Source: Methylobacterium sp. CB376 (GTDB lineage Bacteria; Pseudomonadota; Alphaproteobacteria; Rhizobiales; Beijerinckiaceae). From it: a DNA stretch of 64,000 nt. The position numbers and the translations under genes are program-made. The notes under the pieces were generated by a model. The model saw nothing but the letters and a program-made list of their open reading frames with translations. It was not told the origin of the DNA and ran no database searches. Shown one piece after another: positions 1 through 64,000 of this stretch (the stretch's first letter is position 1; every line of letters begins with the position of its first letter). Location: contig NZ_CP121648.1 in the NCBI RefSeq assembly GCF_029714205.1, forward strand, positions 5,467,001 to 5,531,000, in the 5' to 3' direction.

Positions 1-476
1 CGGCGCAGGGCCGGGCCCTGTGGCACCTGCGCGAGAGCCTGTCCGAGGTCCAGCGGCGGGAGGGGGCCTCGATCAAGCACGACGTCTCGGTGCCGGTCTC
101 GCGCGTCCCGGACTTCCTCGAACGGGCGAGCGCGGCCTGCGAGGCGGAACTGCCCGGCGTGCGGGTCTGCGCCTTCGGCCATCTCGGCGACGGCAACATC
201 CACTTCAACCTGACGCAGCCGGTCGGCATGGCGGCGCCGGACTTCCTGGCCCTGTGGCCCCGCTTCAACCGGATCGTGCACGATCTCGTGCATGCCATGC
301 GCGGTTCGATCGCGGCGGAGCACGGAGTCGGCCGGCTCAAGCGCGACGAACTCCTGCGCTACAAGGACCCGGTCGCCCTCGACCTGATGCGGCGCCTGAA
401 GGCCGCCCTCGACCCGGACGGCATCCTCAATCCCGGCAAGGTCGTGCCCGTTCCGGAGGCAGCCCCGGAGCCCTGA
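1..476 (+). CDS. FAD-linked oxidase, C-terminal part (partial, 5' end outside window)
   Basis: The reading frame is open from the left edge and stops at 476, so only about the last 158 residues are present. The tail carries HLGDGNIHFN and EHGVGRLKRDEL, the C-terminal signature of the GlcD/D-lactate dehydrogenase/D-2-hydroxyglutarate dehydrogenase flavoprotein family. In this family the region caps the active site and contributes metal or substrate ligands. These enzymes oxidise 2-hydroxy acids with FAD and pass electrons to a quinone or cytochrome. The N-terminal FAD-binding domain is missing, so the substrate cannot be told. The end matches the usual family terminus (DPDGILNPGKV). Confidence 0.85.
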   Translation, partial: AQGRALWHLRESLSEVQRREGASIKHDVSVPVSRVPDFLERASAACEAELPGVRVCAFGHLGDGNIHFNLTQPVGMAAPDFLALWPRFNRIVHDLVHAMRGSIAAEHGVGRLKRDELLRYKDPVALDLMRRLKAALDPDGILNPGKVVPVPEAAPEP

Positions 477-1007
477 GCGGCCGCGCTCCTCTCCCGGCCG
501 ATCCGCCGCACTGCCCGTTCCTCAGGCAGATCCGCCGCGGCCGAGCGTTGCGCGCCGCGCCTCGCGGCGGGCTCCCGCTGCACCCCGAAAGATTTTCCGC
601 GCCCAACATTCAGATTTTCTGAGATGCGGTGAAGTGTAGCGGGCGCGGGCGGCGCCGGCTGCCTCGCGGCGGCACCCGCCGATCATCCGCCGCCCCCGGA
701 TCCCAGGGGCAGGCAGACCGCCGAGGCGAGATTCACCGCGAAGGACCGACGTCGCGGGCCCGAGACTGCCTCCGCGGCGCCTCATCCCGGCCCATCGGCC
801 GATTGCCCGGGCCCGCCCCCTCCGCGCCGGCGCCGCGCTGGCCGCCCGCGCGCGGCCGCCGTTGCTGCGGTGCAGCATAAGGTCGCAAAGGAATTCCGTT
901 AGCCGGGAATGGCACATTCCTCGCCTCACCACCGTTCAGTACGGCGGGCTTTCGTCCGGCCCGGGAGCCGCCGGTTGCGTGACCGCGGATTGGCCGGTGG
1001 AGGTGGT
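477..1007. other. 531-bp intergenic region without a convincing gene
   Basis: Very GC-rich spacer between the oxidase and a small rightward gene. Open frames here on either strand are Arg/Ala/Gly-rich, lack ribosome binding sites and resemble no family I know. A 10-bp palindrome ATCGGCCGAT lies at 794-803. The segment at about 600-640 is locally less GC-rich and could hold a promoter, but I see no clear -35/-10 pair. Confidence 0.5.
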
Positions 1008-1259
1008 ATGGCCGATTTTCTGACGGTGGCGCTGATCTGCGCCAAGACGCTCGCAGGACCGGATTGCTCGCGCGACACGGCACTCGACGTGGTGATCGCG
1101 CCCGCGCCCTCGCCCGTCGCCTGCATGATGCAGGGCGAGACGCTGGCCGCGCGCAGCAACCTCGTCGACCGCGACACCAACTATCTGAAGGTGTCCTGCG
1201 AGCGGCGCCGGACGGCCTCACTGGCGCCGACCGACTCCGTGGCGTCGCGGGCACCCTAG
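1008..1259 (+). CDS. Small hypothetical protein with paired cysteines
   Basis: 83 residues, starting at ATG 1008 behind a strong ribosome binding site (GGAGGTGG at about 998-1005). The N-terminal half reads ADFLTVALICAKTLAGPDC and continues with SRDTALDVV, so two cysteines sit about ten residues apart. Further cysteines follow at ACMMQGE and KVSCERR. There is no clean signal peptide. The tail is basic and low in complexity. The layout resembles short uncharacterised proteins common in Methylobacterium and Bradyrhizobium, but I cannot assign a function. The good start signal argues that it is real. Confidence 0.6.
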   Translation: MADFLTVALICAKTLAGPDCSRDTALDVVIAPAPSPVACMMQGETLAARSNLVDRDTNYLKVSCERRRTASLAPTDSVASRAP

Positions 1260-1321
1260 GATCCGGATCGGGCCGGACTCCAAGTCATCCGCCACTCATC
1301 CGACGCGGGCGTCTCCGCGGA

Positions 1322-1669
1322 TCAGGGCAGCGCCCCGATCAGCGTCTTCGCCTGAGTCATCGTGTCCTCACAGGCATCGGCCTGGCCGGCCTTGTCCTGC
1401 TCGCGCGCCTTCGCGATCAGGGCACGGGCCTGCGCGATCTTCTGCGGATCGGGCTTGACGCCGGGATCGCTCGGCTGACCGCCGGGCGGCGTCGGAAGTG
1501 CACGGGGCGAACCGGTCTGCGTGCCGGTGCTTCCCGTGACGGAGGCCGCGCCCGCGCTGTCGAGTCGCCGCTCGATGGTGGCGATCTGCTCGGCACAGGA
1601 CGTCGCGAAGGCCGGCGCGGTGCCGGACAGCGCGACGAGGACGCTCGTCACGGCGATGGTCATGCGCAT
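1322..1669 (-). CDS. Small exported protein, distant paralogue of the LutD-position protein at 5054-5317
   Basis: 115 residues with a cleavable signal peptide ending near PAFAT; ATG at 1669 has AGGAGA upstream. The mature part starts SCAEQIATIERRL, then a Ser/Thr/Pro-rich spacer, then a helix (RALIAKAREQDKAGQ, DACEDTMTQAKTLIG). The Cys placement and helical pattern match the small exported protein encoded at 5054-5317 (SCRDGIAMI, ERELGEGEFDECMDAV). Both look like two-helix periplasmic proteins joined by one disulfide. The spacer is longer here. No EF-hand is present, so this is not a lanmodulin. Function unknown; the location next to the lut-like cluster hints at a related metal or dehydrogenase role. 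Confidence 0.75.
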   Translation of the reverse strand: MRMTIAVTSVLVALSGTAPAFATSCAEQIATIERRLDSAGAASVTGSTGTQTGSPRALPTPPGGQPSDPGVKPDPQKIAQARALIAKAREQDKAGQADACEDTMTQAKTLIGALP

Positions 1670-1922
1670 GGGTGGGGTCTCCTGTCAAGGCGATTGCCGG
1701 TCGGCCTTTTCGGCAGATTCGGCGCGAGGACTTCACCAACCCCCGAGCGGGGCACAGGGTTCGCAGTTCGAGCAAAGGGTTAGCCGGGGCCACGGCGTCT
1801 CCCCGCAGCGGTCACAAGGGCGTGAGAATGCGGGCGCGGGGACGGGCGAGCCTTGTCGTGGATGCAGGTCCCGGCCCAGATGCGCGGCGGGCCGGCGAGA
1901 GCCCGCATCCGGGAGGACGCGC

Positions 1923-2726
1923 ATGCGCATGCGGCACCCCATCGTCGCGGTCGCCGCGGCCGCGCTGACGGCAGCCCTGCTCCGGCCCGCGGCGGCCCAG
2001 GACATGATGCGGCACGTCGATCTCACCTCTCCCGACATGGCGCAGCCCGAGACCAGCCGCGAGGCCGTAGAGGCCATGATCGCGGCGTCGGGCGGGCGGC
2101 CCCTCGACCTCTCGGGCCGGCGGCTCTCGGGACTCGACCTGTCCGGCCTCGACCTGCGCGGGGCCAACCTGCGCCTCGCCCGGCTGAACCGGACCAAGCT
2201 GCGGGGCAGCGACCTCTCCGGGGCCGTGCTCGATCAGGCCTGGGCGCTGGAGGCGGATCTCTCCGGTGCGCGGCTCGCCGGCGCGAGCCTGTTCGCCCTG
2301 CAGGGCCGCGGGGCGATCCTTTCGGGAGCCGACCTGTCGGGGGCGCGGATCGTCGGCGACCTCACCGGGGCCGACCTCACGGGCGCGCGCCTGCGCGGGG
2401 TGCGCGGCGGCGCCGACATGCGCAACCAGTCGATGGGGCTGATCCGGGCCGTGCTGGTCTCGGCCAAGCTCGACCGCGCGGACCTCGCGGGGGCCGACCT
2501 GTCTCGGGGCAAGCTCGACTTCGCGAGCCTGACCGGGGCCGAGCTGTCGAAGGCCGACCTGACGGGGGCCGACCTCTCCGGGGCGGATCTCACCGGCGCG
2601 CGGATCGCCGGCGCCACCCTGACCGGGGCCGACGTCACCGGGGCGAAGCTCGTGCGCCTCGACGGCGCGCAGGCGGCGCGCGGCCTCGACCATCTCGTGA
2701 ACGGCGACCGGGCGGTCCGGGACTGA
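1923..2726 (+). CDS. Exported pentapeptide-repeat protein
   Basis: 267 residues from ATG 1923, with GGGAGGA about 5 nt upstream and a signal peptide ending around RPAAAQ. From about residue 60 nearly the whole chain is pentapeptide repeats of the A(D/N)LSG type (LSGLDLSGLDLRGANL, ADLTGADLSGADLTGA). These fold as a right-handed quadrilateral beta helix. Such proteins act as rigid scaffolds or DNA mimics. The signal peptide places this one in the periplasm, so a DNA-gyrase-protection role is unlikely. It converges on the end of the lut-like cluster and may serve the same envelope process, but that is inference. Confidence 0.85.
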   Translation: MRMRHPIVAVAAAALTAALLRPAAAQDMMRHVDLTSPDMAQPETSREAVEAMIAASGGRPLDLSGRRLSGLDLSGLDLRGANLRLARLNRTKLRGSDLSGAVLDQAWALEADLSGARLAGASLFALQGRGAILSGADLSGARIVGDLTGADLTGARLRGVRGGADMRNQSMGLIRAVLVSAKLDRADLAGADLSRGKLDFASLTGAELSKADLTGADLSGADLTGARIAGATLTGADVTGAKLVRLDGAQAARGLDHLVNGDRAVRD

Positions 2727-2794
2727 GAGGACCGGGCGCGGGACCGAGAGCGGACCGAGAGGGGACCCTTGGAGCCCCGGCGGGCGAGCCGGCC

Positions 2795-3409
2795 TCAGAG
2801 CTTCGCCTGGATCTTGCGGGCGATCTCGCCCAGCCGCTGCTCCAGCAGCGTGGGCACCTCGCAGACGTAGGTCAGCGACTGGCTGCGCTCCTGGAAGATC
2901 CGCTTGTCCCAGTTGAAGCGGGTCTCCAGCTCGCTGAGCTCCTTCGTCTCCTTGACGTCCGGCGAGGTCTTGATCTCGCTGATCTGGCCGGCCTCGTCGC
3001 GGATGCGCTCGGCCATGACCCGCTGGCCGCGGGCGTAGCGGCCGATGCCGGCCACCACCTTGCCGCGCTCGCCGTTGATGACGTCGAACACGCCGGCGAA
3101 GACGCGGGTCAGGCGCTCGGCCTTGTCCGGCCCGGCCTTCTCGACGAACTCGGCCAGGAGGGGATCGACCTCGTCGAGGGGCGTCTTGCGCGAGGCGAGC
3201 TTCTGGGCGAGCTGCGCCGCCTCGCGGTCGCGGCCCCAATCCTGCAGGGCCTGGGTCGGGTCGGGCCCGGTCCAGACCGCGCCGAAGCCGAGGGTCGGCA
3301 CCTTGCGCTGCGGGCAGGGCCATTCGGGATCGGGCTTCGGCTGCGCGAGGGCGGCGGCGGACCAGGCGGCGGCGAGGGCGGCGAGGGCGAGGGTGCGGAG
3401 CATCGTCAC
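2795..3409 (-). CDS. Exported protein at the LutG position of the lut-like cluster
   Basis: 204 residues, with GTG at 3409 or ATG at 3403 as start (two codons apart; the choice is open). The signal peptide ends near AAALAQ, then PKPDPEWPCPQRKVP. The rest is helical and charged with a second Cys (LTYVCEVPTLLEQRL). No enzyme motif is visible. It is the last gene of the leftward cluster, 17 nt after the permease, in the place where the M. extorquens lut cluster has the exported protein LutG. The next lut gene there, the TonB-dependent receptor, is absent here: a rightward pentapeptide gene follows instead. Confidence 0.7.
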   Translation of the reverse strand: MTMLRTLALAALAAAWSAAALAQPKPDPEWPCPQRKVPTLGFGAVWTGPDPTQALQDWGRDREAAQLAQKLASRKTPLDEVDPLLAEFVEKAGPDKAERLTRVFAGVFDVINGERGKVVAGIGRYARGQRVMAERIRDEAGQISEIKTSPDVKETKELSELETRFNWDKRIFQERSQSLTYVCEVPTLLEQRLGEIARKIQAKL

Positions 3410-3426
3410 GAGGGATCCCGTCCGTG

Positions 3427-4295
3427 TCAGGCGGCGTCGCCCGCCGGGCCGCCGCGCCGGGCGAGGAGGCCGCGGCCGGGGTCGTAGGCGATCACCGCGA
3501 GGATGAAGAAGAGGAGGCCGGTGCCGAGCACCACCGCGCAGGCGACCGGCTCGAAGGCGCCGTAGAGGGCGAAGCGCACCAGTTCCACCGCGTGGGTGAA
3601 GGGGTTGGCCTCGCAGATCCAGTATAGCGTCGCGCTCGACTCGTTCACCCGCCAGAGCGGGTAGAGGGCCGAGGAGGCGAAGAACATCGGGAAGATCACG
3701 AAGTTCATCACGCTGGCGAAGTTCTCGAGCTGGCGCACCAGCGAGGAGAGGAAGAGCCCGATCGCGCCGAGCATCAGCCCCGAGGCCACGAAGGCCGGCA
3801 GCGCCGCGAGGTAGCCGGTCCAGGGGATGTCGGTCTCCCAGAAGGCCGCGACGGCGAGGAAGACGTAGGCCTGGATGATCGAGACCGCCACGCCCGCCGC
3901 GAGCTTGGCGAAGAGCAGGCTCCAGCGCGGATACGGGCTGGTGAGCAGCACCCGCATCGAGCCGACCTCGCGGTCGTAGACCATCGACAGCGAGGATTGC
4001 ATGCCGTTGAAGAGCTGAATCATCGCCGCGAGGCCCGGCACCACGTAGACCTCGTAGAGCACGTAGGTCTGGTAGGGCGGCGTGATCGACAGGCCGAGCG
4101 TGTTGCGGAACCCCGCCGCGAAGATGAAGAGCCAGACCAGCGGGCGCACCAGGGCCGAGAAGAACCGCTCCTTCTGGTTGAAGAAGCGCAGCAACTCCCG
4201 GCGCGTGATGCCCAGGAAGCAGATCAGGTAACCGGTCGCGTCGAGGCGGCCGCGGGACGCCGCCTTGTCGGGCGCCGGGAGGGCGGGAGCGGAAC

Positions 4296-4299
<4 letters not shown>
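3427..4299 (-). CDS. lutF: ABC-2 type permease of the lanthanide/PQQ-alcohol-dehydrogenase-linked transporter (LutF-like)
   Basis: 290 residues, about six membrane segments after a cytoplasmic N-terminus, with the ABC-2 membrane fold (QKERFFSALVRPLVWLF at the start, SSALYPLW late). It overlaps the ATPase gene upstream by 4 nt (ATGA), so the two are translationally coupled. It is the membrane subunit paired with the ATPase and the binding protein at 7036-8307. ABC-2 permeases are usually exporters, so the pairing with a solute-binding protein is unusual, but it is the known arrangement in PQQ-dependent alcohol oxidation clusters and in M. extorquens lut genes, where mutants fail to take up lanthanides. 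Substrate here is inferred from gene order. Confidence 0.85.
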
Positions 4300-5053
<754 letters not shown>

Positions 5054-5057
<4 letters not shown>

Positions 5058-5317
5058 CGGCCGAGGGCCTTGCCGGCGTCCCGAACCGCGTCCATGCACT
5101 CGTCGAACTCGCCCTCGCCCAGCTCGCGCTCGGCCGTGCGCAGGGCCTTCCTGAGGCTGCGCTGGAGCGGCTCGGCCGGCGACTTGGCCAGTTCGGCCTT
5201 GATCATCGCGATGCCGTCGCGGCAGGAGGCCGCGTCGTCGGCCCTCGCCGGCGCGGCCGCGAGGCCGCCCGCGAGGCCGCCCGCGAGGCCGGCGATCAGA
5301 CACAGGGTGGCGCGCAT
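5054..5317 (-). CDS. Small exported two-cysteine protein at the LutD position
   Basis: 87 residues from ATG 5317. The signal peptide is a Gly/Leu/Ala repeat (LAGGLAGGLAAAPARA) followed by DDAASCRDGIAMIKAEL and ERELGEGEFDECMDAVRDAG. The mature protein is about 65 residues, almost all helix, with one Cys in each helix. It sits where the M. extorquens lut cluster has one of its small exported proteins. It overlaps the ATPase start. A second protein with the same pattern is encoded at 1322-1669. Acidic residues on helix 2 could bind metal, but no EF-hand or other known motif is present. Confidence 0.8.
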
Positions 5318-5382
5318 GGGGATCCGGTTTCCTCCTCGGTCGGGGGATGATGTAGGTCGCCGCGGCGCGGGGCGGAACGCCC

Positions 5383-5826
5383 TCACTTCACGATGAAGCG
5401 CCCGGTCATGCCGCGGCTCTCCAGCCCCTGCACGAACCACGGGAACTCGCCGGCCCGCACCGCCACGAACTCGACCTCCATCGTGCCCTGGTCGTCGAAT
5501 TCGAGGTGGTGCGGCGGGCCGGCCATGTGGACCTCGAGATGGTTCACGATGATCTGATTCATCCAGACGCCGCGGAAGAAGTCGGGCGCGAAGAACTTGT
5601 ATTCCTTCTGACCCTTGGCGGTGATGCGGAGCCGGTAGGACTTGCCGGCCTCCATCTCGATATCCTTGGCGGAGACCGCGTAGTCGTTGCCCTGGTCGTC
5701 GCCGAGCACGAGGTCGGGCAAGTCGGTGCGGCCCTTGGCGAGGTCGCGGGCGGTGGCCGCGAGAGTGGCCGCGAGAGTGGCCGCCAGTGCGGCAAAGAGG
5801 GCGGCCTTGCGGAGGAGCGCGTGCAT
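5383..5826 (-). CDS. Exported cupredoxin-like protein at the LutC position
   Basis: 147 residues from ATG 5826, with AGGACAGG upstream; signal peptide with repeated LAATLAAT. The mature part looks like a cupredoxin-type beta sandwich: IEMEAGKSYRLRITAKG early, NQIIVNHLEVHMAGPPHHLEF in the middle, and GEFPWFVQGLESRGMTGRF at the end. In true cupredoxins the last loop carries a Cys and His copper ligand (C-x-H-x-x-x-G-M). Here the Cys and His are gone although Gly-Met remains. It therefore probably does not form a blue-copper site. The His-rich central strand may bind metal. It lies between the beta-propeller and the small Cys protein of the cluster. Confidence 0.75.
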   Translation of the reverse strand: MHALLRKAALFAALAATLAATLAATARDLAKGRTDLPDLVLGDDQGNDYAVSAKDIEMEAGKSYRLRITAKGQKEYKFFAPDFFRGVWMNQIIVNHLEVHMAGPPHHLEFDDQGTMEVEFVAVRAGEFPWFVQGLESRGMTGRFIVK

Positions 5827-5946
5827 GAGCCTGTCCTGGTGGGGAAGCGGGGCGGCCTCAGCAGAGCGGCGCGGGGCAACTCTGCCGACCTCTTGTTCCT
5901 GCATCATCGCCGCCGCCGAACCGGCGACCGCTCCGGCGCGTGATGC

Positions 5947-6933
5947 TCAGCGGGGCGAGACTGCCACCCCCCAGGGCAGCAGCCCGACCGGGATGCTCTT
6001 CACCACCTTCAGGCTCTCGACGTCGATCACCGAGACGTCGTTCGAGGTGCCGTTGGTGGTGAAGAGCTGCTTCTGGTCCGGCGTGAAGGCGAGCTGCCAG
6101 ACGCGCTGGCCCACCGGCAGGTACTTCTCGACCTCGAAGGTCCTGGCGTCGATCACGGCGACGCGGTTCGCCGGGCCCAGGGCCACGAAGGCGCGGCTGC
6201 CGTCCCGGGTCAGCCGCACGCCGACCGGCTGGATCTGCTCGTCGGTGACGCCCGGGATCTTGAACGAGATCTTCCTGACCACCTTGCGCGCCTCCGCGTC
6301 GATCACCGCGACGGTGCCGCCGACCTCGGCCGAGACCCAGAGCCACTTCCCGTCGGCCGAGAACTCGGCGAAGCGGGGCCGGGCGTCGACCAGCACGTTG
6401 TCGATCACCTGGTGCGTCCGGGTGTCGATGAAGTGGGCCATGTTGGTGGTCTCGGAGGTGTTCACCAGGATGGTGCCGTCCGGGCTCAGGCCCATCCCCT
6501 CCGGCTCCACGCCCACCGGGATCTCGGCGACGATCCGGTTCTTCTCGACGTCGAGCACCGTGACCTGGCTGTCATCCTCGTTGGCGACGTAGAGGGGGTT
6601 CCCGTCCGGCGCCAGGATGAACAGTTCCGGGTCCGGCCCCGAGCGCAGGGACTTGGTGATCTTGCCGGTGGCGGTGTCGACCACGTCGATGCGGTCGTCG
6701 TCGCTGGCGCAGACGTAGAGCTCCTTGCCGTCGCGGCTGATCGTGACGCCGCGCGGGCGCCGCCCCACCGGCCAGGTCGCCGTCACCTGCAGGGTCGCCG
6801 AGTCGATGACGCTGACCGAGTTGCCCTTCTCGTTCGTCACGTAGACCGTGTAGGCCCGCGCCGGCGGCGCGGCCGCGAGGCCGAGCCCCAACGCCGCGAG
6901 GGCGAGCGCGTCCCTGATCCGGTGGCGGCGCAT
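5947..6933 (-). CDS. lutB: Exported YVTN-type beta-propeller protein (LutB-like)
   Basis: 328 residues from ATG 6933, with GAGAGGAA upstream and a signal peptide ending at PPARA. Seven or so blades carry YVTNEKGNSVSVID, LYVCASDDDRIDVVDT, PLYVANEDDSQVTVLD and similar repeats, typical of YncE-like seven-bladed propellers. Members beside this type of ABC transporter form the family described as PQQ-dependent-catabolism-associated beta-propellers. Periplasmic location is expected. A role as scaffold or metal/cofactor handling protein for the transporter or dehydrogenase is inferred. A second, more distant propeller is encoded at 12897-13832. Confidence 0.85.
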   Translation of the reverse strand: MRRHRIRDALALAALGLGLAAAPPARAYTVYVTNEKGNSVSVIDSATLQVTATWPVGRRPRGVTISRDGKELYVCASDDDRIDVVDTATGKITKSLRSGPDPELFILAPDGNPLYVANEDDSQVTVLDVEKNRIVAEIPVGVEPEGMGLSPDGTILVNTSETTNMAHFIDTRTHQVIDNVLVDARPRFAEFSADGKWLWVSAEVGGTVAVIDAEARKVVRKISFKIPGVTDEQIQPVGVRLTRDGSRAFVALGPANRVAVIDARTFEVEKYLPVGQRVWQLAFTPDQKQLFTTNGTSNDVSVIDVESLKVVKSIPVGLLPWGVAVSPR

Positions 6934-6957
6934 GTCGGTTCCTCTCCGGGTGTCCGT

Positions 6958-6995
6958 CGTCTTGCCCCTATGGGCTTCGTCTTGCCCCTGCGGGC
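6958..6995. repeat. 18-bp imperfect direct repeat in the lutA-lutB gap
   Basis: Two copies of CGTCTTGCCCCTRYGGGC (6958-6975 and 6978-6995) separated by two bases. They lie in the 102-nt gap between the binding-protein gene and the beta-propeller gene. Each copy contains a short self-complementary stretch (GCCCC...GGGC). It may damp transcription between the highly expressed binding protein and the rest, or may be a chance duplication. Confidence 0.5.
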
Positions 6996-7035
6996 CGTCG
7001 GCCCCGCTATGCCGCGGGAAGGCGCGGGCCGCGCC

Positions 7036-8307
7036 TCACGATTTCGCCAGCTTGCACGGCGTCTCGGGCAGGTCGAAGCCGAGCGTGTCGAGGGGCGTGC
7101 GCTGGTGCAGGTAGCCCTGCTCGGGCGCCACCGCCACCAGGAAGCTCGGCTGGACCAGCAGGATCGGCTGGCGCAGCTGCCTGTCCCAGGGCCGGAAGCT
7201 CAGCGACACGCCCTTGTAGGCCGGCAGCGCGAAGGCGGGATCGGCGAGGAGCCCGGCGATCGCGGCCGGATCCGCGCTCTTGGTCTGCAGGGCCGCCTCG
7301 CCGACCGCGCGGATCGCGGTCCAGAACTGGTAGTCGAGGGGCCGCATCAGGCGCCCGGTCAGGCGGCGGAAGCGGTTCTGGGCCTGGGCCGCCCCCCAGA
7401 CCTCGAGCGTCGGGTGCCAGGTCGTCGGGAAGAGCCCCTGCGTGCCCACCACGGGGCGCGGGTCGACGGTGTGGAAGGGCACGTAATCGCCGAAATCCCC
7501 CGCCTCGTCCGCCACCACGGCCACGTCGTAGTCGAGGCCGCGGGTGAAGACGAGGGCCTCCGCCCGGGTCGGCGTGTCGCCCCGCGCCTTGGCGAGGGGC
7601 CCGAAGGTCCAGGGCTTCTCGGCGGTGATCTGGAGCCCGAACTTCTTCGCCGAGCGCCGCATCGCCTCGGCCCAGAGCCGGTCCCCCTCCTGCGGCCCGA
7701 CGATCAGGAAGAGCTTGCGCCAGCGCATGAAGGCCAGGAACTGCACCAGCGCGTCCGTCTGCATCGCCCGGCTCGGCGCGACGTGGAACACGTTGGCCCG
7801 GCAATCGGCCCCGCGCAGGCGGTCGTCGGGCGCGGCGGCGTTGAAGAGCGTCACGCCCGTGTCCTTCAGCGCGTCCGCCACCGCCAGCACCTCCGGCCCG
7901 GCGAGGGCGAGCACGATGAAGCGGATGCCCCGGCCGGCGAGGTCGCGGGCGGCCGCGACCGGATCCCGCGGGGGCGGACCGCCGGGCGCCGGGGCGGCGA
8001 GCGCCTCCTCCTCCAGGGCGTAGAACTGCTTGACGAAGCGGCCGGTGGCGTTGTTGTCGCGCACCGCCATGCGGGCGCCCGCCACGCCCTCGTCCTCGGG
8101 GGCGGCCTGCGCGTCGTAGGAGGAGGGCGCCGCCGGCGGCCGGTAGATCAGGCCGATGCGGATCTCGGCCGCGCCCGGGGGCGCCACCTCGGGCGCCGCC
8201 GCCGGGGGAGCCTTCTGGGCGAGGGCCGGCAGCGGCCCCGCGGCCGCGGCGAGCGCCGCGGCGAGGAGGCCGGTCCGGATCAGGGGGAGGCCGGGGAAGC
8301 ACGCCAT
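7036..8307 (-). CDS. lutA: ABC transporter solute-binding protein, PQQ/lanthanide cluster type (LutA-like)
   Basis: 423 residues from ATG 8307 with a signal peptide ending at LPALAQ. It has the Leu/Ile/Val-binding-protein fold of branched-chain-amino-acid-type receptors (AEIRIGLIYRPP start, FIVLALAGPEVLAVADALKD, TTWHPTLEVWGAAQAQNRF) and matches the family of binding proteins linked to PQQ-dependent alcohol dehydrogenases. It is first in the leftward cluster. In M. extorquens the homologous protein is needed for lanthanide transport into the cytoplasm. Whether the ligand is a bare lanthanide or a lanthanide-chelator complex cannot be read from the sequence. Confidence 0.85.
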   Translation of the reverse strand: MACFPGLPLIRTGLLAAALAAAAGPLPALAQKAPPAAAPEVAPPGAAEIRIGLIYRPPAAPSSYDAQAAPEDEGVAGARMAVRDNNATGRFVKQFYALEEEALAAPAPGGPPPRDPVAAARDLAGRGIRFIVLALAGPEVLAVADALKDTGVTLFNAAAPDDRLRGADCRANVFHVAPSRAMQTDALVQFLAFMRWRKLFLIVGPQEGDRLWAEAMRRSAKKFGLQITAEKPWTFGPLAKARGDTPTRAEALVFTRGLDYDVAVVADEAGDFGDYVPFHTVDPRPVVGTQGLFPTTWHPTLEVWGAAQAQNRFRRLTGRLMRPLDYQFWTAIRAVGEAALQTKSADPAAIAGLLADPAFALPAYKGVSLSFRPWDRQLRQPILLVQPSFLVAVAPEQGYLHQRTPLDTLGFDLPETPCKLAKS

Positions 8308-8350
8308 GCGGGCGGCACGCTAACCAGAATTCTCCCGTGCGCTCAACGCT

Positions 8351-8360
8351 TTATCGATAA
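8351..8360. promoter_or_regulatory. Palindrome in the divergent lutA/H4MPT-operon promoter region
   Basis: TTATCGATAA is a perfect 10-bp palindrome in an unusually AT-rich patch of the 169-bp region between the two divergent operons. It lies about 43 nt upstream of the lutA-type start codon. Its position between two methylotrophy operons makes it a candidate shared operator or part of a promoter. No regulator is identified. Confidence 0.35.
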
Positions 8361-8476
8361 GGGAAATCTAAGACGGGGATGGCGCGCGGTCGCACCCGAA
8401 AGTCCAAGCCGCCGCCGGCACGGGGCCGCCCCCCGCCGCGTTGCGCCGGCCGCCCCCGCCGTGGCATCGTCCGGCG

Positions 8477-8989
8477 ATGCGTGCGGCCCGCCTCCTCCCA
8501 TTCCTCGCCGCCCTGCTGCTGCCGGGCGCCGCGCTCGCCGCGCCGCGGAGTGCGGCGGTGTTCGGCATCGAACTCCTCGACCCGGGCGTGGTGGGCGGGC
8601 GCCCGCCGCGCCCCGAGGAGGCCCGCCGCCTCGCGCTGATCACCGACGCGCTGCGCCGGGCGGTGGCGGAGCAGGAGACGGTGCAGGCGGTCGACCTCGC
8701 GCCGAAGGCCGAGGAGATCCGCAAGGACGCGCCGCTCTACAAGTGCGAGGGCTGCGCCGAGCGCATCGCCAGGGAGGCCGGCGCCGGCCTCGCCATCTAC
8801 GGCTACGTCCAGCGCAACACCAACCAGATCATGAACCTCAGCGTCACCATCTCGGACAGCGAGAGCGGCAAGGTGCTGCGCGGCGGCCAGGTGGTGATCC
8901 GCGGGGACACGGACGAGACCTGGCTTCACGGCCTGCGCTGGCTGGTGAAGAACCGCCTCTTCGCCGACCCCCTGCCCGACCGGTCCTGA
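8477..8989 (+). CDS. Exported DUF2380/DUF3280-type protein
   Basis: 170 residues from ATG 8477, with signal peptide ending LPGAALA. The mature part starts RSAAVFGIELLDPGVVGG and has a Cys pair (YKCEGCAERIAREAG) and IYGYVQRNTNQIMNLSVTI, then GDTDETWLHGLRWLVKNRL. I recognise the pattern of small exported proteins of unknown function often found by methylotrophy and alcohol-oxidation genes. The exact DUF number is from memory. It is the first gene of a rightward operon and ends 3 nt before mfnB. The CEGC pair may form a disulfide or bind metal. Confidence 0.75.
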   Translation: MRAARLLPFLAALLLPGAALAAPRSAAVFGIELLDPGVVGGRPPRPEEARRLALITDALRRAVAEQETVQAVDLAPKAEEIRKDAPLYKCEGCAERIAREAGAGLAIYGYVQRNTNQIMNLSVTISDSESGKVLRGGQVVIRGDTDETWLHGLRWLVKNRLFADPLPDRS

Positions 8990-8992
8990 CCC

Positions 8993-9697
8993 TTGCCCGA
9001 TTCCCCCTCCCTCCCGGCCCGCCCGCGGGTGCGGCTCCTGGTCAGCGTGCGCGACGCGGCCGAGGCGGCCCTCGCCCGCGCGCGGGGCGCCGACCTCGTC
9101 GATGCCAAGGACCCCGACCGCGGCGCCCTCGGCGGCCTGCCCGCCGCGACCGTGCGGGCGATCGTCGCCGCTTCCCCCGGCGGATTGACCAGCGCCGTGG
9201 CGGGCGAGCCCCGCGACGCGGCCGAGGCCGCCCGGATGCTGGCGGAGCTCCGCGGAACCGGGGTGGATTACCTCAAGATCGCGCGGCCGGCCGCGTGCCG
9301 CGGCCTCGCGCTGCCGCGGGGCGCGCCGGTGATCGCGGTGCTCTTCGCCGAGGACCCGATCGGGGCCGGCGATCCGGCGGCCCTCGCGCGAGCGGGGTTC
9401 CGCGGCGCCATGATCGACACGCGCGGCAAGGACGGGCGGCGCCTGACCGACCACCTCCCCCTGCCCCGCCTCGCCGCCTTCCTGGCGGAATGCCGGCGGC
9501 ACGGGCTGCTCTCGGGGCTCGCCGGCTCGCTCGCCCTCGACGACGTTCCGGCGCTCGCCTCCCTCGGGCCGGATTACCTCGGCTTCCGCGGCGGGCTCTG
9601 CGGCGGCGGCGACCGGCGCGGCGCCCTCGACCCCGCCCGCATCGCGGAGGCCGCGCGACGCCTCGCCGCGGCTGCGGCCCGCCCCGCGGCGGCGTAA
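8993..9697 (+). CDS. mfnB: (5-formylfuran-3-yl)methyl phosphate synthase (MfnB)
   Basis: 234 residues from TTG 8993, three bases after the previous stop; GTG 9029 is a possible later start. It matches the DUF556 family: LLVSVRDAAEAALA at the N-terminus, DAKDPDRGALGGL with the catalytic Lys, DYLKIARPA, and GLAGSLALDDVPAL. The TIM-barrel enzyme condenses two glyceraldehyde 3-phosphates into the furan phosphate precursor of methanofuran. In methylotrophs the product feeds the methanofuran analogue used by the formyltransferase/hydrolase complex in H4MPT-dependent formaldehyde oxidation. Neighbouring genes belong to the same C1 cofactor pathway. Confidence 0.9.
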   Translation: MPDSPSLPARPRVRLLVSVRDAAEAALARARGADLVDAKDPDRGALGGLPAATVRAIVAASPGGLTSAVAGEPRDAAEAARMLAELRGTGVDYLKIARPAACRGLALPRGAPVIAVLFAEDPIGAGDPAALARAGFRGAMIDTRGKDGRRLTDHLPLPRLAAFLAECRRHGLLSGLAGSLALDDVPALASLGPDYLGFRGGLCGGGDRRGALDPARIAEAARRLAAAAARPAAA

Positions 9698-9707
9698 GGA
9701 CGGCGCC

Positions 9708-10280
9708 ATGACGCGCCCCCTCAGCGTGGTGAAGCTCGGCGGCAGCCTCGTGGCCGATGGCCCGCGCCTGCGCGGGCTGCTGCGCGGCCTCGCCGAGGGC
9801 GCCGAGGGCGCGGCCGTGATCGTGCCGGGCGGCGGCGGCCTCGCCGAGGCAGTGCGCGAGGCCCAGGCGGCCCTCGGCTTCGACGACGGCCTCGCCCACC
9901 GCCTCGCCCTCGACGCGATGGGCGGCATGGCGCGGATCCTCCAGGCCCTCGAACCGCGCCTCGCGGTGTCGCGCGACCCCGCGGCCGCGCTCGCGCGGGG
10001 CCTCGTGCCGGTCTGGGACCCGGCCGCGCTCAAGGCCGGGCACCCGGCCATCCCGGAGAGCTGGGACGTGACCTCCGACAGCCTCGCGCTCTTCCTGGCG
10101 GCCGAACTCGGGGCGGCGCGCTGCATCCTGGTGAAATCGGCGCGGGCCGAGGATCCGGTCGCGGCGGGGCTCGTCGACGCGGCCTTCCCCCGCTTCGCCC
10201 GGCGCTTCCGGGGCGAGATCCGGCTGCGCGGCCCGGGCGGCGAGCGGGTCTGGCGCGCGCCCGCGCCGGCGGAGGCCTGA
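9708..10280 (+). CDS. Amino-acid-kinase-fold protein of C1 cofactor biosynthesis (MfnE-like)
   Basis: 190 residues from ATG 9708. The N-terminus VVKLGGSLVADG is the amino acid kinase nucleotide-binding loop, followed by VIVPGGGGLAEAVRE and a late WDVTSDSLALFLAAELGA and CILVKSA. In archaea a kinase of this fold (MfnE) phosphorylates 5-(aminomethyl)furan-3-methanol phosphate in methanofuran synthesis. The bacterial homologues are shorter, about 190-210 residues as here. Position directly after mfnB supports the same pathway. Exact substrate is inferred. Confidence 0.8.
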   Translation: MTRPLSVVKLGGSLVADGPRLRGLLRGLAEGAEGAAVIVPGGGGLAEAVREAQAALGFDDGLAHRLALDAMGGMARILQALEPRLAVSRDPAAALARGLVPVWDPAALKAGHPAIPESWDVTSDSLALFLAAELGAARCILVKSARAEDPVAAGLVDAAFPRFARRFRGEIRLRGPGGERVWRAPAPAEA

Positions 10281-10331
10281 GATGGCGCGCGCCCTCCCGC
10301 GCGGGTGCCGCCGCCCAGGTCCGGGCCGGCC

Positions 10332-11747
10332 ATGACCGAGCACCTCGTCTTCGTCACCGGGCGCCTCGCCAAGCCGCGGCTCGAATCGGTCGTCGCGGCG
10401 CTCCCGCGCGAGCGCTTCACCGGCACCATCGCGGATGCGGGCGTGAAGGTCGCCGCGCTGATGACCGAGGAGATCATCCGCCGCCGCGTCACGCTGCCGG
10501 AGGGGGCCGACCGCGTCATCCTGCCGGGGCGCTGCCGGGCCGACCTCGCCGCGCTCTCCGCCCATTTCGGGGTGCCGGTCGAGCGCGGGCCCGACGAGAT
10601 CGTCGACCTGCCGGCCCATCTCGGCCTCGCCGGCCGCAAGGTCGACCTGTCGCGGCACGACCTCACCATCTTCTCGGAGATCGTCGACGCCTCCCGCATG
10701 ACGCCGGACGAGATCCTCGTCCGCGCCCGGGACCTCGCCCGCCGGGGCGCCGACGTGATCGACCTCGGCGGCCTGCCGGACACGCCCTTCCCGCACCTGG
10801 AGGAGGCGGTGCGGCTGCTGAAGGGGGCGGGCCTGCGGGTCAGCGTCGATTCCTTCGACCGCGAGGAACTCGCCCGGGGCGCGCGGGCGGGCGCCGATTT
10901 CCTGCTGAGCCTCAACGAGGACAGCCTCGACCTCGCCTTCGAGACCGACGCCGTGCCGGTGCTGGTGCCGGTGCGGCCCGACGACCTCGAGTCCCTCGAC
11001 CGCGCGATCGCGCGGATGCGGGCGGCGGGAAAGCCCTTCCTGGCCGACCCGATCCTGGAGCCGATCCATTTCGGCTTCGCCGCCTCGATCGTGCGCTACC
11101 ACGAGACCCGCCGCCGCCATCCCGACATCGAGATGATGATGGGGACCGGCAACCTGACCGAACTGACCGAGGCGGACAGCGTCGGGGTGACGGCGCTCCT
11201 GGTCGGCCTGTGCTCGGAACTGGCGATCCGCAACGTGCTGATCGTGCAGGTCTCGAACCACACCCGACGCACGGTCGAGGAGCACGACGCCGCCCGGCGG
11301 GTGATGTACGCGGCCCGCGCCGACGGGGCGCTGCCGAAGGGCTACGGCCGCCAGCTCCTCGGACTCCACGACAAGCGCCCCTACACGCAGACGCCCGAGG
11401 AGATCGCGGCGCTGGCCGCCGAGGTGCGCGACCCGAACTACCGCGTCGCGGTCGCGCAGGACGGGGTCCATGTCTACAACCGGGCGATCCACAAGGTCGG
11501 CACCGACGCCATGGCGTTCTTCCCCGACCTCGACGTGGCGACCGACGGCGGCCACGCCTTCTATCTCGGCGGGGAATTGACCAAAGCCGAACTCGCCTGG
11601 CGGCTCGGCAAGCGCTACGTGCAGGACGAGCCCCTGGACTGGGGCTGCGCGGCGGATGCGGCGGCGGAGGACACCACCGCGTTCAAGGAGGTCGGCCACA
11701 CCCTGCACGGGCGCCGGCCGGCCCGCGCGCCCGACGGGACGGAGTGA
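10332..11747 (+). CDS. Dihydropteroate-synthase-related protein (DUF6513 N-terminus)
   Basis: 471 residues from ATG 10332. The first ~150 residues (LVFVTGRLAKPRLESVV) form the extra domain found in archaeal and methylotroph dihydropteroate synthase-like proteins. The rest is a pterin-binding TIM barrel (GADVIDLGGLPDT, LRVSVDSFDREEL, DPILEPIHFG, MMMGTGNLTELTEADS). It is probably involved in H4MPT synthesis, where an aniline-type group is joined to a pterin. The C-terminal part (HDKRPYTQTPEEIAAL) is also family-typical. It lies between the kinase and DUF447 genes of the cofactor operon. Confidence 0.85.
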   Translation: MTEHLVFVTGRLAKPRLESVVAALPRERFTGTIADAGVKVAALMTEEIIRRRVTLPEGADRVILPGRCRADLAALSAHFGVPVERGPDEIVDLPAHLGLAGRKVDLSRHDLTIFSEIVDASRMTPDEILVRARDLARRGADVIDLGGLPDTPFPHLEEAVRLLKGAGLRVSVDSFDREELARGARAGADFLLSLNEDSLDLAFETDAVPVLVPVRPDDLESLDRAIARMRAAGKPFLADPILEPIHFGFAASIVRYHETRRRHPDIEMMMGTGNLTELTEADSVGVTALLVGLCSELAIRNVLIVQVSNHTRRTVEEHDAARRVMYAARADGALPKGYGRQLLGLHDKRPYTQTPEEIAALAAEVRDPNYRVAVAQDGVHVYNRAIHKVGTDAMAFFPDLDVATDGGHAFYLGGELTKAELAWRLGKRYVQDEPLDWGCAADAAAEDTTAFKEVGHTLHGRRPARAPDGTE

Positions 11748-11750
11748 GCG

Positions 11751-12347
11751 GTGCCGCTGATCCTGGAGACCATCGTCACGACCCAGGCGGCGGACCGCCT
11801 GCACCTCGTGCCGTTCGGGCTGATCCAGGAGGGCGACGGTTTCGTGCTCGCCCCGTTCCGGCCCTCGCCGACGATCACGAACCTGGAGGCGAACCCGACC
11901 TTCGCGGCCGCCGCCCCCGCCGACATGCGGGTGATCGCCGGCTGCGTCACCGGGCGGCGCGACTGGGCCACCCTGCCCTGCGCGCGCATCCCGGGCCGCC
12001 GCCTCGCCGAGGCCTACGGCCACCGGGAATTCGAGGTGGTCGCGGTCGAGGACGATCCGGTGCGCCCGCGCTTCCGCGCCCGCATCGTGCACGAGGAGGC
12101 CCACCGCCCCTTCACCGGCTACAACCGGGCCCAGGCGGCGGTGCTGGAGGCGGCGATCCTCTCGACGCGCCTCGACCGCCTGCCGCCCGAGAAAGTGCTC
12201 TCGGAGATGCGATACCTCTTCATCGCGGTCTCCAAGACGGCCGGCCCCGCCGAGCGCGAGGCCTGGACCTGGATCGAGGAGAAGGTCGCCGCCGCGCTCG
12301 GCCTCGGGGCGGCGGACCGGCTCCTCGCCGACGACACCGATCCGTGA
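11751..12347 (+). CDS. DUF447 family protein of the H4MPT gene set
   Basis: 198 residues from GTG 11751, 3 nt after the previous stop with GGGACGGAG upstream. It starts PLILETIVTTQAADRLHLVP, and has FVLAPFRPSPTITNLEAN, then HEEAHRPFTGYNRAQAAVLEAAILSTR-type helices. This matches DUF447, a flavin-reductase-like split-barrel family shared by methanogens and H4MPT-using bacteria. Its biochemical step is not established. Co-occurrence with the previous three genes marks it as part of C1 cofactor synthesis. Confidence 0.85.
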   Translation: MPLILETIVTTQAADRLHLVPFGLIQEGDGFVLAPFRPSPTITNLEANPTFAAAAPADMRVIAGCVTGRRDWATLPCARIPGRRLAEAYGHREFEVVAVEDDPVRPRFRARIVHEEAHRPFTGYNRAQAAVLEAAILSTRLDRLPPEKVLSEMRYLFIAVSKTAGPAEREAWTWIEEKVAAALGLGAADRLLADDTDP

Positions 12348-12360
12348 GAGGAGTTCACCC

Positions 12361-12900
12361 ATGAAGCTGTTGATCGGGAGCGCCGTCGCGGCGCTCGTCG
12401 CGCTGTCGCCCCTCGCCGCCGAGGCGCACGGCCCGACCCGCAAGAAGGTCGAGGAGAAGATCACCATCGACGCGCCGCCCGCCAAGGTCTGGGCCGTGGT
12501 CGGCAACTTCCAGGACATGAGCTGGCTGCCCCCGGTCGAGAAGACCGAGGGCAAGGGCGGCAACGAGGTCAAGGCCACCCGCACCCTCACGCTCAAGGGC
12601 GGCGCCACCGTCGAGGAAGAGCTCTACAAGTACAACGCCGAGCAGATGAGCCTGTCGTACCGGATCAACAAGGTCGACGTGAAGGTTCTGCCGGTCAATA
12701 ACTACTCCTCGACGATCAAGGTCGAGCCCGCCGAGGGCGGCAAGTCGAGCGTGAGCTGGGACGGTGCGTTCTACCGCGGCTTCATGAACAACGACCCGCC
12801 GCCCGAGCTGAGCGACGAGGCGGCCGTGAAGGCGGTGAGCGACCTCTACAAGGCCGGGCTTCAGGGCCTGAAGGCGAAGGTCGAGAAGAGCGGTTCGTGA
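12361..12900 (+). CDS. mxaD: MxaD-like SRPBCC protein
   Basis: 179 residues from ATG 12361 behind GAGAGGAG; the signal peptide ends AAEAHG. The mature part is a START/SRPBCC helix-grip fold (KITIDAPPAKVWAVVGNFQDM, SWLPPVEKTEG, SLSYRINKVDVKVLPV). Periplasmic MxaD of M. extorquens is about this length and assists electron transfer from methanol dehydrogenase to cytochrome cL. It is placed in the H4MPT operon here rather than in an mxa cluster, so it could serve a lanthanide-dependent XoxF-type enzyme. It overlaps the next gene by 4 nt. Confidence 0.8.
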   Translation: MKLLIGSAVAALVALSPLAAEAHGPTRKKVEEKITIDAPPAKVWAVVGNFQDMSWLPPVEKTEGKGGNEVKATRTLTLKGGATVEEELYKYNAEQMSLSYRINKVDVKVLPVNNYSSTIKVEPAEGGKSSVSWDGAFYRGFMNNDPPPELSDEAAVKAVSDLYKAGLQGLKAKVEKSGS

Positions 12901-13832
12901 GGGCCCTGCTCGCGGGGCTCCTCCTCGGCGCCGGCCTGCTCGCCCCGGCGGGCGCCGAGGAGGCGGTGGTCACGGCCCAGAACGCGAACGCGGTCGACAT
13001 CGTCGACCTCGCGGCCGGCCGGGTCGCGGCGACGCTGCCGGTGCCGGGCGCGCCGGCCGGCGTGGCGCTCTCGCCGGACCGGGCGCGGGCCTACGTGACC
13101 GCGCCGGAGGGCAAGGCGCTGGTGGTGATCGACCTCGCGGCCCGGCGCGTCGCCGGCACGGTCGCCCTCGGGGGCGGGCCCCTCGGCGTCGGGGTCAACC
13201 CGGCGAGCGGGGAGGTCTACGTGGCCGACTGGTACGCCAAGCGGCTCTGGGCGGTCGATCCCGGCACGCTCGCGGTCACCGGCGAGATCGCGGTGGGCAC
13301 CTCGCCGTCCGGCATCGCGGCGACCCGGGACGGGCGCCTGATCCTGGTCACCGACCGGGACGACGACGCGGTCTCGGTGGTGGACGCCGCGACCCGCCGG
13401 CGGGTCGCGGTGGTGAAGGTGGGCACGCGGCCCTTCGGCGTGACCCTCGACCCGGACGGGCAGCGGGCCTACACGGCCAATGTCGGCTCGAACGACGTCT
13501 CGGTGATCGACCTGGCGGCGCGGCGGGAGATCGCCCGGGTCCCGGTCGGCGAGCGGCCCTACGCGGTCGCGCTGACCGGCGGCCGCGCCTTCGTGACCGA
13601 CCAGTACGGCGGGACGGTCAGCACCTTCGACCTCGCCGGGCTCACGCCCGGCCCGCGGATCGAGGTCGGCGAGTATCCCGAGGGCATCGCGGCGAGCCGC
13701 GACGGGCGGCGGGTCTACGTCGCGAACTGGGAATCGAACACCGTCAGCGTGATCGACACCGACAGCCTGCGGGTGACCGGGCAGGTGAGGACCTCGGACG
13801 GGCCGCGGGCCTTCGGGGACTTCTTGCGCTGA
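12897..13832 (+). CDS. Exported YVTN/YncE-type beta-propeller protein
   Basis: 311 residues from GTG 12897, overlapping the mxaD stop (GTGA). The signal peptide ends LAPAGAEE. Seven blades carry RAYVTAPEGKALVVIDL, EVYVADWYAKRLWAVD, RAYTANVGSNDVSVIDL and RVYVANWESNTVSVIDT. It is the second periplasmic propeller of the window. The one at 5947-6933 belongs to the lut-like cluster. Coupling to mxaD suggests a partner role around the PQQ dehydrogenase or its cytochrome, but no catalytic site is visible. Confidence 0.8.
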   Translation: MRALLAGLLLGAGLLAPAGAEEAVVTAQNANAVDIVDLAAGRVAATLPVPGAPAGVALSPDRARAYVTAPEGKALVVIDLAARRVAGTVALGGGPLGVGVNPASGEVYVADWYAKRLWAVDPGTLAVTGEIAVGTSPSGIAATRDGRLILVTDRDDDAVSVVDAATRRRVAVVKVGTRPFGVTLDPDGQRAYTANVGSNDVSVIDLAARREIARVPVGERPYAVALTGGRAFVTDQYGGTVSTFDLAGLTPGPRIEVGEYPEGIAASRDGRRVYVANWESNTVSVIDTDSLRVTGQVRTSDGPRAFGDFLR

Positions 13833-13894
13833 CCCCGTCCCGGGCCGATCCTGCGGCGGCGTCCCGGGCGGGAGGCAGGGCAGGGAGGCAGGGC

Positions 13895-14152
13895 ATGAGC
13901 GACGATTACGCGTGGCGGAGGATTGGCCGGCCGGTCTTCATGGAGCCGCCCTTCGACGGGGAGCCGGTGGGCCTGCAGCTGCGCAGCGGCGCGGTGGTCG
14001 AGGGACGGCTCGCCGAGCCGGAGGTCGTGGTGACGGAGGACGAGGCCTTCTCCCGCCGCGCCATGGCGTGGCGGCGCCGCGACGGCGGGCCCCTGCCGGA
14101 GGACGACCCGCCGGTCTGCTGGCGGCCCCTGGATGCGGCGCCCGAGGGCTGA
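13895..14152 (+). CDS. Small hypothetical protein
   Basis: 85 residues from ATG 13895 with AGGGAGGCAGGG upstream. The sequence is acidic and soluble (GRPVFMEPPFDGEPVGLQL, EVVVTEDEAFSRRAMAWRR) with no signal peptide or known motif. The 60-nt gap after the beta-propeller allows transcription with the H4MPT operon. Strong Shine-Dalgarno and clean codon use make it a likely gene. Function unknown. Confidence 0.65.
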   Translation: MSDDYAWRRIGRPVFMEPPFDGEPVGLQLRSGAVVEGRLAEPEVVVTEDEAFSRRAMAWRRRDGGPLPEDDPPVCWRPLDAAPEG

Positions 14153-14167
14153 GCCGCGACGCGGCCC

Positions 14168-15385
14168 TCAACGCGCCCCGACGCGCCGCGCCTCGGCGAC
14201 GCTCCGCGTCGCCCCGATGCCCGGCGCCGCCCCGGCGCCCGGCGTCGGCACAATGTCGTTGGCGATCACCTCGCCGAAGGGCCCGTCGTTGCGGGCCCGC
14301 CGCGGCGCGGTCCCGGTCGTGTCGCGCAGGGGGAGTTTCGGGAAGACGAGTTCGGCGAAGCGGTAGGCCTCCTCCAGGTGCGGGTAGCCCGAGAGGATGA
14401 AGCGGTCGATGCCGAGGTCGATGTACTCCTTCATGCGGTCGGCGACCTGGTCGGCCGAGCCCACCAGGGCGGTGCCGGCGCCCCCGCGCACCAGCCCCAC
14501 CCCGGCCCACAGGTTCGGCGCGACGACGAGGTTGCGGCGGTCGCCCCGGTGCAGCGCCATCATGCGGCTCTGCCCGACGGAATCCTGGCGCTTCAGGGTC
14601 TCCTGCGCCCGCGCGATGGTGGCGTCGTCGAGGCGCGAGATCAGGGATTCGGCGGCCTCCCAGGCCGCGCCCTCGGTCTCGCGCACGATCACGTGCAGCC
14701 GGATCCCGAACGAGAAGGTCTTCCCCTTGGCGGCGGCGGCGGCGCGCGCCCGGGCGATCTTCTCGGCCACCTGGGCGGGGGGCTCGCCCCAGGTCAGGTA
14801 GACCTCGCAATGCTCGGCCGCGACCGCGATGCCGGCCTCCGACGAGCCGCCGAAATAGAGCGGCGGCGAGGGCTGCTGCACCGGCCCGAAGATCAGCCGC
14901 CCCTCCTCGGTGCGCAGGTGCCGGCCCGCGTAGGTGACGGTCTCGCCCGCCATCAGGCGGCGCCAGATGTGCAGGAACTCGTCCGTGACCGCGTAGCGCG
15001 CGTCGTGGTCGAGGAAGACGCCGTCGCCGCGCAGCTCCACCGGGTCGCCGCCCGTCACCACGTTGATGAGCAGGCGGCCCTCGGAGATCCGGTCGAGGGT
15101 CGCGGCCATGCGCGCCGCCGCCGACGGCTCCTGCAGGCCCGGCCGCACCGCCACGAGGAAGCGCAGCCGGCGCGTCAGCGGCGCCAGCGCCGAGGCGACG
15201 ATCCAGGAATCCTCGCAGGACCGCCCGGTCGGCAGCAGGACCCCGAAATAGCCGAGGTCGTCCGCCGCCTGCGCAATCTGGCGCAGATAGGCGAGGGAGA
15301 CGTGCCGGGCGCCCTCGCTCGCGCCGAGGTAGCGGCCGTCGCCGTGGGTCGGGAGGAACCAGAGGACGTCGGTCTGTGCGCTCAT
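14168..15385 (-). CDS. ssuD: FMNH2-dependent alkanesulfonate monooxygenase SsuD
   Basis: 405 residues from ATG 15385 with AGGAAGGAC upstream. It is a bacterial-luciferase-like flavin monooxygenase: [15 protein letters not shown] at the N-terminus, [33 protein letters not shown] and [19 protein letters not shown] are SsuD hallmarks. The enzyme releases sulfite from alkanesulfonates using FMNH2 and oxygen. The C-terminal ~40 residues are Ala/Arg-rich and longer than usual. No ssuABC transporter or ssuE reductase lies beside it. It faces an AT-richer 200-nt region (15386-15587) that probably holds its promoter. Confidence 0.9.
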
Positions 15386-15587
15386 CGCTGTCCTTCCTGA
15401 CGACGCGCGCCGCCTGCCGCAGATCCCGGGCGGCAGACTCGCGGTCGGGTGGAGTTCAGGAACGAGAGATTACAGCCCGAATTACCTCGGTCAATTTCGC
15501 ATTTTTCGAGATTTCGGAAGATATCTTCCTCGTCAGCGGTGAGGCGGGGAAAATTCTTGTTGCGGGTGAGTCGACAGGCAAGAACGA

Positions 15588-15619
15588 GGCACGGCCGCCC
15601 CGCGCGGGGCGGCCGTGCC
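15588..15619 (-). terminator. Strong hairpin, terminator-like
   Basis: A perfect 14-bp stem (15588-15601 with 15606-15619) closes a GCGC loop. On the minus strand it follows the small genes at 15630-16014 and is followed by a short T-containing tail (CGTTCTTG). It most likely ends their transcript before the ssuD promoter. Confidence 0.6.
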
Positions 15620-15629
15620 GGTCAGGTCG

Positions 15630-15728
15630 TCACAGGCCGGCCAGGGCGTCCAGGGAGCCGCGCGCCGTCATGGCGAGCGCGGCGACGAGCACGCCGATCA
15701 TGCCGTAAGAGAAGGCTCTCAGAAGCAT
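15630..15728 (-). CDS. Possible 32-residue membrane peptide
   Basis: Reading from ATG 15728: MLLRAFSYGMIGVLVAALAM, then TARGSLDALAGL and stop. It starts 13 nt after the stop of the small exported protein on the same strand and ends just before the hairpin at 15588-15619. It would be one hydrophobic helix with a short tail, like many bacterial micropeptides. There is no good ribosome binding site, so translation would need coupling to the upstream gene. Confidence 0.35.
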   Translation of the reverse strand: MLLRAFSYGMIGVLVAALAMTARGSLDALAGL

Positions 15729-15741
15729 CGCGGGGCCCGGA

Positions 15742-16014
15742 TCAGCACCGCGGCCCGCCGGAGACCTGGCCGTACTGCTTCACCGGCCGGTTCTGCTGCC
15801 GCGCGTTGCCCTCGGCCGCGGGATTGTCGCAGCGGTCGAAGAGCGGCCCGTCATGCGCGCCGAGGGGCGCCCAGCCGCCGATCGAGCCCGTCGTGCCGAC
15901 GTCGCGCGGGTGGGAGGGCTGGAACGGCGCCCCCGGGCCGAAGGCCATGGCGGACGGGACCGGCGCGAGGCCGAGAACGAGGGCGGACACGGCGGCGGCG
16001 ATACGGGTCTTCAT
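15742..16014 (-). CDS. Small exported protein of unknown function
   Basis: 90 residues from ATG 16014 with AAGGAGAGTGAG upstream. The signal peptide ends APVPSAMA. The mature chain is short, Pro/Gly-rich and largely disordered (FGPGAPFQPSHPRDVG, RCDNPAAEGNARQQNRPV) with two Cys, one at the extreme C-terminus (SGGPRC). Similar short secreted proteins are common in Methylobacterium. No function can be given. The start was chosen over an upstream in-frame codon at 16101 because of the ribosome binding site and signal peptide. Confidence 0.65.
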   Translation of the reverse strand: MKTRIAAAVSALVLGLAPVPSAMAFGPGAPFQPSHPRDVGTTGSIGGWAPLGAHDGPLFDRCDNPAAEGNARQQNRPVKQYGQVSGGPRC

Positions 16015-16360
16015 CTCAGTCTCACTCTCCTTGTTCCTCGGCGAGATCTTCCGTAGATCTCGCCTCGTTCGACACTCCCGATATAGGATGTTGCAGCGCA
16101 ACGCGGCGTGCGATCGCGCACATGGAGGCAGGGATTAAAAGTCGATGCGACCAGGAAAGTGCGTCCTGATCTGAGACATGGAATGTATTGACCGGGATGT
16201 TTCGCCGCACGGCGGATTGATCCCCAGCGTCAGAGCGTCCGCAAGGCAGGGAGCAAGCGCGACCGATGCGGCCACCGATACAGGACAGCGCTTCAGGACA
16301 GCGCGCCGCGTCGCCCCGCGCCGCCAGGTCGGGGTCGAGCGCGACCGGGGGACGGTCGCG
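16015..16360. other. 346-bp intergenic region
   Basis: It holds the upstream region of the small exported gene (ends 16014). It includes the near-palindrome TTGCAGCGCAA at 16091-16101, 77 nt before that start, and an AT-richer stretch at 16075-16200. The part next to the glutathione peroxidase stop shows nothing I can name. No convincing gene on either strand. Confidence 0.5.
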
Positions 16361-16864
16361 TCAGGCCGGGACCGGCTCCGGCTCGGCCAGGGCCGCCGCG
16401 ATGGCGGCCTCCAGGGCGGCGGGGCGGGCGAGGGGCGGGTAGCGGCCGATGACCCGGCCGTCGCGGCCGACCAGGAACTTGGTGAAGTTCCACTTGATCG
16501 CCCGGGTCCCGAGCAGGCCCGGCCGCGCCCGCTTGAGGAAGTCGAAGAGGGGGTCGACCCCGGGCCCGTTCACCTCGACCTTCGCGAGGACCGGGAAGGT
16601 CACGTCGTAGGTGAGGCGGCAGAAGCGCGCGATCTCGTCGGCGTCGCCGGGCTCCTGCGCGCCGAACTGGTTGCAGGGCACGCCGAGCACCACCAGCCCC
16701 TCGGGCCCGTACCGGCGCCAGAGCGCCTCCAGCCCCTCGTATTGCGGGGTGAAGCCGCATTTCGACGCCGTGTTGACGATGAGGAGCACCTTGCCGCGGT
16801 GCTGGGCGAGGGGATGCGGGGTCCCGTCGGCGCCGCGCGGCGCGAAGTCGTGAATGGTCGTCAT
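16361..16864 (-). CDS. Glutathione peroxidase family protein
   Basis: 167 residues from ATG 16864. Thioredoxin fold with the peroxidatic Cys in NTASKCGFTPQYEGLE, the Gln in CNQFGAQEPG and the Trp in IKWNFTKFLVGRDG, so the catalytic Cys/Gln/Trp set is intact. It has no selenocysteine and no signal peptide. Bacterial members reduce hydroperoxides, usually with thioredoxin. It is a single gene with no operon partner; antioxidant role is expected. Confidence 0.92.
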   Translation of the reverse strand: MTTIHDFAPRGADGTPHPLAQHRGKVLLIVNTASKCGFTPQYEGLEALWRRYGPEGLVVLGVPCNQFGAQEPGDADEIARFCRLTYDVTFPVLAKVEVNGPGVDPLFDFLKRARPGLLGTRAIKWNFTKFLVGRDGRVIGRYPPLARPAALEAAIAAALAEPEPVPA

Positions 16865-16915
16865 GCGCCCGAACATGGCAGGGAGCGCGGCCGACGCAAG
16901 GCGGGGCCCGCGCGG

Positions 16916-16963
16916 GCGGAGGCTCGCACGAGCGGAGGCTCGCGCGAGCGGAGGCTCGCGCGG
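16916..16963. repeat. Tandem repeat, 3 x 16 bp
   Basis: Three units of GCGGAGGCTCGCRCGR (16916-16931, 16932-16947, 16948-16963) in the divergent gap between the glutathione peroxidase and the small gene at 17048. Each unit contains CTCGCGCGAG-like self-complementary sequence. It may vary in copy number between strains. Confidence 0.7.
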
Positions 16964-17047
16964 GGGAGAGCTTGGACGGCGGCGCGGCGGCGCCCTAGCT
17001 TCGCCTCGGCCGAGTCCGCCGGGACCCCGTTACCGAGACCACGTTTC

Positions 17048-17320
17048 ATGTCAGCGATCCACGAAGCCCTGAGCGCCCTCGACGCGAGCCGCGCCGCCAC
17101 CCAGGTCCGGCTGGCGCGCACGGTGGCGACCTGGAACCTGGACATCGTCTGCCTGCTGCGCTCGGCCCAGGCGCTCGGGCGGTCGGAGCAGGCGCTGCGC
17201 GAGGTCCCGCCGGCGCTCGCGCAGAGCCGGCGGCGGCGCGCCGCCTCGTCCCGGGCCGAGTGGCCCGCCTCGCTGATCGCCGAACTGCCCGAGTTCCCGG
17301 CGCCCGTCACCTCCGGCTGA
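17048..17320 (+). CDS. Small hypothetical protein
   Basis: 90 residues from ATG 17048. The first half is helical (ALSALDASRAATQVRLARTV, WNLDIVCLLRSAQALGR), the second half basic and Pro-rich (QSRRRRAASSRAEWPASL). No signal peptide and no known domain. The ribosome binding site is weak. Upstream in-frame sequence is Arg-rich shadow of the glutathione peroxidase gene, so this ATG is the reasonable start. Function unknown. Confidence 0.5.
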   Translation: MSAIHEALSALDASRAATQVRLARTVATWNLDIVCLLRSAQALGRSEQALREVPPALAQSRRRRAASSRAEWPASLIAELPEFPAPVTSG

Positions 17321-17340
17321 TCGGCCGGACGGCGCGGGCC

Positions 17341-17811
17341 TCAGAGGCCGAGATCGCCGAGACCGGGATGATCCTCCGGCCGGGGTCCGAGCGGCCAGTG
17401 GAACTTGCGGTCCTGCTCGCGCAGCGGCACGTCGTTGATCGAGGCCTCGCGCCGCCGCATCAGGCCGTTCGCGTCGAACTCCCACTGCTCGTTGCCGTGG
17501 GAGCGGAACCAGTGGCCCGAATCGTCGTGCCACTCGTAGGCGAAGCGCACGGCGATGCGGTTCTCGTGGAAGGCCCAGACCTCCTTGATCAGCCGGTAAT
17601 CGAGCTCGCGTGCCCATTTCCGGGTCAGGAACTCGACGATGGCCTCCCGCCCGGAGAAGAACTCCGCGCGGTTGCGCCAGCGGCTGTCGGGCGTGTAGGC
17701 GAGCGAGACCCGCACCGGGTCCCGGTGGTTCCAGGCATCCTCCGCGGCGCGGGCCTTGCGGGAAGCGGTCTCCGCCGTGAAGGGCGGCAGGGGCGGGCGG
17801 CTCTCCGACAT
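17341..17811 (-). CDS. DUF1348 / NTF2-like family protein
   Basis: 156 residues from ATG 17811. The fold is a cone-shaped NTF2-like barrel with family-typical strings: [60 protein letters not shown] and [18 protein letters not shown]1348 proteins are widespread in proteobacteria. Related folds act as isomerases or dehydratases on small ligands, but this subfamily has no proven reaction. It ends the leftward pair with argC, 8 nt apart. Confidence 0.88.
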
Positions 17812-17819
17812 CGCCCGCC

Positions 17820-18767
17820 TCAGGCGAGATCCAGCATCAGGCGCAGGTTCTGCACCGCGGCGCCGGACGCGCCCTTGCCGAGATTGTCGAGCCGCGCGAC
17901 CAGCACCGCCTGGCCGTGCGCGTCCGAGCCGAACACGCGCAGCTCCAGACCGTCGGTGCCGTTGAGCGCCTCCGGCTCCAGCCGCTCGCGATGCGCCCCC
18001 TCCTCCGCGCCGGTGACCACCCGCACCAGCTCCTCGCCCGCGTAGCGCGCCGCCAGGGCCTGTTCGAGGTCGCCCGGGTGCGGCCGGCCCGGCAGCGCGT
18101 CGAGGTGGAGCGGGATCGACACCAGCATGCCCTGCCGGAAATTGCCGACCGAGGGCACGAAGATCGGGCGCCGGGTCAGGCGGCTGTAGGCCTGCGTCTC
18201 GGGCAGGTGCTTGTGGGCGAAGCCGAGGCCGTACAATTCGAAGGCCGGGGCGGTGCCGTCCTCGTAGGCCCCGATCATCTTGCGGCCGCCGCCGCTGTAG
18301 CCGCTCACCGCGTTGATGCTGATCGGGTGATCGGCCGGGATCAGCCCCGCATCGACGAGGGGGCGCAGGAGCGCGATCGCCCCGGTCGGGTAGCAGCCCG
18401 GATTGGCGACGCGCCGGGAGGCCCGCAGGGCCGCGCGCTGCTCGGGCGCGAGTTCGGCGAAGCCGTAGGTCCAGCCGGGGGCGACCCGGTGCGCGGTGCT
18501 GGCGTCCAGGATGCGCGGGCCGCCGCCCGGCAACGCGTCCGCCATCGCCACCGTCTCCTTGGCGGCGTCGTCGGGCAGGCACAGGACCACGAGGTCGACC
18601 TCGGCGAGGAGGGCGCGCTTGGCGTCCGGGTCCTTGCGCTGCGCGGGCGGGAGCGAGCGCAGAGTGATCTCGTGCGAGGGCTCCAGGCGCTCGCGGATGC
18701 CCAGGCCGGTCGTGCCGGCCTCGCCGTCAATGAAGACGCTGGGGCGGTTCGTGGCTGTGCGGCTCAT
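17820..18767 (-). CDS. argC: N-acetyl-gamma-glutamyl-phosphate reductase (short type)
   Basis: 315 residues from ATG 18767. [17 protein letters not shown] is the NADP-binding loop, [15 protein letters not shown] holds the catalytic Cys, and [15 protein letters not shown] and [20 protein letters not shown] segments are conserved in the type 2 enzyme. It catalyses the third step of arginine biosynthesis, reducing N-acetylglutamyl phosphate to the semialdehyde. The ~315-residue length fits the short alphaproteobacterial form. No other arg gene is in the window. Confidence 0.93.
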
Positions 18768-18837
18768 GGCAGGCTCCGCGCGGCGTCGCGATCGGACGCC
18801 GGGACGCGATGTGGGATGGGGTCAGGAGCCCGCCAAG

Positions 18838-18882
18838 TCAACGGGGCGCGTATCAACGGGGCGCGCGTCAACGGGGGGCGTG
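18838..18882. repeat. Tandem repeat, 3 x 15 bp
   Basis: Three units close to TCAACGGGGCGCGNN (18838-18852, 18853-18867, 18868-18882) upstream of argC, between it and the divergent DUF5872 gene. A weaker fourth unit (GTCGACGGGGCGCGAC) follows near 18894. This is a small minisatellite in the divergent promoter region. Confidence 0.65.
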
Positions 18883-19001
18883 ACGTCGACCCGTCGACGG
18901 GGCGCGACGCCGCGCCGTTCCGCCCCCTCCCCCGCCGGGGAGGAACCGGGCGGGCCGAGGCCCGGTTGCCGTGTCCAAGACGATTGCACGCGAGGCAGAT
19001 C

Positions 19002-19604
19002 ATGGCCGGCACGGCGAAGCGAACGGATCCCAAGCTGTGGGAGCGGGTGAAGGCGAAGGTCACGCGCTCGAACAAGGGCGGCAAGCCCGGGCAATGGTCG
19101 GCGCGCAAGGCGCAGGCCGCCGTCCACGACTACAAGGAGGCGGGCGGCGGCTACGTGGGCGCGAAATCTCCCGACAACCACCTGACCCAGTGGACCGAGG
19201 AGGAGTGGGGCACGCGCTCGGGCGCCAAGAGCGGCGAGACCGGGGAGCGGTACCTGCCGAAGGCGGCCCGGGCGCGCCTCAGCCGGGGCGAGTACGCCCG
19301 CACCTCCGCCAAGAAGCGGGCCGACACCGCCAAGGGCAAGCAGCATTCGCGCCAGCCCGCCGACATCGCCGCCAAGACAGCCTCGGGGCGCAAGACAGCC
19401 GCGGCGCGCAAGGCAGCCGCGGCGCGCAAGACGGCCTCGGCCCGCAAGACGGCCTCGGCCCGCGAGACCGCGTCGGCGAAGCGCGATTCGGGCAAGGGCA
19501 CGACCAAGGCCGCCCTGCTGCGGGCCGCCCGCGCCCGCAACATCCCGGGCCGGTCGCGGATGTCGAAGGACGAATTGGAGCGGGCCCTCGGAGCGCGGGG
19601 GTGA
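19002..19604 (+). CDS. DUF5872-type protein with histone-H1-like Lys/Ala tail
   Basis: 200 residues from ATG 19002. The first ~110 residues (DPKLWERVKAKVTRSNKGGK, GQWSARKAQAAVHDYKEAGG, HLTQWTEEEWGTRSG, RYLPKAARARLS) match the conserved DUF5872 domain. Residues ~120-165 are a repetitive basic tail of KTASARKTASARK type, encoded by near-identical 18-bp units at 19375-19475. The end (TTKAALLRAARARNIPGRSR, MSKDELERAL) is a SAP- or Rho-N-like DNA-binding helix pair. It is probably a nucleoid-associated or DNA-protective protein. The tail length may vary by repeat slippage. Confidence 0.8.
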   Translation: MAGTAKRTDPKLWERVKAKVTRSNKGGKPGQWSARKAQAAVHDYKEAGGGYVGAKSPDNHLTQWTEEEWGTRSGAKSGETGERYLPKAARARLSRGEYARTSAKKRADTAKGKQHSRQPADIAAKTASGRKTAAARKAAAARKTASARKTASARETASAKRDSGKGTTKAALLRAARARNIPGRSRMSKDELERALGARG

Positions 19605-19641
19605 GGCGACGCCCGCCGCGCGGCGGCCGCGGCCCGGGCGT

Positions 19642-19813
19642 CATCCGACATCCGGTTGATGGCTTCGCCATCTCCCATTTCGGCCATGCGGATGTCGGCT
19701 TCGCTCAGGCGCCGCGCGGGCTCGTGATCCGGTTGATGGCTTCGCCATCTCCGATTTCGGCCATGCGGATGTCGGCTTCGCTCAGGCGCCGCGCTCAGGC
19801 GCCGCGCAGGCGC
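19642..19813. repeat. Dispersed palindromic element, locus 1 (two units)
   Basis: Two units, the first with an outer stem CCGACATCCG (19645-19654) paired to CGGATGTCGG (19689-19698) around an inner hairpin GATGGC-TTC-GCCATC (19658-19672). It is followed by GCTTCGCTCAGGCGCCGCGC. A second unit repeats the inner hairpin at 19735-19749. The same architecture occurs at 25622-25730 and 39766-39874. All three loci lie between convergent genes. Confidence 0.8.
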
Positions 19814-19854
19814 GTGATCCGGGATCCGCGTCGATCAAGCGGATCCCGGATCAC
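19814..19854. terminator. Perfect 16-bp inverted repeat at the 3' end of the caspase gene
   Basis: Arms 19814-19829 and 19839-19854 are perfectly complementary with a 9-nt loop. The right arm includes the stop codon of the leftward caspase gene (19853-19851). The repeat sits at the end of palindromic locus 1 and can act as a bidirectional terminator for the convergent gene pair. Confidence 0.65.
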
Positions 19855-21290
19855 TCCTCGCCCACGCTCTCGCGCAGGCGCTGCAGCTGCGGGCGCAGCT
19901 CCTGGCAGCTGAGGTCGCGCGCGAAGCGGTCGATCGCCGGCACGTCGCGGCTGTTGCGCAGCTGGGCGAGGATCTGGGCCTCGCGCTCGCAGGCGCCCGG
20001 GGTCGCCCGCGCCGTGCTCGTCGTCAGCGGCTCGCCGGGGATCGGCGGGATCGGGTCGGGCAGAACGGAAGGCGGTGCGGGCGGACGCACCGCCTCGATC
20101 AGCCGGGCGAGCTGCGGGCGCAGCGCCTCGCAGGTGAATTCGCGCTCGAAGCGCAGCACTGCCTCCGGCGCGCGGGTCGCGCGCAGGCGGGCGAGGGTCT
20201 GGGCCTCGCGCTGGCAGGCCCCGTTGTGCTCGGCGCCGGGCGGGGAAGCGGCGGGGCCGGGCGCGACGGCGGCGGTCGCCGGGTCGGTGCCGACCGGCCG
20301 CGTCTGCGGGAGCGGCCGGCGGGCTGGCTCGCCGGCCGGCGGCGCGGCCGGGCTGCCCGTGAGCTTGGCCACCTGGGCGCGGGCCAGATCCGCGTAGAAG
20401 CCGGCCGGATGCGCGGCCAGGAAGGAGGACCACGCCTCCCGCGTGCCGACGCGCTCGGCGAATTCGTAGTCGCGCCGCATCTCCTTGGGGTCGCCCTCCG
20501 GGTCGGCGGCCCTGACGTCCGGCACCAGCGCCATGGTGGCGCCCCCGAGGGAGCCGTAGACGAAGGGCTCCTGCTTGCCGCCGGTGAGGCGCAGAACCTC
20601 GTCGCGGACCCGCCCGAAGGCGACCCGCACGTCGAGGCCCGGCGCCGCGAGGTGCTTGAGCATCGCCGTCGTGAAGGGGCTGTGGTCGCCGCCGCCGTCG
20701 TCGGCGACCGACCCGGCCTTGGCCGCGAAGGCCACGAGGGTGTCGCTGATCAGCGGGTCCACCTTGGCGAGGCCGTTCGCCACGCCCCGGATGCTCACCA
20801 TCCGCTGCATGCCGACGTTGAACGGGTTGTTGCGGCAGGCATCCAGGATGACGAGGCGCAGGCGCCGCGCCGGCTCGATCGCGCGGATCACCCGCTCCAG
20901 CGACAAACCCTCGTCCTCGACGTCGAAATCGGTCCGCAGGCGGGCATCGGTCGGGATCAGGTAGTTGACCCCCGCGACCTCGATGCCGTGGCCGGCGAAG
21001 AACACCACCGCAACGTCCGCGTCGCGGCTAGTCTGCATGAATTCCCGCACGGTGCGTTTCAGCTCGACCGTGCCGAGATCCTGCCTCAGGTCGACCGACT
21101 CGAAGCCCGCCCGGCGCAGCATCTCCGCCATGGCCGAGGCGTCGCGGCCCGGATTGGCGAGCACCGGCACGGAGCGGTAGGCGGAGTTCCCGATCACCAG
21201 GGCGACGCGCCGGTCGGCCGCCGAGGCCCCCGTCCCGGTCAGGAGGCATGCCGCCAGGATCAGGAGCGGTCCCAGTCTCCACCGCAACAT
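19851..21290 (-). CDS. Secreted caspase-family (peptidase C14) protein
   Basis: 479 residues from ATG 21290 with GGAGGCGAGG upstream; signal peptide ending TGASAAD. The caspase domain spans about residues 25-255: RRVALVIGNSAYRSVPVL, the catalytic His in VVFFAGHGIEVAGVNYLIP, and the catalytic Cys in LVILDACRNNPF. Both catalytic residues are present. After a Pro-rich linker the C-terminus carries two copies of a ~45-residue module (CQREAQTLARLR...CEALRPQLARL and CEREAQILAQLR...CQELRPQLQRL), each with two cysteines. Secreted caspase-like proteins of this type are common in Rhizobiales; targets are unknown. Confidence 0.88.
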   Translation of the reverse strand: MLRWRLGPLLILAACLLTGTGASAADRRVALVIGNSAYRSVPVLANPGRDASAMAEMLRRAGFESVDLRQDLGTVELKRTVREFMQTSRDADVAVVFFAGHGIEVAGVNYLIPTDARLRTDFDVEDEGLSLERVIRAIEPARRLRLVILDACRNNPFNVGMQRMVSIRGVANGLAKVDPLISDTLVAFAAKAGSVADDGGGDHSPFTTAMLKHLAAPGLDVRVAFGRVRDEVLRLTGGKQEPFVYGSLGGATMALVPDVRAADPEGDPKEMRRDYEFAERVGTREAWSSFLAAHPAGFYADLARAQVAKLTGSPAAPPAGEPARRPLPQTRPVGTDPATAAVAPGPAASPPGAEHNGACQREAQTLARLRATRAPEAVLRFEREFTCEALRPQLARLIEAVRPPAPPSVLPDPIPPIPGEPLTTSTARATPGACEREAQILAQLRNSRDVPAIDRFARDLSCQELRPQLQRLRESVGEE

Positions 21291-21430
21291 CCTCGCCTCC
21301 TCGCGGCGCTCCCGCGCGACGCGCTCCCCCGCTTCTCCGGGACGGGCCCGGCCCGATGGACGGTTCCCCGCCCCGATACCGCGACCCAGCATGCGCCGGT
21401 TGCGGCCATGAACGCAATCAACTGTGACGT

Positions 21431-21510
21431 GCTCAAGCCCGCTCCGGCCGGCGGCGGGCGCTCAAGCCCGCCCCGGGCGGCGGGCGCTCAAGCCCGCCGC
21501 CGGCCGGGAT
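21431..21510. repeat. Tandem repeat of ~26-29 bp, three units
   Basis: GCTCAAGCCCG recurs at 21431, 21460 and 21486, each followed by a GC-rich CCGGSCGGCGGG tract. It lies between the caspase gene and the small leftward gene, and covers the last codons and stop of the latter. Confidence 0.6.
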
Positions 21511-21613
21511 GCGGGATGATCCGCGCCGGGGCCGGCTGCGGCTCGACCGGCTTGTCGGGAAACCACATCTTCACCGTCGTCCCCGTGCGGGGGTCCAGGA
21601 TGGTGAGGGTCAT
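21488..21613 (-). CDS. Small protein of 41 residues
   Basis: Starts at ATG 21613 behind a strong ribosome binding site (AGAGGAGG). It reads MTLTILDPRTGTTVKMWFPD, then KPVEPQPAPARIIPHPG and a basic end. The opening is a short beta-hairpin-like segment, the rest a Pro-rich tail. Short proteins beginning MTLTI-DPRTG recur in Methylobacterium and Bradyrhizobium in my experience, so I take it as real. Function unknown. Confidence 0.55.
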   Translation of the reverse strand: MTLTILDPRTGTTVKMWFPDKPVEPQPAPARIIPHPGRRRA

Positions 21614-21691
21614 GGACGCCTCCTCTGTCGCTGATGCGGACCATTCCATCCCCCGGCCCGGGCGGATGTGATGGACCGCACCCGGGGCGCC

Positions 21692-22576
21692 TCAGCCGTA
21701 GCGGCCCCGCCGCGGCGCCCGCGCCCGGGGCGGCCGGCCCGAGGCGGTGACGAGGACGCGGATCGGCTTGGAATAGATCGGCGGATCGTGCGGGACGTGG
21801 TCCTCGTCGGCGAGCAGCAACTGCAGGGTGTGGCGGCCGAGCGGCAGCGTCACGCGCGCCTCGGTCTGGCCCGCGCCGAAATGCAGGTGGTTGAAATCGT
21901 TGGGAATCGGCCGGTCGAAGGGCGGCAGCGGCGTGTCGATGAGCAGGTGGTGGTGGCCCGTATTGGCCTTGACGATCCCGGCCGGCGCCACGCCCATGTT
22001 GATGAGACCGAACCGGACCAGGACGGTGCGCGGCACCGTGGCGCCGTTCACCGGGCTCGCGATGTAGACCTTGGCGCCCTTGGCCGAGGCCCGGCGCTGC
22101 CCCGGCGGTCTCGGCCCGGCCGCGACGCCGCCGGCGCCGCCCTCCCGCACCACCACCCGGATCTTCTCCGACATGATCGGGGGCGAATGCGCGATGTGCT
22201 TGTGGTCGCCGAGCAGGAGCTGCAGCGTGTGCTCGCCCGGAGGCAGGTTCAGCTCGGCCTCGGTCTGACCCGCGCCGAAATGCAGGTGGTTGAAGTCGTT
22301 GGGGATCGGCTCGGAGAGGTTCGGCAGGTCGGTATCGACCAGCAGGTGGTGGTGGCCGGCATTCTCCCGCGGCACGCCCGCCGGCGCCACGCCCATGCCG
22401 TGCAGGCCGAAATGGATCGTGGTCCGGGTCGGCAGCACGCTCCCGTCCTTGACGTCGACGAAGTAGACGCTCGCGCCGGCCGGCGCCGGGGAGGGTCCGC
22501 CCCGCGGCGCCTCCTGGGCGATGCCGGGGTGCGGCAGGAACAACAGCAGTGCCGGCAATAGCCTGGTGAGTCGCAT
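21692..22576 (-). CDS. Exported tandem DUF4399 protein
   Basis: 294 residues from ATG 22576 with GAGGAGAGG upstream; signal peptide ending HPGIAQ. It contains two DUF4399 domains (about residues 35-145 and 165-280). Each carries GHHHLLVDT or GHHHLLIDT, PIPNDFNHLHFGAGQTEA and an HTLQLLLGD or HTLQLLLAD strand. The two halves are highly similar, an internal duplication. The His clusters look able to bind metal. It lies between two caspase-like genes. DUF4399 proteins usually have one domain, so the tandem form is notable. Function unknown. Confidence 0.85.
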   Translation of the reverse strand: MRLTRLLPALLLFLPHPGIAQEAPRGGPSPAPAGASVYFVDVKDGSVLPTRTTIHFGLHGMGVAPAGVPRENAGHHHLLVDTDLPNLSEPIPNDFNHLHFGAGQTEAELNLPPGEHTLQLLLGDHKHIAHSPPIMSEKIRVVVREGGAGGVAAGPRPPGQRRASAKGAKVYIASPVNGATVPRTVLVRFGLINMGVAPAGIVKANTGHHHLLIDTPLPPFDRPIPNDFNHLHFGAGQTEARVTLPLGRHTLQLLLADEDHVPHDPPIYSKPIRVLVTASGRPPRARAPRRGRYG

Positions 22577-22791
22577 CGCCCTCTCCTCCGGGTCAGCCAC
22601 GACGCCGAAATGTCACCCAATAATCGGTCCCACGCAAAGCACAGTGCCTCTTTTTACTGCTCCTCGTTCAGTCGAGATGTGCTTTGATAAGCGGCAAAAT
22701 GCCGCAATCACAGTTTTTCCCTACCACGCCGGAGCGATTCGTTGTTGGCTGTGCTGCGGGTCGCGCGATGACCTGGGTGTGCGAGTCGAGC

Positions 22792-24399
22792 ATGGGACGG
22801 ACCGGACCGGCCGGTGCGGCGCTTGCGGCGGCGAGGAGCCTCGTCCTCCTCCTGTGCCTCGTCCTCGGGCCGGGACCGGCGGCGGCGCAGGGCCGCGCGG
22901 TGGTCCTCGAAGCGAGCCCGCGCATCGCTCTCGTCATCAGCAACTCGGCCTATTCGGGCGGGGGCGATCCCCTCGGGACCAACCGCTCCGCCCGCCTCGT
23001 CGCGGAGGAGCTGGACCGGCTCGGCTTCGTGGTGGAGGCCGGGGAGAATCTCACCAAGGCGCAGATGCAGCAGCGCGTCGCCGAGGTCGCGGCCCGGATC
23101 GGGCGCAGCTCCGTGGTGGTGTTCTTCTACAACGGCTACGCGATCCGCTCGGGCCAGCAGAATTTCCTGATCCCGGTCGGGGCCAGCGTGCGCTCCGAGG
23201 TTCAGGTGCGCCAGGAGGGGCTCGACCTCGACTCGATCCTCGCCGAGTTCACCCGCCGCGGGGCGGCGACCCGGATCGTCATCGTGGACGCGGCCCGGCG
23301 CAACCCGTTCGAGGAGACGTTCCGGCGCCCGCCCGAGGGCTTGGCGGCCCTCGACATGCGCGACGGCACGCTGGCGATCTTCAGCGCCGCCCTCGACAAG
23401 CCGCCGGAGGAGGCCGACGACGGCGGCCTGTTCGTGCGCGAGCTCCTGCGCCAGATCGCGGCCCCGGGCGTGAGCGCCGAGCAGGGCTTCGCGCGCACCC
23501 GGATGGCGGTGGCGCGGGCGACCGGGGCGCGGCGCGTGCCCTGGGTCTCCTCCTCCCTCCTCGACGACGTCTTCTTCGCGACGCCGGGCGCGGCGCCTCG
23601 CCCGCCGCCCGCCGGCCCGCCGCCGGTGGCCGAGGCGCCCTCCCCGCCCCCGGCCTCCGAGCGCGCGGCGGGCGAGGGGCCGAGGCCGGGCGAGACCTTC
23701 CGCGACTGCCCGACCTGCCCGGAACTCGTCGTGGTGCCGGCGGGCGACTTCGTGATGGGCGGGGACGCGGAGTACGAGAAGCCCGCCCACCGGGTGACGA
23801 TCCGGCGCCCCTTCGCGATCGGCCGGCACGAGGTGACCTTCGCGCAGTGGGATGCCTGCGTGGCCGCGGGCGGCTGCAAGGGCGACATCGACGACCACGG
23901 CTTCGGGCGCGGCGACCGACCGGTCATCGACGTGAGCTACGACGACGTGCAGGGCTACCTGCGCTGGCTGTCCGCGCAGACGCGCCGGACCTACCGCCTG
24001 CCGAGCGAGGCGGAGTGGGAATACGCGGCCCGCGCGGGCGCGACCTCGCCGTTCTGGTGGGGGCCGGCGGCGGGCAGCGGGCGGGCGAATTGCGAGGATT
24101 GCAGCCAGGCTCCGTCCCACCGCACCGTCGCGGTGGGCTCGTACCGCCCCAACGCCTTCGGGCTGTTCGACACCGCCGGCAACGCCGCCGAGTGGGTCGA
24201 GGATTGCTGGAACATGAGCTACCGGGGGGCGCCGACCGACGGCGCGGCGTGGCGCACGGGCCAGTGCGACCTGCGCGTCCTGCGCGGCGGCTCCTTCACG
24301 GCCCGCTCGGCGCTCCTGCGCTCGGGCTCGCGCTTCCGCTACGACCACGACATCCGCTACTACGCCAACGGGTTCCGGGTGGTGCGGGAGCTCCCCTGA
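22792..24399 (+). CDS. Caspase-fold protein lacking the catalytic dyad, fused to an FGE/SUMF1-like domain
   Basis: 535 residues from ATG 22792 (ATG 22768 also possible); signal peptide ending GPAAAQG. Residues ~40-260 have the caspase fold (RIALVISNSAYSGGGDPLG, QNFLIPVGASVRSEVQ, GTLAIFSAALDKPPEE). The His motif GHG is replaced by YNGYAIRSG, and the Cys in DAC-RNNPF is Ala (VIVDAARRNPFEE), so protease activity is lost. After a Pro-rich linker, residues ~330-535 form a formylglycine-generating-enzyme-like domain (PAGDFVMGGDAEYEKPAHRV, RLPSEAEWEYAARAGA, NAFGLFDTAGNAAEWVED, LRGGSFTARSALLRSGSRFR). The FGE catalytic Cys pair is absent. It is probably a binding or scaffold protein in the periplasm. 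Confidence 0.85.
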   Translation: MGRTGPAGAALAAARSLVLLLCLVLGPGPAAAQGRAVVLEASPRIALVISNSAYSGGGDPLGTNRSARLVAEELDRLGFVVEAGENLTKAQMQQRVAEVAARIGRSSVVVFFYNGYAIRSGQQNFLIPVGASVRSEVQVRQEGLDLDSILAEFTRRGAATRIVIVDAARRNPFEETFRRPPEGLAALDMRDGTLAIFSAALDKPPEEADDGGLFVRELLRQIAAPGVSAEQGFARTRMAVARATGARRVPWVSSSLLDDVFFATPGAAPRPPPAGPPPVAEAPSPPPASERAAGEGPRPGETFRDCPTCPELVVVPAGDFVMGGDAEYEKPAHRVTIRRPFAIGRHEVTFAQWDACVAAGGCKGDIDDHGFGRGDRPVIDVSYDDVQGYLRWLSAQTRRTYRLPSEAEWEYAARAGATSPFWWGPAAGSGRANCEDCSQAPSHRTVAVGSYRPNAFGLFDTAGNAAEWVEDCWNMSYRGAPTDGAAWRTGQCDLRVLRGGSFTARSALLRSGSRFRYDHDIRYYANGFRVVRELP

Positions 24400-24494
24400 T
24401 CCGCACCGGGCCGGGGCCGGCCTGCGCCACATCGCCCCTTGCGGCGGGCCGGGCGGCGGGGGATGGGCAGGCTTTCGTCCCCGAGGAGCCCCCG

Positions 24495-25625
24495 ATGTCC
24501 CCCGAATCCGCCGCCCCGTCGCCCGAGGAGGCCGTCGCCGCGATCAGCCGCTGGCTCTCGGTCGAGAGCCCGACCCACCACGCGGCCGGGGTCAACCGGA
24601 TGATGGACCTCGTCGCCGACGAGGCCGAGGCGACCGGCATCCCGTGGGAGCGGATCGGCGGCACGCAGGGCCTCGGCGACAGCCTGATCCTGCGGGCCGG
24701 GCCGCGGACCGGGGAGCCCGCCCTCCTGGTCCTGTCGCACCTCGACACGGTCCATCCGGTCGGCACCCTGGCGGAGCTGCCGGTGCGGGTCGAGGGCGAC
24801 CGGCTCTACGGGCCGGGCGTGTACGACATGAAGGGCGGGGCGTGGCTCTGCCTGCAGGGCTTCATCGCCGCGGCGAAGGGCGGGCAGGCCCGGCGGCCCC
24901 TCGTCTTCCTGTTCACGAGCGACGAGGAGATCGGCTCGCCGACGACCCGCGGGCTGATCGAGGATCTGGGGCGGCGGGCCGAGGCGGTGCTGGTGACCGA
25001 GCCCGGCCGGGACGGCGGCCGGGTGGTCACGGGCCGCAAGGGCGTCGGGCGCTTCGACATCCACGTGGAGGGGCGCCCCGCCCATGCCGGTAGCCGCCAC
25101 GCGGAGGGGCGCAACGCGATCCGCGAGGCCGCCCGGCTGATCCTGGAGATCGAGGCCCTGACCGACTACGCGCGCGGCATCACCACCACGGTCGGGCTGG
25201 TCCAGGGCGGCACCGCCGAGAACGTGGTGCCGCAGCATTGCCGCTTCACCGCGGACCTGCGGGTGGTGACGGAGGAGGACGGGCGGGCCTGCGTGGCGCG
25301 CCTCCGCGGCCTGCAGGCCGCGCCCGACTTCACCGTGACGGTGACCGGCGGCATGAACCGCCCGCCCTATCCGCGCTCGGACCTGACCGGCCGGCTCTTC
25401 GCGCAGGCGCGCGCCATCGCCGAGCAGGAGCTCGGCCTCGCCCTCGGCGAGGTGCCGCTGACGGGCGGCGGCTCGGACGGGAACTTCACGGCGGCGCTCG
25501 GCGTGCCGACCCTCGACGGCCTCGGCATCGACGGGGACGGCGCCCACACGCTGTGGGAGTACGGCCTGATCTCCTCCATCGCGCCGCGGCGGCGGCTGAT
25601 GCAGCGGATGCTGGAGACGCTGTGA
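24495..25625 (+). CDS. M20 family metallopeptidase (CPG2-like)
   Basis: 376 residues from ATG 24495 with GAGGAG upstream, no signal peptide. Zinc ligands and catalytic acids are present: the His in LLVLSHLDTVHPVG, the Asp in GPGVYDMKGG, the Glu pair in LFTSDEEIGSP, the acid in VLVTEPGRDGG and the His near DGDGAHT. The dimerisation domain follows RKGVGRFDIHVEGRPAHAGS. Family members hydrolyse C-terminal glutamate or other N-acyl amino acids or dipeptides. The stop codon overlaps the dispersed palindromic element at 25622. Confidence 0.88.
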   Translation: MSPESAAPSPEEAVAAISRWLSVESPTHHAAGVNRMMDLVADEAEATGIPWERIGGTQGLGDSLILRAGPRTGEPALLVLSHLDTVHPVGTLAELPVRVEGDRLYGPGVYDMKGGAWLCLQGFIAAAKGGQARRPLVFLFTSDEEIGSPTTRGLIEDLGRRAEAVLVTEPGRDGGRVVTGRKGVGRFDIHVEGRPAHAGSRHAEGRNAIREAARLILEIEALTDYARGITTTVGLVQGGTAENVVPQHCRFTADLRVVTEEDGRACVARLRGLQAAPDFTVTVTGGMNRPPYPRSDLTGRLFAQARAIAEQELGLALGEVPLTGGGSDGNFTAALGVPTLDGLGIDGDGAHTLWEYGLISSIAPRRRLMQRMLETL

Positions 25626-25730
25626 TCCGAAATCCGACGGATTGCGTCGCAATGCGGATTTCGGCTTCGCTCAAGCGCCGCGCCGGCTCGTGATCCGACG
25701 GATTGCGTCGCAATGCGGATTTGGCGCAGC
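25622..25730. repeat. Dispersed palindromic element, locus 2 (two units)
   Basis: The outer stem CCGAAATCCG (25627-25636) pairs with CGGATTTCGG (25655-25664). The inner hairpin is ATTGCG-T-CGCAAT (25641-25653). CTTCGCTCAAGCGCCGCGCC follows, then a second unit with the same inner hairpin at 25702-25714. Compared with locus 1, the stem base A pairs with T here and C with G there, so pairing is conserved. Located between convergent M20 peptidase and HD-GYP genes. Confidence 0.8.
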
Positions 25731-25780
25731 CCGCGCCCCGTCCGGGCCCCCTCGGGGTCCGGGAACGAAGGGCCGGGCCG

Positions 25781-26827
25781 TCACGCCGCCCGCGTCGCCG
25801 GCCGGTCCTCCACGAGGGCGACCACCTCGTCCCAGCGCGACAGGAAGGCCCGCACGCAGGCCGGGTCGAAATGCCGGCCCGCCTCCTCCTCCAGGAAGGA
25901 CCGGGCCCGGTCGAGCGGCCAGCCCGGCTTGTAGACCCGGTCCGAGATCAGCGCGTCGAACACGTCCGCCACCGCGGTGATGCGGCCCGGCAGCGGGATC
26001 GCCTCGCCTTTCAGGCCGCGCGGGTAGCCGGTCCCGTCCCAGCGCTCGTGGTGGGTCAGCGCGATCTCGGCGGCGAGGCGCAGGAGCCGGGACGGGCTGT
26101 CGCTCAGCATCCGGTAGCCGCGCAGGGCGTGCTCCATCATCTCGACCCGCTCGGCCTCGCTCAGGGGCCCGGGCTTGCGCAGGATCGCGTCCGCCACCCC
26201 GATCTTGCCGATGTCGTGCATGGTCGAGGCCAGCGCGATGTCGTTCGCCTCCTCCTCCGGGAGGCCGAGCCCGTCCGCGATGGCGATGACGCAGCCGGCC
26301 ACCCGGGTGAGGTGGCCGCCCGCCTGATCGTCCCGGTACTCCGCCGCCAGCATCAGGCGGTGGATGATCTCCCGCTCCCGCTGGGCGCTCTGCGCGTGCA
26401 CCCGCCGCATCTCGCGGGCGAGGTCCTCCGCCTCCGCGGCGCCCGCCTGGGCCCGGGACAGGGCGACGAGGTTGCGGGCGCGGATCTGCAGGTCGAACCC
26501 GTCGAGGGGCGGCAGCACCACGTCGGTGGCGCCCGCTTCGAGGGCGCGCCGCCGCGCCGCGCCCGGCTCGCCGCTGCCCAGCACCATCAGGGAGGTGCGC
26601 ACGAGGTGCGGCAGGCGGCGCAGGTCGCGCACGAGGCCGATCGCGTCGAGGCGGGGCCCGTCCTCGATCAGCACGAGGTCGGTGCCCTGATCCGCCAGGG
26701 CGCTGCGGGCGGCCTCGGCCTCGCCGAGGACCAGGGTGGCGTAGGCGGGGGCGAAGAGGCGCGAGAGCTGCGCCGGATCCGGCCGTGCCGTGACGATGAC
26801 GACGGAGGGGTCCGCGGCGGAAGTCAT
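25781..26827 (-). CDS. HD-GYP domain phosphodiesterase with degenerate receiver
   Basis: 348 residues from ATG 26827. Residues ~8-125 fold as a response-regulator receiver, but the phospho-acceptor position reads LVLIEDGP (Glu where Asp is expected). A coiled linker precedes an HD-GYP domain with STMHDIGKIGVAD and LTHHERWDGTGYPRGL, the complete metal and c-di-GMP signature, and ADVFDALISDRVYK. It should hydrolyse cyclic di-GMP. The Glu could mimic constant phosphorylation. A monocistronic leftward gene. Confidence 0.9.
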   Translation of the reverse strand: MTSAADPSVVIVTARPDPAQLSRLFAPAYATLVLGEAEAARSALADQGTDLVLIEDGPRLDAIGLVRDLRRLPHLVRTSLMVLGSGEPGAARRRALEAGATDVVLPPLDGFDLQIRARNLVALSRAQAGAAEAEDLAREMRRVHAQSAQREREIIHRLMLAAEYRDDQAGGHLTRVAGCVIAIADGLGLPEEEANDIALASTMHDIGKIGVADAILRKPGPLSEAERVEMMEHALRGYRMLSDSPSRLLRLAAEIALTHHERWDGTGYPRGLKGEAIPLPGRITAVADVFDALISDRVYKPGWPLDRARSFLEEEAGRHFDPACVRAFLSRWDEVVALVEDRPATRAA

Positions 26828-26924
26828 GGCGTGTCTGGGATCCCGTGCCGGGCCGTCGGGTGCGGCGGCATCAGCGAAATGTCGCCGAGTTTGCTGAAGC
26901 GATCTTTAAAGCATGTTTTGGCGG

Positions 26925-27413
26925 TCAGATGGCGAAATCGCTGCCGCTGGGCAGGTCCGGGAAGATCCTGGCCGCCTCGGCCCGTCGGCAGAGCTCCTCC
27001 ACCGTCACCGCGTCGAGGGTCGCGAGGAAGGCCTGCCCGGCCGCCGCGAGGAGCGGGTCGATCAGCCCCGCCGCCGGCGCCGGCCTGCCCGCCTCGCCGT
27101 CGCCGAGGGCCAGCACCGCCCTGGCGATGTCGCCGACGCGGATGCGGCGGCGCTCGCGGGCGAGTTCGTAGCCGCCATGCGGGCCGCGCAGGCCCTTGAG
27201 CAGCCCGTGCCGGACCAGGGCCTGCAGCACCGTCTCGAGGTGGCGCGGGGGCAGGCCGTGGCGGGCCGCGAGGGCCCGGGCGCTGACCGCCTGCGGCCGG
27301 GCGTGGAGCGCGATGTCGATCACCGCCGCCACCGCGAGCGCGAGGCGCGGGGGCGCCAGCGCCGGCGGGGCCGCGCCGGCGGGCTCCTGCGGGCTGGTCG
27401 AGGCCTCCCCCAT
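26925..27413 (-). CDS. Rrf2-family transcriptional regulator
   Basis: 162 residues from ATG 27413. The winged helix occupies residues ~25-90 (RLALAVAAVIDIALHARPQA, LPPRHLETVLQALVRHGLLK, GLRGPHGGYELARERRRI) and matches Rrf2/IscR/NsrR proteins. The three-Cys Fe-S motif of IscR or NsrR is absent; only one Cys (VEELCRRAEAA) is present. It therefore senses something other than a classic cluster, or acts redox-independently. It ends at 26925 and starts 7 nt after dut. Confidence 0.85.
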   Translation of the reverse strand: MGEASTSPQEPAGAAPPALAPPRLALAVAAVIDIALHARPQAVSARALAARHGLPPRHLETVLQALVRHGLLKGLRGPHGGYELARERRRIRVGDIARAVLALGDGEAGRPAPAAGLIDPLLAAAGQAFLATLDAVTVEELCRRAEAARIFPDLPSGSDFAI

Positions 27414-27420
27414 CGCGCCC

Positions 27421-27909
27421 TCAGTGCCGCCCCGTCGAGCCGAACCCGCTCTCCCCCCGCGCCGCCGCCTCGCCCGAGAAGGTCTCGACGAGGCGCAGGG
27501 CCGGCCGGGTCACCCGGGTGAAGACGAGCTGCGCCACGCGCTCCCCCGGCGCGATGGTGAGCGGCCGGGACGCGCCCGGCGGGTTGCGGTTCCAGAGCGA
27601 GAGCATCAGGGGCCCCTCGTAATCGGCGTCGATCACCCCGACCGTGTTGCCGAGGACGAGCCCCTCCCGGTGGCCGAGCCCCGAGCGGGGACAGACCAGG
27701 CCGCACCAGCCGGGATCGCGGATCGCCACCGCGAATCCGGCCGGCACCAGGACCGGGGCGGCCTGCGGGGCGAGCGTCAGGGGCGCGTCCAGGCAGGCGT
27801 GCAGGTCGAGCCCCGCCGCCTGCGCCGAGCCCCAGCGCGGGAACCCCCACCCGGAGAGCCGCGGATCGAGGAGGCGGATCTCGACCGCGAGGTCGTCGGG
27901 CCCGGTCAT
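27421..27909 (-). CDS. dut: dUTP diphosphatase
   Basis: 162 residues from ATG 27909. All five trimeric dUTPase motifs are visible: AGLDLHACLDAPL, VCPRSGLGHREGL, GVIDADYEGPLML, GERVAQLVF and the mobile C-terminal GESGFGSTGRH. It cleaves dUTP to dUMP and pyrophosphate, keeping uracil out of DNA and feeding thymidylate synthesis. The N-terminal extension upstream of this ATG is low in quality. It precedes the Rrf2 gene on the same strand, 7 nt apart. Confidence 0.95.
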   Translation of the reverse strand: MTGPDDLAVEIRLLDPRLSGWGFPRWGSAQAAGLDLHACLDAPLTLAPQAAPVLVPAGFAVAIRDPGWCGLVCPRSGLGHREGLVLGNTVGVIDADYEGPLMLSLWNRNPPGASRPLTIAPGERVAQLVFTRVTRPALRLVETFSGEAAARGESGFGSTGRH

Positions 27910-28141
27910 GCGCCGCCCCGCCACCGCATTCCGCCCCGGTGCCGCGGTCGGGCGCATCGGCCGGAGGGCAGGTCGGGCATGGGCGAGCCTCGCGCTGGCA
28001 TCGCCCGGCGGCGCGCCGGATCCGGCGCGGACGATGCGGTCAGGTATCCGGTGATGGGCGCGGCCCGGCCGGGCCGCCCCGCGGCGCCCTTATGCCCCGG
28101 CCGCGCGCCCGCGGCTACACCCCCGGGAGGGGGAGCCGGCC

Positions 28142-28792
28142 TCAGCCGAGCCGCGCGGCGAGGGTGCGGGCGAAGGACTCGATATGCGCCGTCATGGCCG
28201 CCGCGGCGTCCGACGGGGAGCGCCGGGCGAGGGCGTCGCGGATCGCCGCGTGCTCCACCGCCACCTCCGCGAGGTGCTGGCCGGTGCCGAGGGACAGGGC
28301 CCAGAAGCGCACCGATCGGCCGTGCAGCCCGTCCAGCACCTCGGCCAGGACGCGGTTGCCGCTCGCCGCGGCGATCGCCGCGTGGAAGCGCCGGTCGGCC
28401 TCGATGATCGGGTCGAGGTCGGGCGAGGGCGCGGCCGGGGCCTCGGCCAGCACCGCGTCGAGCCGGGCCAGATCCGCCGCGCCGATCCGCTCGGCCGCCC
28501 GCGCCGCGCAGGCCGGCTCGGTCAGCCGGCGCACCTCGACGAGCTGCGCGAACTCGTCCATCGAGAGCGGCTGCACCAGGACGCCCTTGCGGGGCAGGAT
28601 CCGCACCAGCCCCTCGTGCATCAACCGGTGCAGCGCCTTGTTCACCGGCGTGCGTCCGATGCCGAATTCCGCGCAGAGGGCCGCCTCGTTGAGCGCCTCG
28701 CCGGGCTTCAGCCGGAGGGCCAGGATGTCGCCCTTCAGGCGCCGGTAGGCCCGCTCGTTCTCCGAGATAATGGGGGGATCGCCCGCTCTCAT
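28142..28792 (-). CDS. GntR/FadR-family transcriptional regulator (FCD domain)
   Basis: 216 residues from ATG 28792, which has GGGAG upstream; ATG 28825 lacks a binding site. The winged helix (RRLKGDILALRLKPGEALNE, LCAEFGIGRTPVNKALHRLM, GLVRILPRKGVLVQPL) is followed by an all-helical FCD effector domain (RRFHAAIAAASGNRVLAEVL, HAAIRDALARRSPSDAAAAM, HIESF) whose Asp/His residues usually bind metal and a carboxylate ligand. It is divergent from the transporter operon at 28922-33067, with the palindrome at 28835-28848 between them, so it is the probable repressor of that operon. Confidence 0.9.
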   Translation of the reverse strand: MRAGDPPIISENERAYRRLKGDILALRLKPGEALNEAALCAEFGIGRTPVNKALHRLMHEGLVRILPRKGVLVQPLSMDEFAQLVEVRRLTEPACAARAAERIGAADLARLDAVLAEAPAAPSPDLDPIIEADRRFHAAIAAASGNRVLAEVLDGLHGRSVRFWALSLGTGQHLAEVAVEHAAIRDALARRSPSDAAAAMTAHIESFARTLAARLG

Positions 28793-28834
28793 CCGCTCAC
28801 CGCTCCCGCAGCGCGGCCGCGCCATAGCACGGTT

Positions 28835-28848
28835 TGTGAAATTTCACA
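28835..28848. promoter_or_regulatory. Candidate GntR operator
   Basis: TGTGAAATTTCACA is a perfect 14-bp palindrome in the 129-nt gap between the divergent GntR regulator and the transporter gene. GntR-family operators are short palindromes in exactly this place. It lies 43 nt from the regulator start and 74 nt from the transporter start. Confidence 0.6.
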
Positions 28849-28921
28849 GGCATGCTAATTGCGAGGCCAAGCGCCGATCGGCCCCGTCCGGGCGGGGGGA
28901 GAAGAGCGCGGGAGAAGTGCG

Positions 28922-30238
28922 ATGATGCGGGGAGACGAGGTGAGCGCGGCCGAGCTGGAGGAGGGTTACCGCGGGGCGACCCTGCGGCTGATCCCCTTCC
29001 TGGTGATCCTGTTCATCCTGGCCTGGATCGACCGGGTGAATGTGGGCTTCGCCAAGCTGCAGATGCTGACCGACCTGCGGTTCAGCGAGGCGGTCTACGG
29101 CTTCGGGGCGGGGATCTTCTTCGTCGGCTACTTCCTGTTCGAGGTGCCGAGCAACCTGCTCCTGGAGCGCATCGGCGCGCGCCGGACGCTGGCGCGGATC
29201 ACCATCCTGTGGGGGCTCGCCTCGATGGGCCTCGCCTTCGTGCGCGACGAGTGGACGTTCTACGCCGTGCGTTTCCTGCTCGGCGTGTTCGAGGCGGGCT
29301 TCTTCCCGGGCGTGGTCCTCTACCTGACCTACTGGTTCCCGAGCGCCCGGCGCTCGCGCATCAACGGCCTGTTCATGACCTCCTTCGCGGTGGCCGGGAT
29401 CGTCGGCGGGCCGGTGGCCGGGCTGATCATGGGCACGATGGGGGGCGTCGGCGGCCTCGCCAACTGGCAGTGGCTGTTCATCCTGGAGGGGATCCCCTCG
29501 CTCGTCGCCGGGCTCGCGGTGCTCGCCTGGCTGCCGGACCGGCCCGAGAGCGCGCGCTGGCTTCCCGCGCCGGTCGCCGCCGCCATGAGCGCGGCGGTGG
29601 CGGCGGAGGGCCGCGCGGCCGGCAAGGAGGCGCATCTCGGGGCGGCCCTGCGCGACGGCCGGGTCTGGCTCTGCGCGCTGATCTACTTCTGCATCGTCAG
29701 CGGCAACGCCACCATCGCGTTCTGGACGCCCTCGATCATCAAGGAGATCGGCGTGCGCGACCCGATCGCCATCGGCCTCCTCTCGGCGATCCCCTTCGTC
29801 GCCGGCACGGCCGCGATGGTCTGGAACGGCGCGCATTCCGACCGCCGCCGGGAGCGGCGCCTGCATTGCGCCGGCGCGAGCCTGGTCGCCGCCGCGGGCC
29901 TCGCGGCGACGGGCGCCCTGATCGGCCAGGCCGTCCCCGCGCTGGCGGCCCTCACGGTCGCGGCGATCGGCATCCTGGCGGCCTTCCCGGTCTTCTGGGC
30001 GCTGCCGCAGACCTTCCTCTCCGGCACCGCCGCGGCGGGCGCCATCGCGGCGATCAACGCGATCGGCAACCTCGCGGGCTTCGCCGCGCCCTCCATGATC
30101 GGCCTGTCCACCTCCCTCACCGGCTCGTCCAGCGGCGGGCTCACCGTCGTGGCCGGCCTCGAACTCCTGGCCGCCATCCTGGTCTTCGGCTTCGCGCGCT
30201 GGCAGGAGGAATCCGCGCCCGAACCGGCCATTCCATGA
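28922..30238 (+). CDS. MFS transporter, anion:cation symporter family
   Basis: 438 residues from ATG 28922 with GGGAGAAG upstream. Twelve membrane segments; the opening RLIPFLVILFILAWIDRVNV and GFAKLQMLTDLRFSEAVYGF are ACS-family signatures, with GYFLFEVPSNLLLERIGARR and FFPGVVLYLTYWFPSARRSR following. The family takes up organic anions such as phthalate, tartrate, glucarate or pantothenate with protons or sodium. Linked genes (DUF2848, amidase) suggest a carboxylate or amide substrate. Its control by the divergent GntR protein is likely. Confidence 0.88.
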   Translation: MMRGDEVSAAELEEGYRGATLRLIPFLVILFILAWIDRVNVGFAKLQMLTDLRFSEAVYGFGAGIFFVGYFLFEVPSNLLLERIGARRTLARITILWGLASMGLAFVRDEWTFYAVRFLLGVFEAGFFPGVVLYLTYWFPSARRSRINGLFMTSFAVAGIVGGPVAGLIMGTMGGVGGLANWQWLFILEGIPSLVAGLAVLAWLPDRPESARWLPAPVAAAMSAAVAAEGRAAGKEAHLGAALRDGRVWLCALIYFCIVSGNATIAFWTPSIIKEIGVRDPIAIGLLSAIPFVAGTAAMVWNGAHSDRRRERRLHCAGASLVAAAGLAATGALIGQAVPALAALTVAAIGILAAFPVFWALPQTFLSGTAAAGAIAAINAIGNLAGFAAPSMIGLSTSLTGSSSGGLTVVAGLELLAAILVFGFARWQEESAPEPAIP

Positions 30239-30249
30239 GGAACCCCGCG

Positions 30250-30930
30250 ATGCTGACCTTCCACCGCAGCGCCCGCGGGCGCGAGGACCGGATCGCCATC
30301 GAGCCCGAATCCGTGGTGATCGCCGGCTGGGCCGGGAGCGACGAGGCGGCGATCCGCCACCACATCGAGGAACTGGCGGCGATCGGCGTGCCGCGCCCCT
30401 CGGCGGTGCCGGTCTATTACCGGGTCGCGGCCCAGACCCTCACGCAGGCGGCGCGCCTCGTCGTGCTCGGTCCCGACACCTCCGGCGAGGCCGAGCCGGT
30501 GGTGGTCTCGCTGGCGGACGGGCTCTGGCTCGGGCTCGGCTCCGACCACACCGACCGCAAGGCCGAGACGCTCGGCATCGCCCTCTCGAAGCAGCTCTGC
30601 GGCAAGCCGATCGGCACCGGCCTGTGGCGCCTCGACGAGGTCGAGCCGCACTGGGACGCCCTGGTGCTGCGGGCCTACGCGACGATCGACGGCGCGCGGG
30701 TGCTCTACCAGGAAGGCGCGCTCGCCGGCCTGCGCCGCCCGAGCGACCTCCTGGCACGCCGGCCCGGCGGCCCGGACCTGCCGCCCGGCAGCGTGATGTT
30801 CGGCGGCACCCTCGCGGCCATCGGGGGCATCCGGCCGGCCTCGCGCTTCGAGATCGAACTGGAGGATCCGGTGCGCGGAAAGCGCCTCGGCCACGCCTAC
30901 GACGTCGAGGTGCTGCCGGTCGTGTCCTGA
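30250..30930 (+). CDS. DUF2848 family protein
   Basis: 226 residues from ATG 30250, with AGGAA seven bases upstream. An ATG at 30235 overlapping the transporter stop is an alternative start. It matches DUF2848 (IAGWAGSDEAAIRHHIEELA, YYRVAAQTLTQAARLVVLG, SDHTDRKAETLGIALSKQLC, PHWDALVLRAYATIDG). The family is related to the fumarylacetoacetate hydrolase fold and co-occurs with organic-acid transporters and amidases. It may hydrolyse or decarboxylate the transported compound; no reaction is proven. Confidence 0.85.
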   Translation: MLTFHRSARGREDRIAIEPESVVIAGWAGSDEAAIRHHIEELAAIGVPRPSAVPVYYRVAAQTLTQAARLVVLGPDTSGEAEPVVVSLADGLWLGLGSDHTDRKAETLGIALSKQLCGKPIGTGLWRLDEVEPHWDALVLRAYATIDGARVLYQEGALAGLRRPSDLLARRPGGPDLPPGSVMFGGTLAAIGGIRPASRFEIELEDPVRGKRLGHAYDVEVLPVVS

Positions 30931-30950
30931 GGCGGCGGGAGCGGCAGGGG

Positions 30951-31759
30951 ATGCTCGCCGGGGCGGAGATCGTCGCCACCGCCGCCAAGATGGCGGCGAG
31001 CGCGGCCGTGGTGGTGGTCGCCGCCCGGGCGGTCGAGCGCGCCGGGCCCCTCGTGGCGGCGATGATCGCGACGCTGCCGCTCTCGGCCGGGCCCGCCTAC
31101 CTGTTCCTCGCCCTGGAGCACGGGCCGGATTTCCTGCGCGCGAGCGCCGTCGCCAGCCTGCCGGCCATCGCGGCGACCGGGATCCTGATCGTGGTCTACG
31201 CCGCCCTGGCCCGCCGCGGCGGGCTCGCCCTCAGTCTCGGGGCGGGGCTCCTGGCCTGGGGCGCGGCCGCCACGGCCCTGCGCCAGCTCGCGCCCGGCCT
31301 CGCCCCGGCGGCCGGCCTCGCCGCCCTGGCGCTCCTCGCCTGCATGGCGGCGGGGCGGGCGATCCGCCCCGCCCGGCCGGTGCCGCGGCGGCCCGGACGG
31401 CCCCGCGACGTGGCGATCCGGGCCGGGATCGTCATGGGCCTCGTCGGCCTCGTGCTGCTGGCCGGCCGGGTGGCGGGCCCGGGCCTCGCCGGTCTGCTGG
31501 CGCTGGCCCCGGTCGTGATGGTGAGCCTCGCGCTGATCCTGCATCCGCGCCTCGGCGGGGAGGCGAGCGCCGGCGTGCTGGTCCTCGGCCTGCCCGGACT
31601 CCTCGGCTTCGTGGCGGCCCTCACGATCCTCGCCCTGACGGTGGAGCGCCTGGGGGCGGCCTTCGGCCTGACGCTGGCGCTCCTCGTGACCCTCGCCTGG
31701 AACGGGGGCATCCTGCTCCTGAACCGCCTCTGGCCCTCTCGCCCCTCGGAGACCGTCCC

Positions 31760-31763
<4 letters not shown>
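30951..31763 (+). CDS. Integral membrane protein of unknown function
   Basis: 270 residues from ATG 30951 with GGCAGGGG upstream. Almost the whole chain is hydrophobic, with about 8 membrane segments ([57 protein letters not shown]). A polar loop ([19 protein letters not shown]) separates two halves, hinting at a duplicated four-helix unit. It is embedded in the transporter-amidase operon, and its stop overlaps the amidase start by 4 nt. It could be a permease or accessory protein. I do not recognise the family. Confidence 0.75.
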
Positions 31764-34301
<2,538 letters not shown>

Positions 34302-34447
34302 CCGGTGAAACCGGGGCCGGAGGCCATCCCCCCTTGGGTCGCCCCGGCCCGCTCGTCTTGAGACGGCGTTAATCAACCTGCGCGATGGTGCGGCGGACTG
34401 AGAACTACCCGCCCGCGCCCCGGACGGGCCATCGCGCAGGGGACGTC

Positions 34448-35350
34448 ATGCACATCGTCGTCGTCGATCCGAGCCGGGTCGTGCTGAAGGTGATCGGCGG
34501 GCTGCTCGACCCGCGCGGCCACACCGTGAACACCTTCACGGATTCGCGCGAGGCGCTCGACTACGTGACCGCCAACGAAGCCGTCACGGCGCTGATCACC
34601 AGCCTGGAGGTGCGGCCGCTGACCGGGCTCGAACTGTGCTGGTCGGCCCGCCTGCTGGCGGAGGCGCACCGCCCCCTCTACATCATCGCGATGTCCTCGG
34701 CCCGCAACGCCCGCAACCTCGCCGAGGTGCTCGACAGCGGCGCCGACGACTTCATCGACAAGCCCCCGGGCGGCGAGGAGCTCTACGCCCGGCTGCGGGC
34801 CGCCGAGCGCGTGACCCGGATGCAGCGCGAGCTGATCCGCCTCGCCGAGACCGACTCGCTCACGGAACTCCTGAACCGCCGCGCCTTCGTGCAGCGGGTG
34901 GCCGAGATCGCCGGGCGCGCGGGCAACCATGGCAAGCTCGCCCTCGTCGTCGCGGACATCGACAATTTCAAGCGCATCAACGACGAGCACGGCCACGCCC
35001 TCGGCGACGTCGCCATCCAGGGCGTGGCGACCGCCCTCTCGGAGGTGCCGGACTCGCTCGTCGGGCGCCTCGGCGGCGAGGAATTCGGCGTCGCCCTCCC
35101 GGGCCGGAGCCTGGAGGAGGCCGAGGCCATCGCCAACCGCCTGCGGCTGCGCTGCACGCAGCTGCGCTTCAAGGGCCGGCACGGCCCGGTCCAGCTCAGC
35201 TGCAGCTTCGGGGTGAGCGCGTGGTCGGAGGGCGAGACGATCGAGGGCCTGCACAAGCGGGCCGACATTGCCCTCTACGAGGCGAAGGCGACCGGGCGCA
35301 ACCGCGTGGTCTCCGCCTTCACGGACCTCGTCCTCGCCCGCGCGGGCTGA
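34448..35350 (+). CDS. GGDEF diguanylate cyclase with atypical receiver
   Basis: 300 residues from ATG 34448 with AGGGGA upstream. Residues 1-120 fold as a receiver (HIVVVDPSRVVLKVIGGLLD, DDFIDKPPGGEELYARLR), but the phospho-acceptor site reads ALITSLEV, Ser where Asp belongs. Residues ~135-295 are a GGDEF domain (DSLTELLNRRAFVQRVAEIA, VADIDNFKRINDEHGHALGD, GRLGGEEFGVALPGRS); GGEEF is an active variant. It should make cyclic di-GMP, with input other than classic phosphorylation. Confidence 0.9.
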   Translation: MHIVVVDPSRVVLKVIGGLLDPRGHTVNTFTDSREALDYVTANEAVTALITSLEVRPLTGLELCWSARLLAEAHRPLYIIAMSSARNARNLAEVLDSGADDFIDKPPGGEELYARLRAAERVTRMQRELIRLAETDSLTELLNRRAFVQRVAEIAGRAGNHGKLALVVADIDNFKRINDEHGHALGDVAIQGVATALSEVPDSLVGRLGGEEFGVALPGRSLEEAEAIANRLRLRCTQLRFKGRHGPVQLSCSFGVSAWSEGETIEGLHKRADIALYEAKATGRNRVVSAFTDLVLARAG

Positions 35351-35653
35351 GGCCCCTCGGTAAACGCCCACGATAGCGCCGCCCCCCGGTGAGCGCCTAT
35401 CGAGGGCGCGGTCACCGCCCGTCCGTTCCGAACTGGCACAGGTGCCGGGCGCCCATCCCGGAACGTTCCCGCATGCGAGCCCGACTTCGCCGGACAGAAC
35501 CGGCCTCGCGGGTCGCGCGTAAACCATAGCAACCGACAATTTCCCTTGAGTCTCCGTGCGGCGCGGTCCGCCGCGCCGCGGTTGGAACGCCGCTTGATCA
35601 TCACACTCCGTCAACCAGGCGCGTGTGCCGCGCCGAGACGGAGGCAGAACGGC
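35351..35653. other. 303-bp intergenic region
   Basis: Spacer between the GGDEF gene and the LuxR-type regulator. A hairpin CGGCGCGG-TCCG-CCGCGCCG lies near 35558-35577. TTGGAACGCCGCTTGATC at about 35582 resembles both a sigma-54 site (TTGG-N10-GM) and the GGAAC half of the alphaproteobacterial general stress promoter. Neither match is complete. No gene seen. Confidence 0.45.
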
Positions 35654-36346
35654 ATGAGTGACGCCGTGAATGTGCTGATCATCGACGAGCCGCCGGATCT
35701 CGGGGCGGCCTTCCGCGCAACGCTGGAACATCATCCCGAGCTTCGGACGCTGGATGAATCCGGCCTGCGCGCGGGCTCCGGGGGCCTGCTGCTCGACGGC
35801 GTCGCCCTCGTCTTCTCCGCGCGGAGCGCGAGCGCCGTCGCGGCGCTGCGGGAGCGCCACCCGCGCCTGAAGGTGCTGGTCGCCTTCCTGGCCGCCGACG
35901 CGGCGACCCTGACCCAGCTCGCCGCGTCGGGCGCCGACGCCTTCGTGGCGCGCTCGGCCTCGCCGCGGGAGATCTGCGCCGCGATCCTGGCCCTCGCCCA
36001 CGGCATGCCGCTCGGCGGCGCGGTCCCGGAGGCGGTCGGGACCGAGGAGGTGGCCGCGAGCCTCGGCCTCACCCCCCGGGAGGCCGAGGTGCTGCGCTTC
36101 CTCAGCGCCGGGTTCAGCAACAAGGAGGTGGCGCGCCGCCTCACCGTGAGCGTGCGCACCGTCGAGACGCATCGCCTCAACCTGCGCCGCAAGACCAAGA
36201 CCGGGCGGCTCAAGGACCTCGTCCAGCTCGCCCGGCAGATGGGCCTCGCGCCGGTGATCGACACCGAGCCGTCGAGCCATCGGCCGGCCGTGGCGGGCCG
36301 CAGCGCGCGCCACGGCAGCTCGTCCCACGCGGCGGCCCCCCATTGA
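35654..36346 (+). CDS. LuxR-type response regulator with degenerate receiver
   Basis: 230 residues from ATG 35654 with GGAGGCAGAAC upstream. The first ~125 residues follow the receiver pattern (VLIIDEPPDLGAAFRATLEH, FVARSASPREICAAILALAH), but the phospho-acceptor strand reads VALVFSARSAS, with no Asp. The C-terminal HTH (LTPREAEVLRFLSAGFSNKE, VARRLTVSVRTVETHRLNLR) is a canonical NarL/FixJ DNA-binding domain. The tail is His/Ser/Ala-rich. It is likely a transcription factor regulated without phosphotransfer. Confidence 0.85.
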   Translation: MSDAVNVLIIDEPPDLGAAFRATLEHHPELRTLDESGLRAGSGGLLLDGVALVFSARSASAVAALRERHPRLKVLVAFLAADAATLTQLAASGADAFVARSASPREICAAILALAHGMPLGGAVPEAVGTEEVAASLGLTPREAEVLRFLSAGFSNKEVARRLTVSVRTVETHRLNLRRKTKTGRLKDLVQLARQMGLAPVIDTEPSSHRPAVAGRSARHGSSSHAAAPH

Positions 36347-36380
36347 GGCGGGGCCGCCGCGGAATGGCCGGAGCGGCCCG

Positions 36381-37550
36381 TCAGGCCGCCCGGCGGGCAG
36401 CCGCGCGGGTCCTGCCCGCTCCCTTGCGACTCCTCTGCGCCGCGGGCCCCTCGGCGGGCGCGTCCGCCGCCAGCCGCCCCTGGAGCAGAGCCAGCACGGC
36501 GGTCTCCTCCGGCCGCAGCCGGTGGATGTCCTCCCGCAGCTCCGCCTCGATCTCGTCGCGCGCCCGCAGCAGGAAGCTCCCTTCGAGGTAGGAGCCGAGG
36601 ATCTCCGGGTGGATGTAGCACTTGCGGCAGATCGTCGGCGTGTTGCCGAGCCGCTCGGCCACCCGCTCGATGGCGCTGCGCACGTTGCGCTTGGCCGCCG
36701 CCTGGCTGTCGAAGGTCTCGAATTCCCGCAGCGCCAGGGCCGCCAGCACCGTGCCCGACCAGGTGCGGAAATCCTTGGCGGTGATGTCCCGGCCGGTGAT
36801 CTCCCGCAGGTAGGCGTTGACGTCGGCCGAGGTCACGTCGCGCTGCACCCCGTCCTCGTCGAGGTACTGGAACAGCTCCTGGCCCGGCAGGTCCTGGCAG
36901 GCCTTCACGATCTTGGCCACGCGCCGGTCGCGCAGGGCCAGCTGCCAGACCTTGCCGCTCTTGCCCTTGAAGCGGAATTTCAGCTCCGCGCCCTCGACGT
37001 TCACGTGCGGGTCGCGCAGGGTCGTGAGCCCGAAGGAGCGGTTGGCGCGGGCGTAATCGTCGTTCCCGACCCGGATCAGCGTGGTCTCCAGCAGGTGGAC
37101 CACCGTGGCGAGCACCTTCTCCCGCGGCAGGCCCCGCCGGCCCATATCCTCCTGCACCCGCGCCCGCAGGGCCGGCAGCGCCCGCGCGAAGTCCATCATG
37201 TGGGCGAACTTGGTCGAGTCCCGCGCCTCCCGGAACTGCGGATGGTAGCGGTACTGCTTGCGGCCGCGATCGTCCCGCCCCGTCGCCTGGATGTGCCCGT
37301 TGGGATGCCGGCAGATCCAGACATCCGTGTAGGCCGGCGGGATCGCCAGGGCCCTGATGCGCTTGAGCACCGCCTCGTCGCGGACCGGCCGGCCGTCCGG
37401 GTCGATGTAGCGGAAGCCGCGCCCGTTGCGCTTGCGGCGATAGCCGGGCTCCTCGTCGCTGACGTAGCGCAGCCCGATCTCGCGGGCGGCCTCGCGCGGG
37501 TCGGCGCGACCCTCCGGCGCGGACGGCGCGGTCTCGGGATCCGACGGCAT
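36381..37550 (-). CDS. DNA topoisomerase IB
   Basis: 389 residues from ATG 37550. The poxvirus-like bacterial type IB enzyme is recognised by LRYVSDEEPGYRRKRNGRGF, ALAIPPAYTDVWICRHPNGH, FARALPALRARVQEDM, TLIRVGNDDYARANRSFGLT, FRTWSGTVLAALAL and the tyrosine in RKCYIHPEILGSYLEG. It relaxes supercoils through a 3'-phosphotyrosine. The C-terminus is an Arg/Ala-rich tail of about 30 residues. It stands alone between two gene groups. Confidence 0.93.
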   Translation of the reverse strand: MPSDPETAPSAPEGRADPREAAREIGLRYVSDEEPGYRRKRNGRGFRYIDPDGRPVRDEAVLKRIRALAIPPAYTDVWICRHPNGHIQATGRDDRGRKQYRYHPQFREARDSTKFAHMMDFARALPALRARVQEDMGRRGLPREKVLATVVHLLETTLIRVGNDDYARANRSFGLTTLRDPHVNVEGAELKFRFKGKSGKVWQLALRDRRVAKIVKACQDLPGQELFQYLDEDGVQRDVTSADVNAYLREITGRDITAKDFRTWSGTVLAALALREFETFDSQAAAKRNVRSAIERVAERLGNTPTICRKCYIHPEILGSYLEGSFLLRARDEIEAELREDIHRLRPEETAVLALLQGRLAADAPAEGPAAQRSRKGAGRTRAAARRAA

Positions 37551-37777
37551 GCGGGGCCTCGCTCGGCAGGACGCAACGGGTGGATGCTCAACCGTGGCGT
37601 GCCGCGGCGGGTTCCTGCGGCGGGATGGTCGGGGCGGGCAGGATGCCGCCGCAGCCTCGCGGCGACCCGCCGCGCGCCGGCGCGCGGGCGAGGCGTCCCG
37701 TCCGACCTTCCGGCCCGCCGGCGGTTTCCCCCGGCGGTCCTCCGGGTTAGGGAGGCGGGCGAGAGCAGGAGAGCCGC

Positions 37778-38917
37778 GTGACCGCAGCCGAAGGCCAGAA
37801 GACCATCGCGTTCGTCGTCACGGAGGATTGGTTCTTCGCCTCGCACTTCCTGCCCATGGCCCGGGCCGCCGTCGCGGCCGGGCACCGGGTCGCGGTGGTG
37901 ACGCGGGTGCGCGACCATCGCGGCGCGATCGAGGCCGCGGGCGCCCAGGTGGTGGCCCTGGAGGCCGAGCGGTCGAGCCTGAACCCGATGAGCGCGGGCT
38001 ACGCCGCAGGCCAGCTCGCCGCGCTGCTGAAGGCCCTGCGGGCCGACCTCGTGCACTGCGTCGCGCTGCGCGGCATCCTGGTGGGCGGCGCCGCCGCCGC
38101 CCTCGCCGGCATCCCCCGGCGCGTCTACGCGCTCACCGGGCTCGGCCTCCTGGGCGCCCGGCAGGACCGCGCCGCGCGCCTCGCCCGGGGGGCGCTGCGC
38201 CACCTGATCCGCGGGCCGCTGGAGACCCGGGCGACCCGCTACCTCGTGGAGAATCCCGACGACGCGGCGCTCCTCGGCCTCGACCCGGCCGAGAGCCGCG
38301 TCACCCTGGTGGGCGGCGCCGGGGTCGATCCGCGGGCCTTCGCGCCGACGCCGCTGCCGCCCCTGCCGCCCCTGCGGGTCGCCCTCGTCGCCCGCATGCT
38401 GTGGTCGAAGGGCGTCGACACCGCCGTGGAGGCCGTGCGCCTCGCCCGCGCCGGCGGCGCGCCGGTCGAACTCGCCCTCTACGGGGCGCCCGACCCCTCG
38501 AACCGCCGGGCGATCCCGGAGGCGACCCTGCGGGGCTGGGCCGGCGACGGCGTGGCGTGGCACGGGCCGACCGCGGACGCGGCCGGCGCCTACGCGGCCG
38601 CGCAGGTCGGCTGCCTGCCCTCCCGCGGCGGCGAGGGCCTGCCCCGCACCCTGCTCGAAGCCGCCTCCTGCGGCCGGGCCATCGTCACCACGGACGTGCC
38701 GGGCTGCCGCACCCTCGTGCGCGACGGGATCGAGGGCCGGCTCGTCCCGCCGGACGACCCCGCCGCCCTCGCGGCCGCCCTGGCGCGCCTCGCCGCCGAC
38801 CCGGCGCGGGTCGCCGCCATGGGCGAGGCCGCGCGCCGGCGCATCCTCGAGGGCGGCTTCACCGAGGAGGCGGTGGCCTCGGCGGTCGCCCGCCTCCACG
38901 CCGCGATGCTCGCGTGA
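37778..38917 (+). CDS. Group 1 (GT4-like) glycosyltransferase
   Basis: 379 residues from GTG 37778 with CAGGAGAG upstream. N-terminal Rossmann domain (KTIAFVVTEDWFFASHFLPM, AGHRVAVVTRVRDHRGAIEA, DLVHCVALRGILVGGAAAAL) and C-terminal donor domain (VALVARMLWSKGVDTAVEA, GCLPSRGGEGLPRTLLEAAS, CGRAIVTTDVPGCRTLV). The E-x7-E motif in the latter is retained. This is the arrangement of GT4 enzymes that build polysaccharide or lipid-linked glycans. It is coupled to a methyltransferase gene by a 4-nt overlap. Confidence 0.88.
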   Translation: MTAAEGQKTIAFVVTEDWFFASHFLPMARAAVAAGHRVAVVTRVRDHRGAIEAAGAQVVALEAERSSLNPMSAGYAAGQLAALLKALRADLVHCVALRGILVGGAAAALAGIPRRVYALTGLGLLGARQDRAARLARGALRHLIRGPLETRATRYLVENPDDAALLGLDPAESRVTLVGGAGVDPRAFAPTPLPPLPPLRVALVARMLWSKGVDTAVEAVRLARAGGAPVELALYGAPDPSNRRAIPEATLRGWAGDGVAWHGPTADAAGAYAAAQVGCLPSRGGEGLPRTLLEAASCGRAIVTTDVPGCRTLVRDGIEGRLVPPDDPAALAAALARLAADPARVAAMGEAARRRILEGGFTEEAVASAVARLHAAMLA

Positions 38918-39612
38918 CGCCGCGCCCCGTCCCGGATCCGGAGGCGTCCGCCCTGCGCGAGCCGCTGCGCTTCATCCGGGCCAACACCGCCCTGCGGCCG
39001 GTGCCGCACGCGCCGGAGATCCGCCTCCACGTCGCCGACGAGGCCACGGAGCTGTGGAGCCGCACCGAGGAGGAGCTGGGCGAGATCGGCCTGCCCCCGC
39101 CCTTCTGGGCCTTCGCCTGGGCGGGGGGCCAGGGGCTTGCCCGCTACGTCCTCGATCACCCCGAGACGGTGCGGGGCGCCCGGGTGCTCGACTTCGCCTC
39201 CGGCTCCGGCCTCGTCTCCATCGCGGCCGCGCGCGCGGCCGCCGCCGCCGTCGAGGCGAGCGACCTCGATCCCTTCGCGCTGGCGGCGATCGGCCTCAAC
39301 GCCGCCGAGAACGGCGTCGCCGACCGGGTCCGGGCCGTCGCCGGCGACCTCATCGGCCGCGACGAGGGCTGGGACTGCGTGCTCGCCGCCGACATCTTCT
39401 ACGAGCGCGACCTCGCGGCCCGGGTCGGCGACTGGCTCGCCGCCCTGCAGGCGAGGGGGGCCCGCGTCCTCCTGGGGGATCCGGGCCGGGCCTACCTGCC
39501 GGCGGCGCGGCTCGACAGGCTCGCCACCTACGCGGTGCCGGTGAGCCGCGCCCTGGAGGATGCCGAGATCAAGCGCACCGGGGTGTGGCGCTTCGCGCCG
39601 GACGGCGCCTGA
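38914..39612 (+). CDS. Class I SAM-dependent methyltransferase (ETFB-lysine/METTL20-like)
   Basis: 232 residues from GTG 38914, overlapping the glycosyltransferase stop (GTGA). SAM motif I is [20 protein letters not shown], followed by [20 protein letters not shown] and [16 protein letters not shown]. The pre-domain ([40 protein letters not shown]) is typical of the METTL20-like protein-lysine methyltransferases, which in Agrobacterium methylate the electron-transfer flavoprotein beta subunit. The target here is inferred. A strong hairpin follows at 39615-39641. Confidence 0.82.
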
Positions 39613-39614
39613 CG

Positions 39615-39641
39615 CCGACGGCCGTGTCCGTCGGCCGTCGG
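39615..39641 (+). terminator. Hairpin after the methyltransferase gene
   Basis: CCGACGGCCG (39615-39624) pairs perfectly with CGGCCGTCGG (39632-39641) around a 7-nt loop, 3 nt after the stop codon. No U tract follows, as is usual in this GC range. Confidence 0.55.
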
Positions 39642-39765
39642 CTCCGGTCTCGAATCGCCGCCAAGGTGAACGTGTCTCGCCGAGCCGATGGCTCGTGTCG
39701 CGCATGCGAGAGGGCCGACGGCCCGGTGCGTCGACATCCGGGGCCGTCGGGACGAGGCGAGTCAT

Positions 39766-39874
39766 TCGACATCCGACGGATTGCGTCGCCATGCGGATGT
39801 CGGCTGCGCTCAGGCGCCGCGCTCGGGCGCCGCGCGGGCTCGTGATCCGGGATCCGCTGCGATCAACCGGATCA
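39766..39874. repeat. Dispersed palindromic element, locus 3
   Basis: The outer stem CGACATCCG (39767-39775) pairs with CGGATGTCG (39794-39802). The inner arm is ATTGCG-T-CGCCAT. GCTCAGGCGCCGCGC follows, then GTGATCCGG pairing with CCGGATCAC at the end (39842-39874). The last TCA is the stop of the leftward patatin gene. It is related to loci at 19642 and 25622 and again lies between convergent genes. Confidence 0.8.
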
Positions 39875-41032
39875 CCCGTACATGGCGCGCAGGTCGAGGC
39901 TGCTCTCGCGCCCGACCGCGTCGAAATGCTGGTCGAGCCACGCCCGCGCGGCCGCGCGCCCGGCGTCGCGCAGGCGCAAGAGGAACGGCCACTGCGCCTT
40001 GAGCTTCGTCGCCGCGGTGTAGTCGTCGAGTTCGCCGCTGCCGTCGATCCGGTGCAGCCGCAGCGGCCGGTAGCCCTCGGTCGCCAGCGCCCCCTCGTCG
40101 ACCAATCCCTGCACGAAGTCGATCGCCCGCAATTCCCGCAGGAGATTGCCGTTGAAGGTGATCTCGTTCAGGCGGTCGCGTATCTCCTGGGGCGTGCGCG
40201 GCGTCTCGCGCCGCTCGACCGGGTTGATCTGGATCAGCAGGATGTCGCGGGTCTCGGCCCCGTGATAGAGGGGGTAGAGGGGCGGGTTGCCGAGATAGCC
40301 CCCGTCCCAGTAGGGCACGCCGTCGATCTCCACCGCCTGGAACACGGTCGGCAGGCAGGCCGAGGCCATGACGTGGTCGGCCGTCAGGTCGCGGCCCTCG
40401 AAGACCGCGATCTTGCCCGTCCAGACATTGGTGGCCGAGATGAAGAGCGGCGGCGCGTTCTCGCGGCGCAGCGCCTCGAAATCCACCGTGTCGGTCAGCG
40501 CCCGCTTGAGCGGGTTGATGTTGAGCGGATTGGCCGCGTAGGGGCTGGCGAGGCTCGCCCAGACCTCGGCGAGCGGGGTGCGCCGCCACAGGCGCAGCAT
40601 GCCGTCGAAGGCGCGCTGCTGGCTGTGCGGCAGGTCGCCGTCGAGGCTCACCTCCCGCCAGAAGGCTTCGAGCTGCGCCCGCGCGCCCTCGGGCCCGTCC
40701 TTCAGCCAGCCATGCGTCATCACCACGGCGTTCATCGCCCCGGCGCTCGCCCCGGTGATCGCCTCGAAGGCGAGGCGGCCGTCCTCGATCAGGGCGTCGA
40801 GCACGCCCCACGTGAAGGCGCCGTGGGCGCCGCCGCCCTGCAGGGCGAGGGCGATGCCCTTCTCGGCCCGCGGCCCCGCGAGGCGCCGGCCGGGCGACGC
40901 GTCCGGGCGGCTCCCGGGATCGCGGGCGGCCTCGACGCCGACCGGATCGGCCCCGACGGGGCCGGCGGAGGCGGCGCCGGCGGCGCCGGCGGAGGCGACG
41001 GAGAGGCGGGTTCTGTCGAGCGTGTCGGTCAT
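39872..41032 (-). CDS. Patatin-like phospholipase
   Basis: 386 residues from ATG 41032 with GGCAGG upstream. The first ~65 residues are a disordered Ala/Gly/Pro tail. The patatin domain has the oxyanion loop [17 protein letters not shown], the Ser in [14 protein letters not shown] (G-x-S-x-G) and the Asp in [15 protein letters not shown], so the Ser-Asp dyad is complete. Bacterial patatins hydrolyse phospholipids or other acyl esters and some associate with polyhydroxyalkanoate granules. A TTGC-N3-GCAA element lies just upstream (41049-41059). Confidence 0.9.
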
Positions 41033-41048
41033 GGCCTGCCACCGATTG

Positions 41049-41059
41049 TTGCGCTGCAA
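41049..41059. promoter_or_regulatory. TTGC-N3-GCAA element upstream of the patatin gene
   Basis: TTGCGCTGCAA, a near palindrome 17 nt before the patatin start, embedded in an AT-rich stretch. The same sequence in the reverse orientation occurs at 16091-16101 upstream of another leftward gene. TGC/GCA half sites are known operators of PHA-metabolism regulators (PhaR), so this is a weak hint of shared control. Confidence 0.3.
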
Positions 41060-41293
41060 TACAAGATGGTGCGATGCACAGGCGGCGCAAGCCTCCCGCC
41101 CGGTCGGCGCCTCGACAGGAGAGGGGCGATAGGTCATGAAGCGGGCGGGCCTCTCGGGGCCATCTGCCCGGGCGGGCCTCGCGCGGCCGGGAGGATGAGG
41201 CGTGCGCGCCGTCACAGACTTGACGCCGGCCGCGCGCAGGATCAGCTAAACCGCTTGACGCCGGAGCGGGAACCGCCCGGCACGAGGGATCCG

Positions 41294-42580
41294 ATGCAAC
41301 CCATGGAAGCTTCCGCCGCGCCCGAGATCGCAGGCCCGGCGCCCCGGCACGGCACCGTCGGCGTGCGGATCGGCGAGGGCGAGGGCGCCGTCACGATCGG
41401 CGGCGGCGCGCCCATCGTCGTCCAGTCGATGACGAACACCGACACGGCGGACATCGACGCCACCGTGGCGCAGGTCGCCGCGCTCGCCCGCGCCGGCTCC
41501 GAGATCGTGCGCATCACCGTCGACCGCGACGAGGCCGCCGCCGCGGTGCCGAAGATCCGCGAGCGCCTGGACCGCATCGGCGTCCACGTGCCCCTCGTCG
41601 GCGACTTCCACTACATCGGCCACAAGCTCCTCTCCGACCACCCGGCCTGCGCCGAGGCGCTCGCCAAGTACCGGATCAATCCGGGCAACGTCGGCTTCAA
41701 GGAGAAGAAGGACCTCCAGTTCTCGACCATCGTCGAGATGGCGGCCCGGTACGGCAAGGCCGTGCGCATCGGCGCGAACTGGGGCTCCCTCGACGAGGCG
41801 CTCCTCACCCGCCTGATGGACGAGAACGCCCGCAGCGAGCGACCGGTCGATGCCCGCGCGGTGATGCGCGAGGCCATGGTGCAGTCCGCCCTCCTCTCCG
41901 CCGACCGGGCGGTCGAGATCGGCCTGCCGAAGGACCGCATCGTGCTCTCCGCCAAGGTCTCGGCGGTGCAGGACCTGATCGCGGTCTACCGCGAGGTCGC
42001 CCGCCGCTCGGACTACGCGATCCACCTCGGCCTGACCGAGGCCGGCATGGGCACCAAGGGCATCGTCGCGGCCTCGGCCGCCATGGGCGTGCTCCTGCAG
42101 GAGGGCATCGGCGACACGATCCGCTACTCGCTCACCCCGGAGCCCGGCGGCGACCGCACCGTGGAGGTGAAGGCCGCCCAGGAACTGCTCCAGACGATGG
42201 GCTTCCGCACCTTCGTGCCCCTCGTCGCCGCCTGCCCGGGCTGCGGGCGCACCACCTCGACGGTGTTCCAGGAACTCGCCCGCGACATCCAGAACTGGAT
42301 CGCGACCTCGATGCCGGAATGGCGCAAGACCTATCCGGGCGTCGAGACCCTGAACGTGGCGGTGATGGGCTGCATCGTGAACGGCCCGGGCGAATCGAAG
42401 CACGCCGACATCGGCATCTCGTTGCCGGGAACCGGCGAGAGCCCCTCCGCCCCCGTCTTCATCGACGGCAAGAAGGCGATGACCTTGCGCGGGGCCACCC
42501 TTGCCAAGGATTTCGAAACCATCGTCATCGACTACATTGAGCGCCGATTCGGCCAGGGCCGGCGGAGCGCGGCGGAGTAA
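41294..42580 (+). CDS. ispG: 4-hydroxy-3-methylbut-2-en-1-yl diphosphate synthase
   Basis: 428 residues from ATG 41294 with CGAGGGAT upstream. The N-terminal TIM barrel opens with [20 protein letters not shown] and continues [40 protein letters not shown]. The C-terminal 4Fe-4S domain has [20 protein letters not shown] and [20 protein letters not shown], giving the three cluster Cys. It reduces methylerythritol cyclodiphosphate to HMBPP in the MEP isoprenoid pathway, needed for carotenoids and hopanoids of this kind of organism. Single gene with its own upstream region. Confidence 0.95.
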
Positions 42581-42715
42581 CCTTGCGCCGCCCCGGCGGC
42601 GCAACGCGCGGACGGGGCGGAAAGCTAGGCATGTGCACAGCCGCATGCTATGATCCGGGCGATTTCGAGGCCGGGTTCGCCACGCGCCCGGCCCCCAAAG
42701 GCCTCGTGCCGCCGA

Positions 42716-44746
42716 ATGGCCCTGACCCATGCCCGGCGGCCCCTGCCGCTCGCGGGCGGACCCTCGATCAGCTATGACGCAGTCAGCCGCACCCGCGGGT
42801 GGGCGCCCCGGCGCCCCGCCCGAATCCCTGACCCCGCCGAGCGGCGGTCCGCCCACCCCGCCGGCAGCGTCGATGAGCCCGAGGGCCACGTCGCGACCCA
42901 CGCGAAGTTCTGGACGCTGTTCATTGGCTCGATCGGCGTCGTCTACGGCGACATCGGCACGAGCCCGCTCTACGCCTTCCGGGAGGCCCTGGCCCCCGGC
43001 CGCGCCGACGGGGTGCTGAGCCAGGAGGAGGTGCTGGGCACCGTCTCGCTGCTGCTCTGGGCGCTGATCCTGATCGTCACCATCAAGTACGTCCTGCTGC
43101 TTCTGCACATGGACAACAAGGGCGAGGGCGGGATCCTCTCGCTGATGGCGCTCGCCCGCAAGGCGCTGGGCGGCTCGCGGACCGTCTTCCTGCTGGGGCT
43201 GCTCGGGGCCGCCCTGTTCTACGGCGACGCCATCATCACCCCGGCGATCTCGGTGCTCTCGGCGGTGGAGGGCCTGAAGCTCGTCACGCCGGCCTTCGAC
43301 CACTACGTGCTGCCGATCACGATCGCCATCATCGTGCCGCTCTTCCTGGTGCAGAGCCGCGGCACCGGGCGGATGGCGAGCTTCTTCGGGCCGATCACGC
43401 TGGTCTGGTTCCTCGCCATGGCGGTGGCGGCGGTGCCGCACATCCTGCGCCGGCCGGACGTGCTGCTCGCCCTCAACCCGCTGCACGCGGCGACCTACCT
43501 GGTCAGCCACGGCGCCGGCGCCCTGGTGGTGCTCGGCGCAGTCTTCCTGGCGGTGACGGGGGCCGAGGCGCTCTTCGCCGATCTCGGCCATTTCGGCCGC
43601 CGGCCGATCCAGGCCGCCTGGAGCGCGGTGGTGGGGCCGTCCCTGGCCATCAACTATCTGGGCCAGGCGGCCCTGGTCCTGACCTACCCGGACGCGTCGG
43701 ACCCCTTCTTCCAGCTCGTGCCGGAATGGGCGCTGCTGCCGATGGTGATCCTCGCCACCGCCGCCACGGTGATCGCCAGCCAGGCGGTCATCACCGGCGC
43801 CTTCTCGCTGTCGCGCCAGGCGGTGCAGCTCGGCCTGCTGCCGCGGCTGGAGATCCGCCACACCTCCGAGGCGCATTCCGGCCAGATCTTCCTGCCGCAG
43901 ATCAACCTGCTGCTGATGGTCGGCGTCGTGGTGCTGGTCTTCCTGTTCCGCTCGTCGAGCGCCCTGGCCTCGGCCTACGGCATCGCGGTGACCGGCACGA
44001 TGCTGATCACGGCGAGCCTCGCCTTCCTGGTCCTGTGGCGCTTCTGGAACTGGTCGCCGCTGGCGGCCGGCGCCGTCATGGTGCCGTTCATCGCCATCGA
44101 GATCATGTTCCTGGTCTCGAACCTGCTCAAGGTCTTCGAGGGCGGCTACGTGCCCCTGATGCTGGCCGGCGTGCTGCTGCTGCTGATGTGGACCTGGGTG
44201 CGCGGGGTCACGATCCTGTTCAACAAGACCCGCAAGACCGATGTGCCATTGGTCGAGCTGGTCAGCATGCTGGAGAAGAGCCCGCCCCACCACGTCAAGG
44301 GCACGGCGGTGTTCCTGACCAGTGACCCCGAGACCGCCCCGGCGGCTTTGCTGCACAACCTCAAGCACAACAAGGTGCTGCACGAGAAGAACGTCGTGCT
44401 CACCGTGAAGACGATCGACCTGCCGCGCCTCGCCGATGCCGACCGGATCCGCATCGAGCCGATGGGCCCGCATTTCTGGCGGGTGGTGATGAAGTTCGGC
44501 TACATGGAATCGCCGAACATCCCGAAAGGGCTGGCGCTGCTGCGCAAGCAGGGCTTCAAGTTCGACATCATGGCGACGTCGTTCTTCCTGTCCCGCCGCT
44601 CGATCCGGCCGGCCGCGCAATCCGGCATGCCGCTCTGGCAGGACCGCATCTTCATCGCCCTCGCCCGCAACGCCAACGACGCGACCGACTTCTTCCAGAT
44701 CCCGACCGGGCGCGTGGTCGAAGTCGGCACGCAGGTCACGGTGTAG
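42716..44746 (+). CDS. kup: Potassium uptake protein Kup (5' end doubtful)
   Basis: From [20 protein letters not shown] onward the protein is a full Kup/HAK/KUP symporter with 12 membrane segments ([60 protein letters not shown]) and a cytoplasmic C-terminal domain. It imports K+ with protons. The only in-frame start codon is ATG 42716, and the sequence between it and about 42880 reads as Arg/Pro-rich shadow. The frame one base away starts ATG 42774 and reads [20 protein letters not shown], like a native flexible N-terminus. A 1-nt deletion near 42878 would join the two, giving the usual ~655-residue protein. Confidence 0.85.
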
Positions 44747-44818
44747 GGCGAGGCGCGCCGCCCCCCGCCCGTCCTCGGGGGCGTTGCGGGCACCGGTCGG
44801 CGCAGGCCCGGGGCGGGC

Positions 44819-46174
44819 TCACCCACCCGCCGCGACGCCGTCGAGCACCGCCAGGATCTCGCGCCCGGTGTCGTACCGGGCGAAGCAGGCCGCCAGGGCG
44901 CGCGCCCGCGCCCGGTAGGCGGGCGCGTCGAGCACCGCGTCGACGGCCCGGCGCAGGGCAGCGGGCTCCTGGCCCGAAGCGGGACTTTGGCTCGAAGCGG
45001 GACTTGGGCCCGAAGCGGGACTTGGGCCCGAAGCGGGACTTGGGCCCGAAGCGGGACTTGGGCCCTCCTCGCGCAGGAAGATCCCGGCCCCCGACCAGCC
45101 GACGCGCGCCCCGACCTCGGCCTTGTCCTCGGTGAGCCCGGCCGAGACGATCGGCACCCCCGCCTGCAGGGCCGCCAGCACCGTGCCGTAGCCGCCATTG
45201 GTGACGAGGGCATCGACCCGCGGCATCAGCTCGGCGAAGGGCAGAAAGGTCGCCGCCCGCGCATTGGCCGGCAGCGGGACCCGGATCGCGTCCAGGGGCC
45301 GCCCGCCGGTCGTCGCCACCACGAGCACGTCGTCCCGGTCGGCGAGGGCGCGCAGCGTCGGCTCGACCAGCTCGCCGAAATCCTCGTTGGCGAGGGTGCC
45401 CTGCGTCACCAGGACGACGCGCGAGGCGCCGTCGAGGTCGGACCACCAGGCCGGACGAGGCCCGGAGACCGGCGGCGGGGGCAGCGCGCCGACGAAGCGG
45501 ATCGAGGGCGGCAGCGGCGCGAAATCGTACTCGAAATCCGGGATCGTCAGCTGGATGACCGCGTCCGGCAGGGTGAGGATCGAGTGGGTCAGCGAGGCCG
45601 GCAGCCCCGGCAGTCCCATCCGGGCGAGCGCCGCGTCCGCCGCGGCGCGGACCGGGCCCGTGAAGGCGCGGTCGACCTGCGCCCGGATCGCCGCGTAGAG
45701 CGCCCGCTCGGCCTCGTCCCGCGCCGGGGGCAGGCCGGGGCCGAGCGGCGCGCCGTCCGGTCGGTCGAGGAACAGGAAGCTGATGTTGCAGGTCACCACC
45801 GGCGGCCGCTCCCGGCGGTCGAGGAGGAGCGGCAGCACGCCGAGGAACAGGCTCCCGGCCACCACCGCGTCCGGCCGCTCGGCCGCGATCAGCGCGCGCA
45901 GGGCCTTGGCCTGGCCCGGCATGCTGTCGATGAAGCGCCGCTCGAATTCCCGCCGGCCGCGCTCCGGCCCGGGCGGCAGCGAGGTCTCGCGGTACTCGGG
46001 CGCGTGGTCGTCCGCGTAGGCCGCGCAGCGGAAACCCGCCGCCTCCACCCTCCCCCGCATCGCCGCGGAGGTGAGCACCACCACCTCGTCCCCGCGGGCG
46101 GCCGCGATCCGCGCCACCGCGAGCAGGGGGTTGACGTGTCCGGTCAGGGGCGTCGCCGCCAGGATGAGTTTCAT
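44819..46174 (-). CDS. GT1-family (MGT-like) glycosyltransferase with in-frame repeat insertion
   Basis: 451 residues from ATG 46174 with GGGAGACGG upstream. N-terminal KLILAATPLTGHVNPLLAVA and C-terminal LVTQGTLANEDFGELVEPTL, ATFLPFAELMPRVDALVTNG and GYGTVLAALQAGVPIVSAGL mark the UDP-sugar transferase family acting on small molecules or lipids. The donor-binding domain is interrupted after IFLREEGPSP by five GPSPAS-type hexapeptides encoded by 18-bp tandem repeats. The insertion lies at the surface just before the last helices and may be tolerated. Acceptor unknown. Confidence 0.87.
   Translation of the reverse strand: MKLILAATPLTGHVNPLLAVARIAAARGDEVVVLTSAAMRGRVEAAGFRCAAYADDHAPEYRETSLPPGPERGRREFERRFIDSMPGQAKALRALIAAERPDAVVAGSLFLGVLPLLLDRRERPPVVTCNISFLFLDRPDGAPLGPGLPPARDEAERALYAAIRAQVDRAFTGPVRAAADAALARMGLPGLPASLTHSILTLPDAVIQLTIPDFEYDFAPLPPSIRFVGALPPPPVSGPRPAWWSDLDGASRVVLVTQGTLANEDFGELVEPTLRALADRDDVLVVATTGGRPLDAIRVPLPANARAATFLPFAELMPRVDALVTNGGYGTVLAALQAGVPIVSAGLTEDKAEVGARVGWSGAGIFLREEGPSPASGPSPASGPSPASGPSPASSQSPASGQEPAALRRAVDAVLDAPAYRARARALAACFARYDTGREILAVLDGVAAGG
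44973..45062. repeat. 18-bp tandem repeat, five copies, inside a coding region
   Basis: CGAAGCGGGACTT recurs at 44975, 44993, 45011, 45029 and 45047, exactly 18 bp apart. On the coding (minus) strand each unit encodes G-P-S-P-A-S or S-Q-S-P-A-S. Copy-number change keeps the reading frame. Confidence 0.9.
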
Positions 46175-46251
46175 CGCCGTCTCCCGATCTCCCGGATCGA
46201 TGGGGTACCCCATCGCGGGGCCCGCGCCGGGTGCGCAGGTCTCCGTTCCGC

Positions 46252-46357
46252 CTAGGGCATTTTCCGACGAAGTGGATGCCGGTTCGTCGCAGAAAATGCT
46301 GCAAGATCAAAGACCTAGAGCAGTACCCGATTGCAACGTGATCGGGTGCTGCTCTAG
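46252..46357. mobile_element. MITE-like element, copy A (~106 bp)
   Basis: The element is bounded by CTAGGGCA at 46252 and TGCTCTAG at 46357, imperfect terminal inverted repeats. Between them are ATTTTCCGACGA, GGATGCCGGTTCGTCG and a GTGATCGGG segment. A second copy lies at 52265-52370 in the opposite orientation. There is no coding capacity. The CTA on the plus strand at 46354-46356 is the TAG stop of the leftward NrsF-type gene. Confidence 0.7.
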
Positions 46358-47031
46358 CCCCCGCCGTGCGGCGGCGGCGCCCGCCCGCCGCCGAGCAGGC
46401 GCCCGCCCGCCAGCGCGTTCGCGCCGATCACCGCCGCGACCGCGGCGGCGTGCACGGCGAGGTCCGTCCCGGTCGCGTCGTGCGGGTGGAACAGGACCAG
46501 GATCGCGGCCGCCGCCGCCGCCGCCGCGAGCCCCGCCAGGGCAGCAGTGAGGACCGGCCGCAGCGGGCAGGCCCGGCGCAGCATCGCCGCGAGGAGGAGG
46601 GAGAGCGGCAGCGAGACCGCGACCAGGAAGACCGCGCAGCCGCGCATCTCCCCGGCATCCGGCAGGTCCGTCCCGGGGGCGATCCAGGCCCGCAGGCAGC
46701 CGAGGCCGCTCGCCGCGAGCCAGAGCGCGGCGGGCGGCAGGGGCAGCAGCGCCCAGCGCGGCGAGCGGCCGGGCACGCTGGTGCAGAAGGCGGCGAACGC
46801 CGCGGCCGCGGCGGTGAGCACGGCGCCGAGGGCGGCGAGGGCGAGGTCCGGCACGCCCATGCGCAGCCGCAGGGCCTGCACGTCGACGAAGGGCAGCGTC
46901 AGCAGGGCGAGGCCGAGCGCGGCGGCGCACCAGGCGAGACCCCGGCGGAGCGGGCTGGGCAGCGGGCGGACGGGCCTGAGGTCGCGGGCGAGCGCCTCGA
47001 CCAGGATCTCGTGGGCAGGGGCGTCAGACAT
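46354..47031 (-). CDS. NrsF/DUF1109-type anti-sigma factor, cysteine-rich form
   Basis: 225 residues from ATG 47031, overlapping the sigma factor gene by 8 nt. A short cytoplasmic N-terminus (MSDAPAHEILVEALARDLRP, VRPLPSPLRRGLAW) is followed by six membrane segments, the DUF1109 layout of NrsF, which inhibits SigF in Caulobacter. Cysteines occur in FAAFCTSVPG, SGLGCLRAW, MRGCAVF and LRRACPLRPV, consistent with the redox or metal sensing proposed for NrsF. The stop codon is provided by the MITE-like element. Confidence 0.85.
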   Translation of the reverse strand: MSDAPAHEILVEALARDLRPVRPLPSPLRRGLAWCAAALGLALLTLPFVDVQALRLRMGVPDLALAALGAVLTAAAAAFAAFCTSVPGRSPRWALLPLPPAALWLAASGLGCLRAWIAPGTDLPDAGEMRGCAVFLVAVSLPLSLLLAAMLRRACPLRPVLTAALAGLAAAAAAAAILVLFHPHDATGTDLAVHAAAVAAVIGANALAGGRLLGGGRAPPPHGGG

Positions 47032-47593
47032 GGCCGTCCTCCCTGTCGGGCGCGAGCGCGGCGCGCAAGGATTTCAGCGCCCGGTGCAGGTTCACCTTGA
47101 GCGCCCCCTTGCTGCGGCCGGTCGCGGCCGCGGCCTCGGCGAGGGAGCGCTCGCGCAGGGAGAGCTGCTCGACGGCCTGTCGCTGGCCCTCCGGCAGCGC
47201 CGCGACCGCGCGGGCGAGGCGCGCCTCGCGCTGGCGGCGCTCGATGGCCTCGCCGGGGAGCGGTCCCCCGTCGCTCTCGGCCTCGTAGGCGAGCGGGTCG
47301 TGCACCTCCTGCGGGCGGCGGCCCGTCCGACGCACGAGGTCGATGGCGCGGCGCTGGGCGATGGCGCGCAGCCAGGGCAGGAAGGGCCGGGCCGGATCGT
47401 AGGTGGCGCGGGCCCGGTGCACCGTGAGGAGCGCGTCCTGGACCACGTCGTCCACCGCGTCCCCGCGCACGCCCTGGCCCCGCGCGGCCGCGGCGATGAC
47501 CGGCACGCAGTCGCGCAGGAGCACCCGGTAGGCGGCGGCGTCGCCCCCCTGCGCCGCCGCCATCGCGGCCGAGAGCCTGGTCTCGAGGTCCAT
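47024..47593 (-). CDS. ECF-family RNA polymerase sigma factor (SigF-like)
   Basis: 189 residues from ATG 47593. Sigma-2 reads VVQDALLTVHRARATYDPAR and PFLPWLRAIAQRRAIDLVRR; sigma-4 reads ALPEGQRQAVEQLSLRERSL and TGRSKGALKVNLHRALKSLR. It resembles the SigF group linked to NrsF anti-sigma factors, which responds to heavy metals and oxidative stress in Caulobacter. It is flanked by two anti-sigma genes, one overlapping its 3' end and one 9 nt upstream. All are on one transcript with a DUF1223 gene. Confidence 0.88.
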   Translation of the reverse strand: MDLETRLSAAMAAAQGGDAAAYRVLLRDCVPVIAAAARGQGVRGDAVDDVVQDALLTVHRARATYDPARPFLPWLRAIAQRRAIDLVRRTGRRPQEVHDPLAYEAESDGGPLPGEAIERRQREARLARAVAALPEGQRQAVEQLSLRERSLAEAAAATGRSKGALKVNLHRALKSLRAALAPDREDGHV

Positions 47594-47602
47594 GGCCGCG
47601 CC

Positions 47603-48301
47603 TCACCCGATCCCGGACCGGCCAGGGGCGGGCGGCATCGGCTCGCCGGGGCGAGGATCGACGAGCAGCGCCCGCCCCAGGCCCGACCCCGCCCCGACCA
47701 TGGCGGCGATGGCGGCCACCTGCGCGGCGACGTCGCGCCCGGACGGCCGGTAGGGATGGAACAGGGCGACCAGGGTCGCGGCGGTGGCCGCCGCCGCGAG
47801 GCCGATCAGGGCGCCCGTGAGGCGCGGGCGCAAGGGGTGGCCGCGCCGCACGACCTCGCCGAGGAGCAGCGCGACCGGGACCGCGACGCCGACGATGAAC
47901 AGGAGGCTCGCGGCCGTCTCGGCCGGGGTCGCCGGGTGGTGCTCCATCTCGCGGCCGCTCAGGGACGCGGCGAGCCCCGCCCCGAGCCAGATCGCGGCCG
48001 GCGCCAGCGCCAGCGCGGTCCAGCCCCGGCCGCGGTCCGGCAACCCGGTCAGCACCGCCGCCGCGGCCGCCCCCGCGGCGGTCGCGGCCGAGCAGGCGAG
48101 CATCACGCCGATCTCCGGCATGGCGGCGACCCGCGCGGCGAGGTCGCCGAGGTCGGAGACCGCCGCGAGGCCCGCCGCCATGGCGAGCACGACCGCGCCC
48201 CAGGCCGCGATGCGCCGCCCGGGCGGGGCGAGGCGGCGCATCGGCTCGAGGCGCCGCGCCAAGCCCTCGATCGTGGCGCGGTGGCGCCGGTCCTGTGCCA
48301 T
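47603..48301 (-). CDS. NrsF/DUF1109-type anti-sigma factor, cysteine-poor form
   Basis: 232 residues from ATG 48301 with AGGGAGAG upstream. Same six-helix DUF1109 layout (RATIEGLARRLEPMRRLAPP, AAWGAVVLAMAAGLAAVSDL, GEVVRRGHPLRPRLTGALIG, LVALFHPYRPSGRDVAA). The position that is Cys in the sister protein (RRACPLRP) is His here (RRGHPLRP), and only one Cys remains in the chain. Two DUF1109 proteins around one sigma factor is unusual. One may respond to a different signal or may have lost sensing. Confidence 0.85.
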   Translation of the reverse strand: MAQDRRHRATIEGLARRLEPMRRLAPPGRRIAAWGAVVLAMAAGLAAVSDLGDLAARVAAMPEIGVMLACSAATAAGAAAAAVLTGLPDRGRGWTALALAPAAIWLGAGLAASLSGREMEHHPATPAETAASLLFIVGVAVPVALLLGEVVRRGHPLRPRLTGALIGLAAAATAATLVALFHPYRPSGRDVAAQVAAIAAMVGAGSGLGRALLVDPRPGEPMPPAPGRSGIG

Positions 48302-48360
48302 CGCCGAACTCTCCCTTTTGGCGGGCGGGACGGCCCGCGCGAGCGGGGCGCCCCGCCGCG

Positions 48361-49107
48361 TCATGAGATGGGCGCGAGCCGCGCGGCGGCGAGGATCCGC
48401 CCGTCCGGCGCCTGCAGGAGGATGGCCGCGTCCTCGCCCGCGGGCGCCGGATGGACCAAGCGCAGCGGGGCGCCGCGCCAGGACCCGAGATCCCGGATCG
48501 CCCGGACGACGTTCGACTCGGTCAGGGTGCGGCCGGCATTCTCGCCGCGCCGGACCGGGGTCCTGTGCGCGCGATCGAAGCCGACGAGGATGAGCCGGCC
48601 CTCGCCCGGCCCCGCCCCGACCGCGACGGCGATCCCGTCCGGGCCGCGCCTCAGGGTCAGGGCCGGGCCGGCCTGCCGGTCGGCCCCTTCTGGGTCTGCC
48701 TCTGCCGGGGCGGCCCCTGCCGGGGCGGCCTTTTCCCGCGCGGCTCGCGCCCGGGCGATCGCGCGCCCGGCGGCCTCCCTGTCCGATCCGACGACGCTCT
48801 CCCGCCCGTCGATCACGAGTTGCGGGGTGAAGGAGACGCCGTCGAACCGCGCCGCGTCGCCGGCCTGCCGCGCGGTCGCCTCCGGCAGCGAGAGCGGATC
48901 GTGCCAGCCGAGGCCGTTCCAGGAGGTGACGTGGAAAGTGAGCGGGAGCAGGTCGGGACGCTCGCGGGCGAGGTCGGTCACGAAGGCGTCGGCCGGCGGG
49001 CAGGAGGAGCAGCCCTGCGAGGTGAAGAGTTCGAGCACGACCGGCCGCTCGGCGGCGCGGGCGGGCACGACGGCGAGGAGAGCCAGGAGGGCGAGGAATG
49101 GACGCAT
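48361..49107 (-). CDS. Exported DUF1223 thioredoxin-like protein
   Basis: 248 residues from ATG 49107; signal peptide ending VPARAAE. The mature part begins VVLELFTSQGCSSCPPADAF, the CxxC thioredoxin-type motif of DUF1223, with FTPQLVIDGRESVVGSDRE as the cis-Pro region. A low-complexity Ala/Pro insertion follows (about residues 150-170). DUF1223 genes belong to SigF-type stress regulons in Caulobacter. It lies directly upstream of the anti-sigma/sigma genes on the same strand. Confidence 0.88.
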   Translation of the reverse strand: MRPFLALLALLAVVPARAAERPVVLELFTSQGCSSCPPADAFVTDLARERPDLLPLTFHVTSWNGLGWHDPLSLPEATARQAGDAARFDGVSFTPQLVIDGRESVVGSDREAAGRAIARARAAREKAAPAGAAPAEADPEGADRQAGPALTLRRGPDGIAVAVGAGPGEGRLILVGFDRAHRTPVRRGENAGRTLTESNVVRAIRDLGSWRGAPLRLVHPAPAGEDAAILLQAPDGRILAAARLAPIS

Positions 49108-49629
49108 CGGGGCGGGCCTGCGCTTGGGTGACGCGCCGGATTCGCCCGCGCGCCCGTCCCGGTTACGGCCCCGCGCCCGGGACCGGGGCGCGCCGCGGGG
49201 GCGACGGCGAGGAGAATCCGTCCGCGGGTCTCGCGGGACGATGGGCAGCCCGGCGACGGGCAGGTCTTCAGCGTCCCCGTTGAGCATGTCCCAACCCCTC
49301 GACCAGTCCGCTGCGCCGGCTCCGCAAGCTTCGCTGTGGCGGGGTCGCAACACCGCGAAAGCATCCCAGGATTGCCCTCAACCGCCCCCCCTGCCGCCCC
49401 GATCCCGCCATAAACCGACGGCACCTCAACGGCCACGTTAAACGGCTGTCCCCACAACGATTTACTGCGGCGAACCGGGTGCCCCGGGGGATCGCAGGCG
49501 ACGCTGGCGGAGTTACCGTCAGGGGTGTCGTTCAGCGCCGTCATGCGGCCTCCAAAAGGACGCATGGCGGGAGGATCAGGGCTCGGGGCAAACCGACCGA
49601 TCCGGCAATCAGTGAGTACGGGACAGGCC
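49108..49629. other. 522-bp divergent intergenic region
   Basis: Separates the DUF1223-sigma cluster from ilvD. GC-rich inverted repeats occur near 49164-49196. The AT-richer stretch at about 49405-49470 could hold the ilvD promoter. A sigma-factor-dependent promoter for the leftward operon is expected near 49110-49200 but no consensus is clear. No gene found. Confidence 0.45.
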
Positions 49630-51363
49630 ATGGACGCGCGTCACACCATCGACAAGTCGAGGCTCCCCAGCCGCCACGTCACCGAGGGACCGGCGCGGGC
49701 GCCGCACCGCTCCTACCTCTACGCGATGGGGCTCACGCGCGAGCAGATCCACCAGCCTCTGGTCGGCGTCGCCTCGTGCTGGAACGAGGCCGCGCCCTGC
49801 AACATCGCCCTGATGCGCCAAGCGCAGGCGGTGAAGAAGGGCGTGGCCGCCGCCGCCGGCACGCCGCGCGAATTCTGCACCATCACGGTGACGGACGGCA
49901 TCGCCATGGGCCACCGGGGCATGCGCGCCTCCCTGCCCTCCCGCGAGGTCATCGCGGATTCGGTCGAGCTGACCATGCGCGGCCACGCCTACGACGCCCT
50001 CGTGGGCCTCGCCGGCTGCGACAAGTCCCTGCCCGGCATGATGATGGCGATGGTGCGCCTCAACGTGCCGTCGATCTTCATCTATGGCGGCTCGATCCTG
50101 CCCGGCACCTTCCGGGGCCGGCCCGTCACCGTCCAGGACCTGTTCGAGGCGGTGGGCAAGCACTCGGTCGGCGCGATGAGCGACGAGGATCTCGACGAGC
50201 TGGAGCAGGTCGCCTGCCCCTCGGCCGGGGCCTGCGGGGCGCAGTTCACCGCCAACACCATGGCGACCGTCTCCGAGGCGATCGGCCTCGCGCTGCCCTA
50301 CTCGGCCGGCGCGCCGGCGCCCTACGAGATCCGCGACAAGTTCTGCGCCGCGGCCGGCGAGATGGTGATGGACCTGCTCGCCAGGAACATCCGCCCGCGC
50401 GACATCGTCACCCGCCGGGCGCTGGAGAACGCCGCCACCGTGGTGGCGGCCTCCGGCGGCTCGACCAACGCGGCGCTGCACCTGCCGGCGATCGCGCACG
50501 AGGCGGGCATCTCCTTCGACCTGTTCGACGTCGCCGAGATCTTCAAGCGCACCCCCTACGTCGCGGACCTGAAGCCGGGCGGGCGCTACGTCGCCAAGGA
50601 CCTGTTCGAGGTCGGCGGCATCCCGCTGCTGATGAAGACCCTCCTCGACCACGGCTTCCTGCACGGCGACTGCATGACCGTGACGGGCCGCACCATCGCC
50701 GAGAACCTCGCCAAGGTCGCCTGGAACGACCAGCAGGACGTGGTGCGCCCGGCCAACACCCCGATCACCCCGACCGGCGGCGTGGTCGGCCTGAAGGGCA
50801 ACCTCGCCCCCGAGGGCGCGATCGTGAAGGTGGCCGGCATGGCGCCGGACCGCCAGGTCTTCGCCGGTCCCGCCAGGGTCTTCGACACCGAGGAGGCCTG
50901 CTTCGAGGCGGTGCAGAACCGCCAGTACAAGGAGGGCGACGTTCTCGTCATCCGCTACGAGGGTCCGAAGGGCGGCCCCGGCATGCGCGAGATGCTGGCG
51001 ACCACGGCCGCCCTCTACGGCCAGGGCATGGGCGACAAGGTCGCGCTCATCACCGACGGTCGCTTCTCCGGCGCGACCCGCGGCTTCTGCGTCGGCCATG
51101 TCGGCCCGGAGGCGGCGGTGGGCGGCCCGATCGGGCTGCTCAAGGACGGCGACATCATCCGCCTCGACGCGATCCAGGGCACGCTCACGGTCGACCTCTC
51201 GGACGAGGAACTGGCCGAGCGGCGCAAGGCCTGGGCCCCGCGCGGCAACGAGGCGACCTCCGGCTATCTCTGGAAATACGCGCAGACCGTCGGCCCGGCG
51301 GTGAACGGCGCGGTGACGCATCCGGGCGGTGCCCAGGAGACGCTCGCCTATGCGGATGTGTGA
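49630..51363 (+). CDS. ilvD: Dihydroxy-acid dehydratase
   Basis: 577 residues from ATG 49630 with GGGACAGG upstream. Fe-S and Mg ligands are present: SCWNEAAPCNIALM, VGLAGCDKSLPGMMMAMVRL, and ACPSAGACGAQFTANTMATV. KVALITDGRFSGATRGFCVG and GHVGPEAAVGGPIGLLKDGD complete the IlvD/Edd signature. It converts 2,3-dihydroxy-3-methylvalerate or isovalerate to the keto acids for isoleucine and valine. The length of 577 fits the alphaproteobacterial form. Its end overlaps the next gene. Confidence 0.95.
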   Translation: MDARHTIDKSRLPSRHVTEGPARAPHRSYLYAMGLTREQIHQPLVGVASCWNEAAPCNIALMRQAQAVKKGVAAAAGTPREFCTITVTDGIAMGHRGMRASLPSREVIADSVELTMRGHAYDALVGLAGCDKSLPGMMMAMVRLNVPSIFIYGGSILPGTFRGRPVTVQDLFEAVGKHSVGAMSDEDLDELEQVACPSAGACGAQFTANTMATVSEAIGLALPYSAGAPAPYEIRDKFCAAAGEMVMDLLARNIRPRDIVTRRALENAATVVAASGGSTNAALHLPAIAHEAGISFDLFDVAEIFKRTPYVADLKPGGRYVAKDLFEVGGIPLLMKTLLDHGFLHGDCMTVTGRTIAENLAKVAWNDQQDVVRPANTPITPTGGVVGLKGNLAPEGAIVKVAGMAPDRQVFAGPARVFDTEEACFEAVQNRQYKEGDVLVIRYEGPKGGPGMREMLATTAALYGQGMGDKVALITDGRFSGATRGFCVGHVGPEAAVGGPIGLLKDGDIIRLDAIQGTLTVDLSDEELAERRKAWAPRGNEATSGYLWKYAQTVGPAVNGAVTHPGGAQETLAYADV

Positions 51364-52222
51364 GGGCGGCGCTCGGTCCGGATCGGGACCCGGCCGCCGG
51401 ACCCTGGGCGCCGTGCTGATCGCAGCCGCGCTGATCGGGGCCAGCGTCGGGGCCGGAGATTCCGCGGCGGCGCTCGACGCCGCCGCGCGCACCCCCGTGC
51501 CGGCGGGCGGCTACCGCAACGTGCGCGAGGCCGTGCGCTCGGGCGTGCGCGACTACAATGCCGGCGACAAGGAGGGCGCGGCGCGCGCCCTCGAATACGC
51601 GGCGGGCCAGGGCCACGCCCTCGCCCTGTGGAAGCTCGGCCGCATGTACGCGGAGGGCGACGGCGTCCCCCACGACGATCTCAAGGCCTTCGAGTTCTTC
51701 TCGAAGATCGCCGACGAGAACGCCGATGACGGGCCCGATTCCGCCAACGCCACCGTGGTGGCGAGCGCCTTCACGGCGCTCGGCCGCTACTTCCTGGACG
51801 GGATCAAGGGCTCCTACGTCCAGCCGAACGTCGAGCGCGCCTACGAGATGTTCAACTACGCGGCCTCGTATTACGGGGACCCGAACGCGCAGTACAATCT
51901 CGCCCGGCTCTACCTCGACGGAACGGGCGTGGCGCAGGACACGCGGCAGGCGGCGCGCTGGTTCAACCTCGCGGCCGAGAAGGGCCACCCGGCCGCGCAA
52001 GCCCTCCTCGGCCAGATGCTGATGAACGGCCAGGGCGTGCCGGTGCAGCGGGCGCGCGGGCTCGCCTGGCTGACGCTCGCCCGCGACGCCGTCGAGGGCC
52101 CCAAGGATCAGTGGATCGTGACCCTGCAGGAGCAGGCGCTCGCCTCGGCGAGCGAGCGCGACCGGGCCGAGGCGCAGGCGCAGGTGGACGGGTTCTACCG
52201 CCGCAGCGCGCGGGCGCGCTGA
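51350..52222 (+). CDS. Sel1-repeat exported protein (ExoR-like)
   Basis: 290 residues from ATG 51350, overlapping ilvD by 14 nt, with AGGAGA nine bases upstream. After a hydrophobic export signal (LGAVLIAAALIGASVGAGDS) come Sel1/TPR-like repeats: GHALALWKLGRMYAEGDGVP, ANATVVASAFTALGRYFLDG, PNAQYNLARLYLDGTGVAQD, HPAAQALLGQMLMNGQGVP. Length and layout match ExoR, the periplasmic inhibitor of the ExoS/ChvI two-component system of Rhizobiales. Partner genes are not in the window. Confidence 0.8.
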   Translation: MRMCEGGARSGSGPGRRTLGAVLIAAALIGASVGAGDSAAALDAAARTPVPAGGYRNVREAVRSGVRDYNAGDKEGAARALEYAAGQGHALALWKLGRMYAEGDGVPHDDLKAFEFFSKIADENADDGPDSANATVVASAFTALGRYFLDGIKGSYVQPNVERAYEMFNYAASYYGDPNAQYNLARLYLDGTGVAQDTRQAARWFNLAAEKGHPAAQALLGQMLMNGQGVPVQRARGLAWLTLARDAVEGPKDQWIVTLQEQALASASERDRAEAQAQVDGFYRRSARAR

Positions 52223-52264
52223 GGCGGCCGCCCGGCTCCGCATCTCCCGCCCGGTCGCGCCGCA

Positions 52265-52370
52265 CGAGAGAAGCGCCCGATCACGGTGCAACCGGACGCT
52301 GCTCTCGGTCCGTGATCGTGCCGCATCGTCCTCGACGAACCGGCATCCGCGTCGTCGGAAAATGCTCTAG
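52265..52370. mobile_element. MITE-like element, copy B (~106 bp, inverted)
   Basis: The reverse complement matches copy A at 46252-46357 along its length: CTAGAGCATTTTCCGACGA, GGATGCCGGTTCGTCG, GAGCAG, and CGTGATCGGGCGCT. One end keeps the CTAG terminus; the other has decayed (TTCTCTCG). The intact end provides the TAG stop of the GST gene (52369-52367). Confidence 0.7.
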
Positions 52371-52990
52371 CCCTTGCGCGCCGCGACCGCGGCCGTGAAC
52401 GCGCGCCGCTCCAGGATCCCGGCGAGCCAGCCGGCGAGGCGGGGGAAGCGCTCCGCATCCACCTCCTCACCGGCGAGGCGCAGGTTCACGAAGCCGGTGG
52501 CGACCGCGATGTCGGCGAGGCTGAACGCGTCGCCGACGAGGAAGGGCCCGGAGATCTGCGTCTCCAGGTAGCCGAACAGCCGCGGCTGCTCCTCGTCGAT
52601 CGCCCGGCGGGCAACCGCCTCGTCGCCCGGCAGCTTCAGCACCTTGGGCCGCAGCACGCGGTGCACGAAGGGGCGCAGCAGCGGCCCCATCAGCTCCGTG
52701 TCGGCGAACTTGTCGAACCAGACCGCCCGGCCGCGCGCCCGCGGCTCCGCCGGGAGCAGCGCCGGCCCCGGATAGGCCGCGTCGAGGTAGTGCAGGATCG
52801 CGGAGGAATCGGCGATGCGGAAATCCCCGTCGCACAGGGCCGGGATCTTGCCGAGCGGGCTCGACGCCCGGAACTCCGTGTCAGGATCGTGGAAGCGGAG
52901 CGGGACGTGCTCGAAATCGAGCCCCTTCTCGAACAGCCCGACCAGCACCTTGCGCACGAAGGGCGACACGCTGCTGCCGTAGAGCTTCAC
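52367..52990 (-). CDS. Glutathione S-transferase family protein
   Basis: 207 residues from ATG 52990. N-terminal thioredoxin fold (MKLYGSSVSPFVRKVLVGLF, SPLGKIPALCDGDFRIADSS, AILHYLDAAYP) holds the glutathione site with Ser rather than Cys at the active position. C-terminal helical domain (GPFLVGDAFSLADIAVATGF, NLRLAGEEVDAERFPRLAGW). It conjugates glutathione to electrophiles or serves a dehalogenase or isomerase role. Substrate unknown. The stop codon lies in the MITE-like repeat. Confidence 0.9.
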   Translation of the reverse strand: MKLYGSSVSPFVRKVLVGLFEKGLDFEHVPLRFHDPDTEFRASSPLGKIPALCDGDFRIADSSAILHYLDAAYPGPALLPAEPRARGRAVWFDKFADTELMGPLLRPFVHRVLRPKVLKLPGDEAVARRAIDEEQPRLFGYLETQISGPFLVGDAFSLADIAVATGFVNLRLAGEEVDAERFPRLAGWLAGILERRAFTAAVAARKG

Positions 52991-53087
52991 GGCCTTCCTC
53001 CCTCTGGGGAGCCGGGAGACTATCAGGTGACCCGGCCCGAAGGCGAGCGACGAGGCCGATGGCGCGCCGTCGCGGCCGCGACCGGCC

Positions 53088-54416
53088 TCACTCCTCCGCG
53101 CAGGACGCGTCGACGCGCCAGGCCCGCTCGGGCGGGCCGGACCACGCGACGGGCGATGGGCCTTGAGCGAGGTCGAAGCAGGGGCGCCCCGCGAGCGCGT
53201 TGACGATCACCGCGCTGCGCCACGCCATCAGGCTCAGCTGCGGCTCGGCGATCCCGTGGCTCGTCAGCCCGGCATTGAGCGCGAAGATCCGGCAATGGTC
53301 GGGCCCGTCCCAGCGGATCGCGAAATCCGCGGAGGGCTGCGGGCGCCCGTCCGCGTCGAGGGCGAGCCGGTGCCGGATCGGGGCGAGGCAGTCGGGCAGG
53401 GCGTAGCGGTAGCCGGTCGCGAGGATGACCACCTCCGTGCGAAGCACCTCGATCCCCCCGTCGAAGCCGTTGCGCATCACGAGCCGCGGGACGCCCCCGG
53501 TCGCGTCCGCGTCGCGCACGTCGCGGTGCGGCAGGAGGCCGACCGCGGGCCCCTCCGGCTCCAGGTGCCGCAGGGCGTAGAGCCGGCGGTAGAGCGCCCG
53601 CAGGGTCTCGGCCGAGATGCCGTCCCCGGCGAGCTTCTGGCGGGCCACGATGGCCCGCCGCCGCGGCTCCGGCAGGTCGCGGAAGCGCTCCACGTAGTGC
53701 GGGGTGAACACTTCGTTGGTGAAGGGGGTCGCGTCGAGGGGGAGGAAGTTCGGGCGCCGGCTGATCCAGTCCACCCGCGCGGGCGCGTCGCGGCCCCGCC
53801 CGAGAAGGTCGAGGACGATCTCCGCCCCGCTCTGGCCGCCGCCCACCACCGCGACGCGCCGGCCGGCCGTGCGGTCGAGGGCGAAGGCGGCCTTCGAGGC
53901 GTGGAACCATTGCGGCTCCGGCAGCTTCGCGGCGAAGTCCGGAACCGCCGGACGCAGGCCGACGCCGAGCGCGAGGTTGCGCGCGCGCACGGGCCCGCCG
54001 GCCCGCGGACCGTCGCAGGCGAGCACGAAGCTGTCCTCCGCGAAGGTCACCTCGCGCACCGCCGTGCCGATGCGCAGGGACGGCAGCCGCGCCGCCACCC
54101 AGGCGAGGTAGCGGGCGAATTCCCGGCGCGGAACCTCGGCGAAATCGGCGTTCAGGAACTCGTAGAAGCGCTTCTGCGCCACGAGGTAGGCCATGAAGCT
54201 CCACGGGCTCGTCGGGTTCGTCGCCGTGACGAGGTCCTTCAGGAAGGAGGTCTGCAGGCTCACCCCCGGCAGCATCATGCCGGGGTGCCAGTCGAAGGCC
54301 GGCTCGCGCTCGAAGAAGCGCGCGTCGAGGTCGCCGACCGCGTCGGCCTGGGCCGCGAGACTGAGGTTGAAGGGACCGATGCCGATGCCGGCGAGATCCA
54401 GCGGAGATCCGGTCAC
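53088..54416 (-). CDS. Lysine N6-hydroxylase / ornithine N5-oxygenase family protein (IucD-like)
   Basis: 442 residues from GTG 54416, overlapping the previous stop (GTGA). FAD site LAGIGIGPFNLSLAAQADAV, NADPH site RVAVVGGGQSGAEIVLDLLG and the ATGYRYALPDCLAPI motif are those of microbial N-hydroxylating monooxygenases. It hydroxylates the terminal amine of lysine or a diamine for hydroxamate formation. It is last in an A-B-C-D order identical to aerobactin iucABCD. Confidence 0.92.
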   Translation of the reverse strand: MTGSPLDLAGIGIGPFNLSLAAQADAVGDLDARFFEREPAFDWHPGMMLPGVSLQTSFLKDLVTATNPTSPWSFMAYLVAQKRFYEFLNADFAEVPRREFARYLAWVAARLPSLRIGTAVREVTFAEDSFVLACDGPRAGGPVRARNLALGVGLRPAVPDFAAKLPEPQWFHASKAAFALDRTAGRRVAVVGGGQSGAEIVLDLLGRGRDAPARVDWISRRPNFLPLDATPFTNEVFTPHYVERFRDLPEPRRRAIVARQKLAGDGISAETLRALYRRLYALRHLEPEGPAVGLLPHRDVRDADATGGVPRLVMRNGFDGGIEVLRTEVVILATGYRYALPDCLAPIRHRLALDADGRPQPSADFAIRWDGPDHCRIFALNAGLTSHGIAEPQLSLMAWRSAVIVNALAGRPCFDLAQGPSPVAWSGPPERAWRVDASCAEE

Positions 54417-56260
54417 TGTGCGCGCGCTCCTGCGGCTGCGGCCTGCTCGGCCCGGTGGAGGGGGTTGAGGAGGGGGCTGCCCGTCCGCGGGACGGGACGC
54501 TGGCTCGACGCGCCGTAGCCGAGGGCGAGGCGCACGCGGTTGATGCACACGCGCGGCACCGTCGGCGCGAAGAGGTCGAAGAGGGCGAAGCGTCCGGCGA
54601 GGTCGGGATGGGCCGCCTGGTAGCGGCGCAGCACCCGGGCGAGCGCCGCGTAGAACCGGATCTCCGGGAGGCCGTCGTGCTGGGCGAGCGCGTCCGAGAC
54701 GAAGCGCAGCACGCTCGCGAAGTGCCCCGTCTGGAGGTGCTGCAGGAGGTGCGCGGCGGGCCGGCGCAGCAGCGTCTCGCGCACGCCCTCGGGCAGGTCC
54801 CCCGCCTCCGGGAAATCCTGGTCGACGAGGTCGCAATCGCCCTGGAAATCCTTGAGCGCGACCCCGCAGGGCACCGCGTCCCGCAGCACCAGGGTCACGT
54901 TCTGGCCGTGCGCGACGAAGCCGACGCCGTAGCGGCACAGGAAGTGGTAGAGCGGCACCGCGACGCGCGCGAACAGGTGCTCCAGCCACGCCTCCGCCCC
55001 GAGGCCGGACCTGGCGACGAGCGCGCTCACGAGCGGCCGGCCGTCCGCGCCCCGCTTGGTCAGCGCGCCCATCATCAGCGCCTGCTCGCCCGCGCCGAGC
55101 CGCGCCGCGACGGCGTCGCGCCAGATCGCGCCGAGCATCTCCCGGTGCTGATAGGGCGCGTCCGCCACCCGCTCGTGGACGGGGTGCGGGTAGAAGGCGC
55201 CGGCGCGCTCGCGCAGGACGATCGTGCCGGCGAGCGCCGGGTCGCGCGCCGCCCGCTCGGCGAGCCAGCCCGAGAGGGCCGGGCCGATCGCCATGTACTT
55301 GCCGGGCACGCCGCGCCACGCCGAGGTGTTGAGCACCGTCAGCGCGAGCTTCACGTCGAGGCGCGCGGCCGGGTCGCTGCCGGCCAGGGTGCGCAGCGAT
55401 TGCTGCGGCAGGAAGGGGCTGCCGAAGACCCCCAGGGGAACGAGGCGCCCCGCCGCGATCTCGCCCGCGAACTGGAACGCGATCACCCGGTCCCACTGCC
55501 AGGGATGGATCGGCAGGAGCAGGAACCGGTCGAGCCCGAGCCCTCGCGTCCGGCAGGCCTGCGCGAGGCGCGCCCGCTCGGCGGGGTCGAGGGCGTCGGC
55601 GACGAGCGCCGCCTCGTCGAGGCCCGGCTCCAGCGTCAGGCGGCAGGCCGCGCGGTCGGCGGCGGCCCAGACGAGCCGCACGCCCGCCCGGAACTCCGGC
55701 GCGTAGGCCTCGAAATCCGCCAAGCCCCAGCCGATCCGGCCCTTGCTCGCCGGGGCCTTCGGGTGCCCGTCGAGGACTTGCTGCACCATCCGCTCGGGCA
55801 GGGCGAGGAGGTCGGCCCCCTCGCCCGCGGCGGCGATCCGCGCGTCGGCCGCGAGCGTGCTGTACAGTTCCTGCACGTAGGTGCAGAGGGTGTCGGGCGC
55901 GATGCCGAGCGGCTCGCGCGCGTCGACCAAGAATCCCGGCGCGTCCCCGGCCGGGACCGGCCGCCCGCCCTCCTCGCGCAGGAGGCTCTCCGGGTCGATC
56001 GCGAGGTTGCCCCAGATCCGGCGCGCGGCGGTGAAGCGGTAGGCGACGCCGCCCGGCAGGCGCAGCGCCCAGCGCGTGCCCGCCGCGTCGGTCGGCTCCG
56101 GCGCGAGCGCCTCCTCGAAGGCGAGTTCGCTGATCGCCTTGGCGATCACCGCGCGGTTGAGGCGCAGCCACAGCGCGGCGCCGACCGGCGCGCCGCCCGG
56201 CAGCGGGCCGAGGCCGGGCCCGCGCTGCCCCTCCGGCGGGCGCGGCACGCCCGCGCTCAC
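54413..56260 (-). CDS. IucA/IucC-family siderophore synthetase (second, IucC position)
   Basis: 615 residues from GTG 56260, overlapping the acetyltransferase stop. NIS synthetase motifs: LDGHPKAPASKGRIGWGLAD, FLLLPIHPWQWDRVIAFQFA, SAWRGVPGKYMAIGPALSGW and the FhuF-like domain FVAHGQNVTLVLRDAVPCGV, ALKDFQGDCDLVDQDFP. It activates a citrate carboxylate with ATP and couples the second acylated hydroxylamine. A strong start overlap shows translational coupling in the operon. Confidence 0.92.
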   Translation of the reverse strand: MSAGVPRPPEGQRGPGLGPLPGGAPVGAALWLRLNRAVIAKAISELAFEEALAPEPTDAAGTRWALRLPGGVAYRFTAARRIWGNLAIDPESLLREEGGRPVPAGDAPGFLVDAREPLGIAPDTLCTYVQELYSTLAADARIAAAGEGADLLALPERMVQQVLDGHPKAPASKGRIGWGLADFEAYAPEFRAGVRLVWAAADRAACRLTLEPGLDEAALVADALDPAERARLAQACRTRGLGLDRFLLLPIHPWQWDRVIAFQFAGEIAAGRLVPLGVFGSPFLPQQSLRTLAGSDPAARLDVKLALTVLNTSAWRGVPGKYMAIGPALSGWLAERAARDPALAGTIVLRERAGAFYPHPVHERVADAPYQHREMLGAIWRDAVAARLGAGEQALMMGALTKRGADGRPLVSALVARSGLGAEAWLEHLFARVAVPLYHFLCRYGVGFVAHGQNVTLVLRDAVPCGVALKDFQGDCDLVDQDFPEAGDLPEGVRETLLRRPAAHLLQHLQTGHFASVLRFVSDALAQHDGLPEIRFYAALARVLRRYQAAHPDLAGRFALFDLFAPTVPRVCINRVRLALGYGASSQRPVPRTGSPLLNPLHRAEQAAAAGARAQ

Positions 56261-57321
56261 AGCGGCACCTCGCGGAAGAACCGCTCGCGCTCGCAGCAGA
56301 CCAGCGCCGCGCGCTTGTGCGGGAAGTCGAACTCCTTCAGCACCGCGTAGGCCGTGGTGGCGCAGTAGCTCAGCATCTTGCGGTGGGTGGCCCGGGGCTC
56401 GCCCATGATCCGGCGCGTGCGCGGCTCGTCGAGGAACAGGCAGTGGGTGACGGCGGTGAACCACGCCTGCGTGCGCGGCCGGCCGAGGTGGCGGGGATCG
56501 CCCACGAGGCCGTGCCAGCCGCGGTCGAAATCCTCCGCGTCGTAGTGGGGCCCGAGGCGATCCTCCTTCGCCCAGTAGACCTCGAAATAGGCGACCGGCT
56601 CGTCGTCGAACGCCCCGATCACGCCGTAGAGGTGCGGGTCGGCCTCCTGCTCGGCGAGGTAGCGATCGAGCGCGGCCTCGCTCCCGGCGAGGTCCCAGTA
56701 ATGGGCGACCCGCTCCTGGTTCATCCAGCCGTGGAAGAGGGCGAGGTCGCGACGGCGGTCGATCGCCCGCAGCGACAGCGTCGTCCCGAGGCGCGGCAGC
56801 CAGCGCCGGTAGAAGGTGCCGGTCGGCCGCGGGGGCCGCAGCGGGCGCCCCTGCGCCGATCCGGGGGCCGCGCGCAGGAGCGGGTAGGCCGTCGCGGCGG
56901 GCCGGCCCCAGAGGAGCGGCAGCTGGTGGAAGGCCGCGCGGTCGACGAGCGCCTCGCCCTCGCGGCGGTCGGTCGCGAGCCCGAGCAGCGCGGGGCCGTC
57001 GGCGACGCGCAGGCGCACCGCCCCGGGGCAGCGCTGGAAGGCCGCCTCGGCGAGCACCGCCACGAGGTCCGCGTCGTCCGGGTGGGTCCCGAGCGGGGCG
57101 TCGAGGACGAGGCGGGCCGTGTCGCTCCCGTCCGTGCGCAGCTCCGCCCCGCCGAGGGGCGCGCCCTCCCGCCGCACCGTGAGCCGCGCGGCATTCGCGT
57201 CGCTCGGCTCGCACAGGACCGCGATCATCCCCTCCCGCCGGGCCGGCCAGTGCCGGCTCGTCGCGGCCGCGACGTCGAGGGCGAGCCCGGCCCCGGCCGC
57301 GATCCTTCCCTGCGCGGTCAC
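56257..57321 (-). CDS. GNAT acetyltransferase of siderophore synthesis (IucB/RhbD-like)
   Basis: 354 residues from GTG 57321, one base after the upstream stop. The C-terminal ~190 residues match the siderophore acetyltransferase family: LALFHGWMNQERVAHYWDLA, PHLYGVIGAFDDEPVAYFEV, FTAVTHCLFLDEPRTRRIMG, EPRATHRKMLSYCATTAYAV. It acetylates the hydroxylated amine to the hydroxamate. An N-terminal ~160-residue extension precedes the domain, as in IucB and RhbD. Confidence 0.9.
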   Translation of the reverse strand: MTAQGRIAAGAGLALDVAAATSRHWPARREGMIAVLCEPSDANAARLTVRREGAPLGGAELRTDGSDTARLVLDAPLGTHPDDADLVAVLAEAAFQRCPGAVRLRVADGPALLGLATDRREGEALVDRAAFHQLPLLWGRPAATAYPLLRAAPGSAQGRPLRPPRPTGTFYRRWLPRLGTTLSLRAIDRRRDLALFHGWMNQERVAHYWDLAGSEAALDRYLAEQEADPHLYGVIGAFDDEPVAYFEVYWAKEDRLGPHYDAEDFDRGWHGLVGDPRHLGRPRTQAWFTAVTHCLFLDEPRTRRIMGEPRATHRKMLSYCATTAYAVLKEFDFPHKRAALVCCERERFFREVPL

Positions 57322-57322
57322 G

Positions 57323-59089
57323 TCAGCGCCCCGCGATCGGGTTGGGGAGCGGCACGTACTCCGCGAGCGGGTCGGTGACCTCGGTGTTCTCGTCGATGTC
57401 GCGCAAGCCGATCATGAAGTTTCCCTTGCTGTCCAGGGTCGGGCTGGTGAGGAGGTGGTCGAGGCAGGTGCGGTCGCGCAGCGGCCCCGCGGCGAGCTCC
57501 GCGAGGACGTCCCGCAGGAGGCCGATCAGGTCGGACTCGGCGGCGAGCCCCGCGAGCGCGAGGGCGCCGACGACCGAGAACAGGCTGTTGACGACGAGGT
57601 AATAGCCCATGATGCGGGCCGCCTCCGGCGCACCGAACAGGTGGCCGGCCTCGAAGGCGAGCCCCGGGGCGGCCGCGCGCAGGGCCGGCAGGGCCTCGCG
57701 CACGTAGCCCGTGCCCTGGCAGTCGCGGAACCAGGCCCGGTCGGGCCAGCCCCCGCTCAGGCCGAGCACGAGGTTCTGCTGGTGCGCGCCGAAGAGCAGG
57801 CCCTCGTCCGCCTGCAGGACCAGGAGCGGGGCGACCGCGACCTCGAGGAAGCGCCGGAACCAGCGCGGTGCCACGCTCTCCGGGGCGGTCCCCTCGCGGG
57901 CCGCGACGCGGCGGATCGTGAGGGAGAGCCCGCTCTCGCGCCCGTCCGGCCCGACCTCGCACAGGGCCGCCAGGACCGCGGCCGGTCCCGCCCCCTCGCG
58001 GAAGGGGTTGTCGCGCAGGACCACCATGGTCTGCGGCAGCGCCGTCCCGTCCTCGCGCCGCAGCAGGAGGTAGGCCGGCTCGCCGAGGACCCGGAACCGG
58101 GGAAAGCGCGCGGCGACGCGCTCGCCCACCGGGCCGGCGAGCAGCCGGTCCACCACGAGGCCGCGCTCCCCCTCGGCCGGCCGGATCACCCGGGCCGAGT
58201 TGGTGAGGCGCAGGGACAGCGAGACCTTCAGCATGAAGGCCGCGCCCGGGGCGTAGAGGCTGCGCAGGGACGAGGTCGCGAACCAGGAAGCGCCGGCCTC
58301 GCCGTGGTCGACGACGAGCCCGGCCCGCATCAGCGCCCCGACCTCCGGATCGAGGGCGAGGCGCGCCGCCTGCCAGGGATGCATCGGCAGCAGCACCCGC
58401 CCCTCCGCCTCCTCCAGGATCCGGGTCGGAAAGACGGGATCCTCCTCGGCGAGATCCCGGACCAGCGCGGCGGCTTTCCGGGCGCGGGAGGCGCCCTGCG
58501 CCACGCACCAGGGCGCGGCCGACCACCAGCGCAGGGAGAAGCCCCGGCCGTATTCGGGCGCGTAGCGGCGCGCATCCGCGCGGGTGAACTCGTCCCGGCT
58601 GCGCGGCGTCGGGTGGACCGAGTGGCCGAAGCGCAGCGCCTGCTCGCCCTCCAGGAAGGCGGGGTCGCGCTCCCGGAAGGCGCCCCCGGGGGCGGCCGGG
58701 TCCGCCAGGAGGTCGGCCGTCTCCTCGAGGCTGTGGAGCACCCGCCGCAGGAAGGTCACCGCCCTGGTGCGATGCGCCCCTCCGACGATCGCCGGCTCGC
58801 CCGTCACCATGGCGGCGAATTCGGGCAGGCCCAGCGCGCGCGGCGGCAGGCCCGGTCGGTGCTCGCGGAGCGGCAGCCGGAAGGCGTGCTGCCCGACCCG
58901 CGACAGGTGCGCCACCTCCACCTCGACATGCGTCCCGCGCGCCGGCAGCGGGACGCGCACCACGACCGGCGCGCCCTCGCCATCGCCGTGCAGCGACCAG
59001 CCGGACCATTCCCGCATCAGGCTGTTCAGGAAGCACCGCGTCGCGACCCGGCACGCCTCGCCGCCGGACCGCGGTCCGAGTTCATCCAT
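57323..59089 (-). CDS. IucA/IucC-family siderophore synthetase (first, IucA position)
   Basis: 588 residues from ATG 59089. Motifs: LRFGHSVHPTPRSRDEFTRA, LPMHPWQAARLALDPEVGAL, LMRAGLVVDHGEAGASWFAT, SLRLTNSARVIRPAEGERGL and FGAHQQNLVLGLSGGWPDRA. This is the first gene of the leftward operon and condenses citrate with the first hydroxamate unit. A possible TTG start at 59155 lacks support. The AT-rich region upstream (59090-59254) separates it from a divergent MFS gene. Confidence 0.92.
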   Translation of the reverse strand: MDELGPRSGGEACRVATRCFLNSLMREWSGWSLHGDGEGAPVVVRVPLPARGTHVEVEVAHLSRVGQHAFRLPLREHRPGLPPRALGLPEFAAMVTGEPAIVGGAHRTRAVTFLRRVLHSLEETADLLADPAAPGGAFRERDPAFLEGEQALRFGHSVHPTPRSRDEFTRADARRYAPEYGRGFSLRWWSAAPWCVAQGASRARKAAALVRDLAEEDPVFPTRILEEAEGRVLLPMHPWQAARLALDPEVGALMRAGLVVDHGEAGASWFATSSLRSLYAPGAAFMLKVSLSLRLTNSARVIRPAEGERGLVVDRLLAGPVGERVAARFPRFRVLGEPAYLLLRREDGTALPQTMVVLRDNPFREGAGPAAVLAALCEVGPDGRESGLSLTIRRVAAREGTAPESVAPRWFRRFLEVAVAPLLVLQADEGLLFGAHQQNLVLGLSGGWPDRAWFRDCQGTGYVREALPALRAAAPGLAFEAGHLFGAPEAARIMGYYLVVNSLFSVVGALALAGLAAESDLIGLLRDVLAELAAGPLRDRTCLDHLLTSPTLDSKGNFMIGLRDIDENTEVTDPLAEYVPLPNPIAGR

Positions 59090-59173
59090 CGGAAAGCACC
59101 CCGTATCGCTGCGCAATGCCGCCCATCTAGCTGAAACTAGCCGCGTGTCGAGCAAAAAAATACTTTGTGATTG

Positions 59174-59194
59174 TTCTAGATAGAATTATTACGA
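59174..59194. promoter_or_regulatory. Candidate iron-responsive operator between siderophore operons
   Basis: In the most AT-rich part of the siderophore locus, TTCTA-GA-TAGAA (59174-59185) is an inverted repeat. It runs into TAGAA-TTA-TTACGA (59181-59194), which resembles the Irr/ICE motif TAGAA-N3-TTCTA of Rhizobiales. It lies between divergent synthesis and transport genes, where iron control is expected. Confidence 0.4.
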
Positions 59195-59254
59195 CTTGAT
59201 GTTTACGTTGCGTCTGATTATGGGATGCGCGGCGCGAGCGGGCGGAGGCGTGCG

Positions 59255-60562
59255 ATGGAGGATCCGACGGAGCGCGGCGCGGCGTGGCGGCTGGCCCTGG
59301 CGGTCTCCGGCGTCGGCTTCGGGCAATCGGCGCTGCTCGCCCTGGTACCGGTGGCGAGCGAGCGGACCGGGCTCGGCGGCGCGGCCATGGGGGCGCTGGC
59401 CTTCCTGGGCGCGCTCACCTTCCTGGTCGCGGCCCCGCTGTGGGGCGGCCTCGGGGCCGGGTGGCGCCTGCGCCGGCTCTGCGCGCTCCTCGGCGGCCTG
59501 ATGGTGCTCGGCCACGGCCTCTTCGCCGCCGCCCTCCTGACGAAGGGCGCGGCGGCGCTCGGCCTCCTCGCCCTGTCGCGGCTCGTCCACGCGGCGGGGG
59601 CCGCCGGCGTGGTGCCGCACGCCCAGGCCGCGCTCGTGCGGCGCACGCCCGAGGCGGCGCGGCCCGCCATGCTCGGCCGGCTCGGGGCCGGGTTCTCGCT
59701 CGGGCGGATCGCCGGGTCGCTGGCGATGCTCGCGGGCGCGGCGTCCCCCGCCGCGCCCGTCCTGCTGCTGCTGGCGAGCCCGCTCGTGCTCCTCGCCGCC
59801 CCCGACTGGGCGGCGCCGGCCCGGGCGCCGGACGCGGCCGGGCGGGTGCGGCCCGGCCGGGGCGTGGCGCCGCTCCTCGCCGTCGCCTTCGCGGTCAGCT
59901 TCGCGCTCGGACAGGTCCAGATCGCGCTCGGCCTGCTCGTGCAGCAGCGCTTCGGCCTCTCCGCCGGGGCGGCCGCGGCGCTGGCGGGCTCGACCCTGGC
60001 CGCCGTCGCCCTCGCGGCGGTCGCGACGCAGCTCGTCCTCCTGCCCCGGCTCGGCCCCGGGCTCGGGCGCAACCTGCGCCGCGGCCTCGCCGCCCTGGCG
60101 GGCGGGGCCGCCGTCATGGCGGCGAGCCCGTGGCCCGGCCTCCTGGTCGTCGGCGGGGCGCTCGCCGGTGCCGGCACGGCGCTCGCGACGCCCCACTACG
60201 CCGCCTGGATCGCCGCCCGCACCGCCGGGGCCGCGCAGGCGCGCGCCGCCGGCTGGCTCGCGAGCGCCCACGTGGCGGGACAGGGGGCGGGCGCGCTGGC
60301 GGGCGGCGCGGCGCTGGCGCTGGCGCCCGCCGCGCCCTTCTGGTCCTGCGCGGCGGTGGCCCTCGCCGCCCTCGCGCTCTGCCTCGGGCTGAGCGAGGAG
60401 CCCACCGGCGCCGGGACGGACGCCCCCGCGGGGCCGCGGCCGCCGGAGGAGCGCGCGCCCGCTCACCCCGCCGCCTCCCGGCCGGCGCGCCGCAGCAGGC
60501 CGACCGTCGCCGCGGTGGCGGCGCCCGAGAGCAGGGCCGCGAGGCCGAACAGCGCGCCGTAG
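59255..60562 (+). CDS. MFS transporter, probable siderophore exporter
   Basis: 435 residues from ATG 59255 with GGAGG six bases upstream. Twelve membrane segments (RLALAVSGVGFGQSALLALV, LGALTFLVAAPLWGGLGAGW, GAAGVVPHAQAALVRRTPEA, GFSLGRIAGSLAMLAGAASP). It is divergent from the synthesis operon, like ShiF or EntS exporters beside siderophore genes. The C-terminal 50 residues are a Pro/Ala/Arg-rich tail that overlaps the convergent importer gene by 100 bp. Confidence 0.82.
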   Translation: MEDPTERGAAWRLALAVSGVGFGQSALLALVPVASERTGLGGAAMGALAFLGALTFLVAAPLWGGLGAGWRLRRLCALLGGLMVLGHGLFAAALLTKGAAALGLLALSRLVHAAGAAGVVPHAQAALVRRTPEAARPAMLGRLGAGFSLGRIAGSLAMLAGAASPAAPVLLLLASPLVLLAAPDWAAPARAPDAAGRVRPGRGVAPLLAVAFAVSFALGQVQIALGLLVQQRFGLSAGAAAALAGSTLAAVALAAVATQLVLLPRLGPGLGRNLRRGLAALAGGAAVMAASPWPGLLVVGGALAGAGTALATPHYAAWIAARTAGAAQARAAGWLASAHVAGQGAGALAGGAALALAPAAPFWSCAAVALAALALCLGLSEEPTGAGTDAPAGPRPPEERAPAHPAASRPARRSRPTVAAVAAPESRAARPNSAP

Positions 60563-61719
60563 CCGAAGAGGTCGGCGAGCTTGCCCGAGACGAGGGACCC
60601 GGCGAGGTAGACGACGAGCTGGGCGCAGGCGAGGACCGTGAAATCCGTGCCCGGCTGCCCCGCGGAGGCGGCCGCCATGAACAGGCTGTAGAGGGCGACG
60701 ATCTCCATGTAGCGGATCAGGGTCTGGAACCCCGCCGCCCCGAAGAGCGGCCCGTGGCCGGCGACCAGGCCGAGCGCGTGGGCGGCGAACAGGCCGAAGC
60801 AGAGGGTGCGCAGGAGGCCGAGCAGGCCGAGGGTGGCCGCCGTGCCGAGGCGCCGGACCAGCACGGCCGCCACCACCGAGCCGGCGAGCCCGGCGGTCGT
60901 CGCCGCGACGCCCGAGAGGTAGCCGATCCGGTCGAGGGGCACTCCGGCATCGACGAGGTAGGGCCCCTCCATCGCCTTCACGAGGCCCTCGCTCACCCGG
61001 TAGGTGAGCGCGACCCAGAGGATGCTGCGCACCTCGCGGCGGCGCAGGAAGGCGCGCACCGAGGGCCGCCTCGCGCCGGCCTCGGGGGCGGGATCGCCCT
61101 CCCGCATGGCGAGGGCCGCGGCGAGCGGCAGGGTCGAGGCGGCCGCGAGGGTCAGCAGCATCCAGGTCCAGCCGACGCGGTGGTAGAGGACGAGCCCGAG
61201 CGTCCCGCCGACCACCACCCCGAGGGCGACGGAGCCGCCCTGGATGGCGTTGCCGACGGGCCGATCCTCGGCGCGCAGCTGCTTCACGGCGTAGCCGTCC
61301 GTGGCGATGTCCTGCGTGGAGATCAGGAGCGAGGCGAGGAAGCCGACCGCCATGATCGGGCCGACCTGCGTCGGCCCGAACGGCACCAGCGCGAGCAGGC
61401 AGGCGATGACGCCGAGCTGGGTGACGATCACCCAGCCCGCCCGGTGGGCGCGCGCGAAGGGGCGGACGCGGTCGACCACCGGGGCCCACAGGAACTTCAG
61501 CACGAGAGGGAGGAACAGGAGGCTGAGAGAGCCGATCGCGGCGCGCGAGACCCCCGCCTCGCGCATGATCGGCGGCAGCGCCGCCGCGATCAGGTAGGAG
61601 GGGATCGCCTGCGCGACGTAGAGCCCGGCGAGCACCGCGAAGAGCCGCGCGCGGCCGGGCGCGGGCCCGGCCGCGAGGGCGGGCGGGGAGGACGGGCGCG
61701 GTCCGGCGGTCGCGGTCAT
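60463..61719 (-). CDS. RhtX/FptX-family siderophore importer
   Basis: 418 residues from ATG 61719, overlapping the upstream small gene by 4 nt (ATGA). AmpG-like MFS fold with FAVLAGLYVAQAIPSYLIAA, PLVLKFLWAPVVDRVRPFAR, SLLISTQDIATDGYAVKQLR and SEGLVKAMEGPYLVDAGVP. RhtX and FptX are single-protein permeases that bring ferric siderophores such as rhizobactin and pyochelin across the inner membrane. It follows the receptor gene, so it is the importer of this locus. Its last 100 bp overlap the convergent exporter candidate. Confidence 0.88.
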   Translation of the reverse strand: MTATAGPRPSSPPALAAGPAPGRARLFAVLAGLYVAQAIPSYLIAAALPPIMREAGVSRAAIGSLSLLFLPLVLKFLWAPVVDRVRPFARAHRAGWVIVTQLGVIACLLALVPFGPTQVGPIMAVGFLASLLISTQDIATDGYAVKQLRAEDRPVGNAIQGGSVALGVVVGGTLGLVLYHRVGWTWMLLTLAAASTLPLAAALAMREGDPAPEAGARRPSVRAFLRRREVRSILWVALTYRVSEGLVKAMEGPYLVDAGVPLDRIGYLSGVAATTAGLAGSVVAAVLVRRLGTAATLGLLGLLRTLCFGLFAAHALGLVAGHGPLFGAAGFQTLIRYMEIVALYSLFMAAASAGQPGTDFTVLACAQLVVYLAGSLVSGKLADLFGYGALFGLAALLSGAATAATVGLLRRAGREAAG

Positions 61720-62108
61720 TCGGTCTCCCCCCTGCCCGCGGAGCGGCCGGGGGCCTGCGCGGCGAGGAAGCGGCGGGCGCCCGCCTCGTCCTGCGTGACG
61801 GCGAGCGGCATCGACCAGAGCTTCCGGAAGGTCTCGGCCATCCGGGGCGTCGCGCCCGGCCGGACCAGGGCGATCGCCCAGCAATCCCGCTCGATGCGGG
61901 CGCGGCTGCCCTTGAACCACAGCGCCTGCGCGCGCTCCCCGGCCTGCGACAGCCGGCCCTCGCCGCCGAACACGGCGAGGAGCGCGAAGGGGCGCCCCGT
62001 CTCCGCGATCGCCGCGAGGGCGGCGAGGTAGTCGCCCTCGTCGCGCTCGCCGTGGGGCGGCACGAAGCGCAGCACGCGCAGCGCGCCCTCGTCCTCCAGG
62101 CTCACCAT
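61716..62108 (-). CDS. Small protein between receptor and importer (SpoIIAA-like fold?)
   Basis: 130 residues from GTG or ATG at 62108, 2 nt after the receptor stop. Sequence VSLEDEGALRVLRFVPPHGE, ALAAIAETGRPFALLAVFGG, ALWFKGSRARIERDCWAIAL, FRKLWSMPLAVTQDEAGARR is soluble, alpha/beta, and similar in pattern to SpoIIAA/STAS-like proteins. Small proteins of this kind often accompany siderophore receptor genes in alphaproteobacteria. Function unknown; it may regulate or adapt the importer, with which it is translationally coupled. Confidence 0.7.
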   Translation of the reverse strand: MVSLEDEGALRVLRFVPPHGERDEGDYLAALAAIAETGRPFALLAVFGGEGRLSQAGERAQALWFKGSRARIERDCWAIALVRPGATPRMAETFRKLWSMPLAVTQDEAGARRFLAAQAPGRSAGRGETE

Positions 62109-62110
62109 GG

Positions 62111-64000
62111 TCAGAAGGTCACCCGGTAGCCGGCCGTGACGGTGCGGCCGAGGGAATAGACCGGCAGGTTGCGCACCGAGGTGGCGGACGGGTTCTGGAC
62201 GACCGCGTCGAGCAGGTTGTTGACCGCGAGATAGGCCTCGCCCCCCGCGACCGGCACCGAGAGCGCCGCGTTCATGGTGGCGCCGGCCTGATCCGGTAGC
62301 GCGTCCCCGCGAGGTCGATGCGCGCGTCGCGCCCCGAATAGCCCTCGCCCTCCAGGCGCAGGGAGACCCCGCCGTCGAACAGGTAGCTCAGCCAGACCGT
62401 TCCCCGGTAGGGCGTGGCGATGCGGTTGTTGGGCAGCCAGCTGTCGAGGCGGCCGTCCTTGTTGCTGTCGAAGCGGCCCTCCCGGTAGGTGCCGATCACG
62501 CCCACGCGCGCCCGCTCGGTGAGGGCGTAGTCGGCGGTCGCCTCCGTGCCGTAGATGAATTCGCGCTGCTGCGAGATCGTGTTGCTGACCGGGTCGAAGG
62601 TCACGCCCTCCCGCGAGGTGCTGATGAAGCCCGCGAGGCTCGCGCGCCACGGACCCTCGCCGCCGCGCAGGCCGAGCTCGTAGTTGTTCACGATCTGCGC
62701 CTCCGGGGCGATCTGCTGGAAGCCGATCGTCCGGCGCGCGGCGGGCAGGCAGGTCGGGTTCGCCACCGGGCAGGCGAAGGCGGTGGAGAGGCCCGCGCGC
62801 CGGGTATAGGCGCCGACGTCCGGCAGGGCGAAGCCCTGGGAGAAGCCGGCATAGACCTCCGCGAAGTCGGTGACCCGGTAGGTCGCCCCGACGTTGAAGG
62901 TCGGCGCCGCATAGTCGAAGTGGCTGTCCGTCACCGCGAGGGCCGGCAGCACGTAGCCCTGGTAGCCGAGCGCGTTGCGCGCCGCGAGCGCCACGAAGGC
63001 GGCCGGCCGCGTGAAGTCCTGCACGTCGAGCATGAAGGCCTCGTAGCGCATGCCCCCGCGCACGGTCAGGCGGTCGGTGACCGGGATCTGGAGCTGCGCG
63101 AAGCCCGCCGCGGTCACCTGCTGGAGGGGCGTTAACACGTCCTCGCCGCTCGTGAGCGTCTGCCGGGTCTTCTCGACGATCACGTCGCTGCCCCAGGTCA
63201 GGCGCGCGCCCGGCCAGAGCCAGTCGAGGGGCGTGTCGACGGTCGCGTTCACGCCGCCGCGGTTGGAGAACAGCGTCGATTGGTTGTTGCGGCTCGTCGG
63301 GTCGTTCGGATTGAAGGAATAATAGACCTGCGCGTTGTAGGGAAACGAGAACGTGTTGAAATTGAAGCGCTTCTGGATGTCGTTGTAGAACCCGAGGATG
63401 CTGAGCGAGCCGAGGGCGAAGTCGCGGTCGAGGTAGCGCAGCTGCAGCGACTTGGTGTCCTCCAGCACGCTCAGGCCGGTGTAGGGCTTGCCGAAGAGCG
63501 GGCGGGCGAAGGGCGGGGAATAGTCGGTCAGGTAGCGGGGCGTCTGGTCGAAGGTGAACCAGTTGAACGACATCTCGACGCGCCGCGAGGCGTCGATGTC
63601 GTAGCCGAGCTTGGCCAAGATGGTCCCGCTGCCGAAGCGGTCGCCGCCGCCCTGGCCCAGCATGGCGTCGGAGGGCATTTCGCGGCCGGCCCCGTCGTAG
63701 GTCCGCCGGCTCATCCGGCCGGTGCCCGTGAAGACGTAGTCGAAGCCGCTCGGCTCGCGCCCCGAGACCGTGGCCGAGAGCTCCGGCACGACGGAGGCGC
63801 CGACGTCGTGCGTGAAGGCGCGCGTCGCCGCGTTGATCGTGACCCGCGGCGGCCCCGGCTCCGCCTTCCTGGTGATGAAGTTCACGGTGCCGCCCGTGGC
63901 GCCGGCCCCGTAGAGGCTGGAGGCGCCCGCCACCAGTTCGATCCGCTCGACCGCGTTGAGGTCGATGAGCGAGAGGATGCGCGAGACGTCGCGCAGCGGC
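62111..64000 (-). pseudogene. TonB-dependent siderophore receptor, frameshifted and partial
   Basis: Open from the right edge (RDVSRILSLIDLNAVERIEL, VAGASSLYGAGATGGTVNFI is the plug end). The barrel follows with TFNVGATYRVTDFAEVYAGF and SQGFALPDVGAYTRR. At about 62290 the frame shifts: the barrel frame ends at a TGA (62274-62272), while the other frame continues AATMNAALSVPVAGGEAYL-like strands to the true C-terminus (YSLGRTVTAGYRVTF). One missing base after ATC 62292-62290 explains it. Either a real disabling mutation or a sequencing error. It belongs to the siderophore locus. Confidence 0.8.

Follow-up and report, generated by a model that had tools for sequence, protein, structure and literature searches.

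What are the structured palindromic repeats that recur between genes in this part of the Methylobacterium sp. CB376 genome, and what keeps their shape? An earlier note had recognised three such loci in the window, that is, the whole stretch of 64,000 nucleotides analysed here, and we confirmed all three at 19642-19854, 25622-25730 and 39766-39874. They are copies of one large repeat family. Its conserved tail was matched five times in the window at no more than 3 mismatches, with 0.13 matches expected, and 452 times in the genome at no more than 2 mismatches, with 0 for the reversed control. One copy is ordered as hairpin I, tail GGCTTCGCTCARGCGCCGCGC and hairpin II; the tail is nearly invariant, with a length of 21-26 nt, and both arms share similar ends, TCCG(A/G)NATCC. 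The second, longer hairpin (hairpin II) was missed by the earlier note, and it carries most of the within-genome covariation.

In copy 1, a left flanking triplet TCA (19641..19643, no strand), assigned from the sequence and the triplet statistics, is followed on the + strand by hairpin I at 19644..19698 (CCGACATCCG ... CGGATGTCGG, with the inner GATGGC-TTC-GCCATC), the first tail GGCTTCGCTCAGGCGCCGCGC at 19697..19717, a second hairpin and tail unit at 19725..19794 (its tail at 19774-19794), an additional 13-nt tail repeat TCAGGCGCCGCGC at 19795..19807, and hairpin II at 19815..19853. The last triplet of this hairpin, TCA at 19851-19853, is the TGA stop of the - strand gene 19851..21392. Copy 2 has as its left end (25623..25625, +) the TGA stop of the + strand ORF 22521..25625. 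It continues on the + strand with hairpin I at 25626..25664 (CCGAAATCCG ... CGGATTTCGG), the tail at 25663..25683 and a truncated second unit at 25691..25723, and hairpin II is absent. Copy 3 has the left flanking triplet TCA at 39762..39764 (no strand), and on the + strand hairpin I at 39765..39803, with one mismatch in the inner hairpin, a tail at 39802..39822 with one mismatch (GGCTGCGCTC), an additional 13-nt tail repeat at 39823..39835 and a shortened hairpin II at 39843..39874, of which the TCA at 39872-39874 is the stop of the - strand gene 39872..41215. As had been claimed, a stop codon stands at one end of every locus.

All three loci lie between convergent predicted genes (19604+/19851-, 25625+/25781- and 39612+/39872-). 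The statement that the repeat occurs only between convergent genes stands for the window, but not genome-wide, where many clusters are codirectional. Genes were predicted with our own gene finder, trained on third-position GC, which gave a coding fraction of 0.75 and split at least one long ORF in two. Against these predictions, of 113 clusters 55 were convergent, 45 were codirectional and 6 were divergent; 5 more lay at the edge of a stretch and 2 within a predicted gene. Divergent and coding positions were not equally common: divergent gaps make up 30% of intergenic bases but held 6 of the 106 intergenic clusters, and only the 2 of 113 lay inside a predicted gene. A replication-strand bias, with nearly all copies on the + strand from 0.6 to 5.6 Mb, was considered and rejected as a product of how the copies had been listed: a systematic sample contained 61 + and 72 - copies, and no trend could be seen in it.

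The placement rule is the stop codon rather than the convergent gap. Seventy-four of the 106 intergenic clusters ended on a predicted stop codon and 32 had no adjoining predicted stop; as a baseline, among TSA triplets from gaps that carry no element and span 60-600 bp, stops constitute 20% (codirectional) or 31% (convergent). The adjoined stop was TGA in 77 of 79 cases, compared with 85.1% among all predicted stops (p = 7e-4), and it was adjoined by hairpin II in 59 and by the other end in 20. In 49 of these 59 the stop codon lay within the hairpin II stem, against 118 of 400 control genes. An antisense stop was also adjoined by 18 of the 28 best copies from other genomes.

Both end triplets were readable in 79 of the 113 clusters under a broader parse and equal in 62; the other 17 disagreed, 5 being unequal of the TGA/TCA type and 12 having another left triplet, some perhaps misread. 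In the 67 clusters whose two ends both read TGA or TCA, 62 equal and 5 unequal pairs gave a Fisher p of 6e-7, and the agreement was found within each of the two hairpin-II types (p = 0.003 and 0.005). A stricter parse, covering 47 of 113 clusters, yielded 35 TCA/TCA, 3 TGA/TGA, 3 unequal TGA/TCA and six other combinations (Fisher 0.0036). What carries the agreement is the middle base, because the parse nearly fixes T and A. TCA..TCA was found in all 26 of the 28 other-genome copies with both ends parsed, and TCA could belong to the element itself, because the TCA on the right takes part in hairpin II pairing and most copies behind the model were TCA copies. Solo hairpins with equal flanking triplets were found, and also unequal-ended solo palindromic hairpins at L183:18101 and L205:8306 (TGA..TCA) and at L178:9402 (TGA..TCG). 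One copy in strain WSM2598 is flanked by TCA..TCA where our genome has a single TCA, its right flank being changed too; no site showed an insertion polymorphism that was clean and left both flanks intact, and the right flank of L191/L092 does not align. The triplets are hinting at a 3-bp target duplication.

The fold itself was examined in 30 aligned copies, 27 of them from other genomes; this cross-species alignment (A3) excluded L368 and included the orthologue from G030 together with two copies from the window. Pair cells were paired in 95.3%, against 80.4% after shuffling, and double-changed cells numbered 113, against 34.7 +/- 4.3 in shuffled and at most 29 in slid controls. The folded shape is maintained across species by matched mutations, and the stems were shown to drift with compensation. 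The strong covariation supports the earlier proposal of selection on the structure, or a correction of it. The A-T to C-G exchange of the outer stem, proposed from the window, is real in the three window copies and covaries across species, but 30 own-genome copies had C-G 22, broken 8 and A-U 0 at this pair. The 30 rows of the mainly cross-species alignment had A-U 11, U-A 9, C-G 7, G-C 1 and unpaired 2. The inner hairpins likewise differ in sequence between loci, but pairing is not kept throughout, locus 3 reading ATTGCG-T-CGCCAT with the one mismatch and being no perfect version of locus 2. By folding energy, whole locus 1 was strong (z = -4.65), its first unit and locus 3 were moderate (z = -1.89 and -2.19), and locus 2 was unconvincing (z = -0.05).

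Through a covariance model (E<=1e-4), matches were detected in at least 71 of the 111 genus genomes (our own among them), with up to 31 candidates scored per genome; in 40 of the 111 there was no match among the candidates scored, and tail counts per genus genome ranged from 0 to 383. In a family sample of 60, 3 of 57 other-genus genomes had matches, one of which (G508) had 15, and a Beijerinckiaceae MAG (L129) contained a degenerate full copy, as judged by eye. The repeat family is best developed in Methylobacterium. Tails in Xanthobacter (L057), Azospirillum (L112) and Phenylobacterium (L146) came without both hairpins by eye and were taken as chance. A plasmid or phage origin was rejected, one query locus giving a single plasmid match of just 46 bp (M. 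currus) and 0 phage matches. Rfam 15 gave 0 matches at the gathering score in the whole window, and permissive E-values gave sub-threshold matches only (one locus, and 10 of 28 other-genome loci).

Most sites are common to the strains of the species: for all 16 own clusters projectable onto WSM2598 loci, which had been picked for carrying the motif, the gap there was about as long or differed by the length of a unit. Copies were shown to gain and lose whole units, with unit-sized length differences between strains and, at another site, a different number of the 13-nt tail repeat. Comparison between species showed no copy at site 25622 in G030, where the stop is TAG, so that a prior TGA is not demonstrated at that site. 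No copy stands at site 39766 in G010, and the gap of this site in G030 holds a copy in the opposite orientation, with hairpin II against the TGA of the other gene (frame by eye). For one of the three window sites, G030 carries a copy at the same stop codon, with a gene match of 77% and stems changed yet paired; the gene to the left of site 19642 is a different one in G030.

These data might be read as a conserved RNA function coming first, with a selected 3'-UTR module kept and re-acquired at gene ends and mobility slow and incidental; the module could be an exonuclease barrier, an insulator of convergent transcription or a modulator of translation termination. The strong covariation and nearly invariant tail fit it well, as do the avoided divergent gaps, the stop codon placed in the stem, the stop codon occupied in both our genome and G030, and the 39766 gap filled in both genomes in opposite orientations, each hairpin II at a TGA stop. 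However, a tail-bearing cluster was present in only 55 of 282 sampled convergent gaps, and the changed neighbour at site 19642 also speaks against it. The uneven tail counts, the genomes without a model match among the candidates scored and the empty site 25622 in G030 indicate no essential role. Considering both sides, we regard this explanation as unlikely.

A bidirectional intrinsic terminator between convergent genes, one form of the terminator that the earlier note had listed, is very unlikely. It would agree with the strong stems at gene ends and with the convergent enrichment, convergent cases making up 43 of 74 stop-adjoining clusters but 349 of the 916 TGA stops next to a gap of at least 30 bp. 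However, within the 8 nt past hairpin II, 59 of 59 cases had 0 or 1 T when read along the gene strand and no more than 4 T on the opposite strand, and no terminator-like site was found at 19600-19900. An ordinary intrinsic terminator is not supported with this U-tract absent, though a U-less or Rho-assisted stop might still act here. The putative mRNA stabiliser of the same note is possible.

The structure might also be kept without selection, if template switching at replication corrected the palindromic arms and the covariation were mutational. Near-perfect palindromes with frequent paired changes, found next to imperfect ones, agree with this, but the nearly invariant tail, the fixed stop spacing and the agreeing end triplets would be left unexplained; we consider it hardly probable.

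Least probable is a classical REP/REPIN moved by a RAYT that this species lost recently, for which the REP-like size, copy number, extragenic placement and tandem units and a Y1_Tnp match in 15 of 111 genus genomes can be cited, but against which stand the missing Y1_Tnp match (RAYT; Pfam PF01797 only, E<=0.1) in our genome and in WSM2598, the two richest genomes, a match in 1 of 11 genus genomes with at least 30 tail copies (own included) against 14 of 100 others, and the apparent 3-bp duplication, which Y1 transposases are not known to leave. The RAYT-type spread suggested earlier is thus not supported, with no Y1_Tnp in the own genome and none tracking copy number. Among the solo hairpins of the sampled 2.04 Mb, inspected by eye, no transposase or autonomous partner with the same ends was found.

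The REP-like nature of the repeat, also part of the earlier proposal, gained support from its high copy number and extragenic location at 3' ends. As REPs in the broad sense, it is a short palindrome, exceeds 100 copies and is extragenic. It looks like a previously undescribed stop-codon-associated relative of REP repeats. ERIC, Correia/NEMIS and RUP are non-autonomous repeats of about 100-130 bp with terminal inverted repeats and a short target duplication at TA. Our repeat resembles these MITE-like repeats in size and in its probable non-autonomy, and may share terminal inverted repeats and a short target duplication with them, but its apparent target is TGA/TCA and not TA, a parental insertion sequence was not found, and its internal stems covary strongly.

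With REP/BIME and REPIN of E. coli and Pseudomonas and the GTAG superfamily, it shares many short extragenic palindromes, convergent or codirectional 3'-end placement, tandem higher-order arrays and some termini supplying a stop codon; GTAG REP ends give a TAG stop, according to passages of PMC3733652 and PMC3116915. Unlike these elements, our repeat has no conserved GTAG end (ends by eye) and no RAYT match. Its two hairpins are unequal and linked through the conserved tail, it lies exactly against TGA with the stop codon inside the stem, and its end triplets mostly agree. CGTC REPs are described in parts of PMC3733652 as mainly alphaproteobacterial, near 3' ends and with no dedicated transposase known, having 8-9 bp stems starting with AT, 4-5 nt loops, the CGTC tag and mostly a CCA tail. 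Ours is alike in alphaproteobacterial host, 3'-end placement and lack of a known transposase, but the CGTC tag, AT-starting 8-9 bp stem, 4-5 nt loops and CCA tail were not seen, by eye against the text description. Br-REP1 and Br-REP2 of Bradyrhizobium are 3'-UTR repeats, Br-REP1 lying in overlapping 3'-UTRs of convergent genes (PMC5082802, in part), and the likeness lies in this described 3'-UTR placement. The word Methylobacterium is absent from the main texts of PMC3733652 and PMC5082802. In the Methylobacterium genome papers, the portions seen of PMC2680597 report a MITE of ~400 bp and palindromes at islands and those of PMC4161386 report CRISPRs, neither showing this repeat. No account of it was recognised in the leading literature matches, much subscription literature lying outside their coverage.

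Our best reading, which we put only slightly above even, is a REP/MITE-like element centred on Methylobacterium that settles at TGA and may have a 3'-UTR role. Copies would multiply by transposition in trans, through a putative transposase, and insertion would occur at a TGA/TCA triplet, apparently with a 3-bp duplication, as the end triplets suggest. Because insertion at a TGA stop leaves a stop codon, the genes would survive and copies would pile up; the distribution points to such accumulation in convergent gaps and at the 3' ends of genes. Units might be gained and lost through recombination between the repeated tails. In the mRNA, hairpin II starting at the stop codon is predicted to close the coding region with a strong stem, which may affect translation termination, convergent read-through or decay from the 3' end. 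REPs that lie no more than 15 nt from a stop codon are reported to stall ribosomes, as told in passages of PMC12306157 and PMC5082802.

We might speculate further, though as a whole it seems rather unlikely, that this is a stop-codon-homing non-autonomous element: its machinery would recognise and duplicate TGA/TCA, insertion would recreate the stop, hairpin II would take the stop into its stem, and hundreds of genes would gain a brake at translation termination. If true, it would be selfish DNA using stop codons as safe landing sites. It would also be a natural experiment, with many genes having a stop-codon stem and orthologues without it, bearing on what REP-like gene-end hairpins do in termination, mRNA decay and convergent transcription, and a test case for alphaproteobacterial repeats without a known transposase.

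The three window loci at 19642, 25622 and 39766 are members of a single repeat family, as the earlier note had claimed. In the orientation used there, a copy runs triplet, hairpin I, tail, hairpin II, triplet, and both end triplets are mostly TCA or TGA. Hairpin I is composed of an outer stem such as CCGACATCCG/CGGATGTCGG and an inner hairpin, the tail is GGCTTCGCTCARGCGCCGCGCGGGCT, and hairpin II has a stem of about 17 bp (e.g. GTGATCCGGGATCCGCTT...AAGCGGATCCCGGATCAC); many copies contain additional hairpin and tail units or additional 13-nt tail pieces. This 13-nt piece, TCAGGCGCCGCGC, is minisatellite-like (window 19795-19807 and 39823-39835; stretch L320 versus L198:18700), and at L198 the strain alignment revealed four more pieces in the own genome than in Methylobacterium sp. 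WSM2598. Solo tail-less hairpins with equal TCA or TGA flanks were found at L167:13359, L167:16842, L175:34, L240:19924 and L192:8089, and the solo hairpins at L183:18101 and L205:8306 have the ends TGA..TCA; one hairpin may be the smallest mobile unit of the family. A tandem repeat at window 44942-45065, with an 18-nt unit like CGAAGCGGGACTTGGGCC, is unrelated to it.

Pairing is kept by compensatory change, in agreement with the earlier note. In 25 distinct own-genome copies of hairpin II type C2, 89.6% of cells were paired and 34 were double-changed, against at most 84.7% and 22 in 1000 shuffles; for type C1 (41 own-genome copies) the corresponding values were 86.6% and 16 (shuffle maxima 86.0% and 12). 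Thirty own-genome copies (alignment A1) gave a covariation score of 0.259 (shuffled mean 0.079). Alignment A3, which joins the best copy per genome for 27 other genomes with two copies from the window and one orthologue from genome G030, had 95.3% of cells paired (80.4% shuffled; at most 42.9% in slid controls) and 113 double-changed cells (34.7 shuffled), with double changes at 15 of 27 pairs and a near-invariant tail. The proposed base-pair exchange in the outer stem is strong between species (A3) and weak within the genome (A1).

The own genome (7.64 Mb chromosome), which belongs to the same species as WSM2598, contains 452 tail matches at up to 2 mismatches, and the reversed control gave 0. 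At up to 1 mismatch there were 383 in the own genome, 364 in WSM2598 and 0-117 in other genus genomes, with at least one match in 60 of 111 genus genomes; an order-wide draw gave tail matches in 9 of 397 genomes, five of them outside the genus with one match each. A covariance model built from 30 copies matched all 150 scored own-genome candidates, hence at least 150 matches, and reached at least 71 of the 111 genus genomes with up to 31 candidates scored per genome. Searching by the tail therefore gives too low an estimate of the family, whose distribution is patchy. The G030 copies at L337:4113-4285 (-) and L338:1687-1818 (-) were missed by the tail search because their tail is of another kind, longer and with one more GC-rich hairpin in it. 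In a family sample of 60 genomes the model matched five: the own genome, one congener and three genomes from other genera, namely G508 (G508:C1) with 15 matches and two with one each; a second genome of the genus of G508 gave no match in this sample. A degenerate copy was seen in a Beijerinckiaceae MAG (L129, position 7363).

Gene context was examined in the window and in 99 evenly spaced stretches of 20 kb, a 100th stretch (L223) inside the window being dropped. The 163 tail matches (up to 3 mismatches) formed 113 clusters: 55 convergent, 45 codirectional, 6 divergent, 5 at an edge and 2 within a predicted gene, so the restriction to convergent genes in the earlier note does not hold. Intergenic bases amounted to 79,070 convergent, 226,377 codirectional and 133,603 divergent. 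Among 106 intergenic clusters, an antisense stop codon lay at the right end in 59, a sense stop codon at the left end in 20, and one at either end in 74; TGA made up 77 of 79 abutted stops versus 85.1% of predicted stops. Folded from the stop codon, the 59 right-abutting cases averaged -27.5 kcal/mol, and in 49 of them at least 2 of the 3 stop-codon bases were predicted to pair; a sample of 400 genes that lack the element and end in TGA averaged -15.5, with such pairing in 118. Among the best copies of 28 other genomes, 18 abutted an antisense stop; 14 lay in a convergent, 13 in a codirectional and 1 in a divergent context.

Both end triplets were readable in 79 of the 113 clusters (left/right TCA/TCA 54, TGA/TGA 8, TCA/TGA 4, TGA/TCA 1, other left triplet 12). 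Since a paired-end structure predicts TGA/TCA, this agreement suggests a short direct duplication, and a 3-bp duplication of TGA or TCA at the repeat ends is supported. The agreement depends on the middle base, and TGA..TCA ends do occur in some solo palindromic hairpins. The own genome and WSM2598 were compared in 48 partly overlapping alignments comprising 408,748 aligned columns. The differences seen at elements were hairpin and tail units (62-138 nt), a single stretch of 63 nt made up of tail only, 52 nt in the form of four 13-nt pieces, and one whole copy. In WSM2598 this whole copy lies between TCA..TCA where the own genome has a single TCA; the right flank at that site is also changed. 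Tails behave as if they were recombination sites swapping hairpin modules. Hairpin types unlike their neighbours were gained or lost between tails across strains (L114 versus L166:650; L032 versus L243:4313).

Site 25622 is empty in G030, with flanks 85% and 88-89% identical, and the stop codon there is TAG. Site 39766 is empty in genome G010, and in G030 it has an oppositely oriented copy against the TGA of the other gene. At site 19642 G030 has a copy at the same stop codon, its stems differing in sequence yet still paired; the gene on the right matches at 77%, and on the left G030 has another neighbour. The M. oryzihabitans gene orthologous to the one at L191 terminates in the same TGA, with no tail-bearing copy there, and its right flank is not alignable.

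The family fits REPs in the broad sense. It lacks the feature tested for RAYT-type REPs, which the earlier note had suggested, and differs from GTAG REPs and CGTC REPs in the features compared. Rfam 15 gave no match in the window at gathering scores, and no description was found in the literature searched; we rate the family as a variant of REP-like repeats so far undescribed in that literature. That REPs occur close to 3' ends and between genes in convergent or codirectional arrangement, and that their ends can supply stop codons, is already described in PMC3733652. On the most likely reading, the repeat would be mobilised in trans by a transposase; insertions in TGA would keep a stop, and those elsewhere would be removed by selection. 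Escherichia coli REPs near stop codons are reported, in passages of PMC12306157 and PMC5082802, to slow termination or block 3' decay, and by analogy a hairpin II that starts at the stop codon in mRNA might do the same here.
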